Shown here: piece by piece, positions 1 to 64,000 of the stretch
How positions within the stretch are numbered: the stretch's first letter is position 1
Layout: every line of letters begins with the position of its first letter
NCBI GenBank assembly: GCA_020747065.1
Contig: JAGMVK010000027.1
Span: 62,001-126,000, forward strand
Source of the DNA: Cadophora sp. MPI-SDFR-AT-0126
Lineage: Eukaryota > Ascomycota > Leotiomycetes > Helotiales > Ploettnerulaceae
DNA length: 64,000 bases
Reading direction: 5' to 3'
Program-made: the position numbers and the translations under genes
Notes under the pieces: generated by a model
What the model was told of the DNA's origin: nothing
Database searches by the model: none
What the model saw: the letters and a program-made list of their open reading frames with translations, nothing else

Positions 1-198
1 ATGCCATCTCTCTGTATAACGTGACTTATCCCTTCAGCTGCCCAGAAACGCCTTCGCTACAGGGCACGTGCGCTCCGCACAGTTGCTTTTGGAGCAACCT
101 GTGTGCTAGCCTAGCTAGCACGACCCCGAAAGCTCCTCTTCTCAGCATTATTATACTTCTTGATTTAATACTAAGTATGTATAAGGCACTTGCGTACC
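1..198. other. no gene recognised
   Basis: Short open stretches only; none has a recognisable domain or splice structure. Confidence 0.5.
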
Positions 199-428
199 TT
201 AGCTGAGGGGTGCCCTAGCCCCACCCTCAGACTCCCCTCCCACCCCGCTTCGGGGTATCTTGCCGTAGCCAGCCTTGCCTTTGCTCGTGCCTCCTATCAC
301 ATCCTTGAAAATGACCTCCTCTGCTCCCAATCTGTGCGAAAATATAGAATACTTCTTGGGTATGTCGCCTTCAAAGAATTCAGTCAGGCGCAAATTCCCA
401 TCGTTGCTGTATTGTAGAGACGCATTAT
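199..428 (-). pseudogene. HET domain gene, N-terminal relic
   Basis: On the minus strand the frame reads a typical start of a heterokaryon-incompatibility (HET) protein: RLTEFF, then YSIFSHRLGAEEV (family pattern YAILSHTWGEEEV) and a GKAGYGKI block. In intact members this is the first 50 or so residues of the HET domain, which acts in fungal self/non-self recognition and cell death. The ATG at 428 is out of frame with this by one base (the codons after MRL need a shift to reach the conserved segment). Homology stops near 250, after the GKI block, with no WIDTCCIDK, RGWTLQELLAP or LYGEGE motif following. It is therefore a truncated and frameshifted fragment. The intact gene at 17081-19168 shows what is missing. 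Confidence 0.6.
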
Positions 429-429
429 T

Positions 430-965
430 CGACTAGGTTCGAGGATCGTGAAGAGGAGGAATCTCGGCAGTAGATGAGCCGTCGAATTGGCATAGATGCG
501 AATGGAAAGACTTCATGTCGGGTGGAGGTTGATGCACTCAGCTGGGCGGCAGCCTTGCGGTAATAGCATCGTTGTACATAACTAGAAGCGCGCAACACCG
601 GCCTAGTTTCTCAGGCTCTCCGTAAGAATGCTGGAAGTCATGAGCATAATGGATGCTTATCGCTCAAACGGAAGATAAAGAAGTCTGGGAATGAGTGATT
701 AAAGAATAAACTCAGGACACAGTTTACCGTCCTTTATCTATTTTGTACCTATCTCTTGTCGAATTCTAGCCTTAAGTCTCAGGATGGCACTTATTAAGCA
801 GGTTAACCTACGGCAACGTTGCGGCGCTTTGCCTGAGGTGCGGGGTCTGCCGAGCCAAAAATCGTTAGCTTCGTCGATCAGAAGTACCAAACCGCATGGC
901 AGCTCTGCAGCTGTTTACACGCCATAGCAGCCACAAAGCTTATGAAGCTCTTTGACAAAGATATT
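430..965 (+). repeat. dispersed repeat, copy 1 (partner near 30.35-30.69 kb)
   Basis: Blocks inside this stretch match the region around 30340-30690 in the same orientation, for example GGCATAGATGCGA followed by GACTTCATGTCGGGT and GCACTCAGCT near 495-550, and ACCGCATGGC..GC.CTGC near 890-910. Identity by eye is roughly 75-85 percent in the best block. Both copies lie next to HET-gene fragments, so they may descend from a duplicated HET locus. No coding function is seen. Confidence 0.5.
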
Positions 966-1489
966 AGGATTTAAAGCTCAGCTAAGAACTTTTAAGGTGT
1001 ATAAGAAATAATAAGAGCTCGCCAGTATAGCTATGGCAAAGAACTTTAATAAAGCTTAAAAGGAGACTTCTCAAGAATCAGGCGAAGACGCGACGATGCA
1101 TATTCAAAATTTCTTTGGAGTGAGTTAAGTTACTAATTAATACCTGGGTAACACAGCTAATCCCTTGTTTTTATTGATTTGTAATTTGGTGTGGAGATTG
1201 AGATGCTTAAAGTCCAAGTATCTCTCGTTTTTCTCGGCACGCAGGGTTTCTCGGCACGTAGGGAGGGACGTTAGAATTTCTTTTTCTGCCAACCTCATTT
1301 CATCATGACCCCTTTCATTCCTATTTTTTTACGCTAGATCAGCATCCAGCCTTCCTCATGACAGGCCACTCTCCCCCCCCCCCACCTTCCATACATTCCA
1401 CAACACGACCGCTATACCTGTAGAGATCACTTCGCAGATCTTGGGTCATATTGTCGCCGACGCTCGACCATGAGCGCTAGGTGGCGGTG
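966..1489. other. no gene recognised; short poly-C run
   Basis: AT-rich sequence with stops in all frames, plus a run of C at about 1372-1384. Nothing else supported. Confidence 0.5.
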
Positions 1490-1497
1490 TCAGGGCC

Positions 1498-2295
1498 CAT
1501 GCTGCACACCACCCAGTGGCATCAGTATCGAGGGCATTCCGTTCGACCTACCTCAACTACCCCTACTTAAAGTCCACGAAAGGCAGAGAGACTACGCCAG
1601 TCAAAGTCCGTATTAGTGAAGCCTTCGAGTTCTGCGACCTCCGGACTTTATCAGCCTTTTTCGAAGACGGTCCTGGCCGAGACGCCACAATTTTACCACA
1701 CGTTCAGTTCCTCAGTATCTCACACATCGACGACCATACCGCCACGGGCTGGGGCCAGCGGACTACCGATTATGCCTACGAGGCTGCTGAACACCTTCAC
1801 AAACACTGGAGTTCTATGCAATATCGTGGCTTCAAATCTGCCTCCCTTCACCACTTGCGATATCTTCCATCGACGACCCGGGAATATGGAGCCTTTTGAA
1901 GATCCGTAACCTTCCTCACCTGACAATTCGTGGTCCATACGGTTGTATCACGCCTGAAGTCCGCAAACATCTCAAGGCGCGCACACATACAAAGAAGCTG
2001 TTCCCGTGGCGTCCAACTTGGCCTGGAAAATGTTAGCGGAAGAAAGTGGAGAGGTCAATTGACATGGCAGGAGCAATATCAGTTACTCGATTCTCGATAC
2101 AAGTACTTGCATGACCGGGAAACCGTCACCGAAAGGTGTAAAAGGCAACGGAATGCCTACCACAAGCGGCGACGACGGTGGCCTATGTTGTCGAAAAGGA
2201 GGAAGAGGGGCTGCGTCTGGCCAAGAGAATTTAGGGGAGACGTATACCCTCGAAGGTCGATATTTCTGAACACGGTTTCGAAACACACCGACTGA
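1498..2295 (+). pseudogene. F-box/leucine-rich-like protein, frameshifted
   Basis: The frame open to about 1898 carries a segment resembling fungal F-box proteins (ASVSRAFRSTYLNYPYL, then HVQFLSISHID). It ends at an in-frame stop near 1897, but a one-base shift continues the same style of protein: WSLLKIRNLPHLTIRGPYG and a KHLK segment to about 2030. A basic frame (YQLLDSRYKYLHDRE, then KRRRR) follows to 2295. I infer one ancestral gene broken by small indels rather than three genes. No F-box core could be aligned with certainty, so the family call rests on the C-terminal 'L..L.I.GP.G' pattern common in these proteins. An unusual intron is the alternative explanation. Confidence 0.35.
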
Positions 2296-2410
2296 TTGCT
2301 ATGTACATACAGTTCCTGCCCTAATCACGGATTAAGAGCGGACCATCTCCATCCTCATTGACATCCAAATTCGATACTTCTGAAAACTTCCTACGACAAT
2401 ACGCCTAAAG

Positions 2411-3517
2411 TCAGGATCTCTTAGGGCTATCCTTCATCGGGCCCATGGATATCAGCAAGCCTTTCTTGACACTGTACTGCGAATCCCGACCTATGAGCCT
2501 CTTCACTGAGAATACCACTTTACTCCACCCACTGCACGCCCTCTCCTCAGCGTCTATCTCAAATTCCTTAAGAAAGCGCAGTTTCTCATCCCGGTCCTCA
2601 CTTGATAAGTGCGGTCGCATCGGTGGGGCGATCAAGTTCCCTGACCATATAACTCGGTCGATGCAGTGCCAGAAGTCGACATCTGTTGACCACATCTGCC
2701 AATTATACATCTGACTACCGTATGTAAACCGCTGGTTTAAAGCCACAAGTCGCGTGAGCACGAGGTCAAAGTCACGCGCCGCGAAGATTGCTCGGATTGG
2801 CTCTAGGTTCGGGGCCAAAGTATCGTATGGGGCAACCACCGAGTGGTGCAGGCTGCTAGCAACAATCCAATGCGCCAGTGGGTGGTGTCGTTGCTCCAGT
2901 GCCTACTCTCGTTAGTACTTCGTCTTTGTCAATCCATATTTACTCACTTTTTCAACAAAAACATAGATTTCTTTAACCTGGGGGCGATCCACAAATTCCC
3001 TTCGAAGTTTATCGCGTATATCGCATACACCATCGAGTAGATTGTTAAGAAAGCGCGCTTTCGTGGTGTACCCAAGGGCATACTTCACGAAGTCGGAGAA
3101 GGGGTTTCGGAAGATCGCCTGGCACACGGCCGCATGGAACTCGGCTGCAATTCCGGAAGGAGTTCCTTCAAGTGGTGGTTGCCAGTTCCAGTTCCATGGA
3201 GCTTCGCCATACCCCTTTGGCATTCGGAGTGCCCGCCAGAGTTCATTGGCCTTGAAATCGACTGTCAAATTTGAGGGGTCTGCACGTTGCTCCTTGGAGA
3301 GGTCCTGATATCTGCAATGTAGCTCGAAGAGTGTGTCGAGATCGAAACGTTCTTTCAAGTAGCCCACCATCGAAACTTCATCCACCCCAGGAATGAGCGA
3401 GCAGATGACTTCCACTTCACCGGTGTTTTTGGTGGTCACTAACTTTCGCTGGGCTTCTACTTCCCACCACCGGGTTTCGAGGCGAGAGGATGCCGATCCC
3501 ATGTTGGCAAAGGGCAA
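2411..3517 (-). CDS. hypothetical protein, two exons
   Basis: Exons 3517-2919 and 2852-2411 on the minus strand. The 66-bp intron (2918-2853) runs GTACTAAC to GCTAGCAG and joins the frames exactly (codon AA/C). The product is about 346 residues if the first ATG at 3517 is used; a second ATG (MGSASS) lies five codons in. Acidic and aromatic-rich, with no signal peptide, no membrane helix and no domain I recognise. Composition is that of a soluble globular protein (repeated W, e.g. PWNWNW near residue 122). The upstream side carries a minisatellite within 70 bp of the start, so the promoter must overlap or precede it. Confidence 0.6.
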
Positions 3518-3582
3518 TCAACGGATTGAACGCGGCAAGCGAGAACAGATGGTTATCCAGCAGCCTTGTAGGGAGGATGGTG

Positions 3583-3722
3583 AGGGTTGATGAGGGAGGA
3601 CGGTTGATGAGGAAGCAGGGTTGACGAGGAAGAAGGGTTGATGAGGAAGAAGGGTTGATGAGGGAGGAGGTCGATGAGGGAGGACATTGATGAGGGAGGA
3701 GGTCGATGAGGGAAGAAAGACA
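3583..3722 (+). repeat. minisatellite, ~16-17 bp unit
   Basis: About eight imperfect units of the type GTTGATGAGGGAGGAG / GTTGATGAGGAAGAAGG, purine-rich on the plus strand. It sits directly upstream of the minus-strand gene ending at 3517. Confidence 0.85.
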
Positions 3723-4257
3723 GACCCCGACCAACTTATATGACATCGATTCCTCGAAGTTCGCCCAACCTGGACGGATTCGTATCTGCACCATGGAAGA
3801 AGTTCCCCGAGAGCTGAGGCAGTATGCCTTAGTCGATATGATCCTGCATCAAGGAACCACACAAAAGACCCACGGTGGGTACCTTGGACATCTAGTCCTC
3901 ACACCATCTCTCAAACCCTGCACGCATTATTCTGCCTATCTAGGGTTACACCTGGCGTTCATGCCAGTGCATGGTGACCAATTCTACCTTGGTATGAGGT
4001 ATTGGCGGTGGTTCTCGACATTGGGTGAGATCGGACGTCGCCGGCAGCAGCCTCCTTTGGCATTGAGATGTATGAACCACTTGAGGGTGTTATTCCCATT
4101 ATCAAGTGATAAGCAAAGCAGCAAGTCTGGTATCTATGTCGTCTGCGACACTTCGAATCGCGAGCCTAGAGAGGGGTACTATGTGAACAGAGGATCAAGC
4201 GGTTCTAGCGTATCGCCGAATGGAGATCAATACCAGCGAATGTCTACAACTTCATAG
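3706..4257 (+). CDS. hypothetical ORF, 183 codons
   Basis: A long open frame with ordinary amino-acid usage but no recognisable domain. It begins inside the minisatellite. It may be the 5' part of a longer intron-containing gene, since the next supported exon (4427) follows within 170 bp on the same strand, but no splice pair joining them could be chosen. Low confidence that it is translated as drawn. Confidence 0.3.
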   Translation: MREERQTPTNLYDIDSSKFAQPGRIRICTMEEVPRELRQYALVDMILHQGTTQKTHGGYLGHLVLTPSLKPCTHYSAYLGLHLAFMPVHGDQFYLGMRYWRWFSTLGEIGRRRQQPPLALRCMNHLRVLFPLSSDKQSSKSGIYVVCDTSNREPREGYYVNRGSSGSSVSPNGDQYQRMSTTS

Positions 4258-4426
4258 TTTTCCGTCATCCGCTTCTGTCTTCCAATCAGCCACGGTTGTC
4301 GAACCTTTCCAGGCTGTTGCCCACCTCCATAACTGGCAGCTGACCAAGCGGGTGGTGCGGCATGTAGGATATATCCAGGGCAGCCGAACCCCGAGGAGTT
4401 AGCTTTCCTAGGGTGAGGGTTCAGTC

Positions 4427-6608
4427 ATGGATAATGAAGCCTGCAGATACGTTGCAGTACCAGAGTCTCCCGCTAATCATCCGACTCTACTGGAACGGCG
4501 ACGGCAGAGCATTCTGCGTGGCAATGCTGCGCTGAATCCATGGAATCACACACGAGTTACGTATGCTATATCTGCTGCTCCATCAGAGGATGGACTTGCG
4601 ATTGAACGTCTGTGATGGGGCTACTGAGGACACATCGGGAGGATGAGCTGAAGGATGGAAGTCATGCGGTGCAGTTGGGCCACCTGGGTGGTTTACACCA
4701 CATGCCCTCGCAAGCAAGTACCTGAGAAGTGTTCCTTGCTAGCTACTACATCCACTCTGTCTCTCCATCAAGGCAGTCCTATCGGATTTCTCCGCGTTCA
4801 CGCCAGTCAAGTCTCTCCGGGCCAACATCCAAGAAGAGGCAGCTTACAGGCTTTGGTAGTGATACAAAGCCCATCGCATCTGGCGCCGCCTTTCCAGGCT
4901 GTCTAGATACAGCTGGGGATCCTCTGCCAGCCACGGAGGGTCTCCCTGCCCACTTTGAGATATTTTTGGCATATATATGGGTTATGGTTGCGACATTGCC
5001 ACGGTTTGGCCATCAAGGGGGGCTTGAGACGGACCAGCCGACGCAGATGGGTGGGAGAACATATCCAACTACCGTGGACCTCACCGTTACCATAATGCCC
5101 TCAAGCTGATCTCGCACCTGGTCCTCGGCATGATCTGCGCAGCAACAAGTATTCACGTCATGGAAGAGTTACCCGGGCTGCAGAAGTCGTTGGCGCTCCA
5201 TGGGGATAAGCTGAGGGCAGACACGTACGCTAGTCTCCCTTCCGTATGCCATGAAACAAGGAGTACGATTCCGTAGACTGGAGATATGCAGCCGCTCCTC
5301 ACCCCTTGGTCTAATCCAGCGGCGTGAGCGAGGCAGATTCGGTGGTGGGGGAGACCAAATCCGACACCTTACTGGCCACTATCCGTAACAAGGCTAAGGC
5401 GAGTGGGAAGCCATGAGGGGTATTGTAGGAGGTACGGAACAGATGACCATTCCCAGAACGACAAGGCAGCCTTCGCATCGGCGATGCAAGCACTTGACGA
5501 TTATAAAGAGTGCTGCCGGCACGATCAACACTTTCCTGCCCATGCTTTGTCCAGGCGTTGACTTCCGTTACAATACTAAGCTCCTTCGCTCACCGGCACT
5601 CATCTCCATGAACAATATGAGCGCACCACCCCTGAACGAGGCAGAACCTATTTCAGTGGGAGCCTCTTTCTACGTAGGTCAGAAGCCAAGCTGGAAACAC
5701 ATCTGCTAACAGAGAAGAATGCCACTGATGCGACATGCTTATTTCATGAGACAACGCCCGAAACAGCGGAAGACATGGTGCCGCCATTGAACAGGTGAGT
5801 TCATGGTTCCAAAGATGTTGAATGGGTAGTAACCAGGTCCGGTGACAGTACACCAGGTCTTGGGGAATTCTCACTGCTAGATAGCAATTTCGAAATAGCT
5901 GCAGACTTGGTGAGTGATGCTTTCAACGCTCTACTTTTAATTACATGCCTAATAATTGCCTAGGACCCCCTAGAGCCCTCGTACATCGGTGAAGATGGTC
6001 GATTTACTCTACTTCGTGGTAAGATCTGTGAATCTGGTACATTGAATCCAGCTAATCCAAGAGAAATCTACACCATTTTCCGAGATATGGCAACTAACTC
6101 TTCTGGCGCTGGTGCAACCATGTCACAAGAAACACTCAGGCTTCTGCCCATCATGTTACGAGCTGTGATTCGTCAGTACTATCCTTGCAATGGCTATTCC
6201 TGTGCTCACCCCCTACATCAGAATATGTTGGTGAGCTCCAAACCAAAAATACCCAACTCCACATGCGCAACGCACGGCTTCAAGCCACCCAGGGAAGCGG
6301 GCAAGCCAAAGAACATCAAATTGAAGGCAAGATGACTCTTCACTGCTTGCGTCCCCGGACTTACAAGACCCAAAGCTCATATAGACGTTCTCCAGGGAGA
6401 AATTGAATCAGTCAAAGGTATGAACAGCAGGCGAATTCAATATGGCTTATTAATGTATAATGCAGTCAAACTTGATGAGCTGAGACGGGATATGCGCGAA
6501 GTGGAGGGTCAAAAGGACATTCTGAAGGCAGACCTCGAGCGGCTAGGAGTTGGGGCTGTTTTGGACTCTGGTGTGGAGAGCTCAGGCAAGCGACGTCGTC
6601 AAGGGTGA
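4427..6608 (+). CDS. intron-dense hypothetical coiled-coil protein
   Basis: Short open frames in this stretch become one gene when introns are removed. Supported exons: 4427-4611, 4662-4717, 4777-4855, from 4898, about 5030-5272, 5320-5384, from 5443, up to 5794, 5837-5909, 5964-6171, 6222-6326, 6376-6417 and 6466-6608. The last six and the 5272-5443 joins keep phase perfectly. Two joins (about 4950-5030 and 5550-5645) could not be resolved. Best introns are 5910-5963 (GTGAGT to CCTAG) and 6418-6465 (GTATGA to GCAG). One intron (6327-6375) would be GC-AG. The C-terminal 110 residues form a charged heptad-like coiled coil (YVGELQTKN, then GEIESVKVKLDELRRDM) ending in a basic SGKRRRQG tail, which suggests a nuclear or oligomeric protein. 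No domain recognised further upstream. Confidence 0.5.
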
Positions 6609-7645
6609 GATAGGGGATCCACCGGAGCCGCTTTCAGTAGCATTGTCCCTGAGCAGCCTATGTGGGAAGGAACATTCAGCAAGCCTGCCATATTCAGTGG
6701 CATTCATTTACATTTCAACCGTCTACCTACCATTCACATCCACCTCGAACTCCTTACTCCGTTCAACCTCATTTCTCCAGGAGAACCTCCGCAACTGATC
6801 TACCATGTCTTGAAGAAGTTCGGTTCGGACCCTGCAGCTTGGATTTTTTATTGTCCGAGAGGCAAGGAGCTTCATTAGGTGATTGGTCTGAACCCGGGGC
6901 AGGTTGAAGCCAAACTGCACCTTTCTCGCTTAGCGATTAGGGGCTTCGCTTAAACAGCCGAATGACAACATCCAGAAGTCCACTTTTCTACCCCTTTCCG
7001 TTTGTAGGAATCCATTCATCATGCATATGCAGGAATGATAATGAGCGGCATAGCTTATCTTCATGAAACTCACGTGTAATGCGAGGACACGTAAAGGATG
7101 CTCGGCTGCACTAGGAGACTATGCAAGTCCCAGAGATCAAAATCGAGCCGGAACAGGAGTGGGTGTAGGAATGCTTCATCTTCGCCTCCAAGCCGGCTGC
7201 GACGCGAGAGGTTAGTACCATGACGTGCTCCAGATCCCCCGATGTTGGCGTTGATAATATTGTCGATATTCAGGTCCCTGTTATCAATGGGCTCCTGCTG
7301 CGACCGACGACCATGAACACGCATCTCACAGTCAGGAGAGAACGTGTAAGGTGCTGGGACATTCGAATATGTCGGAGAGCTTCAAAATAGGTGCGTGTCC
7401 CTTCACCTTCTACCGCGCATACGTAGCTAGTCCGGTTCAAGTCGAAGCCACCAAAGGAGTCGTAGCGTGGCGCCACTCCACCCTCATTGTAGCTGGATTG
7501 GCCTTTCGTATGGATGGTATAAAGGCAAGAGGCGGGGCGCGATGCACCCAATAGATTTCCCTTGTCAGTATCTTCTCCAGTAGAGTATGCACATGGAATG
7601 GCAAGATGTCATCAGCGTAACCCTTGAAATTTGCGCTAGAGCCGG
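6609..7645. other. no gene recognised
   Basis: Short overlapping frames on both strands, none with a recognisable motif or splice support. Confidence 0.5.
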
Positions 7646-7652
7646 GCACATG

Positions 7653-7777
7653 TATATAAGCCTTCGTCCTACCCACGAATCTTCAATTCTCCATCTTTCT
7701 TCTTTCCTCTTCTTCCTCTTCTTCCTCTCCCCCCAGCTCAACCATCATCACTGTCAAGCCCAGTCAATCCGTTCGTC
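7653..7777 (+). promoter_or_regulatory. TATA box and pyrimidine-rich leader
   Basis: TATATAA at 7653-7659 is followed by a strong CT tract at about 7690-7738 (repeated TCTTCCTCTTC), then the ATG at 7778. This is the classic arrangement of a well-expressed filamentous-fungal promoter and supports the chosen start. Confidence 0.7.
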
Positions 7778-9007
7778 ATGCCGGCCTACAATTCCGGTTC
7801 CACTCGTCAACTCAGATCACGAAAGGGCCAGCTTGCTAGTGATGCGCCCCATCGCCTCCCCACCGTGTCCATTGGTATGGCTTCCCAGACTCGAGATATC
7901 ATCATCATGAGCGAGGGCATCATCACGGACAGACCGTCACCTGCGACTGATGTCGATGCAGCTATGGTGGATGAAATGGCGGCCGGCTCCAGGCGCGAGG
8001 ACACAGCCCCAGCCCTAGCCAGCGTCATGGACGATACCGCGCCGACGGGCGATTTCGCGCCATCGAGCGAGGATGCAGCTCCCGCCAGTATCATCGAAGA
8101 GACCATCCCCGGTGGCATCCGATCCTCCACTCCCATTGACGGCCCAACAGGCCACCTGAGCGAGGATGCGACCGAGGCTGCAGCTTCGGCCAGTATCATC
8201 GAAGAGACCATCACCGGTGGCATAGAGACGTCAATTCGTGATGAGGCCTCGACCCACGTCAATATCGTAGGCCCCGCGTCTGGCAAGGCCACAGTTGACG
8301 AGGACAGTGCGGTGGCCATGGATGAAGATGCACCGATACCTGTGGAGAAGAGAGACAGCGAGGAAGTCAGAGTGGTGAGTGTCTCGACTGGAAATGTCGA
8401 CCATGACACGATCATCGTGGAGGAGGAGGAAGTTGCACGCTTCGAGCTTGATGAGGAGGGACCCCAGGTGGAGATGCCCCAAAGCCCTGCTGCTGGTGGA
8501 TCAATGCAGACTATCCTGATCGAGGACTCTGATGATGAGCAGATCGCTGATGTTGGCGGCTCAACGCAGCCGATCGTGGTCGACGAATCTGATGGCGAGC
8601 AGATCGATGAGGTGCCAGAATATATTCGTGATATTGTGGGAAGAAATGTCTCGGACATGGAGTCTGAATACAGCGACGACAGCAGCAATTCCGGTTCTCC
8701 CCGACAATTTTCTCGCTCATCTCGACTTCAGGGGCGACTGAATCAGCTTCAAGATAATCATGTGGGATACACGATCAAAGTTCTTGAGCGTTTGATTGAG
8801 CAGATTGAAAGTCGCGATGATGGGGAGCCTGACAACACTGATCGCCAGGGCCATTCGATGGATGTATACCTCTTGTCTGAGATGAATGCGACGAGCAGAA
8901 CGATTGGTAGTCTCGACTGGATCATTAAGGACATCCAGAAGTATCGTACGAAATTGTCTCGGGCTCGCCGTCATCAGAAGAAACAGAGAGCAGCGAGGCG
9001 TGTCTAA
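7778..9007 (+). CDS. acidic disordered protein with SUMO-interaction-like motifs
   Basis: Single exon, 409 residues, no stop interruptions. Residues 60-310 are acidic and low in aromatic residues, so probably disordered. They hold two copies of an SIIEETI.GGI element (about 104-114 and 140-149). Three hydrophobic cores followed by acids match the SUMO-interaction motif pattern: TIIVEEEE (211-218), TILIEDSDDE (245-254) and PIVVDESDGE (265-274). The last two lie in a 20-residue tandem repeat. Residues 325-395 look helical and the C-terminus is strongly basic (RRHQKKQRAARRV), a likely nuclear localisation signal. The reading is a nuclear SUMO-binding or chromatin-associated protein. That is inference; the motifs are seen, the binding is not. 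No enzyme domain is visible, and a STUbL-type RING finger is absent. Confidence 0.65.
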   Translation: MPAYNSGSTRQLRSRKGQLASDAPHRLPTVSIGMASQTRDIIIMSEGIITDRPSPATDVDAAMVDEMAAGSRREDTAPALASVMDDTAPTGDFAPSSEDAAPASIIEETIPGGIRSSTPIDGPTGHLSEDATEAAASASIIEETITGGIETSIRDEASTHVNIVGPASGKATVDEDSAVAMDEDAPIPVEKRDSEEVRVVSVSTGNVDHDTIIVEEEEVARFELDEEGPQVEMPQSPAAGGSMQTILIEDSDDEQIADVGGSTQPIVVDESDGEQIDEVPEYIRDIVGRNVSDMESEYSDDSSNSGSPRQFSRSSRLQGRLNQLQDNHVGYTIKVLERLIEQIESRDDGEPDNTDRQGHSMDVYLLSEMNATSRTIGSLDWIIKDIQKYRTKLSRARRHQKKQRAARRV

Positions 9008-9530
9008 CTTGCAACACTTGTTTAAGGGGGGTTGGATTTTTTCCGAGTCATACTGTTGCTTTCCCTTTCACATGTCTTCTATTTGTGATGTAGTCCGCTA
9101 AAGCTTCGTCAAATGAAAACCGAGTTTGCAACAGCAATCAACCACATGTCTCCTCGTGAATGCGGCTTCTTGAAGTCTCGACAGCACTCTCTTCACGCAT
9201 GAAACGTATCCATACGGCAATATACTTCAGACTGGGTCATGGAACCCTTTCATCTTGGGCAAATGGCTTTTCCGGCATGCTCTAATAGATAAGGAAGAAG
9301 TGGAAATCCTACAGAAGCAGCCACTCAAGGAACATCAGCCCGCCGAGGGAAAGAAATACAACCTCTCTAGCTGCATCAACTTCCTTCTCCAAGTCGATCC
9401 TCTCTCGCAGCTGCCTCAACTCACTCTTGTCTTTAATTACTAAAACACGTCGGTCACACCGACTGATGTTCCGTGGTGGGCTCGCCTATCCGTTGCGCTG
9501 CCACCAGAGACAGGATCTCCGGCAACGGAA
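9008..9530. other. no gene recognised
   Basis: 3' flank of the acidic protein gene. A few short frames without support. Confidence 0.5.
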
Positions 9531-9536
9531 AAAATA

Positions 9537-9960
9537 ATGTTCCAGCCAAAACCTCGCTTCACTGCTGATGGTCCAAGAATAGACAGAATACTCATCATGA
9601 TCGAGCAGCGGAAAGAGCGTGACTCCCAAGGATATCACATTCACTTGACCCGCGCTCTAGCACTTCAGAGTCTATTATCCATAACTTCGACCCGAATTGT
9701 ATCCACCTGGTATATAATCCCAAGTTGTCTAGCTGATCACCTCCCCCATCACCTTGTCATACCTCCACTGGCTTCTCTCGGCTACTTAGCCGAACATAGG
9801 GGGCATGGTTGAAGGGGTTTGATGAGAGGTGATTGAGAGTGAAGAGGCTTTGCATCGCTTGATGGCGGCGCAGAGGATGAGAAGGGGAAGGCATGCTGGA
9901 CTCGTATTCCTTAGGTTGTTGAGGTAGCTGGGTGTTTGATGAGTACAGAGGCATAAATTA
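9537..9960 (+). repeat. dispersed inverted repeat, copy 1
   Basis: Matches the reverse complement of 35230-35680 along its length, for example GGTCCAAGAAT.GACAGAAT, CATCATGATCG.GCAGCGGAAA and GAGTCT.TTATCCATAACTTCG. Best segments are about 80-85 percent identical by eye. Both copies encode degenerate matching peptides on each strand but no intact gene. Probably remains of a transposable element. Confidence 0.75.
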
Positions 9961-10374
9961 GCAAAGCCGTGGTTGTAAGAATAGTAAAGAAGCCCATGCT
10001 AGAGGGGACATCAAGGCGGCATCCAAATCAAGAGTATTGAGCCCTACATCGGGAGTCCACCGTCGTTACCCTGATCTAGTCAAGAGCCAAAGTTGGACGG
10101 TGAATGCTGACAGGCAAGTCAACAACAGTCCACTTTAGACCTGCTGGCAATGGGATACGAAAGTGATTGATAGACTGTTTTTGAACCAGCTGTTGGGTAA
10201 ATCAGCAAGAGGTGAGGTCACGTGAAACCTAGACCCCACAAGGAATCTGGTTTGTGCGCTTGCCACGTCCGAAAACCTCATTTCATCTCAAGAGCATTGC
10301 CAAACAGGCACGCCATATCTCGGAACGCTGCCGCATCGAATTTTGGGCTTTCTAAACGGACATGTATTTTGAAG

Positions 10375-10925
10375 ATGTCTGCTTACAGAGAAGGGTCTCT
10401 TATAATTTCGCAGCCAACAATAACCTTTCTCCGCTTGGTCGAGCACGCCGCGCGCGACTGCCGTGAAAGCACAATTTCCGCCAAAAAGAAACCCGTCACC
10501 AAAATCGACTTTACGAGAAGTTGCGCAGATGTGCAGAAGGAATTCGTCAGAAGCTACCAGGATAAGGTTGGCTCAATACCCTGCAATTCCATTGGTAGCG
10601 CTCATAGCTAAGATCTTTCAAACAGATCAATTCTGGTTCCTCCACCGCAATGGTCTTTGATCCAAACAAAATCGAATCGTGGTGGATTCCCGAGGTGTTT
10701 GTCCTTACCGAAGGACCCTTCCGAATACCTCCCCTTACCTCAGCTGTGGCGATTCCGTTGGTGAAAGATGGAAATCCCATAATTGAATACTATGACTCTC
10801 GTGGGGTGACCTCGTCCATAGATTGGAATGTAGGGTCTGTCATTTATCTGGCTGGCGATTCAAGCTTGAAGTCGGATGGCTGCGGGAATACATCATTCAT
10901 ATTCTTGCTGTTCAAAATGAAGTAA
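10375..10925 (+). CDS. small conserved two-exon protein, family copy G
   Basis: Exons 10375-10566 and 10626-10925, 163 residues. The model is fixed by comparison with a paralogue on the other strand (25076-25642): both have a 64-codon first exon starting MS, an intron at the same phase-0 position with the same unusual donor GTTGGCT and a CAG acceptor, and a second exon sharing VFDP, FVLT.GPFRIP, KDGNP, IDWN.GS.IY.AG.SSL.SDG and a FKMK end. Nucleotide divergence with conserved frame implies selection on the protein. The second-exon pattern is beta-rich, compatible with a small beta-sandwich, but I recognise no named family. No signal peptide. Its last 33 bp overlap the end of the convergent gene at 10893. 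Confidence 0.7.
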
Positions 10926-12655
10926 TTGCATGCCTTGGGTTGTGTTGCGGGCTGGGAACATGTATGGTTGAGGGTTTGTTGTGGTCTGTCCCCATGGAGT
11001 GGCAGCATCGGTCGCAATACCACTGAAAGTTTCAGGTTCCCGAACGTCTGCGCAGGCTACATGACCTCCATTCTCTGCATTCACCCCAAAAGTCTCTGCT
11101 AGTTGCATTTCCATCGATATGTCCAGTTGCCCGGACACCAGAGCCTGTTGCATCATCGTCGATATGTCCACCCCGAGAGCTGGGGCACGGTGCATCATCG
11201 TGGATATGTCCACCCCGAGAGCTGGGGCATGGTGCATCATCGTGGTGATATCCAGGTTGCAAGTAGCATGCCCCTGCATCATCGTCGATATGTCCAGTCG
11301 AGGCGCCGGGACCTTCGTCGTGATATACGGGCTATCAGCGGCAAGCGCCTGCATCATCGATGTATCCAGTTCTTCTTCAATTCCCTCTGCCTGCCGAACT
11401 CGCTTGACTGAACTTCCTGTATTGTTTGGACCGCTGTACCGTCTCTTGTTCCGAGTTCTGTCGTCTGACGAGTCCTCTCCCGCTACTAAGCATCCGAGAG
11501 ATTGTGTGATTGCAAAGTGGCTTTCCATGTCTGCTAATTGAACAAGGTTTTGGTGCCGTTGCAGGCACATCGCCAGTCCACTGCGGCTACTTGCCAGCTC
11601 CCCCCCACTCCAACCATAAGAAATCATGGCGTCGAGGAGTATTTGGCTTGCCCAAGAGTCAAGTGTGCGAGCTTGGTCTTTGAGATGTACCAAGTGTTCT
11701 GCGCGATATTCGAGTAGGAGTTTTACATCCTCTTTGGTGAGTTTGACCTCCCAGCTAGTATGCCATCAGTACAATCGCCTGACAGAGCCAGGGTTGGTTT
11801 CACTTACATAGAATCTACGCCAATGCCCAGTTGCAAAAGTATACCAGGCCCATCTTCTGTAAGAAGCGGCGTAAGTAGCCTGCTCCTTTTGTATCTGGCC
11901 TGTACATCTTTCAGTGGAATGCCAAGTTCTGTAGAGGCTTTTGCGCAAGCTGCATTCGCCCATTTCTGGCCCACTAACCGATCTGTGTGGCTCAACAGAT
12001 CCAGGTTTTTTGACTGCACAATATGTTCCAACTCATGGCCGAAAAAAATATTACCGAGCAGATTAGTGAAGTGGTGATCAAACTTTTGAGAAGCCAGACA
12101 TAGACGCTGAAGCCTTGTGATAGACTCACCACATCCTCGACAAATCCTTGACCATATTTTCACTACGAAGGCAAGCGCCTCCAGGTCGAGGTTTTGCGAC
12201 TGAATAAAGCCATCGACTGCTCGAACCAAATGCTTGACTCGATTGGAGTCCTTAAGCTTATCACGAAAATATTCTTCGACTGAGCCAGCTGCCGGTGCGC
12301 TCTCTGTGATGGAAGATGAGAGGTGCGACAATTCCAACTGGGGGAGACTGGCTGTCGTCAAGGCACCATTTGATGGTGGTGAGAGGGTCAAGGTTGTTGC
12401 CGACAGATGTGGAGTAGCCCTCGTCGAGGTACCATTTGATGGTAGTGAGAGGGTTGAGGCCGACAGGTGTGGAGTGGCCCTTGTTGAGGCACCATTTGAT
12501 AGTGGTGAGAGGGTTGAGGCTGTTGTCGACAGCTGTGGGGTGACCCTCGTCGAGGCACCATTTGATGGTGATGAGAGTGTCGAGGTTGTCGACAGATTTG
12601 GTGTTATTTCGACCGGAATTATCGAAGGGGAGAAAGGAGACGACGGTGTTCTCAA
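10893..12655 (-). CDS. repeat-rich hypothetical protein
   Basis: Exons about 12655-11808 and 11754-10893. The 53-bp intron (11807-11755, GTAAGT to ACTAG) restores the frame precisely. The N-terminal third is a Ser/Thr/Pro-rich tandem repeat of about 19 residues (SNGASTRATPHLS type, four to five copies, about 12340-12640). The middle is helical (EEYFRDKL, then a conserved-looking domain of about 150 residues). The C-terminal part has five 14-residue repeats of the LDISTMM type (about 11080-11330). The end overlaps the convergent small gene by 33 bp. The true start is not resolved: the frame stays open upstream to about 12860 without an ATG, so an upstream exon is likely. No family recognised. 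Confidence 0.6.
11080..11335 (-). repeat. coding tandem repeat, 42-bp unit
   Basis: Five in-frame units encoding VDISTMM.(Q/R)APALG-like blocks. Two central units are nearly identical, a sign of recent unit duplication. Confidence 0.8.
12340..12640 (-). repeat. coding tandem repeat, ~57-60 bp unit
   Basis: Four to five units encoding LS.PSNGASTRATPHLS-like blocks. The antisense strand shows GTTGAGG.ACCATTTGATGG repeated. Confidence 0.8.
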
Positions 12656-12719
12656 CGCCTGGAGACCAGATGATTGAAGGCTGGCACCTTCGGCTTGGAA
12701 TGCTAGTGGCCATGATGGG

Positions 12720-13355
12720 TCTGAGGAGATGGAATCACTACCTCCCAGGGCATTCTCGCCGCAGTGTTCATGTGTTCTTCGCCTGGACGATTGCGACTCC
12801 TTGAACGAATGAGTAATCTCTAATCTCGAATTGAAAACAGGTGTTGTCGTACCTTTGATTCAAAAACACGAGAAGGGGAGATTGCAACAATAGTTTCTTG
12901 ATTCAATGGTATGGTCATCATATCGGTTCCATTTGTTTTTGGTCAGTTTTGATGCAGAGTCGTCACGAAAAGGAAACTTTGTTGCCTTTTCATGCGCCTT
13001 CGTCTAGCCAAGCCAGTCACTAGCACATCACACCTTCAGCTCGAACAGGGGTATCGTCAAAGCGCCTTACGCAAATACTGGTAGGTGACAAGGGCAGGAA
13101 ACGGCCATGCACCCATTTGCTAAGCCTTCCAGAATTCCGGCACGCATTTTACATCGATGCAACCAACCAGCGACTCCATAGCTGTGTGAGCACCCCATGG
13201 CTGCCCAAGTGCGGCCTGTCTTTCTTTTTTCAATGTGTATTCGCGGCTTGACTTGCGTATCTTCCGTGATCCCCGGGCTGCCCAGGGTTTCCAGTATGCA
13301 AGTGAACATATGGTGTGGAGCACGGTCTGTCGTTTGGATTCGCATTCACTGGTGT
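12720..13355. other. no gene recognised
   Basis: Region upstream of two divergent genes. No supported frame. Confidence 0.45.
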
Positions 13356-13358
13356 ATC

Positions 13359-13367
13359 ATATAAATA
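13359..13367 (+). promoter_or_regulatory. TATA-like box
   Basis: ATATAAATA, about 115 bp upstream of the ATG at 13482. Confidence 0.5.
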
Positions 13368-13481
13368 ACTGGGATTCTCTAGGTGAGACTGTTTGCCTCG
13401 TTTTCTTCAAAAGACTCATTCTTTGCCCACTTTGCTTCAGAGGCTGGATTGTTTGCCTAACTGTGTAACGAGCCATTCGAG

Positions 13482-16403
13482 ATGCCAGCATTCAATTCCA
13501 CCCCATCCACTCTTATCCCGGGAGTTACCAACCCTCTTGACAGGGAAATATTGGTCAGAAATGTGGTCGAGCAGGTAAAGCTTTGTTAACTTTCTCAAGA
13601 ATCCATGATTAACAACGCTAGAACTCTCAGCGAACCCTATTCGATGCAGGCGAGCTTATCGGTACGCTTCTGAGTGACAGACCGTGGAGATTTTACCATG
13701 TGCCAGCGGATCAAATTGAGCCAACAGAGTCTGATTGGGATCAAATACGATCAGCACCGGGAATACACGTTGCTGGTAGCAGCTATGGCATATACCGAGT
13801 CGCAGTCAACGATTCATATGTTCCGTGGCTCACCTCAAATGGGTTCAAGTTTCAACACGTAGACCCCGTGGAGTCAGTGAATAAGGAAGAATCAGTGCAA
13901 GGCAAATGCACGGCGCCGCGGAATGCTGATGCCCGCTACATCCAAGATGCTATCCGCGCAATCTCTTCTGGATGCCCCCAAGGACTTGTGTTGGCTTATC
14001 GGAATCACGCCCTTGTGCGACACAAGTTACCGATTGAATGGACAATCTTGTGGCGCGACTTCGTAACCACATCCATGTCCCCTTATAAGGAATAGTATTG
14101 ACTTGTTCTTAGGAGTGTGCCATTCACATCCGCACCAAATTAGCCCAAAGTCTTGTATTCCTTGTTCTGGGCTGCTGCGATGACTACAACACACCAGATG
14201 TTCTTGCGCTCCTTGGGAAGGATGAAGCCGACTTACTCCAAGGATTTCGGTACCTCTACCGACAGTTATCTGCATACCCCAGAAATTCAATTGCCAACTG
14301 CGAGGCTGGTATGGAATCTGCACAAATTGCTGCAGAGTTTCACAGATTATCACTTTTCCGATGCTGGCTCGAAATTCTTGGCGGGAAGCGAGATTGTCGG
14401 CAACACAAGATTGATCAGCGATACACAGCTATTGCTAATGCCAACATAATCAGCTCTCTTGTCGGTATTGAAGTATTGAAGCCTTTTGAGATTTTTGACC
14501 CGCAGAGGATGCTCGATGCACTATCAAAGTCCCCGCTCTTCCCTAACAACACGATCTGTACGCTGGACGTTGTGAAAATGGGCACACAAATGATGACTGG
14601 CCTTCCAATTGGGTTTCCAAAAGAATACTTGGTATGATCTTTGGGGCTCTAGACTTGAGCGGGTCTAATTTTCTTTAGGACATTCCACTCGAGATCCAAA
14701 GGAGACTTAATTTCGAACAAGTGGGTATGATTCACGCACAGATGTAAGAACCTTATGCGATGTTGAGAATGATACTGATAGGAGACAGAGCGCATTTCTA
14801 CCGCAAACATCCTTCCCTCCAGATGCCAAGGAACAACATTCTTGTGCTTCTTTGTTGGAACTCAATTACGCCGTCGGCAAGTCAAGTCTTGAATAAATGG
14901 GCAGCCTCAATTGATTCATGGACGCTCTATCAACGACTTATCAAAGACATCCAAGACTCTCAATCAAAGGAGCAGCTCATATTGACCCTGGGAGCTTTGC
15001 TATGTTATCGGCGACTTTCGCCTCCTGATCCAAATGCCAATCAGCCGATTAACAGCTCATACCTTGCGGATTTTGATGCAATTTTGAATTTCAAATACCT
15101 CAGCAATACCCAAACAGTCTTTGAACACATGGTGCTTTCAGTTCTAAGGATCTTTTCGACTGTACAAGACAGTGAGAAAATGTGCCAGTTCCTCGCCAGT
15201 GTATTCCATATACAGCCACTCGTCTTGGACCCTTCCCACGAAATCTCTGATTTATATTGGACACGCAGAGTAAGGGATGGACTGGGTCACAGCGATGTTC
15301 TCAAGATGGCCGAGCTCGACAATTTGATGGCCACACTCGACCTTGAAAAGGAGCCAACCACGGATGAGGACTGGGTGCTGGTATCACAATGGGAGGAATC
15401 TGTTTCCTCTCTTTGCGTGTCTGACGACAAACATCGCATGTCTCCTTTCCCCTCCGCTGTATTTCACTTGGAAGCATACAAGCTCGTCTACGTGTGCCTG
15501 CCAAAAGTTCCGCCACACCGAGACATTCTCAGTACGGTCATTTTACCAAACGACTCCTCAGTCGTGGTTGTGCGAAAGTCATACGTCTCAACATTGGAAC
15601 AGGATCTCGATACGAGATGCTTTCCATATAATGTTGAACCCAGCAGGGAAGATGTGGAGTTGCTGGGTCTCGTTGAGGCACAACATCGGAAGGTTGATGC
15701 GCTTGCAAGAATGTTGGTTGATCCTATGTTAAGAGATACCAGGCTCGACAACGGCCTTTGGATCTGTACCGACCGAGTCTTGCATCTGTTCACAACATGG
15801 TTGAGAGGAGTGGTCGCACAATCGAAGACGGATTCTCCTGCTTTTCCCGAACAGACTGGAATCGAAGATGATCGGGAATTGGGCCGAATTCAGATGCATG
15901 GATACAACTTCACTTTGTATACTCTCGTGAGGGTGTCTTATCTTGGACAATACGCACAATATCTTGACAAGCTTGGGAACTTGGACAACATTCTCAGTAT
16001 CGTGGAGTTAGAGGATGAGTCATGGGAGCTTCCTGTGCGCAAGTCGTATTTGCCGATGTTGAAGAACATGCTCCACAAAGTGGTCCCTAAATGTATCATC
16101 GAACCGGGTTCTGATCCCACTGAACCTAGCGCAAAAGAAGTGGAGGAATTCGGTTATGAAAGGGCGAGGATCCTGAAGCCTGTGAGGTTTCGCAACAGGG
16201 CAGAGTGCATGGTTTCTGAATCTTGGCCCAAGGCGGCCGCTTTCTATGCTGACTTGAGAATGGGGTTGGAAAAGGAGATGATTTCACTGGGATATAAGGA
16301 GATGCACATGTACGAGAAAGAGGAGCAGGAAGAGGAGGATCTGGTTGAAGAAATCTCGGATAAGTCTTGGGTGATGGTACAGACACTTCAACTCCAGTCA
16401 TAA
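13482..16403 (+). CDS. large multi-exon hypothetical protein, possible frameshift
   Basis: Exons 13482-13574, 13622-14062, 14113-14631, 14679-14720 and 14789-16403, introns 47-68 bp, all GT-AG and all phase 0. The first four joins are clean. In the fifth exon the frame that follows the splice (SAFLPQTSFPPD, then LNYAVGKSS) hits a stop at about 14897. The very long open frame to 16403 (beginning LNKWAASIDSW) is one base out, so one extra base near 14885-14892 is suggested, either a sequence error or a mutation. Total about 900 residues, soluble, helical, with an acidic C-terminus (EKEEQEEEDLVEE). No domain recognised. Two MYV..RKSY.. style segments (VVVRKSYVSTLE and LPVRKSYLPML) look like an internal repeat. 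Confidence 0.6.
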
Positions 16404-16842
16404 CTGGTTGGAATCTAGTTGCGAGCATAGGGTATTCTTCTCTTGTTGATAGGTTTGTTAATCTGTTGTTCTTTTAGAGAAAATGTCCCATTCTGGAATT
16501 AATCCGCATGCCATGCACCCGAATGAGAAGGGTAAATAAGGGGAGCGGCTGTTCGAAAACAGACTTGAATTGTGGTCACCTCAGTCGTGGATCGAGTCTA
16601 TTCTAGGTCAATCCAGTATACTTGACAAACTTTATGGCAAAGACAGGACTCTTTATGGTTCTGTATTTATCTTTGCGCGACCGTTTTTTTCGTCGACAGA
16701 CATGCGAACTTTCAAGTTCGCATGTCAACAGCCGAGCTGAGCTGGGTCGCCATGCTGCTTCCTCCACGACGAAAGCCACCGACATGCAGACATCAAGCTC
16801 GCAGCCACCTATCTCGGGTTTGTTCGGTTCCATTATTTGGAT
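16404..16842. other. no gene recognised
   Basis: 3' flank. Contains a local palindrome at 16706-16726 (CGAACTT / AAGTTCG core). Confidence 0.4.
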
Positions 16843-16925
16843 AAGTTACAGCTATGAGCGAAGTCGGCGTCCTACTCTTCAAACTCTACGTCCGTAAAGA
16901 AGTAATTTGAGCGCATGGACTAGCT
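16843..16925 (+). repeat. inverted repeat flanking HET gene, left arm
   Basis: ACAGCTATGAGCGAA.TCGGCG and CCT.CTCTTCAAAC here recur inverted at about 19385-19460. Both arms also share the following AAGAA.TAATT..GCGCA.GGAC. The arms bracket the intact HET gene. Confidence 0.7.
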
Positions 16926-17080
16926 GAGCGGTAGTGCATACGGTATTAATCTTTATCCATACATGGTACATATGACTCGACATCCTTTCATCTTCGACGT
17001 TGGCAGAGCAACATCTCGTATCCTCTTGCTCTCTTCCTCCTCTAATACCCGAACGAATTTTTGAAAATATGGGATCCTGG

Positions 17081-19168
17081 TCAGAAAGTTTCTAAGTTGC
17101 GGAAATAGTAGTATCTCCAAATTACAATGGTGGACGTAATAGCTATAAACAACACGACGAAAATGTAAAATCCCCGGTAAGAGAAGGTCCCATCATGATG
17201 CGGGCGTGACTGGGAATAGCAAGCTGATGTTGAAATAATTCCGAGGGCCAACCAGAGAGCAGCCGACAAGGACACAACTGCGGTGATACCGTAAGAATTC
17301 TGCACCGGAAGCAATATAGAAAATATTCCAATAAAGAGACAAATTAGTCCTCCAAAACACCTTGCGTAGAACCGACCTAACCGGGGAATCTGCTCGATCA
17401 TGGTGGCATTTTTAACGTAGATCTCGGGGTCAAGAAGCATTGCTACCAAAACAGATAATAAAATTTTACAGAAACGTCGAAGGCAATCGTTGAATAGGAT
17501 GCGCAGGGAATGCGTTCGCCCTAGGGGTATCCTCCTCAATGTGACGATGGCCATTGGGATACCGATCATGGTTTGCTTGCGGATGTGTGCTGTGATCTTC
17601 CAGTGGCTACTGATTACGCTCTGGCTCCATTCCAGAGTTTCGAGTTCTCCAAGTGTTGGTGAGTGAAACTGGGGCCAACCGGGCGCTTTAGCTATGAAAC
17701 AATGAACTTTCCAGTTCGCAGATTTGTTGCCCGTTGCCTTTGTGAATAGGCGCGTCGCAACATCTTTCAAGGAAACCTCAAGCTTCACTAGGAAATCCTT
17801 CCGGTCAGGAGATTCAGGAGTTCCTTCTGTCCAGTAACGAAAGTAAGCTATTCGAAATATTGGAGAGTCATGGGAAGTTTCGATATCCGATCCGTGCACG
17901 AGGATATGATCTTCTGTGATGATACTGTTCAAGGAAGCATCGACGCTCAGAGCCTCAAATGCATGGTCTTGAGGGCCTCGTATCATGGCCCGTGGAAGAG
18001 AGGAGTTGGACGTGAATAAGGCAGCGGCTGACTCGATATTTCTAATGTAGACCGTTTGAAGTTTTGCTTTGCGCAGTGCAGTCCTTTCCCTGCTGAGAAT
18101 TGGTGATCGATTGCGAAATCTTTCGACGACAAAATCGGCTCCGTCGCGAGATATCCCGGAGCCGAGCGGAATAGCGATAAGATTAGTGAAATCATGCGTC
18201 AATCGGCAGTTCAGTAGTCCAAACGTCTCTCCACGACTAGGTAATAGCGGAAGCTCAATGTGAAGTCCCTTTTTGGTGATCTCGAAGTGCGTAGTCTGTA
18301 CGGGTGTCCATGCTTTGCAAGGGATGACATCTTTGCAACCTGTGAATTCGGATGGCGATTCAGCGAGGATTGAGGTCTCCTCGTTGTCTCTATCCGATAG
18401 ATTGAAGCCCCATGCAAATATAGTCTGATCGTCGGATTGTTTGATGATCTCCTCCTGTAGCCTGCGGAATGCCTTCTCGCTGCCCTCACCGTACAACAAA
18501 GGCATGTTGACGTCGAAAATTCCCAAAAGACAATATGCAATATCTTCCTCGCGGGAAGTTTTCCTGTTTGCAGCCCAAGACATTCGCTGCGCGATGCTGG
18601 CTTTGGATAGACGACGTTGCATAAGAAAGTCAGGTGGGATACCAGTAATTTGGTTGACGAGATGTCGAAGGCTTGACCGGTCACCGATCAAAGACCATGA
18701 CTTGCTGAAGAACCGTACCTCATCTGGGGCTAGTAATTCCTGAAGCGTCCAGCCCCGAGTGAACCACTTGCTGGTGCGAAATTCGTGCTTGGTATCCGTG
18801 TCTGGTGCATTTGGGCCGTCCTGCAACTCCCGCTCCGAAGATACGTCCTCCAGGTAGACATAGCATACCTTGGACTCCTTATACCATCGAAACATGGAAT
18901 TGATGGTCTCCGATAGTTCAGCACTGCTCGTCTTGTCAATACAACAGGTGTCGATCCAGACCCAGTCGTAGCCATCGCATATAGCCTGGTCACAGCAAGC
19001 TTGAATTTTACGATACGCGGCTTTCGATGATTGATCGCCGCATGCGCTCAGTGTCTGGAGATCCTGGAGTGTAACCTCGTCCGAGCCCCACGTATGCGAA
19101 AGGATGGCGTAAGGAGGGGTGGGTTCAGGAAACTCCAACCGTTTCTCTTTGGTGGAGAGGAGGCGCAT
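17081..19168 (-). CDS. HET domain protein with C-terminal membrane helices
   Basis: Single exon, 695 residues, starting MRLLSTKEKRLEF at 19168. HET domain motifs appear in order: YAILSHTWG (20-28), WVWIDTCCIDK (69-79), CYVYLEDV (102-109), RGWTLQELLAP (138-148), RMSWAANRKTSREEDIAYCL (195-214) and MPLLYGEG (222-229). The domain is known from het-c/het-6/tol-type loci, where allelic or non-allelic mismatch triggers programmed death of fused cells. The last 140 residues have about four hydrophobic stretches (near 565-583, 605-622, 627-651, 666-689), which predict membrane anchoring. No NLR or ankyrin partner domain is visible. Intact motifs and no interruptions suggest a functional gene. It is flanked by inverted repeats. 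Confidence 0.93.
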   Translation of the reverse strand: MRLLSTKEKRLEFPEPTPPYAILSHTWGSDEVTLQDLQTLSACGDQSSKAAYRKIQACCDQAICDGYDWVWIDTCCIDKTSSAELSETINSMFRWYKESKVCYVYLEDVSSERELQDGPNAPDTDTKHEFRTSKWFTRGWTLQELLAPDEVRFFSKSWSLIGDRSSLRHLVNQITGIPPDFLMQRRLSKASIAQRMSWAANRKTSREEDIAYCLLGIFDVNMPLLYGEGSEKAFRRLQEEIIKQSDDQTIFAWGFNLSDRDNEETSILAESPSEFTGCKDVIPCKAWTPVQTTHFEITKKGLHIELPLLPSRGETFGLLNCRLTHDFTNLIAIPLGSGISRDGADFVVERFRNRSPILSRERTALRKAKLQTVYIRNIESAAALFTSNSSLPRAMIRGPQDHAFEALSVDASLNSIITEDHILVHGSDIETSHDSPIFRIAYFRYWTEGTPESPDRKDFLVKLEVSLKDVATRLFTKATGNKSANWKVHCFIAKAPGWPQFHSPTLGELETLEWSQSVISSHWKITAHIRKQTMIGIPMAIVTLRRIPLGRTHSLRILFNDCLRRFCKILLSVLVAMLLDPEIYVKNATMIEQIPRLGRFYARCFGGLICLFIGIFSILLPVQNSYGITAVVSLSAALWLALGIISTSACYSQSRPHHDGTFSYRGFYIFVVLFIAITSTIVIWRYYYFRNLETF

Positions 19169-19384
19169 TTTTCAGCAGGAGGAATGAGAAGTATAAATGA
19201 TTTAGAAGAAAATTGACATATAGGCAGCACGATACTGCAATAAGGGAACTGAAAATGAAGAGTTGGCGCGCTGTAGGTGGGCCTTGCTGATAATGTCCTT
19301 ACATAAGCTGCACACCAGACGTGGTCGATCGGGGTCCTATGAAGTACCTATTACGGATAAAAATTAATCCGCACCTCCTTTGGC

Positions 19385-19462
19385 TGGTCCGTGCGCTTAA
19401 TTATTTCTTAAGTGTTTGAAGAGCAGGACGCCGATTTCGCTCATAGCTGTACTTAAAACCTT
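19385..19462 (-). repeat. inverted repeat flanking HET gene, right arm
   Basis: Reverse complement of the arm at 16843-16925, about 80 percent identical by eye over 75 bp. Confidence 0.7.
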
Positions 19463-19469
19463 CATCTGC

Positions 19470-20588
19470 TTTCCTTTCGGTCTTGTGCAGTTGCGGAAGT
19501 GCCGCATGCCAAGGAGGTATGGTGGTCAGCGGCTGAGAGCCTAACCAGTAGCGGCCTTTGTGTTTCGGTGGGGACTTCCCTACCAAAAGGGAGCCATACT
19601 CGGCTCCAACCAGTAACAGCCAATAATCAGTTGCCATGTTGCATCAATGAATGCAGTGAACGACGAGCCGCATCAAGCCGATTACGATTCATTCGATCAT
19701 CGTCATTCTTCTAATCTTGAGCGCCCGTATAGAATTGAGGATAAAAATTGCAGGGCTGGAACTCTGAGACTGGCGATGGTCCGCTTGAAACCTATTGTAT
19801 AGACGCCTCACTAGCAGAATGTGGAAGCTGCAACCATAGGCGGGGGGGCAAGCCGACGAGAACATCAACGGGGAGGTTCTACATTACTAGCTCGTTAGCC
19901 GTATGGAAAGGCTGCGAACGATTTAGTGGTTACGTGTGGGCGAACGCTACAGCGCTGCGGGTACCGGATTGCACATGCCGGCCGCAATATCGAGCTTATC
20001 AAGTCAAGCCAAGCATCCGCCTCACAGCAAACCAACTCTCGCTTGCCTCGATAAACCTATCAAGAATCACACCTCAAAAGCATGCATGCCATGTCAATCG
20101 ACTGCAGATGGTATCGCAGCCAGTCACACGCCGACACGTTTGTGTGCTTTGCACCTGGAGCCGCAGGGAAATCCTTGAGTTGTTGGTGGCGCAAGAGGAT
20201 TATGCCGCCGCAATGCCCAGGTGATACTGAACAGATGCGCAGAGCAGAGGAGCAGGAGGGTGATTTCCCGTGCCACTATGTAAGATGCCAATCCCAAATC
20301 TTTGCATAGATTCGCAGGATCCCAGAAGACCGCTAATCAAACTTTCACGACTCGAATGTCAAACCTTACATTCTCAGTAAAGAAGAACCGTGAGCTGTCA
20401 CTATTTGAGGCGCGGGTCGGATCGATCCGTCGACGGTTAAGTGATCCACTCGGAAGGAGGAAACAGGTGGCCAGAGCGTTTCCAATCCCACCTCGAGTAA
20501 GCGACCCTCTCAGAAGCTGGGCTGCATGAGAAGAGACTGTGGATAAGGATAGTAGCTAACAAGAGTTAAGCAGAAACTCCCAGTACAG
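19470..20588. other. no confident gene
   Basis: One 158-codon frame (19748-20224, plus) lacks any recognisable feature. Otherwise noncoding. Confidence 0.4.
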
Positions 20589-22636
20589 ATGGGCAAAAAG
20601 GGTCGTCGAAAGGAGGCCAGTAGAGGTTGGTACGGGAGTGGCACAGATGAGAGCGACACGAACGCTTCTGGGAACCAGATGATTGACGAACTCCCTGCCA
20701 CCGATGCAGTCAACGACCGTGGAGAGAGCACTAGTAAGGGGCAGACGGATAGTCCAAACGGCGATGGACGATCTCGTGAAGGCAAAAGAGCCAGTCCAGA
20801 GCACGTAAAGCACAAAGATAGCCTCGGACCTTGGACACATGCTTTGGTTGAGGCTATTCAAGGAATGGACACAGCCCAACGAGCGATTAACAAGTTACAA
20901 GGAGTTTTCACTGCACACATGGAGGATCTTAGTAGGATTGATGGTCTCAAGAGACGGCTTGATGAACTGGAAGGAGAATGTAACGAGAAAGACGAGTTAG
21001 TAAAGTCACACGCAACTACCATCAGCACTTTGCGGGCCATGGATCACGAAGCAAAGGCTGGTATTGAGGACCAGCTGAAACAGATTGCCAAGGAAAGGGA
21101 GGAGCTGAAGGAAGAAAGAACGAAGCTGAGAAGAAGGGTTGAAGCGGCAACGGCAGAAGAACAGTTTACCTTGCAGCGCAAATATGAAGAGCGTTTAGCA
21201 AGGCATGACGAGACTCACGAGGCGCGCATGAAGGAACTGGAGGTGGACTTTGCTCGAAAAAGTAAAGAGAACAGCACAAGAGTAACAGTTCTAGAGGCCG
21301 AGAAAGGGCAACTTGTATTCACAGTAGAACAACAGGAGAAGAAGCTCAAGTCCCAAGCCGACGAGATAGATGAACTTAATGAACGATACGACATCCTCAA
21401 CAGAGCGAAAGATTCGTTCAAGAGCGAGAATGAAGACTTGAAAGAAGAGCTCGAAATGATAAAAAACGAGTTTGCATTGGACAACAAGACAGCGGCGTAT
21501 TTGTATGCCCCTTGACTCCACTTACGGCGGAAGATACTGATAAAGTTAGCGAGCAGCAATTTGCAAATATATGTGGTGAGGTTGAAGAGATTTCTTGGAA
21601 GTACTTCCACGATATAGACGAAGAGGTGAGTACTCAACTTCTCATCCGGCACTTCTAGTTATTGACCGTACAGGACTGGGAAAAGGTGCACAAGCGACTC
21701 ATCATGGAAGACTCCTGCTTCGAGTCTGTTCCAATCGATGATTCCGAGGACTCGAAAGATCTTTGCGCTGCCCATGCTCAACGAATCATCTCTGCCGCAA
21801 TATGTAACGATGTCTGGAAGCCTCTCCGCTCCGAGCTCACATTCCTGAACCCCGAGTTCGGCACGTTGCTTGGTAAGATATCCGATACCTTCGATAAAGC
21901 TGATCAGCATGGACGCACGGCCAATGTCTGGACGGCTCTCACAATGCGAGCACTTCAAGAGCTAGATGCCGACACGTATATTGCATCAGTCCCCGAGTCC
22001 GACCAGAAGCTCCGCACCTCAAACTGCAACAGAGCCAGCAGTGTCGTCTCTGAGGTATTCCGGATCCTTGGCCCTCTGGTCAGCCGATCACAAATCGAGT
22101 CTCTTAAGACGGATCTCCTCGCAGTTGTGAAATCATCTATTGACGTCTGGAATAGTGCTCACACCAGCGGCTTGCGACCCACTATAGTTATAATCCTCGA
22201 CCGTGCACAGCGTGAGGAGTGGCGATCGAAGCGTTTTGACCCTGTGCCGACACTAGCTGACGGACATGATCCGGACCTGATCTCCAAAACTCGTCCTCGG
22301 GTGTTCATCCTTTTCCCGCGGATCGTGGCTCGGACCCAAGAAAAACTCCTGCCTGGCAGCTGGCCAGAGGTCGAGCCGATAGTTATTCATCCTGGAATAG
22401 GACTTCCAGAGTGGTCACCACTGGTAGTGCGTGGAAAGGATGACCAAGAGGAGATAGCAGAAAAACTCAAAAAAGCAATCGAGAATATGAAGAAGGAGTT
22501 GCATAGAACTAGGCGTGTTTCGGGACACGGTAGGAACGAATCAACAGGAAGCTTGGTATCAGGACCATCAAGCCCGAGTATGCAGTGGAAGAATGGAGGC
22601 TCTATGAATAAAGGGAGCAAAATAGACTATGAGTGA
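20589..22636 (+). CDS. coiled-coil hypothetical protein
   Basis: Starts MGKKGRRKE. About 650 residues from at least three exons. A clean 48-bp intron is 21626-21673 (GTGAGT to GTACAG), and the last exon runs 21674-22636. Residues about 100-300 are a long charged coiled coil (QLKQIAKEREELKEERTKL and similar). The join near 21460-21535 is uncertain: the first frame stops at 21515 and the next coding segment (LTAEDTDKVSEQQF) is out of phase. This could be an 80-bp intron from about 21461 to about 21540 or a one-base deletion. The C-terminal part is globular (TIVIILDRAQREEWRSKR), followed by a short coiled coil and a Ser/Gly-rich tail. No family recognised. A scaffold-type role is only a guess. 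Confidence 0.65.
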
Positions 22637-23200
22637 TAAGTTCTTGGAAGATGAAAGGAGCCACGCGAGAGAGGTTAGGGGAGTGGAGCAGTTGGTGTAA
22701 GAGTTTTTTGCCAAACTGGCGATGGGATATGTTGTTTTTCTGGATTACGTTGGCCACTTGGCGAAACCATTAATAATGAGGGGGATATGGATGGCCAGAA
22801 TCCGGGAAGGGAAGACGCGCTCTAGTGTAAAACCGCATGAATCAATCAGATTTCAAACATACATACTCGAGATAGATGTAAAAGGCTATTCAGGGTGCAG
22901 AGCAAGGTGCAGAGCAAGGTGCAGAAGCAGGGGGCAGAACGAGGGGCGAAGGGTGACTCAATTCAATTGTAATTCTATTCTCAGAATTCGAAGGTGAGAA
23001 TCTAGCGGTTCACTGATCGTGAGAATCTAGCGGTCCACTGATCGTGAGATTCATAGCTGATTAACATGTGTGGAGAGAGAGTTGATCTCACCTAATGTCC
23101 CAATGGTCGAGGGGAGTTCGTGAGCAGGTCTGTCTATTATTATGGCACAGTAACAATAATACAGTCTATAAAGAAAAATTCGTGTGCTAGTCATCATCAT
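22637..23200. repeat. intergenic with short direct repeats
   Basis: GGTGCAGAGCAA is repeated at about 22895-22925. A 25-bp unit GTGAGAATCTAGCGGT.CACTGATC occurs twice at about 22993-23046. No gene seen. Confidence 0.6.
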
Positions 23201-23204
23201 CCAA

Positions 23205-23960
23205 GTCTACCATGATGCACCACGGGTGGGTCATGGTTCATTCCCACCTACTTCTTGATGGTTGCACCCTTGACAACCCCACTCCACAATTTTCCCTTCG
23301 GGTGTGGGTCAGCAAGGAGGTACACCACCATCTCTTTGGGGATGATGACTGTTTCGAAGGTGGTATGTCTAAGTTTGGCTCATCGCCTTGGTTTGAAGAG
23401 GACCATTTCAGGCTCCTCGATGTGTGACCAGACTATAAGTTCAGAATCACCAAAAGACAACCTTCATCTAGGTAATGCGCAAGCGGAATTGAATACACCT
23501 GGACTTTAATGGATACCACAGACGTGAAACTCAACGACCGGAGGAGAAGGAAAAAAAGAGAGAATGAGGGAATTAATAATAGGCAAAAAACCTTACTTCA
23601 TAAGGCTCATGAATTGGGGGAATTTGAAGGTGTCGAAGTACTAGTGATCGTCCAGAAGCATGGCAAATATACGACTTACGTATCCGAGGGCTACATATCA
23701 CGTCAGCCATCGTTCAAAGAGATAGTAAGTCGAGTGATGGCTTGCTTGAGCTACACGACAGTGCTAATGTTCGCCTAGCAAACCGCCTATCCCCTTCCGA
23801 AGAACTTTCGACCTCAAGATATCGAGAGCCGCCGTCCCAAAAGCAAGAGAGGAGGGAAATTATCAGAGAAGAAGAGCCAAGGAGGTAGTGGGACAACCTA
23901 TGATTGGATAGAAGATCAAGAAGCTTCGAAAAAAGTAACCCAGCCGCATATGTAAACATT
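23205..23960 (+). repeat. MADS-like duplicon, copy 1
   Basis: The gene at 23509 plus about 300 bp of upstream sequence (TTGATGGTTGC, CCCCACTCCA, TTTCAGGCTCCTC.ATGT, GACTATAAGTTCA) matches 60290-61010. The duplicated unit is therefore larger than the coding region and retains the intron, so it spread as DNA rather than by retroposition. Confidence 0.65.
23509..23955 (+). CDS. small MADS-box-like protein, copy 1
   Basis: Exons 23509-23724 and 23779-23955, with a 54-bp intron (GTAAGT to GCCTAG), 130 residues. Exon 1 encodes RRRRKKRENEGINNRQKTLL, HKAHELGEFEGVEVLVIV and HGKYTTY. This follows the core of a MADS (SRF-type) DNA-binding domain (N.R...L.KKA.EL....D.EIALII....G....), lacking only the first few residues of the canonical GRGKIEIKRI arm. 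Exon 2 gives a conserved QTAYPLPKNF..QDIE.R segment and a basic tail. Two more copies occur in this window (39818, 60652). All three keep the exon-1 frame despite roughly a quarter of bases differing. A DNA-binding regulator is inferred. No MEF2, SAM or K-box domain follows. Confidence 0.7.
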
Positions 23961-24391
23961 TGTACCTACAGTTCCTGCCGCAAACATAATGCATGGTAGC
24001 TTCCCTGCATCATCCCGCCTCTAAAGCCCATGACTTTCCCTAAATTTACATGTATGTGTATGATAAAAGTCAAACCGGATTGACACCTAGGTCGGATCAG
24101 AGGGAGGACTTGAACCAGGGAGCAATGAGGAAATCACCGGAAAAGGCAATGAGGCCCGAATGACACCCACCTGTATTTTTCACCAATCCCGCTACCTCCC
24201 TTCCCGAGCTGCTTCTTACATCTTCAAAAGTTACGAGTTAAGACATTTGATCACTCAGTACACAGAACCTTCTCATCACACAGGTCCGTTCCATGACAAT
24301 TTCCCATCACAGCTCGCAGAATGTTCCCCTCCAACAATGCCCAGGTCATTTTCTTTACTTTCGAAGTCCACCCCTCTGCACTGCTCATTCT
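23961..24391. other. no gene recognised
   Basis: Noncoding between the MADS-like gene and the BTB relic. Confidence 0.4.
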
Positions 24392-25060
24392 TCAACTGCC
24401 ATCGCCCCCGTATATCCCTCCCACCTCTACAAGTCCCTCATCTCGAAACACACTGCTCTCTTCGGGGGCCTGTGACGCACAGGAGTCAAAACTCGACCAT
24501 GAATCAGTGAACGGACATTTGAAGTGGTCTTTCCATTCCCAGCCAACTACTTCCGAATGGTCGTGAAAGCGGCAGGCACCTCCCCAGTCTATATCCGACT
24601 CCCTTGAGGAAACCCTTTGTATTGTCTGAAAGTAGTCCCATCCAAACTCAGCTAATTCCTCGAAGACTGGCTTCCATTCTGAGTATTCACCATATTTTCT
24701 GGTTGACGGGTTACGATGTCCCCAGTCGTTGTCTTCCGGTATGAATGTAAAGCCATGGGAGCACAACTCCCTAAGGGTTGACCCGGGAGGTACGCCCCGG
24801 TAGACTTTACAGATTATGTCGGGGGTAGGTATCTACTTGCTTTTGCCAACTGCGGCCCTTATAGCATCGGAGGTTTGGTTTTTGAGGTGATGAACAAGAT
24901 AGATCTCGCCGAAAACGGCAAGATCGATCAGAGCATCCACAGATTTCGATCCGTCCATACTGGGCTCGTAGGCGCAGACCCAGACCGCTGCATTAAGGGA
25001 GTATCTCGGAAATGCAATAGTCCGACCATGATTCTCTTGCGCCATGAATGGAATTACCAC
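24392..25060 (-). pseudogene. BTB/POZ domain protein, C-terminal part with in-frame stop
   Basis: The minus-strand frame reads ALIDLAVFGEIYLVHHLKNQ then TSDAIRAAVGKSK, a stop (TAG at about 24835-24833), then IPTPDIICKVYRGVPPGSTL and LRELCSHGF without any frame change. This is the second half of fungal BTB proteins (pattern LWVLADRLLMP.LQN..ID.I, IP....VYENTPEGSPLR.L). One amber codon, plausibly CAG to TAG, interrupts it, and the BTB core that should precede it is missing. The 5' end abuts the small gene ending at 25076. The reading is a truncated pseudogene. A stop bypassed by a tiny 32-nt intron is unlikely. Confidence 0.6.
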
Positions 25061-25075
25061 CTCTGCTCCAGGAGA

Positions 25076-25642
25076 TCAAGCCTTCATCTTAAACACAAAT
25101 AAAATGCAAGACGCATTGCCGTCACCATCTGACCTCAAGCTTGATTTGCCAGCCATATATATGATGGATCCAGTGTTCCAGTCAATCACAGAGGAAACCC
25201 CAGACGCATCGCGGTATTCGACCTTTGGATTGCCATCCTTCGTCAAGGGATTGCCATCCTTCGTCAAGGGGATCGTAATCGCCGACGTATTGTCAGGTAT
25301 CCTGAATGGTCCTCCAGTGAGGACAAATGTCGTGGGAATCCAGTGCAGTTCGGATTTTCGAGGGTCGAAGACTTGGGCGGTACAGGATTCAATTTCAATC
25401 TGTTCACATACATTAGCCCAAAACTGCCAAAGGGTTCTGCTTTAGCCAACCATTTCTTTATAGCTTCTACCTAATTCTTTCTGTACATCTTCGTATTGGC
25501 TTGTAGACTTGAGCTTGGTAACGGGTTTGTCCTGGGCAGAAATTGATTGCTCGCGGCAAACGGTAGTAGCGATCTCAGCCAAGCGCCGAAATTCATCTGT
25601 TGGTGGCCAAATTGCCAGAAGCCGTTCCCTGCTAGAAGACAT
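25076..25642 (-). CDS. small conserved two-exon protein, family copy P
   Basis: Exons 25642-25451 and 25399-25076, 171 residues. Paralogue of 10375-10925: the 64-codon first exon (MSSSRERLLAIW, ISAQDKPVTK, DVQKEL.RSY) and the second exon (QVFDP, FVLTGGPFRIP, KDGNPKVEYRD, IDWNTGSIIYMAGKSSL, FKMKA) align throughout. The intron is 51 bp with the same GTTGGCT donor. It differs from copy G by a tandem 21-bp in-frame duplication giving LTKDGNP twice (25227-25265). The end lies 16 bp from the BTB relic, so the duplicated block seems to have been inserted into or beside that gene. Function unknown. Confidence 0.7.
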
Positions 25643-25887
25643 AGCAGATGCATACCTTCTAAACGTTCAAGGTTGAGAAAGATCGAGTGTTCTGGTCGAG
25701 ACCGGTAGCAGTGGTACTCCGACGTGGCAACCGTATGAAGCGGGAATTTTCCGCCTTCTTGGAAAGCCACGTGACCGATGCCTTGGTGATGGAGAGTTGA
25801 GGAATGGGAGGGGGAAACATCTGGAAGAACCACTCGGTGATGTGGGATGATCGATTTGGGTCCCGCCATTATTTTGCTGATATTCCA

Positions 25888-26264
25888 CCTGGATTGCACA
25901 CTCCGCCTGGATTGCACACCTCGCCTGGATGCACACTCCACCTGGATTGCACACTTCGCCTGGATTGCACACCTCGCCTGGATTGCACACTCCACCTGGA
26001 TTGCACACCTCGCCTGGATTGCACACTCCACCTGGATTGCACACTTCGCCTGGATTGCACACTCCACCTGGATTGCACACTCCGCCTGGATTGCACACTT
26101 CGCCTGGATTGCACACTTCACCTGGATTGCACACTCCGCCTGGATTGCACACCTCGCCTGGATTGCTCACTCCACCTGGATTGCACACTCCACCTGGATT
26201 GCTCACTCCGCCTGGATTGCACACTTCACCTGCGTTGCAAGTTTTACCTGGATTGCACATGGGA
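25888..26264 (+). repeat. 18-bp minisatellite, 21 units
   Basis: Units of the form CCTGGATTGCACACTCCA / TTCG / CTCG, with one unit (the third) 17 bp long and the second-to-last diverged. The unit length is a multiple of three and contains no stop in any frame, so it stays open in all six frames (for example CTLRLD, HTPPGL, AWIAHS forward; CNPGGV, CAIQVE, QSRRSV reverse). It lies 5' of copy P and 3' of the Zn2Cys6 gene. Confidence 0.95.
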
Positions 26265-26704
26265 GGAAGTCGCTTGTAGATAAGGAGGATCATGCCTGTA
26301 TATTGTGGTTGTACTTGAGGCCTGTGGGATTTTAGATAGATGTGTCGGAAATCACTCGCCCACCTTATAATCACTAGAGAAATGTCAGCTTCGCCACAGT
26401 CACTTTTAGCTGCTAGAACGCTCCCCGTGCTGTGGGGTAGACCAGCCTTCTATATCGAGCACTTGGGCATCTCACTTCATTCTGAAGGTTTAAGCACTAA
26501 CTCTAATGGCCTGACTGTTGGCTTTCCACGATGTGCAACAAAACTTGCGATGTTAGTGAAAGATGTTTTCGCCATGACCTGTCTGATCAACGTGTGATCA
26601 CCTTCGGAGGCGACACGACTTTCTAAGGTTAGAGGAGATGAAGTAGTTGATGGAGGTGTCCGGCATGCATATGTAGATTGGTCCCCCCTTTCCACAAACT
26701 GCTG

Positions 26705-29109
26705 TCATAGGCCATAAATAATGAGCCGTGGCCCGCTCCGTTCCATCTCATCTACCCAATCCACTGAATTCGCATCTCCCGTCTGTGCAACGGCAGCACT
26801 CTGCTTCTCATAGATAGTCTGCAAGAGCCTCCGTACATTATCGGTAATTCCTCCATACTCACGTTTTTCGACTTCGGCCATCAACCTCAAAGCCGTCTCT
26901 TTCTCTGTTAAATTTCGTGTACAGAAGCCGGCCAGAAACAGTGGGAATACGATGTAGCGCAGGTCACATTGTTGTTTGGAAAGTATTATGCTGATAGCGT
27001 GAAGAATTTCGGCGCAGCATGCCTTGATCTGGGCGTCGGTGTCGGGTTCTGGGTCGTGCAACTGCCCTGAATACATACTAGTATGTGTGTAGAGTATACA
27101 AACGCGGAATAGCAGATATGACTACTCTTGTCAGTTAATTCTTCGAATGTGAGAAGATTATGACGTACATGTTCTACCCATTCCAACACCCTAGGTGGAA
27201 GGTTGTTCGGAATCTGTAGCCAGGTCTGATAATCAGGGAAAGGAGATCTCCATTTCGATTGCAAATCGAATATCAGCTGTCGAAGATCTTGAATACGTTT
27301 AGATCGGTCCATATTACGTGTGTCGTCGAGGACATGGGCCGAACTCCTAAAACATCTTTCGCTGGCTTCTGCTCTCAAAGCTTTGCCTAGGCGACCAACT
27401 TGAAGTGCGATCAGGACCACCTCTTGAGTGATAGTAATGATTCTTGGGAAGTGTGCCTGCTCTTCGGGATATATCACTTGCGGCTGCCCGGCCTTTTCGG
27501 GTAGCAAGCATCGCTCTGGTAGTGGTAGCATATTTCGTTTGAGAACAAGCTCAACAAATATTCCCATTCCACTCGTACTCAAAAGTGCATAGACATCGAT
27601 ACAGGAGATTATCCAGATAATGAAGTCGAAGTGATCAATGCCATGTGCTTGTCGTCGCATGGAAACTATCCTTAGAAGTTGATCACAGTGGTGTTGCCAC
27701 ATAGCAGACTCCCGTGCAGCGATCTCGTAGAAAAGTAAGACTAGATGTGTCAACAGGGCACCGTCAGACTAGGGGAAAATCAGTATTATTTACCTTTGTA
27801 GCGACGCACGGAAGGGAATTGCACTTACGTAGAAATCTTGGGAGCTTTGAAATGTAGTCTGCAAAGCTGGGATGACCTGTTGATAATGCTCTAATGCATT
27901 GGCATCATGAGATCCTTTCTTGTGCGCTACACTTAAAGCTGAGAGTGCCATCAGCGCGTGGAAGAGCTGTCTGATTAGCAATTAGTTCTCTACCGTGCAG
28001 AGTCTCACTGACTGGTGGGTAATTTCGAGCCTGGACCTCAAATATATCCTCGTCGGCTTGGGACTTGCCAATCTTGAAAATCTGTGCTGAAATTGTTGTT
28101 CGATAATGATGTAGCAGCTCGGCATCGTGCCCTCCCTGGCGAGCAGCGTCGAGAAGAGACACCGTACCAGAATCAAAGCTGGCTCCTACTTGTAGTGCTT
28201 GTCTGCAGCTAGACATGGGTGAAATTGAAAGTGATACAAGGTTCGCCCTCGGTCGGTATGGCAAAAGCGCCGGACTCCGCAACGGGTCTTCGAAAGTCTT
28301 GAGGACCACCACCTATCGCTCGCATGGAAGGTCAGTTATCCAACTCATTTAAGTTTAGAGAGACATCAGGAAATTAGACATAAACTTTTGCCTGTATAGA
28401 CGAGACTCACATCAGGATCATCCACTTGTTCAATTATGCTGCCAGTGAGTGAAGTGGGAATATTATTATGCCCTTCACATTGCGAGTAGCCAGCACCCCG
28501 ATGCGTATCTCCAAGGGGTTCACCCCAATATTCAGGTAAGTCCGCAAAAGTCGCCAAATTTGCAACAACTACGAAGGTTCCAGGATCTCGCGACTGTGCC
28601 TTCTTCTCTCGCTCGCCGTCAGTGGTTAGGGTTGAAAAGGGAGGCATATCGTTTGATACTCGGACTTTTGGCTCTTGTGCCCATGCTGTATCTTATTAGC
28701 TTGATTAATCGAAACTAAGTATACTTAACGTACGATCCCAAACATGACTACCAGTCATATTGACTTGCAGTGTCTGTGCAAGTATTCTCGGCGTGTTGTC
28801 TTTGAAAGAGACTCTCGGTCCGTAATTACTAGTAAACTTTAGTCAAGAATTTTCATGCAACAATAAGCACAGTCGACTTACCAAGTACGGCTAAGACGCT
28901 GGCATTGCTGTGGCGTAGTCAGCAAAGAAATTCCACTACCTGGATGTCATCATACTCCACATGTTGGCTTTCCTTCGTCACATTTTACCTCTAGCAGGGC
29001 ATTAGTCAAAATAAGGGTCAAAGGAAGGGGAAACTAAGAATGTACTCCGAGTCCGACAAGTCCTGCAACCAGTCTTGCTTCTTGGAGGAAACCTGTTCCC
29101 CCTATGCAT
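26705..29109 (-). CDS. Zn2Cys6 transcription factor, nine exons
   Basis: Exons 29109-29046, 28990-28956, 28907-28882, 28828-28752, 28685-28411, 28312-28013, 27966-27829, 27768-27169 and 27061-26705, giving 623 residues with every phase matched. The first four exons assemble a complete zinc cluster: C15-x2-C18-x6-C25-x6-C32-x2-C35-x6-C42, in SKTGCRTCRTRKVKC then PTCGQCQRLSRTC. The C-terminal 420 residues match the fungal_trans_2 type regulatory domain (LFHALMALSALSVAHK, then LTHLVLLFYEIAARES, RYIVFPLFLAGFCTR, VRRLLQTIYEKQ). It binds DNA in the nucleus as a pathway or developmental regulator; the target is unknown. Two exons are only 26 and 35 bp, splitting the zinc cluster three times. No frameshift or stop, so probably functional. 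Confidence 0.85.
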
Positions 29110-30339
29110 ACGAGGAGGATTAGCTGACGATACAAATCCAGGCTGGGGAGAAGATGGCGGAACCTGCTGCCTCGGTGCTACAACGAGCAAACAAGGCTCG
29201 GCGGGACAACCTCCTTGCATCTGTAGAACTGTCGAAGTACGTAGAAATCAAGGAGACTGAGGGGGAAAAGGCTAGAGCAAAATTTCAGTGATACATCAAA
29301 CCAGCATCAACGTAAAATGGTCCCTCGGTGAGGGGAAAATTCTGATTTTCGTTCGGCAGGAAGTCAGAAAAGTCCAGACTCCACGAACTGAAGTCTCGAA
29401 AGAAAGGAAGGATCTTTCTGCTGGCTGGATCAGCCCTTCCCAAAAATAGGCGGCCCCCAGGTAGGTCGACGTTGCTTTTTGTCTCGAGATAGGTGTTTTC
29501 TGCCGCCAAGCAAAAAAACATGAGGGATGCTTTCACTTGTTACATCGAAACGTAAGGCAACTGGAGTTTAAGTGAGCCATTTCAACGACGATATCCGCAT
29601 CTCAGGGACGCATGCAGGTTCACGAAATAGGAAAAAGCGGTCGTTCTAAGACAGGCAACCTAATGTCTTACCAGCCCGCTCAGGGGAGCTGCAAGCTTTT
29701 CTTTTTTGCATTTAAACAAATAGCTGCATGTGGTTGGAGTTGTGTTGCAACGCTGAGTGGGGCGATCTGTGTGAAAAAGTTTATTACCCGAAGATCGAGT
29801 ACTTCAGAGCCAATGGAAGGGCATGCCTTTTGATTGGTGCTCAAGGGTGGATCCTCAAAGTAGAAAATACCTTGTCATGACAGGTATCCAGAACTGACCA
29901 ATATTCGGGAAACTGCTCGATTGGTAGATTGTGAGAGCTTTAAGTTTCGGCAGCGGATACCGAACCATACCAAAGGTAAGCAGTTCTTGAGATTAAATGG
30001 AGCTAGCTACCAAAAAGGTCCCGAATATCGGCTTGTGAGAGAGCAGTAAAGCGGGAGCTAGCTCCACTGTAGCGCGCATGTGCATGCACCCCGCCATCTC
30101 AAGCGTTCGTTGTGACCTCGTTCTCTTTTCTCTCTCATAATAACAACAATAACAAGCAATTGTTAACCTCCACCACGACTCTGGGTCCGCGTCGCAGATT
30201 TAATATCTACTTAAAAAGTCTTTGTATGAACCAATCTGGCCGGCCCGGCTCCAAGTCCCTCCTAATATGCAGGAAATCGTTAAGGGCTCTATGCGGCTGT
30301 GGCGCGCAAATGCCTGAAGGATCACCATGCCAACCGATA
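29110..30339. other. no gene recognised
   Basis: Divergent upstream region of the Zn2Cys6 gene. Short frames only. Confidence 0.45.
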
Positions 30340-30690
30340 CTCGAGAATCAGGATTGTAGAGGAGACGATTCTCGAAAGAAGTTGAGCTGTCGAGATGGCA
30401 TAGATGCGAGCGCTGAAGACTTCATGTCGGGTTGAGGCTGGTGCACTCAGCTCAGCGGCAGCCCCTTGGCGGAGGAGCCCACATTGCAGTTGCAAGCTGG
30501 CGTGGTGATTATATGAGCGGAACTTCGGCGAAACTACAGCAAAAGCATCATGGGAAAAATGGGGTGTGGCGGGGTCCCGTCCATTCTAGTGGAAAACTGT
30601 TAGCTCCGTCGGAGAAGTATTGAACCGCATGGCCGCCCTGCGCTACAGCAGCTATAAACCTCATGAAGGTCTCCGGGGGACTTTCCACAG
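30340..30690 (+). repeat. dispersed repeat, copy 2 (partner 430-965)
   Basis: Shares GGCATAGATGCGA, GACTTCATGTCGGGT and GCACTCAGCT blocks with the copy at the left end of the window, same orientation. Confidence 0.5.
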
Positions 30691-31110
30691 CGTTATCGAA
30701 GGCGACATTACTGTATGGTGAAGGAGAGAGAGCATTTGTACGACTGCAGGAAGAGATCATCCGCAGGTCAGCAGATTCGTCAATCTTTGCGTGGTGCCGA
30801 GGCGCACAGGGCGGGCTTCTGGCTCCCTCGCCAGCTTGCTTTGCGTCCCGTAGCAAAGTCATCTTATGCTCAGTTGGAACTGTCCATTCTTTCGAAAAGA
30901 CACATCGTGGTCTCAGGATGAAGCTACCTATTCTGAAACAGGGATCGAAAGGCAGCACTCTCATTGCAATGTTGATCTGTGATATGGAAGATATTTTAAA
31001 AGGGTGCTCTGTTTGCACTTAAAGGAGCAAATGACAGATCCCACAAACTCTGGCGAGACCACGGTGTGCTCGATCGAAAAGTGTCCACCAAAATGTGCCA
31101 AGTCTCAAGC
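30663..31110 (+). pseudogene. HET domain gene, C-terminal relic
   Basis: The frame carries LLYGEGERAFVRLQEEIIRR and SADSSIFAW, exactly the end of a HET domain (compare LLYGEGSEKAFRRLQEEIIK in the intact gene at 17081-19168), then HRGLRMKLPIL, which is the usual post-domain block. There is no upstream HET core in frame. The segment before it (30240-30660) has stops and only short fragments. Truncated, not functional. Confidence 0.75.
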
Positions 31111-31461
31111 ACAGGACTGGGATGCCACTCAAGCATTCGATCGATTCTAAAGAGTTAGAGTCAGCAGATTATCGCACAGTCCTGCTTCCGAGTTATAATT
31201 TCCAGGCGCGTGCGACTGCCTCAGTGCTGAAAATGATGTCGCCGGTCTGGGTCAAAATGCTACCACCATTCCTGAAGTCTTTCCAGCACATCAATGGAAT
31301 GTTGAAAGCCGCGTAATGAGCAACTACTAAGGTCTTGCTTGGAATCATCTCACCCAGTGTGGAGGTACTGCGCACAATGACCCAAAAGTGAAGACCGAGC
31401 ACTCCAAGATGTCCGGAGCTGGCTCAACCACTCTGAGGTGTCAGCTCCTCGCTATCGGAAT

Positions 31462-31959
31462 TTACCTAGCCTTAAGGTCAGCACGTGCTCTTCGGCATTC
31501 TCGCTCAGTATGGTTTTGGTACACGCCGAAATACCGAGAGGTGCTCACTTGTCTTACCATTCCGTTTATACGTCTCCAAGTATATACTATCCTCATCAAG
31601 CCGAGACTTATTTTCTCCCGATACAAACGCTGCTTGCGGTCTTCGAGATCCTGTATATATTTGAGAGCTTCTGCAAGGATAACCTCCTGCTCAGAAAGAT
31701 ATGCGGATGTTGCGTGCTCGGGAAGAGTAGAATCGGTTTCTCCACCACCCGGAAAGCCTCGCATGGTGCCTTCTCCCGTATCGTTTGGCAGGAGTTCTCT
31801 CAGTGCCGCGAACTCGGCATCCGAAGGCATATCTTGACTATCCGCAGTCGGTATGACATCGCCGTGATTTCCAGTTGTGTTAGTCGTACTCTTCTCCTTG
31901 TCTTGGCGGCACGGATTCGTGATTGGACCGTTCTGGCTTCGCTTGAATTTGCGGGACAT
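31462..31959 (-). CDS. small hypothetical protein with predicted coiled coil
   Basis: 165 residues from an ATG at 31959 (MSRKFKRSQNG). A polar N-terminus is followed by a helix (SEQEVILAEALKYIQDLEDR) and a basic C-terminal part. The last 50 residues may include unspliced intron sequence (a GTAAGAC lies near 31545). No family recognised. Confidence 0.4.
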   Translation of the reverse strand: MSRKFKRSQNGPITNPCRQDKEKSTTNTTGNHGDVIPTADSQDMPSDAEFAALRELLPNDTGEGTMRGFPGGGETDSTLPEHATSAYLSEQEVILAEALKYIQDLEDRKQRLYREKISLGLMRIVYTWRRINGMVRQVSTSRYFGVYQNHTERECRRARADLKAR

Positions 31960-32358
31960 GCTGGCCTTCTCCTCTGGTAACAGCTATGTCAAGACGCGTC
32001 TCGACAACCTCGTTATTTCATGTACGGCAAGGTAAATTAATTGGCGGAGGTTGTATCGTTGTTTTGTGGAATGTTCAGCTATTGTAAGTATGTGCTTCCA
32101 TAAATGCCTTATTATTAACCATACGAATTGATCATACGATGAACATGCCATTCTGGACATCGCCGATCCACACCCTTGCCGATCCACACCCTTGCCGATC
32201 CAACAGCCCTGAAGATCTCGGCTGCTTCCAGATGAACTTAATCTTCGATCATCAGAATTATCTTTCCGACCTTGTCGATAACCTTAAATAGCGAAGACAT
32301 CTCCGTTCGACAGATTACGTGAATTGACTCCACTTTTGCCTCGTTTTTGCGCTAGAGT

Positions 32359-32690
32359 ATGGATCTTCAGTTTGTGCTCGCGAATCTCGGCATTACGTGT
32401 TATTGGCAACAACTATTTGAGGCCGGGTTCGAGACCTGGGAGATCCTGAAAGATATTACCGAAGAAGACATGTGATATCTCCATTCCTGCCTAGCCTTGC
32501 TTCCCTATACTAATGTGTAATTTGTAACCAGTGACAAGCAGCCACCAAATTAGGCGACCGACAGGCGACCGACATTGGCGAAGCAGCACGATTTGCACAA
32601 CCAAATTCAGTGCGCAGGCAAGAATATAGTGCACTACTAATTGTGCTTGGCTTGCTAAAAGTTCTGAATGTCAACGATATCTTTGAATAG
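32359..32690 (+). pseudogene. SAM-domain-like gene, frameshifted
   Basis: The first exon reads MDLQFVLANLGITCYWQQLF then EAGFETWEILKDITEEDM, a clear sterile-alpha-motif start. A GTGATA donor at the end of that exon and an intron to ACCAG near 32531 follow. The continuation that a SAM domain needs (ATKLGDRQATDIGEA and on to VLNVNDIFE, stop 32690) is present but out of phase by a few bases, as if about four bases were lost near 32540. SAM domains mediate protein oligomerisation in signalling proteins. Alone here and broken, it is most likely a fragment of a larger gene. Confidence 0.5.
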
Positions 32691-33017
32691 TTACATATTG
32701 TAAGATATCCTTGATAAGTCGTGGTTCTCGTGATAGATTACCTGATCCCCACTTCTACTGTAGTGGAGCAGATTACCATATCCAGAAGCCTGGATCGAAT
32801 TCTGCACTATTGTGAAATAGGCGTCGACCTTCATTGGCTCGCCCGGCATGATCTCGCTTCCGGAAGGCTTAGCCAAGCGACCTGAATGAGAGCTTTTCTC
32901 ATTTTTTGTTGCATGTCGCAAAGGGCAAGCACAGAAACCTACTAACTTCACTGGCTCAACGAACGAGATGCATGCTTGCCAAGCAATTGCCTCATCCATG
33001 TCGGATGGTGTGCTCAT
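32691..33017 (-). CDS. hypothetical ORF, 108 codons
   Basis: Starts MSTPSDMDEAIAW and ends one base after the tail of the SAM relic on the other strand. Reasonable composition but no domain or splice support. Confidence 0.25.
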   Translation of the reverse strand: MSTPSDMDEAIAWQACISFVEPVKLVGFCACPLRHATKNEKSSHSGRLAKPSGSEIMPGEPMKVDAYFTIVQNSIQASGYGNLLHYSRSGDQVIYHENHDLSRISYNM

Positions 33018-33237
33018 GGGGTAATCGGCAGCTCTGATTGGCGGCAGTGTTTCCCCTCTATGTTGCGTGCCGCAAGGAGACCAATTGCAAAGCGGAGTCT
33101 ATTCCCAGACACTTGTGGCTGTGCAACCTGATTCGAAGATATCGCTGCTAGGCGCCGAGGCAGGGTAAGCGGCTTACCCCACCATCTCAATCGTCGTCGC
33201 AGAGCCGCTCACGCAACACATTTCCCGCGCAATGCGA

Positions 33238-33418
33238 TGTTCCTAGAACCGGGATCTGATGATGCATAGGTAATGGTACCAGGTAGTACTACTACCCCGA
33301 CGTTCCAGAACCGGGGACTGGGTAGGCGTAGGTAATGCTACTAGGTAGTACTACTGCCCAGATGTCCCAGAGCTCGGACCTGTTCATGCATAGGTAATGG
33401 TACCAGGTAATATTACGC
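33238..33418 (+). repeat. tandem repeat, ~62-bp unit x3
   Basis: Three units with CCAGA.C.GGG then GCATAGGTAATGGTACCAGG and TAGTACTACT.CCC. The third is truncated. Confidence 0.8.
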
Positions 33419-33419
33419 A

Positions 33420-34790
33420 GAACCCCGTTTTTTTGATAAAGGGAAAGGGAGAAGGGATAGTTGAACTTAGCCTGGGTAAAGAGATTGCAGAGATTGTCCT
33501 GCTGAAGGAGTGAAGTTGCTGGAAGTGGCTCATTAGTCGATTGTATGTATCTTGCAGGCTTCCCTCTTATTGTGTGGTGCTGGTTTCTGCCGTTCCAAAA
33601 TATGCGAAAAAGCTAGTTCGCATAGTAGCTACACCAGCTTTTCAGTTATTTGACAACCTATCAACTCTATCTGGATTGTACTCCTGGATTATGAGCTCTA
33701 TCTGGATTGCTTACTCTACTGACGTCCTGAACACTTCATGTATCTGCTTCGCTCCTCAGATATACGGCTAAGCGAACTGCCGCTGACTTTGGACCTGAAC
33801 CGCAGGAAGTGCTCACATCAACACAATAAATATGGATATTTCCCAAGCAAAAAGGGAAAGAAATAGAGTCATCCTGGAGAAAGATCGATATGCGAAGGAG
33901 TGGAAGCAGTTGACTGTTTATTCTGCCTCAAGGAAGATCCACTCACCTGAGAGTACCTCTTCTGGCATTGAGCTAACTCCGCTGGATCAGAAAGATGCCC
34001 CTCCTCTAACGCGATCTCTTTCCCCTGCGCCTGGTTAGGGTTGGGTGTGGCTAAAATTAACCGCCGATCACCATAACCTCCCGGTATGGCGGGCACTAGG
34101 AAGGGGCTCAACTGGGCTCAATATACTAAAAATGGAGGGGGTTCAAATTCGGCTTCACTACCTAATTCTAACTAAGAAAGGATGGGTCAGAGTAAATGAT
34201 ATCCAACCGTTTCGGCTTGCTTACTCCATCTTGATGCCGTTTTCTCACTCTATTTATAGATTCCGAGTACTACAAATGCGCGTATGTCTCTTTGACATAG
34301 TGCATTCCAGATTAATCGCGTCTAGAGCAGAATGCCTGAACATACTACAAGGTACCATACGTGCCTTATTCATACTTCAAGCCCAGGTATTCCGAACTGC
34401 AGTCCTACAATTCGGAATACATGGGCATGACGTACAAGAATTCGGCATAGTTGAACTCTGAGCAAGCTGAAACTTTATATGGTGATGAAAATGATACTAC
34501 AGATGCGCGTATTCCTGTTTGACACATTGCGTGCTTGCTCCCATCTGCTTTGTTGGTTGAATTTCATTGTGAGGTTCTTTCTCGATAAGGTCGCGCGATG
34601 ATTGAAGCGCGATCCCACCAGGCACAGGAGTGAGGATAACGCAGCAGTCATCAGTGGAAACACTTGGACAATATCCTGTTTGGAGCATCTTTGTAAGACC
34701 GAGAAAGCATTCCTTAGAGTGTCGTAAACGCCGGGCGTCTGTAAAGAGGCTTGTATTATGTTCGTGGGAGGAGGGTTCTGGCTAGCCATA
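33420..34790. other. no confident gene
   Basis: Small frames only (33832-34038 plus, 68 codons, MDISQAKRERNRV; 34475-34789 minus, 104 codons, MASQNPPPTN). A direct repeat TACTACA.ATGCGCGTAT lies at about 34269 and 34496. Relics of repeats are likely. Confidence 0.4.
34085..34205 (+). repeat. dispersed repeat, copy 1 (partner 39355-39475)
   Basis: Shares AAGGGGCT, GG.TTTGAAGGGG.TCAAAT-like and the exact core GAAAGGATGGGTC.G.GTAAATGATATC with the copy just upstream of MADS-like gene 2. Confidence 0.6.
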
Positions 34791-35229
34791 GGATAGATCG
34801 ATCAGCAGGGCCTCTACAGGATAGTCAGATTAACTTAGTATATGCATTAACTAGATACGAGTCGGGTGTTTACCTGCCAAACCAAAAAATCGCGCGCGAA
34901 GAGTGTTGCTGAAGCTTTTTACGACGATAGAGGCGGTCGTGGTAAAGTAAGGAGAAAAGGGGATTGATGAGCACGATGGTGGGGTAAGTGGCTCATTCCG
35001 CCTCTGCGCCACAGGTGTCCATGCGCCCCACCAACTGACCTCACTGGTCCTATATATGCACATCCCTCCGCTCACTCAACCTGACCGCATCCATTCCATA
35101 TTCGGTCATTCCTGACTGTCATCGGGAAATGTGAATTTGTTCCGGAATGGCGGCAGTCTGGAGTACCTTTCCAATACTATTAGCGAAATTATGCCCAATT
35201 CAACTACTTTTTCTTGCTTCACTGCGAGA

Positions 35230-35680
35230 AGTCGACGAACGTTTTGTCGTATCCTCTGCGCCTGCCTGCCATCAAGCAATGCGAAGCCTCCTTATTCTCA
35301 ATCACCTCTATCAAACCTCTCTACACGAAGATCTAGCGGACACCACGGTACTCGCAGCCCGAAAATTGCCCCCTTATACACGGCCAGGTAGCCGGGAGAA
35401 GCAAGTGGAGGTATGACGGGATTGGGGGGGGGAGGGGGAGAGGAGGATGATGAGCTAGATAATTGGATTATGCCAACAACGGGTAGATAAATTCGGGATC
35501 GAAGTTATGGATAACAGACTCTGATGTGCTCGAGCGCGGATCAAGTGAAAGAGATATCCTTTGGAGTCACTCGCTTTCCGCTGCCCGATCATGATGAATA
35601 TTCTGTCCATTCTTGGACCGTCAGCAGCTCCAGGACTCTGCGGATTGAATCTTTTGCTACTTGTCATAAACCAGGGAGAG
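35230..35680 (-). repeat. dispersed inverted repeat, copy 2
   Basis: Reverse complement of 9537-9960, with about 40 bp extra near 35330-35370 and a poly-G run at 35424-35434. Confidence 0.75.
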
Positions 35681-36040
35681 AATTTGGAACAATAGCATTT
35701 GGTTGGATTCTATTACTTTATGCAAACGTTTTGCGTTCAAGGTTGAACGATTTATTGAACATTACCCCAAGAGACAAAAGACCCCATAAAATGTGTCGGA
35801 CGAACGGCTAGAAATGCTGTCTGAGTTCTTTCGAGATGGTATCCCAATTATCATGACTGCTAAGTCGATGGTTTCTAACCAGTCTCGTTGCAACTGGTTC
35901 TAGGATCCGGCAAATGCTGACAATGTTCGGATGCGTTTCGTGAATGTGCTTGAGGAGTGATTTAAGGTATGCATGGTCGTAATCGGGAATCGAGTAACTA
36001 GATCACACATCAGCACAAGTCATCTTTAGATGATCCGCGA

Positions 36041-37030
36041 TTAGATCCATCCGCACATTCTCTTCTTAATCTCCGGCCCAACAATTAGACCAACCCCAAC
36101 GCCTAGACCAGGTACCAGACCGTCTTTCTTCTCGTAACCTTCAACCCAGATTGCCCATCGCCGGGCAAGCTGGAGGTCCTTTTTGAGCGCTGCCGGGGCT
36201 GCTAATAGAGTCTCTGGATCACCATCTGGAAACATATGCTTCACGTATTCTTTGTGGGCTTTGTTGTTATCATTCTCACCACTTCCGCGAGCCTGCGTGC
36301 CGTTGATCCGCTGTCTCGTTGCCTCACGGTGAAACTCATTATAGCCTTCGAGGGTTCGGTATTCTGCTACAAATCGACGCCACTGCTGAAGGTCATCGTC
36401 CTTTTCCAACTTCCGCAAGATCAAATGATACTCGCGACGCTGAACATGGACCGGGCCGTTGATCGCGTTGCACCACTTGAAAGGCTCGCGCGACTGATCT
36501 GCAAAGAGACCATGACCTCGTAATACCTCCCAGTACTTGTCAAGGATATCAATGAGGTCCGGCCGGAGAAACAGGCTAGCAACTGTCTCTAACGAGGCAG
36601 TCTTGCCTCTCTTTCGATTAGCACGCTTCTGACACTGCTTGCAGTCGCAGCGCTTGCACATGGGGAGGTCCAGCTCAGCTTCAGAGTGGGAACTCTGGTC
36701 ATCCAAAGGAAGACTCGAACCGTGACTGACGTTCTCCGTCGAGTACAGCGAAGGCTCTAGGATCTCATCTAGGTCGTGGTTCGACGGTAGTGATACGTTT
36801 CCTGGGCTGTAGTCACTATTCTGCGTAAAGGTGTGCTTCCAAGAGTCGTCGCTACCTGGGCTACCAGAACCCATAATTAATTGGGGATCAATGACAGGAA
36901 GGCCATCATCTCCATAATACATTGCAGAGCATGCTGAAATGAACTGATTCGCGACATCCTTACCTAGCTCAGATCCGAGCTCTTGAAGTAGATCCTTAGT
37001 TCGTTGTTGCAAGTGAGGCGGGATTTCCAT
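36041..37030 (-). CDS. hypothetical nuclear-type protein with Cys cluster
   Basis: 329 residues if the ATG at 37030 (MEIPPHLQQRTKDLLQ) is used. The frame stays open 46 codons further upstream, but a TATA box lies there, so the shorter start is preferred. Residues about 125-145 hold a compact cysteine cluster CKRCDCKQCQKR followed by basic KRGKT, a possible metal site or nuclear signal. The C-terminal half is helical and charged (EYHLILRKLEKDDDLQQW). The end is glycine-rich and hydrophobic (LGVGVGLIVG). No domain recognised. Confidence 0.7.
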   Translation of the reverse strand: MEIPPHLQQRTKDLLQELGSELGKDVANQFISACSAMYYGDDGLPVIDPQLIMGSGSPGSDDSWKHTFTQNSDYSPGNVSLPSNHDLDEILEPSLYSTENVSHGSSLPLDDQSSHSEAELDLPMCKRCDCKQCQKRANRKRGKTASLETVASLFLRPDLIDILDKYWEVLRGHGLFADQSREPFKWCNAINGPVHVQRREYHLILRKLEKDDDLQQWRRFVAEYRTLEGYNEFHREATRQRINGTQARGSGENDNNKAHKEYVKHMFPDGDPETLLAAPAALKKDLQLARRWAIWVEGYEKKDGLVPGLGVGVGLIVGPEIKKRMCGWI

Positions 37031-37089
37031 TTTGGCTTGAGGCCGTGATGTTGAATGATAAAAGTGGAGGGTATGGAGGTGGCGCCATA

Positions 37090-37098
37090 TTTTATAGG
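37090..37098 (-). promoter_or_regulatory. TATA box for the gene at 36041-37030
   Basis: CTATAAAAT on the minus strand, about 60 bp upstream of the ATG at 37030. Confidence 0.55.
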
Positions 37099-37279
37099 TT
37101 GTGGGGAGCTGCGGGTTGGAACTACTCGCAGGTGGGCAGGGGTGGGTGGCCTGCCCAATACCTCTCACGCTACAATGGACATCCCACTAAAACCAGCACC
37201 AACGAACTACGAATCTACTTCGAGACCTGGTACTCGACATCCATGTCGTTGAATCACTCGACCAAAGCATCATGACCCT

Positions 37280-37920
37280 GCGCATCACTACGACAGATAG
37301 AGAGCATGAGCTTTGGCCAGTTCCTCCGAAGATTTGGGTGCCAACCATAGCCTTATTCCCTACATAGCCCCACTAACATATGGTACGAAAGGTACAGTGA
37401 CTTATATGTCCCTCTCCTTAGCAGAAGGTGTGTGGATCCCAGAAACCCATGTGCTCCCAAGAGTAGCAGGCTTCCTGGGAGGAAAGCTTCCAAGAATGCG
37501 TTGGCTTCCAGGAGCTCCACTCCTGGGAGCCCGTGGGCTCCTGGAATCGTTATGACTCCCAGGAGAAAAGGGTTTGGGAGTAATCTAGCTCTCGGGATAA
37601 CCATTTGGGACCTTGGGATCCACCTCAGATAGCTAATGAAACCTATAAACGACACCGAGGAAATCCACACTAAGCATACGCAAGTTAGGGCATATGCCCA
37701 TAAATGACGCCAAGTGTAAGACTTTTTTTTAGGCATCCGTAACTGTAGAACAACGCCAAACGCAAATTTGGACATATGCCCTCCTAATAACGCTGAGGAA
37801 ATTCCTTACTCACATAATGAAGTCACTTCGGGATTCAATGGTAAATTTTCAGCTTACTCACAAGGTGGTTTGATGCACTGCATATTTTGGGTGATTTCCA
37901 GGGTTACCCGTCCTGTGCTT
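37280..37920. repeat. intergenic with CTGGGAG-type imperfect repeats
   Basis: About 37430-37570 holds several TCCTGGGAG / GCTCCTGG / CTCCCAGGAG palindromic pieces. Open frames over it are repeat-derived. No gene supported. Confidence 0.55.
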
Positions 37921-37934
37921 TAGGGGGTCCCAAT

Positions 37935-38310
37935 GCGAAAAGGGTGCCGAAATTGGCTCCCTGACGCTGGCGCATCCATTTCGCTGGCGTTGAAAAGGGA
38001 AGCGAAATTGGCTCCCTGACGCCGGCGCATCTATTTCGCTGGCGCCTGACGGGCGCCAGCGCTTGGGAAATAGAGCAAAATTCGGCTGCCCGACGCCGGC
38101 GCACCTGCCTAAACATTCTCAACGCCAGCGTCTGTCGAGCGCCATCGTAATCGATGCGCCAGCGTGAGGGAGCCAGTTTTCGCATTCTCAACGCCAGCGT
38201 CTGGTCAAGCGCCATCGTAATTGATGCGCCAGCGTGAGGGAGCCAGTTTCTCTCTACCCTTTTGCTGCCGTCCGTCAAGCGCAGCAATGGCCGCGCTGGC
38301 GTCAAGGCCC
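37935..38310 (+). repeat. GC-rich repeat cluster with CGCTGGCGC motif
   Basis: CGCCAGCG/CGCTGGCG occurs many times, with two nearly identical ~68-bp units (TCGCATTCTCAACGCCAGCG through GAGGGAGCCAGTTT) at about 38110-38250. The sequence is markedly GC-richer than its surroundings. Confidence 0.8.
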
Positions 38311-38459
38311 AATGACGATGTTCTAATCAAAATATCCCACGAAGCTAAATGAAGTTCTGACCTTTTCGGTCAAATCATTAATACTGAAAATATCCTACCG
38401 AGCCAAATGATGTTCGGCCAAATCATCAAGACTAAAACGATGTTCCTACCTTTTTGGTC

Positions 38460-38735
38460 TGTGCAACAAGTAGTTGTACAAGGGATTATTGTACAATAAA
38501 TAGCTATACAACGAGCAATTGTACAACAGGCAGTTTTATAACAGGGTGTTGTGCAACGGATTATTGTACAACGGGCTGTTGTGCAACACGTAGTTATAGA
38601 ACAGGGCGTTGTGCAACGGGTTGTTGTACAACAAATGGCTATGCAACGGGCAGTTGTGCAACACGTAGTTATAGAACAGGGCGTTGTGCAACGGGTTGTT
38701 GCGCAACAAGTAGTTATACAACAAGTTTTTGCGGT
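38460..38735 (+). repeat. 15-bp minisatellite with GTTGTACAAC palindrome
   Basis: About 18 units such as GTTGTGCAACGGGTT or GTAGTTATAGAACAG. Higher-order repeats of about 90 bp are visible (38587-38680 against 38657-38725). The unit is a multiple of three and open in several frames. Confidence 0.9.
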
Positions 38736-38744
38736 CATAGCTGG

Positions 38745-39015
38745 AGACATCTCTAGGGAGATCATTAGCCCTAGGAGACAGACTCTACTAGGAGAATGTT
38801 CCTGGGAGGTAATACTGCATAGGAGGTGGCTCACAGGAGACTGATCCTCCCAGGAATTGTTTCCTAGGGCGCTATCACATGTAGGAGAATGCTTTCAGGA
38901 GAATACCGCTCCTCGAAGAATTCAAGTCCTAGGAGAATGCTCCGAGGATATCATAGCTCCTAGGTTAATATTGCGACCAGGACATATCTCCTATGATGGC
39001 AGTGGCTTCTAGGAG
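38745..39015 (+). repeat. CCTAGGAG/AGGAGAATGCT interspersed repeats
   Basis: About a dozen CTAGGAGA or CTCCTAGG elements spaced 15-40 bp apart. The AvrII-type palindrome CCTAGG is frequent. Confidence 0.7.
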
Positions 39016-39354
39016 AACGCTCCTTTTACAGGTCCTCTGAAACAACTCTTAGTAAGGGAAGGCTCATAAAGTCACACGTATGCTATAATCAAATGAGAGG
39101 ACATGGGTGATAATGAAGAGGTTCTAGGCTCTGAGCTCTGTTTCTTCAATTGTCTACTGCCTAAATATTGACCGAAGGAAAATACGCAAGAGTATGGTTT
39201 TGCCTCCTCGGAATGAAATACATTAAAGCGCTGCCACTCTTTAAAGGAAGCAGGTAAATATCGATTAAGGGCTAGCAGGGCTTTATGATTCCAGGAATCA
39301 TAAAACCCCTGTCTAGTCTTGTATAAAACTAGAACTAAGCAGAATCATTGTGAG

Positions 39355-39475
39355 GACAAGTGGCACTGTTAAGAAGGGGCTTATAGATCTCAGGCTATTT
39401 CTGGATTTGAAGGGGTCCAAATCTGGCTCTCGCCACTTGGATCCTGAGAAAGGATGGGTCGGGGTAAATGATATC
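39355..39475 (+). repeat. dispersed repeat, copy 2
   Basis: Partner of 34085-34205. Lies within 350 bp of MADS-like gene 2. Confidence 0.6.
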
Positions 39476-39817
39476 ACCACACGACACCACCACCTGGATT
39501 CAAGGGGGCAGATTCAGGCCCTCCGTTACCAATTCAGCCCTTCCGCTAAGAATTAAGGAGTGACGGTTGAAATGCGGCTCCCCACCACTTTGATTTGGAG
39601 GTGATCGATTAAGCTCCTCATTGTGCAAGCAAACCAAGGGTTCAAAATCGGCTCCTATGCCCCTGTGGGTCATCAATACGAAAGTCCTCATAAACAACCA
39701 TCAAAACAGGGTGTCTTTGTAAATCATGGCTCAGAATAACGGACGACTCTTCAATTCCTCAGGCTTAATGCTCGGGGTGCCTCAAGACTAACCTGAGTAG
39801 ATCCCTTTTTGGCATCA

Positions 39818-40199
39818 ATGGATAGTGTAAACGTCAAGCGAAACGACGAGAGGAAAAGAAGAAAGAGAAAGAACGAGGGGATAAACAGGAGGAAAGAAAC
39901 CTTGATTAAGAAAGCCTATGAATTAGGGGAATGCGATGGTATCGACATAGCTCTGATCATTTGCAAGCATGGCCGATACACTACATATAGTTCCAAGGGT
40001 TACGCCTCACGGCTACCGTCTATGGCAGAGATAGTAAGTAAAGCGATTGCTTGTTTGAAATACACGACCAGTGCTGATAGTCATTTAGCAGACCGCCTAT
40101 CCTCTCCCAAAGAATTTGCTGCCGGAAGACATCGAGAAGCGCCTGTCTAAACAAACAAGAGAAAATAGATTGAGAAAGAATAACGGGGAAGATGACTAG
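39818..40199 (+). CDS. small MADS-box-like protein, copy 2
   Basis: Exons 39818-40033 and 40089-40199, with a 55-bp intron (GTAAGT to ATTTAG), 108 residues. The first exon is exactly 72 codons, as in copy 1. Core: RKRRKRKNEGINRRKETLIK, KKAYELGECDGIDIALIICK, GRYTTY. The intron sits after the same Glu-Ile codons and exon 2 starts QTAYPLPKNLLPEDIEKR. Of the three copies this has the most canonical MADS core (KKAYEL, then ALII). DNA binding is inferred from the family. Confidence 0.72.
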
Positions 40200-40738
40200 A
40201 CTATTTGCAAATAGACAATCAGAAATAGTCCGAAAAGGAAACTAAAACTATAGATGTGGACGAAGTCTCGGCGTCCGCTTCTCGGATTTGATACTACCTG
40301 CTGCAGCAAAGGTAATCCGCTGTCAACCTATAGATAGCAGCACCTGTAGATCATGTATATAGAACCCATACTTCTTCGTCCATATACACTTCCCGCTGTT
40401 GTATTCGTCAATTTCGGCGAGGATTGATCGTAGATATATTCGAGAATCAAGTCAGGTCATTTTTGGCGTTTCGCCCTATAGGCATTTGGTCTAGTATTCT
40501 GCTATTAGCTGGGTCCGTCGTACGAAAAGTGATATGTATCGACACCGGGATATACTGACAAGTATGGTCGCTTTCGCTGGTCCTGGTTGTGGAGTCGCTG
40601 TTCTGCTTCTCGATGTCTTCAATTGCTTGAGCGGCTTTGACGAATCTCCTTTATGAGCTACCCCTCCTTTCTTCATCGTCCTCCCAGGGAATCGCCTTGG
40701 CTCTTATCATCCCGGTATCAACGTAGCCAGTCTCTCTT
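40200..40738. other. no gene recognised
   Basis: 3' flanks of two convergent genes. Confidence 0.4.
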
Positions 40739-41676
40739 CTAGGCGGAGAGAAAGATATAGAGCGCAAAGATTGAGAGGAGAGACGTCGCCCATAGTAACT
40801 TCGTCGAGAGGCGCCCATGTCGTAGCTCCGGGCGAAGAGCTGAGCATGCAAAATCTGGCAAGACCTTTCTTAGGTCACACACTACCTGCTCTGCAACAGC
40901 ATAGCGTTCCGACCAGCAGCGTCTAATAATCTCGCCCAACCCCGGTGGTGAGAGCTGTTGTAGATCTGGGTATGTGTGACTGCGAAACAACGCAGCGATT
41001 TCTTTGTCCGATTTCCCCTTGTAAAGCGTTTGCCCGGTGCTGATTTCGTACAAAGCCGTACCTAACGCAAATATATCATCCTTAACGTCAGGTTTCTCGC
41101 CCAGCCTCGGTCGTGGTCTGGCATATCGCGGTTTAGGAAACTCGAGAATCTCGCTGCCATCGATGCTGGATCCGCCAAAGTCGCACAGCGCAAGAGTGCC
41201 ATTGTCTTGGACGAGAAAATTATGGCAGCCCACATCGCAGTGAATAACGGTTTTCGAATGAATGTATGCTACTGCTTCTGCTACTTGTAAGAGCCATCTC
41301 AGTAATCAGGTCAGCATATAATATTGTATATAAATACAAAAGCTACTTACTCCAGTCTCCTTTGTATCCAACAAGGGGTATTGAGGCTCTTCTCCAATGT
41401 TCCTGCCTCCAGGAACTGCAGCAGCAGCACAGGCGTCGTTTGTCCTCCAGAGAGAAAGACTGCTTGCCGGTGGTATTTCAGAATAAGATGATGCTCGCCG
41501 AGTCGTTCGTATATCCTTTGTTCGATGCGTATGTGGTGTGATGCCTCGTCGAACGGAACCTTGACGGCAAGGCTGGTTCCAGCAATTCTGCTGACGCATG
41601 CGAAGGTACCATATCCGATAGCAGGGTCAATCTGATCAGGCCGGATTTGATCAAGGTCGAGTGCAACGCAATTCAT
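40739..41676 (-). CDS. small protein kinase with C-terminal hydrophobic tail
   Basis: Exons 41676-41351 and 41297-40739, with a 53-bp intron (GTAAGT to CTGAG), 294 residues. Kinase motifs: GYGTFACV glycine loop (21-28), AVKV with Lys39, catalytic loop HCDVGCHN (H128, D130, N135), DFG (148-150), then a DIFALGTALYEISTG segment of the C-lobe. HCD replaces HRD and the loop lacks the usual Lys two residues after Asp. Catalytic D and N are present, so activity is plausible but uncertain. The last 20 residues are hydrophobic (LLWATSLLSIFALYIFLSA), as in tail-anchored proteins. The frame is open upstream of Met 41676, but that Met best fits the kinase start. Small stand-alone kinases of this kind are common in fungal accessory regions. 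Confidence 0.8.
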
Positions 41677-41857
41677 GATCACACGGAGTAATGGAATCGT
41701 TAGGAATGAGTAAAGACGGTAGAAGCTCGTGGCTGAATCATAAGCAACACTCGAATTGGAATTGTTCAATTCGGCTGACTAAGACTAGCACATTTTGACC
41801 CCGCACAGCCTCAACAGCCTCGGCTCTCAGATACACAGCTCCCTTTCCTCTCTTCCC

Positions 41858-42166
41858 TTAGCGTTCGCCTCTGTCGAGCCTTTCCCTACAAATCGGACAC
41901 ATTTCCTCTTGTACGGACTTCGAACTCGACCCCATACCATATGGTGGATTCCATTGAACCGCTTCGTCGCAAAAGCCTTCCTCGTCCTTTGCTCGATCGC
42001 AGCTGACCTTAGTTCTTGTAGCATCATCCATCTCAGCGATTATTATTGGCCATCTCTTCTTCTTTTCCGTGATATGCGGACCATCGCTGAAATAACAGTC
42101 TCTATAGAGGACTAGGCTCATCGAATAAACGCACATTGCGAGGTCTGGAAGCTTTAACATTAACAT
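41858..42166 (-). CDS. ORF ending in a RING-like CPIC motif
   Basis: 102 codons ending EEMCPICRERLDRGER. EEMCPIC is how many RING fingers begin, but no further Cys/His ligands follow before the stop. Either a truncated RING gene or a missed 3' exon. Confidence 0.25.
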   Translation of the reverse strand: MLMLKLPDLAMCVYSMSLVLYRDCYFSDGPHITEKKKRWPIIIAEMDDATRTKVSCDRAKDEEGFCDEAVQWNPPYGMGSSSKSVQEEMCPICRERLDRGER

Positions 42167-42434
42167 GCTACGTGAATAAGAAAAACAAGATCTTACTTTG
42201 TGATTTAGTGGATTTCAGTGACCTCCCTACCCCATAAATGGTTCCTTTTGGAATAGGAAAGAAAGTCGCAGAATTCTTAGATTATACAGGGTTTTAAGTA
42301 GCAGGCTGTTCCCTCCTTTCGTGGAGAGCTGCATTGCATATATTAGCTGCTATATATCTTGCGCGTGAGCCCGATGCCTACTGTGAAACCGGGCGAGAAG
42401 GGCGTGTTAACACATGCTTGACTGGGGCGGTGGT

Positions 42435-42593
42435 ACGGAAGGGGGTTGCCAGTGGGTCTCGTCCGCCCTTGTAAGGCAGTAAGGTTGTTCTTCCAATTAA
42501 ATGTCTGAAGTTCTCGAATTTTCTCCATAAATTACCTTAAACATGAAGACAGAGTACCTGGGGTGAACGAGACCCACAGCGTACCCCCTTCCG
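42435..42593. mobile_element. candidate Tc1/mariner-type MITE
   Basis: Inverted ends CGGAAGGGGGT......GGGTCTCGT (left 42435-42461) and the reverse complement at 42567-42593, 27 bp with about seven mismatches in the middle. Both ends are flanked by TA (42433-42434 and 42594-42595), the target duplication expected for this superfamily. 159 bp, no coding capacity. Confidence 0.5.
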
Positions 42594-43035
42594 TAAGTCG
42601 TCCAACCAATGATGCCTCGGGCTGTTCCCCGCTCTAACTACAGTGAGGGGATTCGGTGACGAGGATCGTGGCAGGATACGCTGGGCAAAGCACCAACAGT
42701 GGAAGCTCAGAACAACAGACACCGCGTAGGATCAATTCACATATGATTTCCATTGGCGCGAATTTCAGTGATGGCTCGAGGCTTCGTACATGCTGGACGG
42801 TTCAAGAGCAAATGGCCAAAGTTCCTTGCCCTGCTTGCGACAAGTGGCAATCCATTAACATTATCTGTGGCATCCGAGTCTTTGCCCAGCGCTAAGTCGC
42901 GGTGGTTGATCATGGGGGATCAGGATTGAGGCTTCGTCAGATCTAGCCTGAAATGGACAGAGATAAGAAAATATACATTGAAAGCTTTCCAAGCATGTCC
43001 CCTCGCGCCGGAGAATCCGGTCAAATTACTAGAGT

Positions 43036-43225
43036 CACCACGGTACTGTAAGTTGAACGGTACCGTACGTGTTAGAGTACTGTCAAGGGCACGGTGCCGT
43101 GAACAGTACGGTACCGTGGGCGTTACAGTACTATAAAAAGCACGGTAGTGTAAGTTGAACGGTACCGTGGGCTTTACGGTACTGTAAAGGCGCCGTGCCG
43201 TAAACAGTACGGTACCGTACATACC
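43036..43225. repeat. palindromic GGTACC repeat cluster
   Basis: Seven or so CGGTACCG or CGGTACTG/CAGTACGG elements within 190 bp, alternating with AAGTTGAA and TTTACGGTACTGTAAA palindromes. A lone similar element sits at about 55300-55350. Confidence 0.8.
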
Positions 43226-43712
43226 TATGAGAAGTGCCTCGGGGAGATGAAAACCATCAACATCCTGCGGGGCATTGCTTCATTTCTCAAACAAAGAAAT
43301 TACAGGCGACCAGAGAGGTAGCTGGAACATGGCGAATTGCAAAAATGAAAAGGATGCAAAGGATTGTTTTCGAATCCTCAAATTTAGAAAGACAATCTAT
43401 AACCCTAAGTTCTTCCTTGACCATCGTTCCCCGTGCACCAAATCAGCACGGCCCTAACATGACATATCTCCTCCGGCTCCTGGTCGAGTATAGAGAGCAA
43501 TTTTCGGGCGAGACCACCGTGGCGTTCGTGGGGTTTCGGAAGGTTTGAAGGAGTTGGTGAGAGTATAGAGGGTTTGTGTTGTTCGCTGCAGGTGCAGCAG
43601 TAGGTGAATGAAAAGGTATGTCGGACGTACTTGAGCATTGACAATGCTTAATTATCTTCCTTGTCCCTGAGGAACAACATCAGCATTGACGCCTAGCCGG
43701 CAATAAATTTGC

Positions 43713-44095
43713 CTACCTGTGTCCACAAGCACACCGATAGAATATTGTTGTCCCTTCATCGGCGCTTCGTAGTTGCACCGCGGACCAAGCCATCTCTTTT
43801 GCACCGCATTTAGGGCATTCTCGTGATATCTTCTGGGTGTCTTCGAAGTCTTCGCTGGTCAGTTGTTGAGTTTTCGAGGTAAGCTTTTCGCGAAGGGCTG
43901 AGGGGAAGTTATTTGACGTCGTTGTCGTCGTCTCGAAGCGAGTTTTATCTGTAGCCACTCCGATTAGCAGGGCAGGGAATCATGAGGGAGCTTGCACAGA
44001 CTTTCGTTGACTGTCCCGCAACAGTCACAGTGCACTGTTTCCTCAGATGATATGTCGAGGATATTTCCACAATCTGTGCAAAAGCGTGGTGCCAT
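43713..44095 (-). CDS. RNA polymerase I subunit RPA12-like
   Basis: Exons 44095-44002 and 43948-43713, with a 53-bp intron (GTCTGT to CTACAG), 109 residues. N-terminal zinc ribbon CTDCGN..C..CG (C6, C9, C23, C26). Middle NNFPSALREK. C-terminal TFIIS-type ribbon ECPKCG, then the invariant acidic hairpin QLRSADEGTTIFY, then CACGHR. This is the layout of A12.2, the Pol I subunit for RNA cleavage and termination. Two oddities: the last Cys pair is C-x-C instead of C-x2-C, and the protein stops right after CGHR where orthologues usually continue about five residues. A second, truncated copy lies just upstream, so this may be a degenerating or specialised paralogue rather than the essential gene. 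Confidence 0.75.
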
Positions 44096-44335
44096 GGCAA
44101 GTCCGCGAAAGTCGATGCTGGACTTGGGGTGATCGTCTGCTCAATTTGGCGGAAGCATTTTAAATTTTGATCTAACGCTAGTGTGGAAATCCAGCTATTA
44201 GTCATTATTGGCTTGGCAAAAGGAACCATGTTTCAAGCCTTCCCATCATTCCTCCTTCCTTAACCCCCCCCATAGGTCCCTCTCTCCATGCCCGCTTCAT
44301 CGATCTCCTGTCTGCGTTAACATGCAAGGTCTGTA

Positions 44336-44572
44336 TCATGGGACCGCTCGCCAACCTTTCGGGTCCTTCTTTGTCGATGTGACGGTGACCACATTCTTAA
44401 GAGGATCTAAAGCTGTTAATAATTGGTTCTTCAAACCTTCTGTGTTTTTCAAAGGGTCGACCATACTGTTATTTTCAAGTCCACAACAGGCGCATTTCAA
44501 GGTTGGTTGTGGTGATGAATCGAGGAGATTCCCGCAGCTAGTGCAAAAAACAAGGGCCCCAACTGCAGACAT
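44336..44572 (-). pseudogene. RPA12-like, N-terminal ribbon only
   Basis: Starts MSAVGALVFCTSCGNLLD at 44572, a near-canonical RPA12 beginning, with CACCGLEN completing the first zinc ribbon. A 60-bp intron (GTATGG to CTTTAG, starting after the same codon as the neighbour's intron) leads to NPLKNVVTVTSTKKDPKG, the linker typical of the family. The FPS.LR block and whole C-terminal ribbon are missing before the stop. Tandem to, and on the same strand as, the gene at 43713-44095. Likely a truncated duplicate. Confidence 0.6.
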
Positions 44573-44827
44573 TGAGATCGATCTGGAATGCTTAGAAGAG
44601 GTAATATTTGAATTTGAATGCTCGGAGAAAAGATTGCTTGGTGCAAGTCTCAGAGGCAAATGGAGTGGGCGTGGGCGAGATAGTTTGTCCTTTAAGGCGT
44701 GCAAAGTCTGCGCACAACCCTTTGGAGATGACCTTCCAGGCATGGACTGCTGATGCCTTTTTGCTAATTCAGCTGGCGTTTGACTTGAATAGGGGAATGT
44801 AAAATATGCACGTCGTGGTTGTCAATA

Positions 44828-45341
44828 ACCTGCAAAAGTCCGCCCTCGGGTGTTGCGGAAGATTCCGCCACCGAATGAGGCACTCGTCACGCCGAGAAAA
44901 TCCGCCCACTCGCTGAAGACCTCCAAAAACTTCACTCTTCAGCTTGCCATCAAACCACGTCACCACGAATTGCCACACGAGGAGCAGAGACGTTATCTCA
45001 CAAACTTTTGGCCGTAAGCTTTGCGTCTTTTATGCGCATCTCAAAGAGGCTCCTCTGATAGCTGAAGAATATCTTACCGTAACGGTTACAAAATGCCGGG
45101 GCACGTGTGCGTGGAGAACGGCCCACAGCCCGATCAGGAGTTTCTTGACCTCATCGGCGAAGCTGTGCAGGAGAACGGCGATGGGGATAGATGCATTCCA
45201 AACGGACAAAATCATCTTGTGATTGATATGGCGCCTCTCTATAAGGCCGTCATCAGGAAATTTTTGGAAAATGAATATCCAAAGGTTTGGAAAAACTTAA
45301 ACATGAGAGCAACTGCGAGTCTAATCAAATCCGTAGATTAA
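44828..45341 (+). CDS. hypothetical protein, 5' end unresolved
   Basis: A clean 54-bp intron (about 45017-45070, GTAAGC to CTGAAG) joins two coding frames: PAKVRPRVLRKIPPP to YLTNFWP, and ISYRNGYKMPGHV to the stop at 45341. The second exon looks well folded (NHLVIDMAPLYKAVIRKFLE). The frame opens at about 44818 without an ATG, so a first exon is missing from the model. No family recognised. Confidence 0.4.
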
Positions 45342-45583
45342 ATCTTCTTTCCTGCGACCTTATATTCACTTTCGCTGGCAAGGTGCCTTCCTCCATCAGG
45401 AAGGTCGGATACCAATACCCTCACTCCCAGAGCGCGCCCTGATCATAATACCTTTGATGGTTCGCGGAGACCTGCGAGCCCAGAATAACATCATATTGGA
45501 GACTGGACGATCAATCTGTGTTAGCGGAAGCACGTCACTCGAACTGGTTGGACCTGGAACACTGCTGTCCATCGATCTAGGAT
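45342..45583. other. no gene recognised
   Basis: Intergenic between convergent genes. Confidence 0.4.
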
Positions 45584-47028
45584 TTAGCAGGTGATTGTCC
45601 CACCGGTTCCGGGAGGGTCATACATGAGCCCAGGCCAGCTGACTTGGTTCATGTCATCCCAGAACTCAGATGTCACATCAGTCATGTCATTCCAGTACTC
45701 GAACGAATCAGCCATCCCACCCCAATACCCAGGTTGTAGGTCTGACGACGTGTTGAAGTCAGATCCTGTGAGCCGGGGAGTTGCAATTGATGTAGGAGGA
45801 ACCATTGGCGCTCTAGTATTACGATCTTAAGGAGTCTGTCAGTTTGGTCGCCGAATTCACTGTTCTGATATTTACCTGCATTACTAGTCTCCGAATCTGA
45901 AGTTGCTGTGGCAGCGGGCTCACTTGACGACGTACTCTGACGTGGGTTGTCTAGATTGTCCACTTGGGAGTCTGTACCTGCTCCGTCAATAGCAACCACA
46001 GATGCACTAGGTAGCAGCGTAGGTACATCTGTGATTTGTGTTCGTCTACGTTTTCGTTTCCTCGAAATTGTCTGTCCATTAGTTAGTCTTGTCGATTCTT
46101 AGTGACTGTAACACATACCATATCTGCTTGTGGTGAGGAATACTCGAGAAAGTATGAATCTAGCTCTGCATTCATCATGGCCCATATCTTTTGCCCTACG
46201 ACGTAACATCTTTGAGTGTTTTTGTTCGTTGGATCGTTGATACCTCGAGCTTTTAGACGGGCCACAGCTTGCACCCGAACCTCTCCAGTCAAAGGGATAC
46301 GTTCAAGCCTATGGAATATGAGCTCGTGTTCGAATCTGTTTTTGCAATTGTACCACTCACTTGTACGCCGAGATGTCATCTGGCAAACAGATCATCGAGC
46401 CCAGTCCACCAAGCTCCGCGGACAGTGAAGCATACTTTCCACCAACAGTCGCCCATCCTTTACTTCGCTTCCCAATCTCTGCGTCATCTTTCCCAACCTT
46501 GATGCGACTGAGAAACTCAGTCTCAGCTGTCGAGTCTGTACAAAGATGGCGAACATTAAGCCGATTCATTAAGTTGTAAAATGCGATTTGTAGGATTCGT
46601 AGGCGTACCGCCTTCACAAGTGCTGACTGGAAGTGAGTATGATCCAAAGCCAGGTAGAGTCGAGAAAGGAAATCCTGTGCAGGAGACAGGGAGACCTCAA
46701 GTTCTGAGGTCAATATGGACGAAGGATCCTGGTCCCAAAGCTCCAACTGAGTGAGGATAACCTGAGGTACATTGATGGGGCCCGTCTTCCATGTGGCCAC
46801 CTTCAGACGATCAGAAGGAGGAGGTTTACACTTCGTTTTCCATTCCGGAGGAATCTGCTCCCATAATTTCAGAAAAGTTTTCTCAGCCTGAAGTTGAGAC
46901 CTTAGCATACTATATGCGACTATTCGACATATACATACGTCTTTCTTCTCTTTATCTGGACTTTTGGAGAGACTCTTGATGTGAATTTCTATACTCGCGA
47001 GCTTTTCGGATAGAGTGCTTTGCGACAT
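45584..47028 (-). CDS. hypothetical nuclear protein, five exons
   Basis: Exons 47028-46939, 46887-46361, 46308-46119, 46071-45876 and 45810-45584, 409 residues, all phases matched. Introns 51, 52, 47 and 65 bp (donors GTATGT, GTGAGT, GTATGT, GTAAAT). The N-terminus has a short coiled coil (SEKLASIEIHIKSLSKS). Residues 30-230 are helical. A conserved-looking block follows (GEVRVQAVARLKARGI). A strong nuclear signal SRKRKRRRT precedes a Ser/Thr-rich and then acidic, Trp/Phe-rich tail (EYWNDMTDVTSEFWDDM) of the kind seen in transcription activation domains. No DNA-binding domain recognised. Regulator role is inference. Confidence 0.7.
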
Positions 47029-47045
47029 GAGGGCGATGAATAGCA

Positions 47046-47560
47046 AAGGTGGTTTCTTGTCATTCCCCGCTTAAGATGTAAGGCTGATGTGATAAGAGTG
47101 TCACGCTAAGCCGCATCTTGCTGAAGTTAAGGGCTGCTCAAAACTTAAACAACTTCGGGTCTAGCGCATTTGGCTTTCGCTTAGTGGCGCTCTCCGAGTC
47201 TTCAGACAGCCGGGGTAAGTCAAAGCCAAGAGAATACCGTATCCACTTGGAAGAATGGCGCATCAGGCTGCAAAGCCCTGTGAATTGAGAAATGATCCTG
47301 ATAGTTGACGTGGTTGAAGCTTTCCCGTAGAATCTGCAACATGGAGGAGTGTCTTTCACTTTTGGGGGGGCTACACATTGTGAGCGGTCTTCGTTCTCAA
47401 GTGCTGACAGCTCGGCACGCGATTCTCTTAGTGGATGTGGTATCTGATTGGAGGAAAGTGGGAATCTCCAAGGTTATTCCTTTGGCGCTTGACAGTATCT
47501 ACCCCTCCCCACGTTTATCTGATCCGTCTGATCATTTTCCAATATCCTGAAGATGGTCGT
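47046..47560. other. no gene recognised
   Basis: Upstream region of two divergent genes. Confidence 0.4.
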
Positions 47561-47571
47561 CCGCCCAGGTA

Positions 47572-47578
47572 TATATAA
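47572..47578 (+). promoter_or_regulatory. TATA box
   Basis: TATATAA, about 210 bp upstream of the ATG at 47787. A CAGACTCAGACTCAGACTCAAG leader lies downstream and a probable 5'-UTR intron (about 47711-47779, GTACTG to TTGCAG) separates it from the start. Confidence 0.6.
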
Positions 47579-47786
47579 GATGCATTCTGTACTGAGACTC
47601 TCCTGCTCTTGCACACAACACAACACATCACACCATACCACAACATCGCCACGCCAAAAAGGTACTTTTCCAGTCACCGTCAAGACATCAGACTCAGACT
47701 CAGACTCAAGGTACTGTATTCTATAAAGATCTCACAACTTGTGCCAACATGATGGAGTTCTGTTAACAAAAATTGCAGTTCCAATT

Positions 47787-47942
47787 ATGTGTCAACCAGT
47801 ATACATAACCTACACCTGTGGATGTGAATCACGAACCTCACAAATCAAGCAATGTGCAAAAGTGAATGGGGAGTGTACAACAGATGGATTCCACTACGAG
47901 AAGGCAGACGGGCCTTGCACAGCTCATACCCCAAAGAAGTAG
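47787..47942 (+). CDS. tiny Cys-rich protein
   Basis: 51 residues from MCQPVYITYTCGC. Cysteines at CGC and then C.....GEC and GPC suggest a metal site or disulfides. No signal peptide, so a zinc-type site is more likely than a secreted effector. A good TATA box, leader and 5'-UTR intron support expression. Similar short CGC proteins are widespread in fungi but I know no function. Confidence 0.5.
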   Translation: MCQPVYITYTCGCESRTSQIKQCAKVNGECTTDGFHYEKADGPCTAHTPKK

Positions 47943-48079
47943 TTCAGGATCAATATGCCGTTGGTGGAGTGTTCAATTCGTGGGGTGGCAAGACGACGGG
48001 ATATTATCCTCTTGACAGTGGTTTTCCCATTGGGTTTTCCCACGTCCGCTGTGCAAATGCAGAGAGGTTAGAATTTAAA

Positions 48080-48190
48080 TCCATGTCTGTACATGGCCTT
48101 TGAAATGCTCCAAGTGATCGGGAACAAGCCCTTGAGACTTGCACGTTGGTTGACAACACACTATCTTGGCTTGCGGATCTCTTCCTTTCT
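48080..48190 (-). pseudogene. DUF3435 gene fragment
   Basis: About 110 bp matching the 3' part of the recombinase-like genes (same block at 48335-48450 and 55725-55840; shared GAACAAGCCC.TGAGACTTGCAC). An isolated short duplicate. Confidence 0.65.
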
Positions 48191-49723
48191 GCCACAAATC
48201 TTATTATCCCGCCACCTACCTTTCCAGTCACGACAGTGAACCCCTCCCACGAGAGCGACTTAGATATAGCAAACACGAATAAGAGATCTATAGTCTATTT
48301 TGACGAACGCACAAACCTTGGTTCCCGGAGCTTGACGCCGTGCACTGTCTCTACGTGGCCTTTAAAGTGCTCCACGTGCTCGAGAACAAGCCCCTGAGAC
48401 TTGCACGCTGGGTGATAACACTCTATCTTGGCGTGTGGATCTCTTTCTTTGAGGTGAATCCGTTCAACGTGATCCATCATCTTCGCAGGGCGGCGAAAGG
48501 AGCCCATCCGCTCCTCATAGCTCTTCGATTCGTCGCCAATGCAAATCGGGCACTGGCTCTTGGCAAGGACAAGAGGGTATGGCTCGAGATCGGGCGATTC
48601 CTCCTTGATGAGAGGTGGCTGCGGTAGGGCAACCCGGAGTCGGTACCGTCGAGGCACTTCGCGGCGGCGGCAGAGAGCGACCATAAGACCGGCAGAGTGG
48701 ATCCGGCGCGCGACAATGTCCTGTGCGGTGATACCCGCGACATGAGTGCAGATAAGTTTGGCCAGCTGCGCCCGTTCGGGGATCTGATGTTCCACCACCG
48801 GCTCGATATACTCCTCTTCCTGCTGTCCACGGTTCTGCCTCTCAATATCTTCTAGCGGGCGACGGCGGAAGTAGTCGGCTCGGTATTCCTCAGAGATGAT
48901 ATTTTGCCGCCGAGTTCGGGCAATACCGATCTCCACGGTAAGACGTTGAACTTCCGCCTCGACCTCCGTTCCCTGGATCCTGTAAGCTCCAGCTTTTAGC
49001 TCCGCTCGCTGCTGCTCGAGATCGACGATACTTGGGTCGGGGGAAAGCGCTGCAAGAACGTCGTCCAGCGGGTGAACTAGAGCGCGAGGATCACGCATGA
49101 GACTCATATGAGTAAGCATGCGTAGGATGCCTCTGCAGATAGTCGCTCGAGGACAGCAGACAGGACGTCGAATAGTACCCTCTCATTGATATAGGCTCCG
49201 TTATACACCGCCGAGTTCGGGTTGTGTCGCATAACCTGATCTCTAACCGCATCCGTGGCAGTACCTAGACACAGAAGGCTCCATTAGCAGAGTGGTCTAT
49301 GCTTGTAATGTCACAGAGCACTTACGGTCGACGATATTGGCCGTCCCACGACGGAAGCAATAGCTGGTCAGCTTCTCTAGGAAACCCGCCGCAAGCCCTA
49401 GGCGGTTCAAGCAGTCCCTGAATTGAGAGTAGGTGAGAGCGAGTGTCGGAGAGGCGACCCCACTGTCAGCTAGCTTTTTATCTTGACGGAAAATTGGAGT
49501 CTTGAGTATTTCTTGCTTCCAGGATAGTGGCGTACATTGGACCGGGCCCCACACCTTGTGCTCAAAGACCCGCTCGACCGTAGTCAGGCTCGGTGCTTCG
49601 AAGGCCGCATCCGCAATAGCCAGGGAGACGAGGTGGGTAATCGGACAGAAGATTGGATCGTCTACTTCAGTGAAGGAGAATATCGTGCTTCCGTAGTTTG
49701 TCAGTTCGCTTTCAGAACATATA

Positions 49724-49807
49724 CTAGTCGGTCCACCTTCTGTGGCTCGGGGCTCGCTTACAGTCGGGGAAAGCAAATGTAGCAGGAAAGCAAAAGTGTC
49801 ACAACTC
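49724..49807 (+). repeat. left terminal inverted repeat (84 bp)
   Basis: Matches the right end base for base as reverse complement. Confidence 0.95.
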
Positions 49808-49906
49808 AGATACGCGAAGCGCGTTTTCCCACCAAAATCACGACTTTTTGAATCGCGATTGTGATCCACTACCTACCCATTTTCATTCAAGATTACGACC
49901 ATTCAA

Positions 49907-51978
49907 ATGCCCACTCGTAAAAATCGCTTCGGCAAGTACGCCACCAAGGCAGACTACGATATTGCTTTCGCAGAGGCTCGGAAATGGACTCTTGATAACC
50001 CAACGGAATCTCCAACGACTGCGGCACGAATATATGGTGTTTCTGAGCCTTCTTTACGTCAATCCATTCGTAGGGCAAAGATCAAGAAGGCGCAGGGAGG
50101 TATAAGGCTCGCAGATTCGCCAGAAAGTGGTGGCCATAACAAGGTGTTGTCGACGGCGCAAGAGACGGCGATTATTCAGTATTGCCACGAGCAATGGGAA
50201 TTAGGTCTTGGAGCTACGCATGCAATGGTTAAGTCAGCAATCGCTCATCTTTTGGCAGTACGAGCCTCTCCTTACTTCCGTGAAGCTCTACTGATATTCT
50301 ATAGTCTCAGAACCCTCCCAGATCAGCTCCCTCGAATCGATGGTACACGGCTTGGTTAAATAAGAACGCACAACTCCACACGCTTAAGACGAAACCTATG
50401 GAGGTTATTCGATTAGAATCACATACAGAAGAAGAGGTTAAGACGTGGTTTGAGAACCTAGGAATGGAGATGCGAAGGCTACATATTAATTCAGGAAAGA
50501 AGGTCTTGAATATGGACGAATCAGGCGTACGAGTTGGTTGCCCCTCTGCGGAAAAGGTCGTTGTACCTATAGCTGTTACAGAGCTATATACTCCAACTCA
50601 GGGAAGCCGTAAGACTGTTACAGTTACAGAGACTGTACGTGCCGATGGCCAGAAACCTTTGCCACCTTTTATAATATGCCCTGGAGAATATATCATGCAA
50701 AATTGGGTGTCTCCAAACCTCACGGGTGACGAGACAATCGTTTGCTCTTCAAGTGGATACGTTAATAACGACGTAATTATGAAATATGGCTATCACTTGA
50801 TCAAATATTCGCATGCCGGTCCAAAGAAGCCGTGGAAACTCTTGCTCTTAGACGGCCACGAATCTCACTACTTTCTGCCTTTCCAACTCCTCTTAAAAGA
50901 GAATCATATTCTTCCTTGGTACTTTCCAAGTCACCTGACGCATGCCCTCCAACCTCTAGATGTTGGTATATTTAGGCCGTGGAAACACTACCACTCTCTT
51001 GCGGTCAATTCGGCGTTGCGTAGCCTTGATCTTGAATATACCGTTACGTCTTTCTTCAGAGATCTGTCCCGGATTAGGGAAGAAACCCTGGTTTCCCATA
51101 CTATTTGCAATGCCTTCAAAGAGTCCGGAATCTGGCCGTTGAGCTGTAAAGCCGGCCTCGAGAGAGTACGGTCCTTCAGTAAGAAAAACCAGTCTTCCGA
51201 GCCTGAGCTTCCTGCAAACACTGCCTCCGAAAAGGTCTGGAGGACGAAGGCAGCAATTGAGTCGTTTATTGGTAGAGATCCGACGACATTCTCTGATAAT
51301 ACTGTGGAGGTCTTTAAAGAGGCAATGAAGGAAACGTCGGTACAACTAGAGAAGGCTTACTTAACGACTACAGAGCACGCTCTCTTACAACAAAAGCTAC
51401 GGGAAAGTGCTCGACGAAAGAAGACCTCTCGACGTACAATTAAAAGCAATGGCGGAGGTTCTGCACCTACAGTTGCTGAGTTACGAGTACAGATCTCTGC
51501 TAAGGCAGAGGCTGAACGAATTGAAGAACTCAAGAGAGCTACGAGACTACTTTCCCAGGCTATCGGAAAACACAAAGAATCTCTGAGAGTAGCGGGAGTT
51601 GCGGCCAGGAAGACGAATAAGGCTAGAAAGCAGAGGATACAAGAGATGGCTAAAGTAGGAGAGGTTATTCCACCTAATTCTGAGCTTTTGATACGGGAAA
51701 GAGAGCCAGACAAAGAGCCCAACGCTGTAGAATCTGCACTTCTAACTGAAGAAGGTCACCCGGCCCTGCTAGCCTCTAAATTGCAATATCAAGTAGAGCT
51801 TGATAACGACGAAGAAGTAGAGATATATACGCAGTCTAGTATAGAGAAGGCTTGTACTGAGCACGTGGAGTACGTCGATTCTTCTCCCATAGGCTCAGAA
51901 TACGCCGAAAGCTCTGGGGAGGATGATCAGGAGGATTCATTTGTTGCAGGAACCGATTATGTAAAAGTACCAAATTGA
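49907..51978 (+). CDS. Fot1/pogo-family transposase (DDE_1)
   Basis: Exons 49907-50257 and 50305-51978, with a 47-bp intron (GTACGA to CTATAG), 674 residues. N-terminal psq-type helix-turn-helix (TAARIYGVSEPSLRQSIRRA), then a CENP-B-type domain (TAQETAIIQYCHEQW). Catalytic triad in context: NMDESG (D188), LLLDGHESH (D300) and LQPLDVGIF (D336), spacing DD35D as in Fot1/pogo. The C-terminal 240 residues are charged and coiled (REKTSR-like basic block, acidic end). It cuts and pastes the element at TA sites. Reading frame intact, so the element is potentially autonomous. Confidence 0.92.
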
Positions 51979-52063
51979 TGTGGAGGATTTCATTTGAATA
52001 ATTGTTGCCGGCGTCATGGTTTTGGTGGGGTTTGCACTCAAATTAAATCCCCGATATTAACCC

Positions 52064-52147
52064 GAGTTGTGACACTTTTGCTTTCCTGCTACATTTGCTT
52101 TCCCCGACTGTAAGCGAGCCCCGAGCCACAGAAGGTGGACCGACTAG
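52064..52147 (-). repeat. right terminal inverted repeat (84 bp)
   Basis: Reverse complement of 49724-49807. Confidence 0.95.
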
Positions 52148-52253
52148 TATGGTAGAGAAGGGGTTCGTTGACTCACGGCTTTTGGCGTCTCGGACGTGGC
52201 TCAAATGACCATCTACGAAGATGGTGACAGCTCCGCAGCTCCGCCACCAGATT

Positions 52254-52382
52254 TCCGACGTGGTCACATCCCAGCAACTTTTCCGCAACCAGCTCCGCCA
52301 CCAAATTTGAACCCTGCCCGTTGCATGGGTGGCGATAGAAACAGCTTGCAACTGGTTGCGGCTGGGATGTGACCATGTCGGC
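52254..52382. mobile_element. short inverted-repeat element (MITE-like)
   Basis: CCGAC.TGGTCACATCCCAGC at about 52256-52277 recurs inverted at about 52361-52381 (GCTGGGATGTGACCATGTCGG), and GCAACCAG is also inverted inside. About 130 bp, noncoding. Lies right at the edge where recombinase homology ends. Confidence 0.5.
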
Positions 52383-52389
52383 ATGCATA

Positions 52390-53471
52390 GCGAGGATTGC
52401 GCAAATGCGCGGTCAGTCAGGAAGGGCATGGTGGAAGTTCCGCCTTGCAATTATGCCTTGCTGGATGCTATATAATCGTTGGTTCCCACCTACCTCCAGA
52501 GCTTGAAAACCGTTGATCTATAATCAGGCTACGTCGTCCCCAATCTTGCCAAAGAGGCCTCCTTCACATCTCTACTACGAACTCTTTTCAATTACCCTTT
52601 GCATCGCGCATCGATATAAAGACAAACATCCACCCAGACGTCTCATTCGCACATGACATCATTCCCATCCTCATTCTTCACACTTAAGAAGGCGCCGCTC
52701 GGAGCGTCGATGGCCTAGGTTCTGGGAAAGGTTTTGGTAAGAGCTAGCACTGTCTCTCAAAATTTTCACCTCATAATCTGATAAATCCTGGAGCCACTGC
52801 TGTATCATTCCCCTAGCAATATCAACTCGAAGCTAATTCTTTTCTCCAGATGACCAGACGCTGCAAAAACAGCTGCACTTTCCATGAAACGGACCACTTC
52901 GAATGGGAGTCCTTTGTCACGGGATCAGATGGCAAGCTCCTCGCCGAACCTCAGTAAGGTGTTCCAGTACTCGTCCCGCTTACTCGATGGTGCCCGATAT
53001 TCTGCCTTAGGCTTGGTAAGGCTCTGATCCCCATCGGCTGGTCGGCTCTCATCTCGTCCGTCGCCGACGGAGCAAGCGGCCGCCCAGCTGAGTCTTCCGC
53101 CTCCGCCACAACCCACTGCCAACTGGACACATGGCCAGCTGAAGAAGAGGCGTGTGCATGAAAGCTCATGCATTGGGGCGGGTGCATGGCAAGGCTCACC
53201 GAGGGGCGTGTGCATGAAAGCTCATGTGTCAAGTCCTGTGCATCTTCACCGCCAAAGAGCGAGCAATGAAATCTCTCCTTAGAAGCGTCGCGTCATTGCT
53301 TGACGCCCGACCGGGAGATGGCCGGGCACAGGTACGGCCGAGTCTCTTCTGTTCCTTCCCTTTCCAGGCAAGTGATGTCTTTCATACGATGTTGTGTAAT
53401 CCGAGCGTCTGTAGTTTTAGTCAGCGACAAGGCACTTCAAGGCGTCAGGCTTCAACTCAGGCCCTACCAGA
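52390..53471. other. no confident gene
   Basis: A TATA-like box lies near 52470 but no supported frame follows. A direct repeat GCGTGTGCATGAAAGCTCAT is at about 53150 and 53206. Confidence 0.45.
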
Positions 53472-54845
53472 ATGATTAGATTTCGCCATTCGCCATGGCT
53501 CTCGCCAAGGAGCCAGTTGCCAGCAGCGTCGGCTTACAAGGTTCGGGGTATGCTGTTGGTCGATTTGAGAGATGGGATGGACAACGGTCAGTTGGCAAAC
53601 AGGCCTCGCTGTAGGAGGGCGCACAATCTAGAGAAGAAAAGCTGGGAGGCAGAGAGGTGGGGGAAACGCCCCGTTGGCTGCTTAAAACTTGAGGACGGCG
53701 TCTTTGATTCTGAGAAGAAATTGGTAACCTGCAAATCGGCAGCGAGTATATTCTCCTTGAACGCAGCGCCAATGGAATACGAACCGGACTCTGCAAGAAA
53801 TCGCCAAAACGAGCTTTTCCATGCCGGAATCCCTACGATCTCTCCTCCTGTTTTCCACCATCCTGGCCCTTATCGTTACAGCGTCACACTTCCGGGATTC
53901 TTTGTTCCTTTTCCCTCCTATACCATGTATCCAAATGCTCCGGTCGAGCAGCTCGTGCCTAGCAAGTTCAGAGCCACACTCGCAAGCATGGGGGATGAAA
54001 GTCTCGAGGCAGCATTTAGTTATTTTCAAGACCCGCCATTGAGCGCCAATTCCAATTCCCAGTTCGATTCCGCTCCTAGAGTCGAGGCTCCGCTCAATGT
54101 TACTCCTGAACAGCAAGATTGGTCATATGGGACTGCTGCTTGTTATACCAGCCCAGACGGGCTTCAGCACCCGCAAGCGGCCACTTTTGCTCATGCGTTG
54201 TCTGGCACTCACTCGCTCTATCCTGCCACCGAGCAGCAGGACTTGTATAATGAACCTGCTACTTCTGGAAACAATCCAAATAACTTCTACTTTCCTTCGC
54301 AAAGCAGCACTGCTCAGAATCCTCTCCTGAACAGCTATGAGGGAGATATTATTGCCCGTATGCTGGATTTGGAGGGAATCAGTGGAGGAATCCATTTCTT
54401 GGACAACGGCAGCTTCAACACAAACTGCAGCCCTACATCATCCAACACAGAAACGAACCTCTCCGCGAACAACTTCTACCAGCCCTCGAACCCCGCCTAC
54501 GGCACCTCTACCACCGTCCAAGTTCTTTCGCCACATCCAAATCTCAGCCCCGAGACCTCCTCCACCACCTCATCTACGCCCCCCCATGATCACACTTCTC
54601 CGACACCATCTCCCACCAACGCTTCCTCTCCAAAAGCAACCCGACACTCCTGCACACACTGCCCCAGAAACTTCGCGCGTCTAAGCGACCTAAAGCGCCA
54701 CGCGATGATCCATTTCCCGGAACGGAAGTACCATTGCTGGCAGCTTGACTGTGACAGGAAGGGACGGGGATTTACGAGAAGGGATAAGTTGCGGGATCAT
54801 CTTAGAGGTGTGCATGAATTGGAGGAGGATGAGCTCGGGATTTGA
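53472..54845 (+). CDS. C2H2 zinc-finger regulator
   Basis: Single open frame of 457 codons. Two C2H2 fingers at the extreme C-terminus: C394-x2-C397-x12-H410-x3-H414 (HSCTHCPRNFARLSDLKRH) and C422-x4-C427-x15-H443-x4-H448 (CWQLDCDRKGRGFTRR). The preceding 290 residues are Ser/Thr/Pro/Asn/Gln-rich and disordered, typical of fungal transcription factors. An alternative, perhaps better, start is Met101 (MEYEPDSARN, 53772), since the first 100 residues are Arg/Lys-rich and unlike the rest and could be leader. Binds DNA in the nucleus; target unknown. It sits between the two recombinase copies. Confidence 0.8.
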   Translation: MIRFRHSPWLSPRSQLPAASAYKVRGMLLVDLRDGMDNGQLANRPRCRRAHNLEKKSWEAERWGKRPVGCLKLEDGVFDSEKKLVTCKSAASIFSLNAAPMEYEPDSARNRQNELFHAGIPTISPPVFHHPGPYRYSVTLPGFFVPFPSYTMYPNAPVEQLVPSKFRATLASMGDESLEAAFSYFQDPPLSANSNSQFDSAPRVEAPLNVTPEQQDWSYGTAACYTSPDGLQHPQAATFAHALSGTHSLYPATEQQDLYNEPATSGNNPNNFYFPSQSSTAQNPLLNSYEGDIIARMLDLEGISGGIHFLDNGSFNTNCSPTSSNTETNLSANNFYQPSNPAYGTSTTVQVLSPHPNLSPETSSTTSSTPPHDHTSPTPSPTNASSPKATRHSCTHCPRNFARLSDLKRHAMIHFPERKYHCWQLDCDRKGRGFTRRDKLRDHLRGVHELEEDELGI

Positions 54846-55674
54846 GGTTAAGGAATGGGTTTGATGGAATCGGGCAGGCGTAAGAGGTATCAATTCAGGG
54901 AGGAGTTGGAAAATAGGTGGTACAGCTATAAAATTCGTGTCTCATGTCCATTGCTAGCTTTTGTCTGATGTTTGTCTCGCTTGAGTCAAACTTTTGTTGC
55001 ACATCGCGCCCAATGTCTAAAGGCTTTCTGGTACAATGAAAATTCTCCTGACTTCAGGAGTAACTTAACTGGATGAAAATGCCTGCCGACTACCGCTTCT
55101 ATGAGCCATGGTTTCATTCCCTACTTCCATTCTCTATCCAAGAGCCACCTCTTGCCTCCCTCAACCACTCCTTACTGTTTCCGCTGCAACAAATGGCCTT
55201 TTAATTCATTTGGCTGACACATAGACTGTTGAGAGGTCTGCTTATGCCCGTATATATACGACAGTATTACTCTGTTGAATGGAGCCTTGTCTAGGCATAT
55301 ACGGTACCGTTGATCTTGCGGGGCTGTAACGGCCACAGTACTGTAAGCTGCACGGGAAAGTCGAGGATTCATTAGTGCGTCAAGCTGGCATTAGGGATGA
55401 CTATATTGATATAGCCAGCTATGATTGGGTTTTGGTAGAGCTACTAGGACAGAAGTAAAGCTGAAGGTGCTTCTGCGGTATTCAAATAGCAAGCCAGACA
55501 ACCACTACCTCGTCCTGTCCCTTCGTTGCTAGCGAGATGCAATACTTGCATTAAGATTGCAAGGTCTTGCCTCCAAACATAGCACAAAATCACCAGCAAG
55601 GCCGGAGAGAATTTAAAAAACGTAGTACGATACGGATAGTAATTTGATGATCTAGATATGAAATGGAACGCAGT
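54846..55674. other. no gene recognised
   Basis: 3' flanks of two convergent genes. One GGTACC-palindrome element near 55298 related to 43036-43225. Confidence 0.5.
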
Positions 55675-58274
55675 CTATTTTGTCGAACACACAAACCTTG
55701 GTTCGCGAAGCCTGATTCCGTGCACAGTCTGCACATGGCCTTTGAAATGCTCCACGTGCTCGAGAACAAGCCCCTGAGACTTGCACACTGGGTGATAACA
55801 CTCTATCTTAGCGTGCGGATCTCTTCCTTTGAGGTGACTCCGTTCAACGTGATCCATCATCTTCGCAGGGCGGCAAAAAGAGCCCATCCGCTCCTCGTAG
55901 CTCTTCGATTCATCGCCAATACAGATCGGGCACTGGCTCTTGCCAAGGACAAGAGGGAATGGCTCGAGATCGGGCGAGGGCGATTCCTCCTTGATGAGAG
56001 GTGGCTGCGGGAGGGCAACCCGGAGTCGGTACCGTCGAGGCACTTCGCGGCGGCGGCAGAGGCCGAGCATAAGACTGGCAAAGTGGATCCGGCGCGCAAC
56101 AATCTCCTGCGGGATGATACCAGTGACATGATTGCAGATGAGTTCGGCTAGTTGCGCCCGCTCGGGGATCTGATGTTCAACGACCGGTTCGGTATACTCC
56201 TCTTCCTGCTGTCCACTGTTCTGTCTCTCGATATCTTCTATCGGGCGACGGCGGAAGTAATCCGCCCGAAACTCTTGAGAAATAATATTTCGACGCCGAG
56301 TCCGGGCAATACCGATCTCTGAAGTAAGGCGTCGAACTTCCGCCTCGACTTCCGTTCCCTGGATCCTGTAAGCTCCAGCTTTGAGCTGAGCCCGCTGTTC
56401 CTCGAGCTCGACAATACGTGGGTCCGGGGAAAACGCTGCAAGAACATCGTCCGGCACGTGGACTGGCGCACGAGGATCACGCATAAGGCTCATGTGAGTG
56501 AGCATACGTAAGATTCCATCTGCAGAGGGTCGCTCGAGGACAGCAGACTGGACGTCGAACCGCACCCTCTCATTGATGTACGCTCCGTTATACACCGCCG
56601 AGTTCGGGTTGTGTCGCATGACCTGATCTCGAACCGCACTTGTGGCTTCATCTAGACAAAAGAAAGGCCTATTAGCATAGTAGTCTATACATGTGATATT
56701 ACAGAATACTTACGGTCAACGACGTTGGCTGTGTTACGACGGAAGCAACGGGAGGTCAGGGTCGCTTGGAGGCCTATTAAGAGTCCTAGAAGTTTTAAGC
56801 GGTCCCCGAATTGAGAGTAGGTAAGAGCGAGTGTCGGAGATAGAAGCACACCGTCAATTGCCCCTCCATCCTGACGGAAGATTGGAGTCTTCAGTATTTC
56901 TTGCTTCCAGGTCAATGGCGTACACATAACCGGGCCCGATACCTTCTGCTCAAAGACTCGCTCTACCGTGGTTAGGCTCGGTGCCTCGAAGGCTTTATCT
57001 GCGATAGCCAAGGTGACGAGATGGGTAATCGGACAGAGCATGGGGTTGTCTACTTCAGTAAAGAAGAATATCGTGCTGTCATGATTGGTCAGTTCGCTTT
57101 CGGAACATATGTTAAGAAAGAGTTCGTCAACTCACGGCTTCGGGCGTCTATCGGCTCCCTTATGGTGGGCCAGCTTGACTTCCATCGCACGCACATCCGG
57201 CTTTCCCGCTACAGGGTTCCGCACGACCAGGAGGCGGACGTCTTCGTAGCAAAGCGCGTTGAACTTCCTGAGTTCCAACCCAACGTCGCTCATATTGACA
57301 TCGTCATCAGAGTCATCACCATCGTCCTCAGAGTCCAAGTCGGCAACAGCGCTATCATGGTCGTTATCGAAGCTTGTGTCGGTCCCAGCGCTGATTTCAA
57401 TATCTTCGAAGGCTCCATCCTTCACTGGTCCAGCGCCGGCATCATCGTCCTCAAGGCCGGGCCACCGCTGCTTCTTGTTCTTCTTCTTCTTCTTCGTTTT
57501 TGCGTCGACCAGCTCTGCAGGCCGGCATCCTGTGGTGAAGAGGATAAGCAAGATTAGTGGGAATTGGACACGTTGCCGCTCCGTGGAGAAGGTAGAAGTG
57601 TCGCGTGCCCAGAGGTAGATAAGCAGGAGTAAGAGTTCGTCTATACTACAGACAGGCTTCTCCACGACCGTGATGTCAAGATCGAAGTCTTTTGTTAGGG
57701 GACCGTAAATGTACTACACGAACGTTAGCACCCTTGTATTACGATGAGAGGATGAGATAAAGGAGGCCCTTTACCGCGAGAACCTCTTTTGCATCATTGG
57801 TATCCATGTGGCGGCCGTTCTCTCGGTTGAAGAGCATCTTGAGCCGTAGATAATATTGGTGGACTGTACTCCTCTTCTTTACCCGACCCACCTCGCAGAT
57901 GTGAATGCAGAATGTTATCGCGGTTCCCTTGGAACAGTCACGGATTATCGAGCGCCAGGGCGGGTTCTTGGGTAGGCCGGCACAGAATCTAGTGCAACTG
58001 TTAGTCTAACGACGTACTTCTGGTCGAAGGTCAAGCATTTGCTCTCTTACCTGCTGAACATGTCGATAATGTCCTGGAGGTTATCTTTCGTTTTATCGGA
58101 ATAGTTGCGCTTGACGGTCGTGTTGTTATGTTGGTCGATCAGTTTCTGGAGACTTTCGGGAGAGCGTGGTTGGATCTTCGGTTTAGGACGACGACGTTCA
58201 ACACGATCACTGATGCGTGCGATATTCGGCTGCGAGGTTGGGGGATTGACTGTGGCATGGTTCCTTGCGACCAT
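55675..58274 (-). CDS. DUF3435 (FluG/C2H2-type) tyrosine recombinase-like protein
   Basis: Exons 58274-58051, 57988-57775, 57713-57136, 57075-56714 and 56651-55675, 784 residues, all phases exact (introns GTAAGA, GTAAAG, GTGAGT, GTAAGT). Recombinase-like landmarks: TTGCRPAELVDA with R210 (box I arginine), CFRRNTANVVD (R451/452), RDQVMRHNPNSAVYNGAY (R472, H473, candidate nucleophile Y480 or Y484). Between box I and the next block is a low-complexity insert (KTKKKKKNKK then a Asp-rich stretch). The C-terminus has Cys/His clusters (CPICIGDES, HVERSH, CYHPVC, HVEHFKGH) like two C2H2 fingers. Relatives include Starship captains and many domesticated or dispersed fungal genes. The residue FRRN replaces the FRRG of the dead copy. 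Probably encodes a full protein; activity unknown. Confidence 0.85.
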
Positions 58275-58435
58275 CGTGGAGGGGGAGTCGTTTGGTCTTG
58301 TGGTGAGGTGGTCGAGAGCAGAAGGTTACCGGGCGAGGTGCTGAGTCGAGAGGGGAGAGAAGGGAGAAGGGGGATGAGAATGAAGAAGGTACATATGTGA
58401 GCAGAACGATGGGCGGTGCCATGGTGAGCATTTAA

Positions 58436-58459
58436 GGCCCCCCCAAAACGGGGGGGGGT
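58436..58459. other. C7/G9 homopolymer hairpin
   Basis: CCCCCCC AAAAC GGGGGGGGG, able to fold back on itself. Lies between the recombinase start and the PHD gene. Confidence 0.7.
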
Positions 58460-58555
58460 ATGAAGTCAGGAAATCGAGAACTGGGATCAGAGGAACAGAA
58501 GAGAGGAAGAGGTAGGTCGATGGTGGACGCATGCGAGGATTAGCCGCCAGGCGCC

Positions 58556-60112
58556 TTGGACCGCGCCACACGTGATGGATGGGTGGGTTGTGGAGGGGTT
58601 CGAGCCCGTGTAAAACAGCGACCAAACCCGCCGAAAACAGCAGGTCCAACACCACAACCCTGGGTAATAACTTTAGGTCACTGGTGCCCTGCCTGTCAAG
58701 AAGACCATGGTGATGGATTTACTAAAGACCAAGATATCGAGTGGTTTGTTAGCCCATTATGAAACAAGAAGCTTCGTATAACTTAGGCTAACTTCCTCTC
58801 AGCAAGAAATGTGGTGTTACTTTCAGACTTTTCGTCCCTCAAGCTTCGACCAACTTCGTCTCAAGCAATGTGCCAATCATTCCTGACGTCCCACATCTAT
58901 CAAACGCCGAGGAACTTTCAGCTCGCCTCGATAGAACAAATATCGGCCCGCTAAAGCGAAAGCGGCTCCAAGATGAAGCCGACGAAATGGCTCTATTTCG
59001 GCGCGTAAGGATCAGGATTTCTTTGACATTACCGTCTCAGGAGTCCCGTCCAGGCTCAATAAGAAGAGGTTCCACCGATGCAACGTCTATAAGAGAGCTT
59101 TCTCCCATTCAGAGCCTTGAGATAGCCAAGGAGGCTTCCGATGAAGAAGAACCTTACACTATCAAGTGTATATGCGATTTCTATGAGGACGATGGCAATA
59201 CTATATACTGCGAGACGTGCGATACTTGGCAGCATATCGAATGTTTCTATCCCGGAAGAGTCGAAGAGGCGTCGAGGGACGATTTTGAACACTCGTGTGC
59301 TGATTGCAAACCGCGACCTCTGGACCGTCGACAAGCAAAGGAACGAGGGATAAAGTTATTAGGCAGAGCACAACATGGTACAGACACCATCGAACCGGCA
59401 GATAAGAAAGAATATGACGACGGTGATGGTAGATCGATATCTGGTTCCGTCAGAAGCAGGTCTCACAGTCGCGATTTGACGCCTCCTCACGGATTCAACG
59501 AATCGAACGGTATTCTCACAAAGCTTTCCGATCGTGAGAAGAGGAAGTTAGCAAGCCTTGAAGAATCGTTCCGGAAGATGGAGCAAGGTCAACCACCTCG
59601 AAGAAAATGGACGCATTCTTGAAGCTTGATACGACAATAAAGCAAGATCTTGCCGCTGGTGTCAGAGCTGAGCTCGAGGAGGAAGACCTGAGGAACCCAC
59701 ACGGGAGTCGCAAGAATACTACATTGACTATTGTCATAAGGGCTTGAAGGAACAGATGAGTACTCTGTCCTCCCTCCTTCCACGGATGATGGCAGATGGC
59801 CCCCCATCAACCTGGCTAGTGATCGAGATAGCTGCGCGTCACGAATAGCCCAATCACTCGTTTGAGGAACTGTTTAAGCCTTCCGAATTTTGCGATCCGT
59901 CAAGATCTGACAGTCTTCTTGTTGACTGTCAACTAGATGTGATCATCGACCCTTCGCTCGAGCAGCCCACAGCAACGGTTGATCCTGAACAGGCGGACGC
60001 CGTCCACTCTCCACCAAATGACAGGGAGGTGTTTGCTCTCTATACTACGCTCGAGGACGGTGGTTCCGAGGATTCGGCGTGCTCTTCCCCAACTAGTGGA
60101 ACTAATAGTTAA
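58556..60112 (+). pseudogene. PHD-finger gene, 5' start and 3' frame doubtful
   Basis: Exon 1 (to 58743) encodes WCPACQEDHGDG and, across a 59-bp intron (58744-58802, GTTTGT to TCTCAG), continues CKKCGVTFRLFVP. Exon 2 runs to 59622. The PHD finger reads IKCICDFYEDDGNTIYCETC then DTWQHIECFYP and HSCADCKP, with the full C4HC3 ligand set; such proteins bind histone H3 tails in chromatin. No in-frame ATG exists upstream of exon 1, so the 5' end is missing or elsewhere. After residue SFRKMEQGQPPR the frame stops, while the next coding pieces (DAFLKLDTTIKQDLAAG at 59608-59745; NHSFEELFKPSEF to 60112) are out of phase. I call it a probable decaying gene; unrecognised introns are the alternative. Confidence 0.55.
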
Positions 60113-60289
60113 AGCTCAGGCTCTCTTCGCCTCCCAGGGCATTGCGTCTTGATGGTTCTCAAACTGAGCTACCTGCAAAGAAATCTAACTCGCCCCATAG
60201 GCGGCTAAAGAGGCAGTACCAGCTGCCTCTATGGTGAACATCTACCTACTGTTTTTTTTGGCGGTGAAATGAGAGCCCACAAGGATAAT

Positions 60290-61069
60290 CACGAGTGGGT
60301 GGGTAGATCATCCCCCTCTTGTTTTTGATGGTTGCGATCTCGGTAATCCCACCCCACATTCTCCACTTAAATGTGAGTGCAACTCAGACGACGCATAGCC
60401 ATCTAGACAATGAGGGCAGCATTCCGCTTAAACTCACTTAGATGGTGCATAACCATCTAGAAACCGAGGGCCTCCCCCAGATGATGAGTGCCGTCTGGAG
60501 GATAGTAGGTTCAAATGTGGTTCCTCGTCGCTTTGGTGTTGAAAGGGCCAATTCAGGCTCCTCCATGTCGGACTATAAGTTCACAGTTGTAGCCACCAGT
60601 ATGGCATCCTTCATAGCTGACAACGTTGAACATTTAAGCGTGAAGGCTCTTATGGATACTATAAACGCTAAACTCAACGAGCGGCGGAGGAGAAAGAGAG
60701 AGAATGAGGGAATAAACAGGAGGAAGGACACATTGGTTAAGAAAGCCTTTGAATTGGGGGAATTTGATGGTATCGATGTAGTCTTGATCATCTGCAAGTA
60801 TGGCCAATATACTACGTTCAGATCCAAAGGCTATGTATCATGGCAGCCGTCATTCGCAGAGATAGTTGAGATACATGGTAATGTTGATACGTTTTAGCAA
60901 AGTACCTATCCGCTTCCTAAAAACATGCTACCTGAAGACATGGAGAATCGCCGTTCTAGACAAATGAGAAAATTCCCGAAGAAGACAACCGAGACTTAGC
61001 TGGACTCTCTCTGAAGGCTAGATGATTGAGAATCTTCCGAGGCGGGCAAAAACCATAGGTGTGGATACT
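60290..61069 (+). repeat. MADS-like duplicon, copy 3
   Basis: Matches 23205-23960 including upstream sequence. The tail (AAAACCATAGGTGTGGATA) matches 40240-40262. Confidence 0.65.
60652..60999 (+). CDS. small MADS-box-like protein, copy 3
   Basis: Exon 1 60652-60864 (71 codons: MDTINAKLNE, RRRRKRENEGINRRKDTLVK, KKAFELGEFDGIDVVLIICK, GQYTTF) is intact and very similar to the other copies. The intron position is conserved but the intron is reduced to 33 bp (60865-60897, GTTGAG to TTTTAG), probably too short to splice. If unspliced, the protein ends at 60897 after about 81 residues. Downstream exon 2 (60898-60999) is still open and reads QSTYPLPKNMLPEDMENRR. The frame also stays open 70 codons upstream of Met 60652, where translation of duplicon flank is possible but unlikely. 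Confidence 0.6.
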
Positions 61070-61101
61070 GATAAATAGATTCTTATCACTTCATCCCAAC
61101 C

Positions 61102-61675
61102 TTGATAGTTCCTACTCGGTGCCCTGAGGATCCCCCTAGCAAATGCAGACAAATACGAAGAGTTAATCGTCGGTATCGTCCTCGCCTGCCAGTCTCAGGC
61201 CCCCCTCGTTATATACTACCCAGGGAGGTGTGGTGTGTAGATGCGACTCTGACGTTTAAAAGAGAGGTTCAAGTTACTTGTCTAAAGAAGAGGCTTTTAC
61301 AATTATCTGGACTTGACCTTGTAATCTATGCAGGTCCATTGATCGGTGCATGGTAATTCAAACATTTAATCCCCTATCAAGTGGGCTCCACTTCCAGACG
61401 CTTGTGCAGCGGCTGTGCACCCTTGTCAGTTGTACAATACAGTACAGCCAGGGGCGAAATCGGGCTGGAAATCGGTGTCCGGACATGGTTTGACGCCACA
61501 ATTCGTTACATTTCAGCTTTCAGCTCCGTACGCTACTGTAAGGCTCGGCCACGTCGACCTCATCAAGCTCTACGAAGTATACAACTGCGACAATGCTCCA
61601 TTAGAGGTATCCGTCATCACTTCGAAATCCACGTCGACGTTGTCATTACTGGGAGCCTGCAATGTCAAATCTTAA
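61102..61675 (+). pseudogene. hypothetical two-exon ORF, 5'-truncated
   Basis: A 61-bp intron (61320-61380, GTAATC to ATCAAG) joins LLQLSGLDL to WAPLPDACAAAVHPC and the frame continues to 61675. The second exon is compositionally convincing (VTFQLSAPYATVRLGHVDLI). No ATG begins the first frame, and MADS-duplicon sequence ends just upstream, so the 5' end may have been cut off by that duplication. No family recognised. It overlaps the next gene's start by 14 bp. Confidence 0.35.
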
Positions 61676-64000
61676 GCAAAATTTGTGCCGCTGGGGGCTT
61701 CGCAACTTTGCGCAACCTTGGAGACCCCTAGAAATAAGCCCGGCTCTCCACACGTACGCCGTTGCTCTGTTCATCCACTCTTGTATCAACATTGATAAAG
61801 ATGGAATTGCTGGAGTACTCTTGGCAGCAAGTGTTTACATCGTGTGGCATCTCTGGATTGAAGATTTGGCTCATATACTCTTAAAGGGACCAAGAAGGGT
61901 GATGGTGAGGATGAGTATGCGGTATCTGCTTTCTCCACAGGCTCTGGAAGGTGTCTTCAAGGAGGCGTCAGAAAGAGAGTATGGGATGACCAATTTATAC
62001 CATGCTGCTCCTCGTAATGTCGTCATACGAGGGATACCAGGAGCCCCAACATATCCGAACATACATCAGAATCGACTTGGTGGCCATTTGGCAACTGAGT
62101 CAATTATGTGCCCGTTAGATTGCTCCGCTGCCGACGGTCCCTACTTCGAACACGAAAAGAACCAAGACACCAAAAGATTATGGCTGCTACTTCTATGTCG
62201 CAGTACCTCGAGGACCCGTCTAGACTGCAACTTGGTATATTATGAGCCAGACAAGCTACCTGCATATCAACGCGTCTCGCACATGTGTGATAATTCTCCC
62301 CGATCGCATTTGATATGGATCTACCACAAGTGCCTACGTGTTACTAAAGGCATCCACGACTCCCTTCATAGACTACGAAATACCCAGTCGGTGCAGTTTG
62401 TTATGATAAACTGCAGTTGTGTCGATGATGTCTATCATGGGTACAATAGGTTGCCCTGGTCAATCAATTCGGAAGGCTGGTTTGACGAAGCATCAAGAAG
62501 CAGGCTGCATGTCGGCAGTAGCAAATTTGAGGGGGTTAATTTTCTCGAATATGAATATCAGCCCCTGGACAAACATCAGATCAGAGTACTACGCGTCTTT
62601 CGTACCGCCGGTCCGAGGTTCTTGCGTTGCGAGTTCACCACCGAAACAATAAATAGCCTGAGAGGCGGCTACGTGGCCATCTCCTATGTCTGGGGTGTCG
62701 ATAAGACTATTCGGTCGAAGATTATTTGTGAAGACGGCAGAGCGCTTGGTCTGGGTGCTTCTGCGGCCGCAGTTCTTGAGTCTGTCGCCGACATGGATAC
62801 AGTGCCTCTTATCTGGATAGATACATTGTGCATCGACCAGTCTAATAACGATGAAAAGGCGAGCCAGATTCCTATGATGACAGACGTGTACCGATCTGCA
62901 AGCAAGGTGGTAGCCTGGTTAGGCCACCCTACTGTTGACAGTCATCTTGTTATCCCCTTTCTCAATATGCTGTCTGGCGCTTTCGAATCCCAAATCTTAC
63001 GCAAACAACAAATGACGTTGGATTTACTCAAATCTCTTCCCGGATGTCAGGTAGAATGCTCACCAGAATGGACCGCCTTGCGAAATTTCCTTCAGAGACC
63101 TTGGTTTCAACGTATGTGGATACTCCAGGAGGCTGCTGCTGCAACGACCCTGATCTTGAGATTTGGAAATGAAGAATTGGAATGGGATCTTCTAGCTAAT
63201 GTCCTCAGCATAATGGGACCCTGGGGTTTCTCAAGAATGCTTCAAGTAGGAGAAGAGAACGTTGAAGACTTGGGAAATTTGCCTCATGGGTACCGCAATA
63301 CTTTGACTGTTCTTCATTTCAAAGTTGATGAATACGGCTCTTATCGCACACTCCATAGTCTCTTGATATATGGATGGGGCCTCTCGGCTTTTGATGCTCG
63401 GGATAAAATATATGCTGTACTAGGCCTTGTCTGCGATCCTCGAGATAAGGAATTCAAAGTCAACTACGGAACCGACTACACGGCTGAGACAGCATACTTT
63501 GATGTAGCTACTCATATACTCTTCACCAGCAATTCTCTTGATATCCTACATACAGCAGGCATTGGAAACCGCGGCTCCATCGATTCATCCTCACCCATTC
63601 TACCTTCCTGGGTCACCGACTGGAAGCACTGCTCAGATATGACGACCTTTGGTTCGTACAGTCCTCTCACTGCGTGTGCTGGGGGAACACTACCTATTCA
63701 ATACCATATAGATACAGAGTCTAAGCTCTGCACAATTCGTGGCATAACTACAGACGAAGTCCGCACTATGCTCACCGTGCTGCCCCGTCCTCCCCTATTC
63801 GGAGACGACGTCGAAATTCAAAACCACGCACGCCTCCGTCTCGGCTGGCTCAATGCGCATTCTAGACTGGCTGACTCGCTATCCCCATATCCCACCGGTG
63901 AGCTAACGCGGGAAGTACTCTGGAGGACGCTCATTGCAAATACGGGAGTTTCTAGCTCTCCTGCGGGAGAGGAATATGGGCACTACTTTGAGAGTTTTAA
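61662..64000 (+). CDS. HET domain protein, large, runs off window
   Basis: Open from ATG 61662 to the window end without a stop, at least 779 residues, single exon so far. HET motifs: GGYVAISYVWG (about 335-345), LIWIDTLCIDQ (about 381-391), then AWLGHP, RPWFQRMWILQEA (about 478-490) and AFDARDKIYAVLGL (about 578-591). This is the HET subclass with W.DTLCINQ/DP.DK.YA.LGL signatures, different from the subclass at 17081-19168. A 330-residue N-terminal extension without known domain precedes the HET region. Probably functional; the C-terminus is outside the window. Confidence 0.9.
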   Translation, partial: MSNLKQNLCRWGLRNFAQPWRPLEISPALHTYAVALFIHSCINIDKDGIAGVLLAASVYIVWHLWIEDLAHILLKGPRRVMVRMSMRYLLSPQALEGVFKEASEREYGMTNLYHAAPRNVVIRGIPGAPTYPNIHQNRLGGHLATESIMCPLDCSAADGPYFEHEKNQDTKRLWLLLLCRSTSRTRLDCNLVYYEPDKLPAYQRVSHMCDNSPRSHLIWIYHKCLRVTKGIHDSLHRLRNTQSVQFVMINCSCVDDVYHGYNRLPWSINSEGWFDEASRSRLHVGSSKFEGVNFLEYEYQPLDKHQIRVLRVFRTAGPRFLRCEFTTETINSLRGGYVAISYVWGVDKTIRSKIICEDGRALGLGASAAAVLESVADMDTVPLIWIDTLCIDQSNNDEKASQIPMMTDVYRSASKVVAWLGHPTVDSHLVIPFLNMLSGAFESQILRKQQMTLDLLKSLPGCQVECSPEWTALRNFLQRPWFQRMWILQEAAAATTLILRFGNEELEWDLLANVLSIMGPWGFSRMLQVGEENVEDLGNLPHGYRNTLTVLHFKVDEYGSYRTLHSLLIYGWGLSAFDARDKIYAVLGLVCDPRDKEFKVNYGTDYTAETAYFDVATHILFTSNSLDILHTAGIGNRGSIDSSSPILPSWVTDWKHCSDMTTFGSYSPLTACAGGTLPIQYHIDTESKLCTIRGITTDEVRTMLTVLPRPPLFGDDVEIQNHARLRLGWLNAHSRLADSLSPYPTGELTREVLWRTLIANTGVSSSPAGEEYGHYFESF

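What the first reader, a model, noticed from the sequence alone, without database searches (positions are those of the whole stretch)
23509..60999. Three-member family of tiny MADS-box-like genes with a second conserved exon
Copies at 23509, 39818 and 60652 share a 71-72 codon MADS-like exon, an identical intron position and a conserved YPLPKN..P.D.E.R exon 2, while flanking DNA diverges. Frame survives heavy base change, implying selection. No MADS accessory domain is attached. Canonical fungal MADS genes (Mcm1, Rlm1) are few, so local amplification is unusual.
Basis: partly seen in the sequence, partly recalled or inferred. Interest (0 to 1): 0.75.

Follow-up and report, generated by a model that had tools for sequence, protein, structure and literature searches.

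The report
Expanded family of tiny fungal MADS genes
A fungus carries many very small, two-exon MADS-type genes, three of them in this stretch; they are old, at least some look kept by selection, and they resemble small MADS regulators already shown to control growth form in another fungus.

Summary
The three genes (23509, 39818, 60652) each have a 71-72 codon MADS-like exon, an intron at the same place and a conserved second exon. Changes between window copies spare the protein (NG86 dN/dS 0.13-0.34); three of three simulated pairs have fewer amino-acid changes than chance.

The reading needs correcting. This is no three-member family: the genome (very likely Cadophora sp. MPI-SDFR-AT-0126) has at least 19 exon-1 places, 7 with stops. 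Two stop-bearing copies show a repeat-induced point mutation signature. The window copies fall in three clades: copy 3 groups with a C. gregata protein, copy 2 with proteins of other Cadophora and Leptodontidium strains, copy 1 only with its own paralogue and unnamed proteins. Copy 3 may be decaying: its intron is 33 nt, 20 nt shorter than its sister's.

The kind is known: Talaromyces marneffei MadsA is a two-exon, 109-aa MADS protein of an expanded family; sequence homology to it was not testable. So: new member of a known kind. Best mechanism (inferred): small DNA-binding dimers without an activation domain. Copies 2 and 3 keep most basic contact positions; copy 1 does not and may act by dimerising.

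The parts
23509..23724 (+). copy 1, exon 1 (72 codons, MADS-like core)
   Evidence: open frame; PF00319 E=1.2e-4, 21.9 bits (below cut-off 26)
23725..23778 (+). copy 1, predicted intron, 54 nt, GTAAGT...TAG
   Evidence: sequence; exon-2 offset
23779..23955 (+). copy 1, exon 2 with stop (58 aa)
39818..40033 (+). copy 2, exon 1 (72 codons, MADS-like core)
   Evidence: open frame; PF00319 26.2 bits alone, 25.2 when spliced, cut-off 26
40034..40088 (+). copy 2, predicted intron, 55 nt, GTAAGT...TAG
   Evidence: sequence; exon-2 offset; same junction in relatives P0079, P0123
40089..40199 (+). copy 2, exon 2 with stop (36 aa)
60652..60864 (+). copy 3, exon 1 (71 codons, MADS-like core)
   Evidence: open frame; PF00319 E=1.1e-4, 22.1 bits (below cut-off 26)
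60865..60897 (+). copy 3, shrunken intron, 33 nt, GTTGAG...TAG; if not spliced the frame stops at its end
   Evidence: sequence; offset (20 nt shorter than sister C15:3112)
60898..60999 (+). copy 3, exon 2 with stop (33 aa), frame kept
   Evidence: spliced in the C. gregata model P0109

Best explanation
These are small MADS-box genes of a family found in Leotiomycetes. Exon 1 encodes the MADS core (basic helix, two strands); exon 2 adds a conserved short tail (YPLPKN.LPEDIE.R) that may extend the dimer interface. Most likely (inferred) the proteins dimerise with themselves or each other, bind DNA through the basic helix and, having no activation domain, tune targets by occupying sites or recruiting partners. 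Shown: MADS homology of the family, two-exon layout, frame constraint, genome-wide family, RIP signature in two sampled dead copies. Inferred: transcription, DNA binding, dimerisation, role of the tail. Origin (inferred): old tandem or segmental duplications in repeat-rich stretches, spread apart by insertions, with surplus copies broken by stops.
For: PF00319. A 58-sequence profile (A3, of which 37 sequences are from the second subfamily) finds MEF2C at 7.1e-10, SEPALLATA3 1.6e-7, SRF 1.2e-5, MCM1 1.1e-3; copy 2 alone reaches only 0.0053 (MEF2D). NG86 dN/dS: copy 1/C15:49409 0.24, copy 3/C15:3112 0.30, copies 2/3 0.13, 1/2 0.22, 1/3 0.34. Amino-acid changes against random placement: 9 vs 15.7 (P=0.003), 11 vs 16.1 (P=0.017), 20 vs 29.6 (P=0.0007). 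Sister-pair exon 1 is 88.7-89.4% identical; 5' flank 80.7-80.8%, 3' flank 82.6-85.4%. Exon 2, first 20 codons: third-position changes exceed each of the other two in 10 of 10 pairs. Helix positions 16, 24, 25, 26, 32 are K/R in 130-138 of the 138-139 homologues with a residue there. A loose tail pattern lies downstream of 15 of 19 exon-1 places; it hits 12 of 483 control stretches. Six of 14 named relatives have the tail.
Against: No expression data. One structure model, of relative P0079, mean pLDDT 59, pTM 0.31; fold comparison unavailable. No spliced window copy reaches the Pfam cut-off. Copy 1 and its sister have N, Q, H at helix positions 24, 26, 31. Position 31 is itself not conserved in the set (K/R 12 of 86), and position 18 is K/R in only 85 of 139, E in copy 3. 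Exon 2 nucleotide identity in sister pairs (76.5-79.2%) is not above the flanks. Only 21 of 226 database relatives show the tail; many are unspliced metagenome frames or partial, but named models P0003 and P0004 enter another frame and P0147, P0187, P0204 end without it. Copy 3 may no longer splice.
Confidence: 0.7

Rival explanations
1. MADS-derived small proteins that act as dimer poisons (microProtein-like): they pair with Mcm1, RlmA or each other and block them rather than binding sites productively. Most plausible for copy 1 and its sister.
For: No other Pfam family in the spliced copies; copy 1 and sister differ at helix positions 24 and 26, basic in 137 of 138 and 130 of 139 relatives, and at 31, basic in 128 of 139, yet stay constrained against each other (dN/dS 0.24).
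Against: Copies 2 and 3 keep positions 24, 25, 26, 31 and 32 basic. Position 31 varies in the second subfamily. T. marneffei mads9 and MadsA gave ChIP-seq peaks (PMC12282165 passages).
Confidence: 0.25
2. The MADS gene is cargo or an internal gene of a transposable unit of about 1 kb, and the copies are element copies.
For: Homology stops near +440 to +500 after the ATG in the pairs aligned; the region is full of repeats; 7 of 19 places lie within 40 kb of a DUF3435 match.
Against: No long inverted repeats bracket the three units: the pairs found are 12-17 nt, none at matching edges. Introns are kept in the copies with an intact frame that I inspected. In C17 the 3' edge is a 7.6 kb gap after which homology to the window resumes (C17:659879 and 667473). 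C35 holds a copy-2-like, spacer, copy-3-like array in window order.
Confidence: 0.12
3. Relics: all copies are decaying duplicates with no present function.
For: 7 of 19 places have stops inside the match; C15:9389 is frameshifted; copy 3 has a shrunken intron; the C. gregata relative P0109 reads I where copy 3 has its start M.
Against: Copies 1 and 2 are open in both exons, and dN/dS is under 0.5 by every method that ran except one YN00 value of 0.50 (simulation).
Confidence: 0.12

Closest known systems
MadsA / mads9 family of Talaromyces marneffei (PMC4199489, PMC6090077, PMC12282165)
   Same: MadsA: two exons, one intron, 109 aa. Expanded family: 15 MADS-domain genes in strain PM1, ascribed to segmental and transposed duplication; the 2014 paper counted eight. 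Two of six clades are Mcm1 and RlmA.
   Different: Eurotiomycete (class recalled), not Leotiomycete. MadsA's sequence could not be fetched, so homology, including that of the tail exon, is untested.
RlmA / Rlm1 / MEF2 type (here C37:590766; label by my reading of the sequence)
   Same: MADS core.
   Different: Separate gene in this genome with the arm MGRRKIEIK and no YPLP tail noticed in the frames read; branches apart from the short family.
Mcm1 / SRF type (here C12:1045383-1045609; label by my reading of the sequence)
   Same: MADS core.
   Different: Separate gene split by an intron within the MADS box; the short family lacks its N-terminal arm.

Membership tests
MADS-box (PF00319) | Profile match over the curated cut-off | tested here: inconclusive
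   Copy 2 exon 1 26.2 bits vs 26, but 25.2 when spliced; copies 1 and 3 below either way. Relative P0079 26.3
MADS-box (PF00319) | Homology to solved MADS proteins | tested here: met
   Family profile to MEF2C 7.1e-10, SRF 1.2e-5, MCM1 1.1e-3; copy 2 alone 0.0053
MADS-box (PF00319) | Basic DNA-contact helix | tested here: inconclusive
   Positions 24, 25, 26, 31, 32 basic in copies 2 and 3; copy 1 changed at 24, 26, 31. That these are contact positions follows MEF2A as I recall it
MADS-box (PF00319) | Helix-strand-strand dimer fold | tested here: inconclusive
   Order H11-37, E45-50, E53-58 predicted for P0079 at pLDDT 59; no dimer modelled, second job not accepted
MADS-box (PF00319) | Binds CArG-like DNA | not testable with these tools
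   needs a binding assay
Canonical Mcm1 (type I) or RlmA (type II) | Is the genome's Mcm1 or RlmA gene | tested here: not met
   Genes that read as those two lie elsewhere and the short family branches apart
MadsA-type short MADS of T. marneffei | Two exons, one intron, about 100-130 aa | tested here: met
   130 and 108 aa predicted for copies 1 and 2; MadsA 109 aa. Splicing not shown by transcripts
MadsA-type short MADS of T. marneffei | Sequence relationship to MadsA | not testable with these tools
Transposable element gene | Terminal repeats or transposase in the unit | tested here: not met
   Only 12-17 nt inverted pairs, none bracketing a unit at matching edges

The most novel reading that the evidence does not exclude
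Helotiales fungi keep a large, fast-turning pool of MADS microproteins with a diagnostic YPLP tail exon. Some bind DNA and others, like copy 1, have lost contact residues and act by dimer poisoning. New members arise by duplication in repeat-rich stretches and are culled by RIP.
Probability: 0.2. Interest if true: 0.6.

Novelty: new member of a known kind. Interest (0 to 1): 0.4.

Why it matters
MADS regulators outside plants are usually described as one or two genes per fungus (recalled). An expanded short-MADS family in a second fungal class, with a conserved tail exon, would show that the T. marneffei case is not unique. It also gives a natural set of MADS proteins without accessory domains in which to test what the core and the tail do.

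Tried and rejected
Rejected: chance similarity (PDB profile, frame conservation). Rejected: recent local triplication. Weakened: a 1 kb mobile unit, first suggested by sharp homology edges, because. Linkage to DUF3435 (7 of 19 places within 40 kb, 4 within 10 kb) is probably a compartment effect; one search used 21 places that I collapsed by hand from the 42 matches. The binomial P printed there (13 of 19 places on four contigs making 6.0% of the genome) ignores clustering and is not used. A block duplication of the whole array: the interval between copies 1 and 2 gave only small C15 matches, that between copies 2 and 3 gave C15:1-1409 at 94%, so at most part of a block is shared. In one search one codon was dropped from two sequences to match copy 3's gap. 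The loose tail pattern missed 4 of 19 exon-1 places (two on C35, C38, C16:775351). The three-frame reading was done on loci of about 3 kb only.

Literature: no paper on such a family in Helotiales or Leotiomycetes was seen in the listings (5 papers; 16; 1; 20 listed of 115; 10 of 21); two searches found none. Only open-licence PMC papers are held, and the listed papers were not opened apart from those named here. Papers seen: PMC12282165 (section 6 and passages), PMC6090077 (section 17 and passages), PMC4199489 (passages), PMC5415576 (two passages). One search (strain name) listed 10 of 486 papers, none with the strain name; one search listed two that I did not open.

Mended after checking: exon-1 versus spliced Pfam scores, the count of relatives with and without the tail and a control for the tail pattern.
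Full report
Where it is. The window is G000:C20:62001-126000 of a 53.96 Mb, 38-contig genome. Contig C15 is 1,074,291 bases, the same as the contig of P0005, a protein of Cadophora sp. MPI-SDFR-AT-0126 whose sequence agrees with the frames read at C15:3112. The host is therefore very likely that Helotiales fungus (lineage); that it is a root endophyte is recalled.

The observation. The three copies are related. Exon 1 is MADS-like by Pfam at E 5e-6 to 1e-4, though only copy 2's exon 1 reaches the 26-bit cut-off and none of the three does when spliced. A profile of 58 family sequences reaches MEF2C, SEPALLATA3, SRF and MCM1 structures. The junction after E-I into the YPLP exon recurs in 13 of 17 organism-named relatives; of the other four, P0003 and P0004 enter the same stretch in another frame and P0031 and P0052 are partial (sequences). 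Eight further database proteins, without organism names where I read them, run into that other frame. In the second subfamily 6 of 14 named relatives have the tail. Copy 1 would encode 130 aa and copy 2 108 aa; copy 3 104 aa if its 33-nt intron is removed and 81 aa if not.

Selection. NG86 dN/dS on exon 1 is 0.13 to 0.37 over the 10 pairs among five loci (three window copies, C15:49409, C15:3112). LWL85 gives 0.22-0.49; YN00 failed for 3 of 10 pairs and gave 0.24-0.50 for the other 7. For the 3 of 10 pairs that I simulated, amino-acid changes were fewer than under random placement (P 0.003, 0.017, 0.0007; 1500 runs each). In the two sister pairs exon 1 is 88.7-89.4% identical, the 5' flank 80.7-80.8%, the 3' flank 82.6-85.4%, the copy 1 intron 81.5%. 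Exon 2 shows a third-position excess in its first 20 codons in 10 of 10 pairs, but its identity in sister pairs (76.5-79.2%) is no higher than the flanks, so constraint there is on a short core at most.

Genome-wide count. With copy 3 as query, 19 places score at E<=0.01 of 21 candidates; 12 have no stop inside the match and 7 do. Among the 12, C15:9389 is frameshifted and C38 and C16:775351 match only 34-37 residues. P0012 as query gave 26 matches, including exon-2-only places on C33 and C1. PF00319 gives 11 matches, among them genes that read as RlmA and Mcm1. Both counts are lower bounds by the tool's own note. Copies at C17:659424 and C23:1122801 differ from copy 2 mainly by C>T and G>A (141 against 27 reverse; 148 against 40), CpA being the commonest context (not corrected for base composition); their 3 kb surroundings have GC 0.38 and 0.32. 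The two sister pairs show little or no such bias (41:41, 48:40), C15:9389 a mild one (31:17). That is a repeat-induced point mutation signature; the other stop-bearing copies were looked at only by GC and dinucleotide indices.

Age. A tree of 227 core sequences, from 239 (13 typed from this genome, 226 database proteins; 5 short ones and 7 duplicates dropped), puts copy 3 with P0109 of C. gregata (0.966), copy 2 in a 7-member clade with P0123 (Cadophora sp. M221), P0079 (Leptodontidium) and P0128 (Cadophora sp. DSE1049) (0.88), and copy 1 with C15:49409 (1.0) inside a 9-member clade otherwise of proteins without organism names (0.957); some deeper nodes have no support. The splits between window copies thus look older than the species; for copy 1 this rests on unnamed sequences. 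The search is word-based and listed 120 of 473 hits, so other classes are not excluded.

How they came to lie together. On C35 an array with stops holds a copy-2-like gene, a spacer matching window 43046-43328, and a copy-3-like gene, in window order but about 1 kb apart. In the window the two genes lie 20.8 kb apart, with a DDE transposase element, two DUF3435 stretches and other matter between. The simplest reading is an old tandem pair pushed apart by insertions (inference). Each window copy has a sister on C15 at 81-84% over 530-800 nt (a C17 copy aligns to copy 2 over a longer stretch at 78%), and C15:1-1409 matches window 40595-42022 at 94%.

Mechanism. In the 139 homologues the helix positions that match basic contacts of MEF2A (recalled numbering) are K/R in nearly all, except position 18 (85 of 139); in the 87 position 31 is basic in only 12 of 86. 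Copies 2 and 3 keep 24, 25, 26, 31 and 32. Copy 1 and its sister read N, Q and H at 24, 26 and 31. Pfam finds nothing but SRF-TF in the three spliced copies at E<=1. The one structure model (P0079, a relative of copy 2) gives helix, strand, strand, short helix, helix, the last over exon 2, but at mean pLDDT 59 it is only suggestive. I infer small DNA-binding dimers, with copy 1 as a candidate dimer-only member.

Known relatives. In T. marneffei strain PM1 15 MADS-domain genes are reported, with growth of the family ascribed to segmental and transposition-mediated duplication (PMC12282165 section 6). MadsA has two exons, one intron and 109 aa (PMC6090077 section 17). Its overexpression drives mycelial growth at 37 C (PMC4199489 passages), its loss is said to speed the yeast-to-mycelium change (PMC12282165 passage), and MadsA and mads9 gave ChIP-seq peaks, while mads10 showed no clear role. 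Layout and history match; homology to MadsA could not be tested. Hence: new member of a known kind, moderate interest.

Noticed in passing
48298-49182(-), 49300-49872(-), 55678-56709(-), 57135-57713(-): Two stretches matching DUF3435 (PF11917), the superfamily of Starship captain recombinases (that link is recalled); 42 matches in the genome, many with stops.
   Followed up: partly
49721-52150: DDE_1 transposase element with 87-nt perfectly complementary ends; ten relatives of about 2.43 kb at 72-89% and shorter pieces elsewhere in the genome.
   Followed up: partly
40595-42022: Stretch with a protein-kinase fragment is 94% identical to the very start of contig C15.
   Followed up: no
25858-26307: 18-nt tandem repeat, open on the minus strand as a run of A-I-Q-A/V-x-C.
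   Followed up: no
17084-19171(-) and 61605-63998(+): Two HET-domain frames lie either side of the MADS region.
   Followed up: no
P0109 (C. gregata) against window 60652: The C. gregata gene model has I where copy 3 has its start M and is extended upstream; the start may be lost there.
   Followed up: no
P0003, P0004 and eight other database proteins: These run from exon 1 into the exon-2 stretch in another frame (SKI.IHSLK...); model error, frame change or intron read-through was not told apart.
   Followed up: partly
P0167 (Scytalidium lignicola): Gene model joins MADS exon 1 to what looks like a transposase-type helix-turn-helix segment (by eye); could be a fusion or a model error.
   Followed up: no
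L022, L023, L024, L027 (C16): A separate MADS subfamily on C16 lies in a shared repeat; one pair aligns over 2,010 bases at 81%.
   Followed up: no
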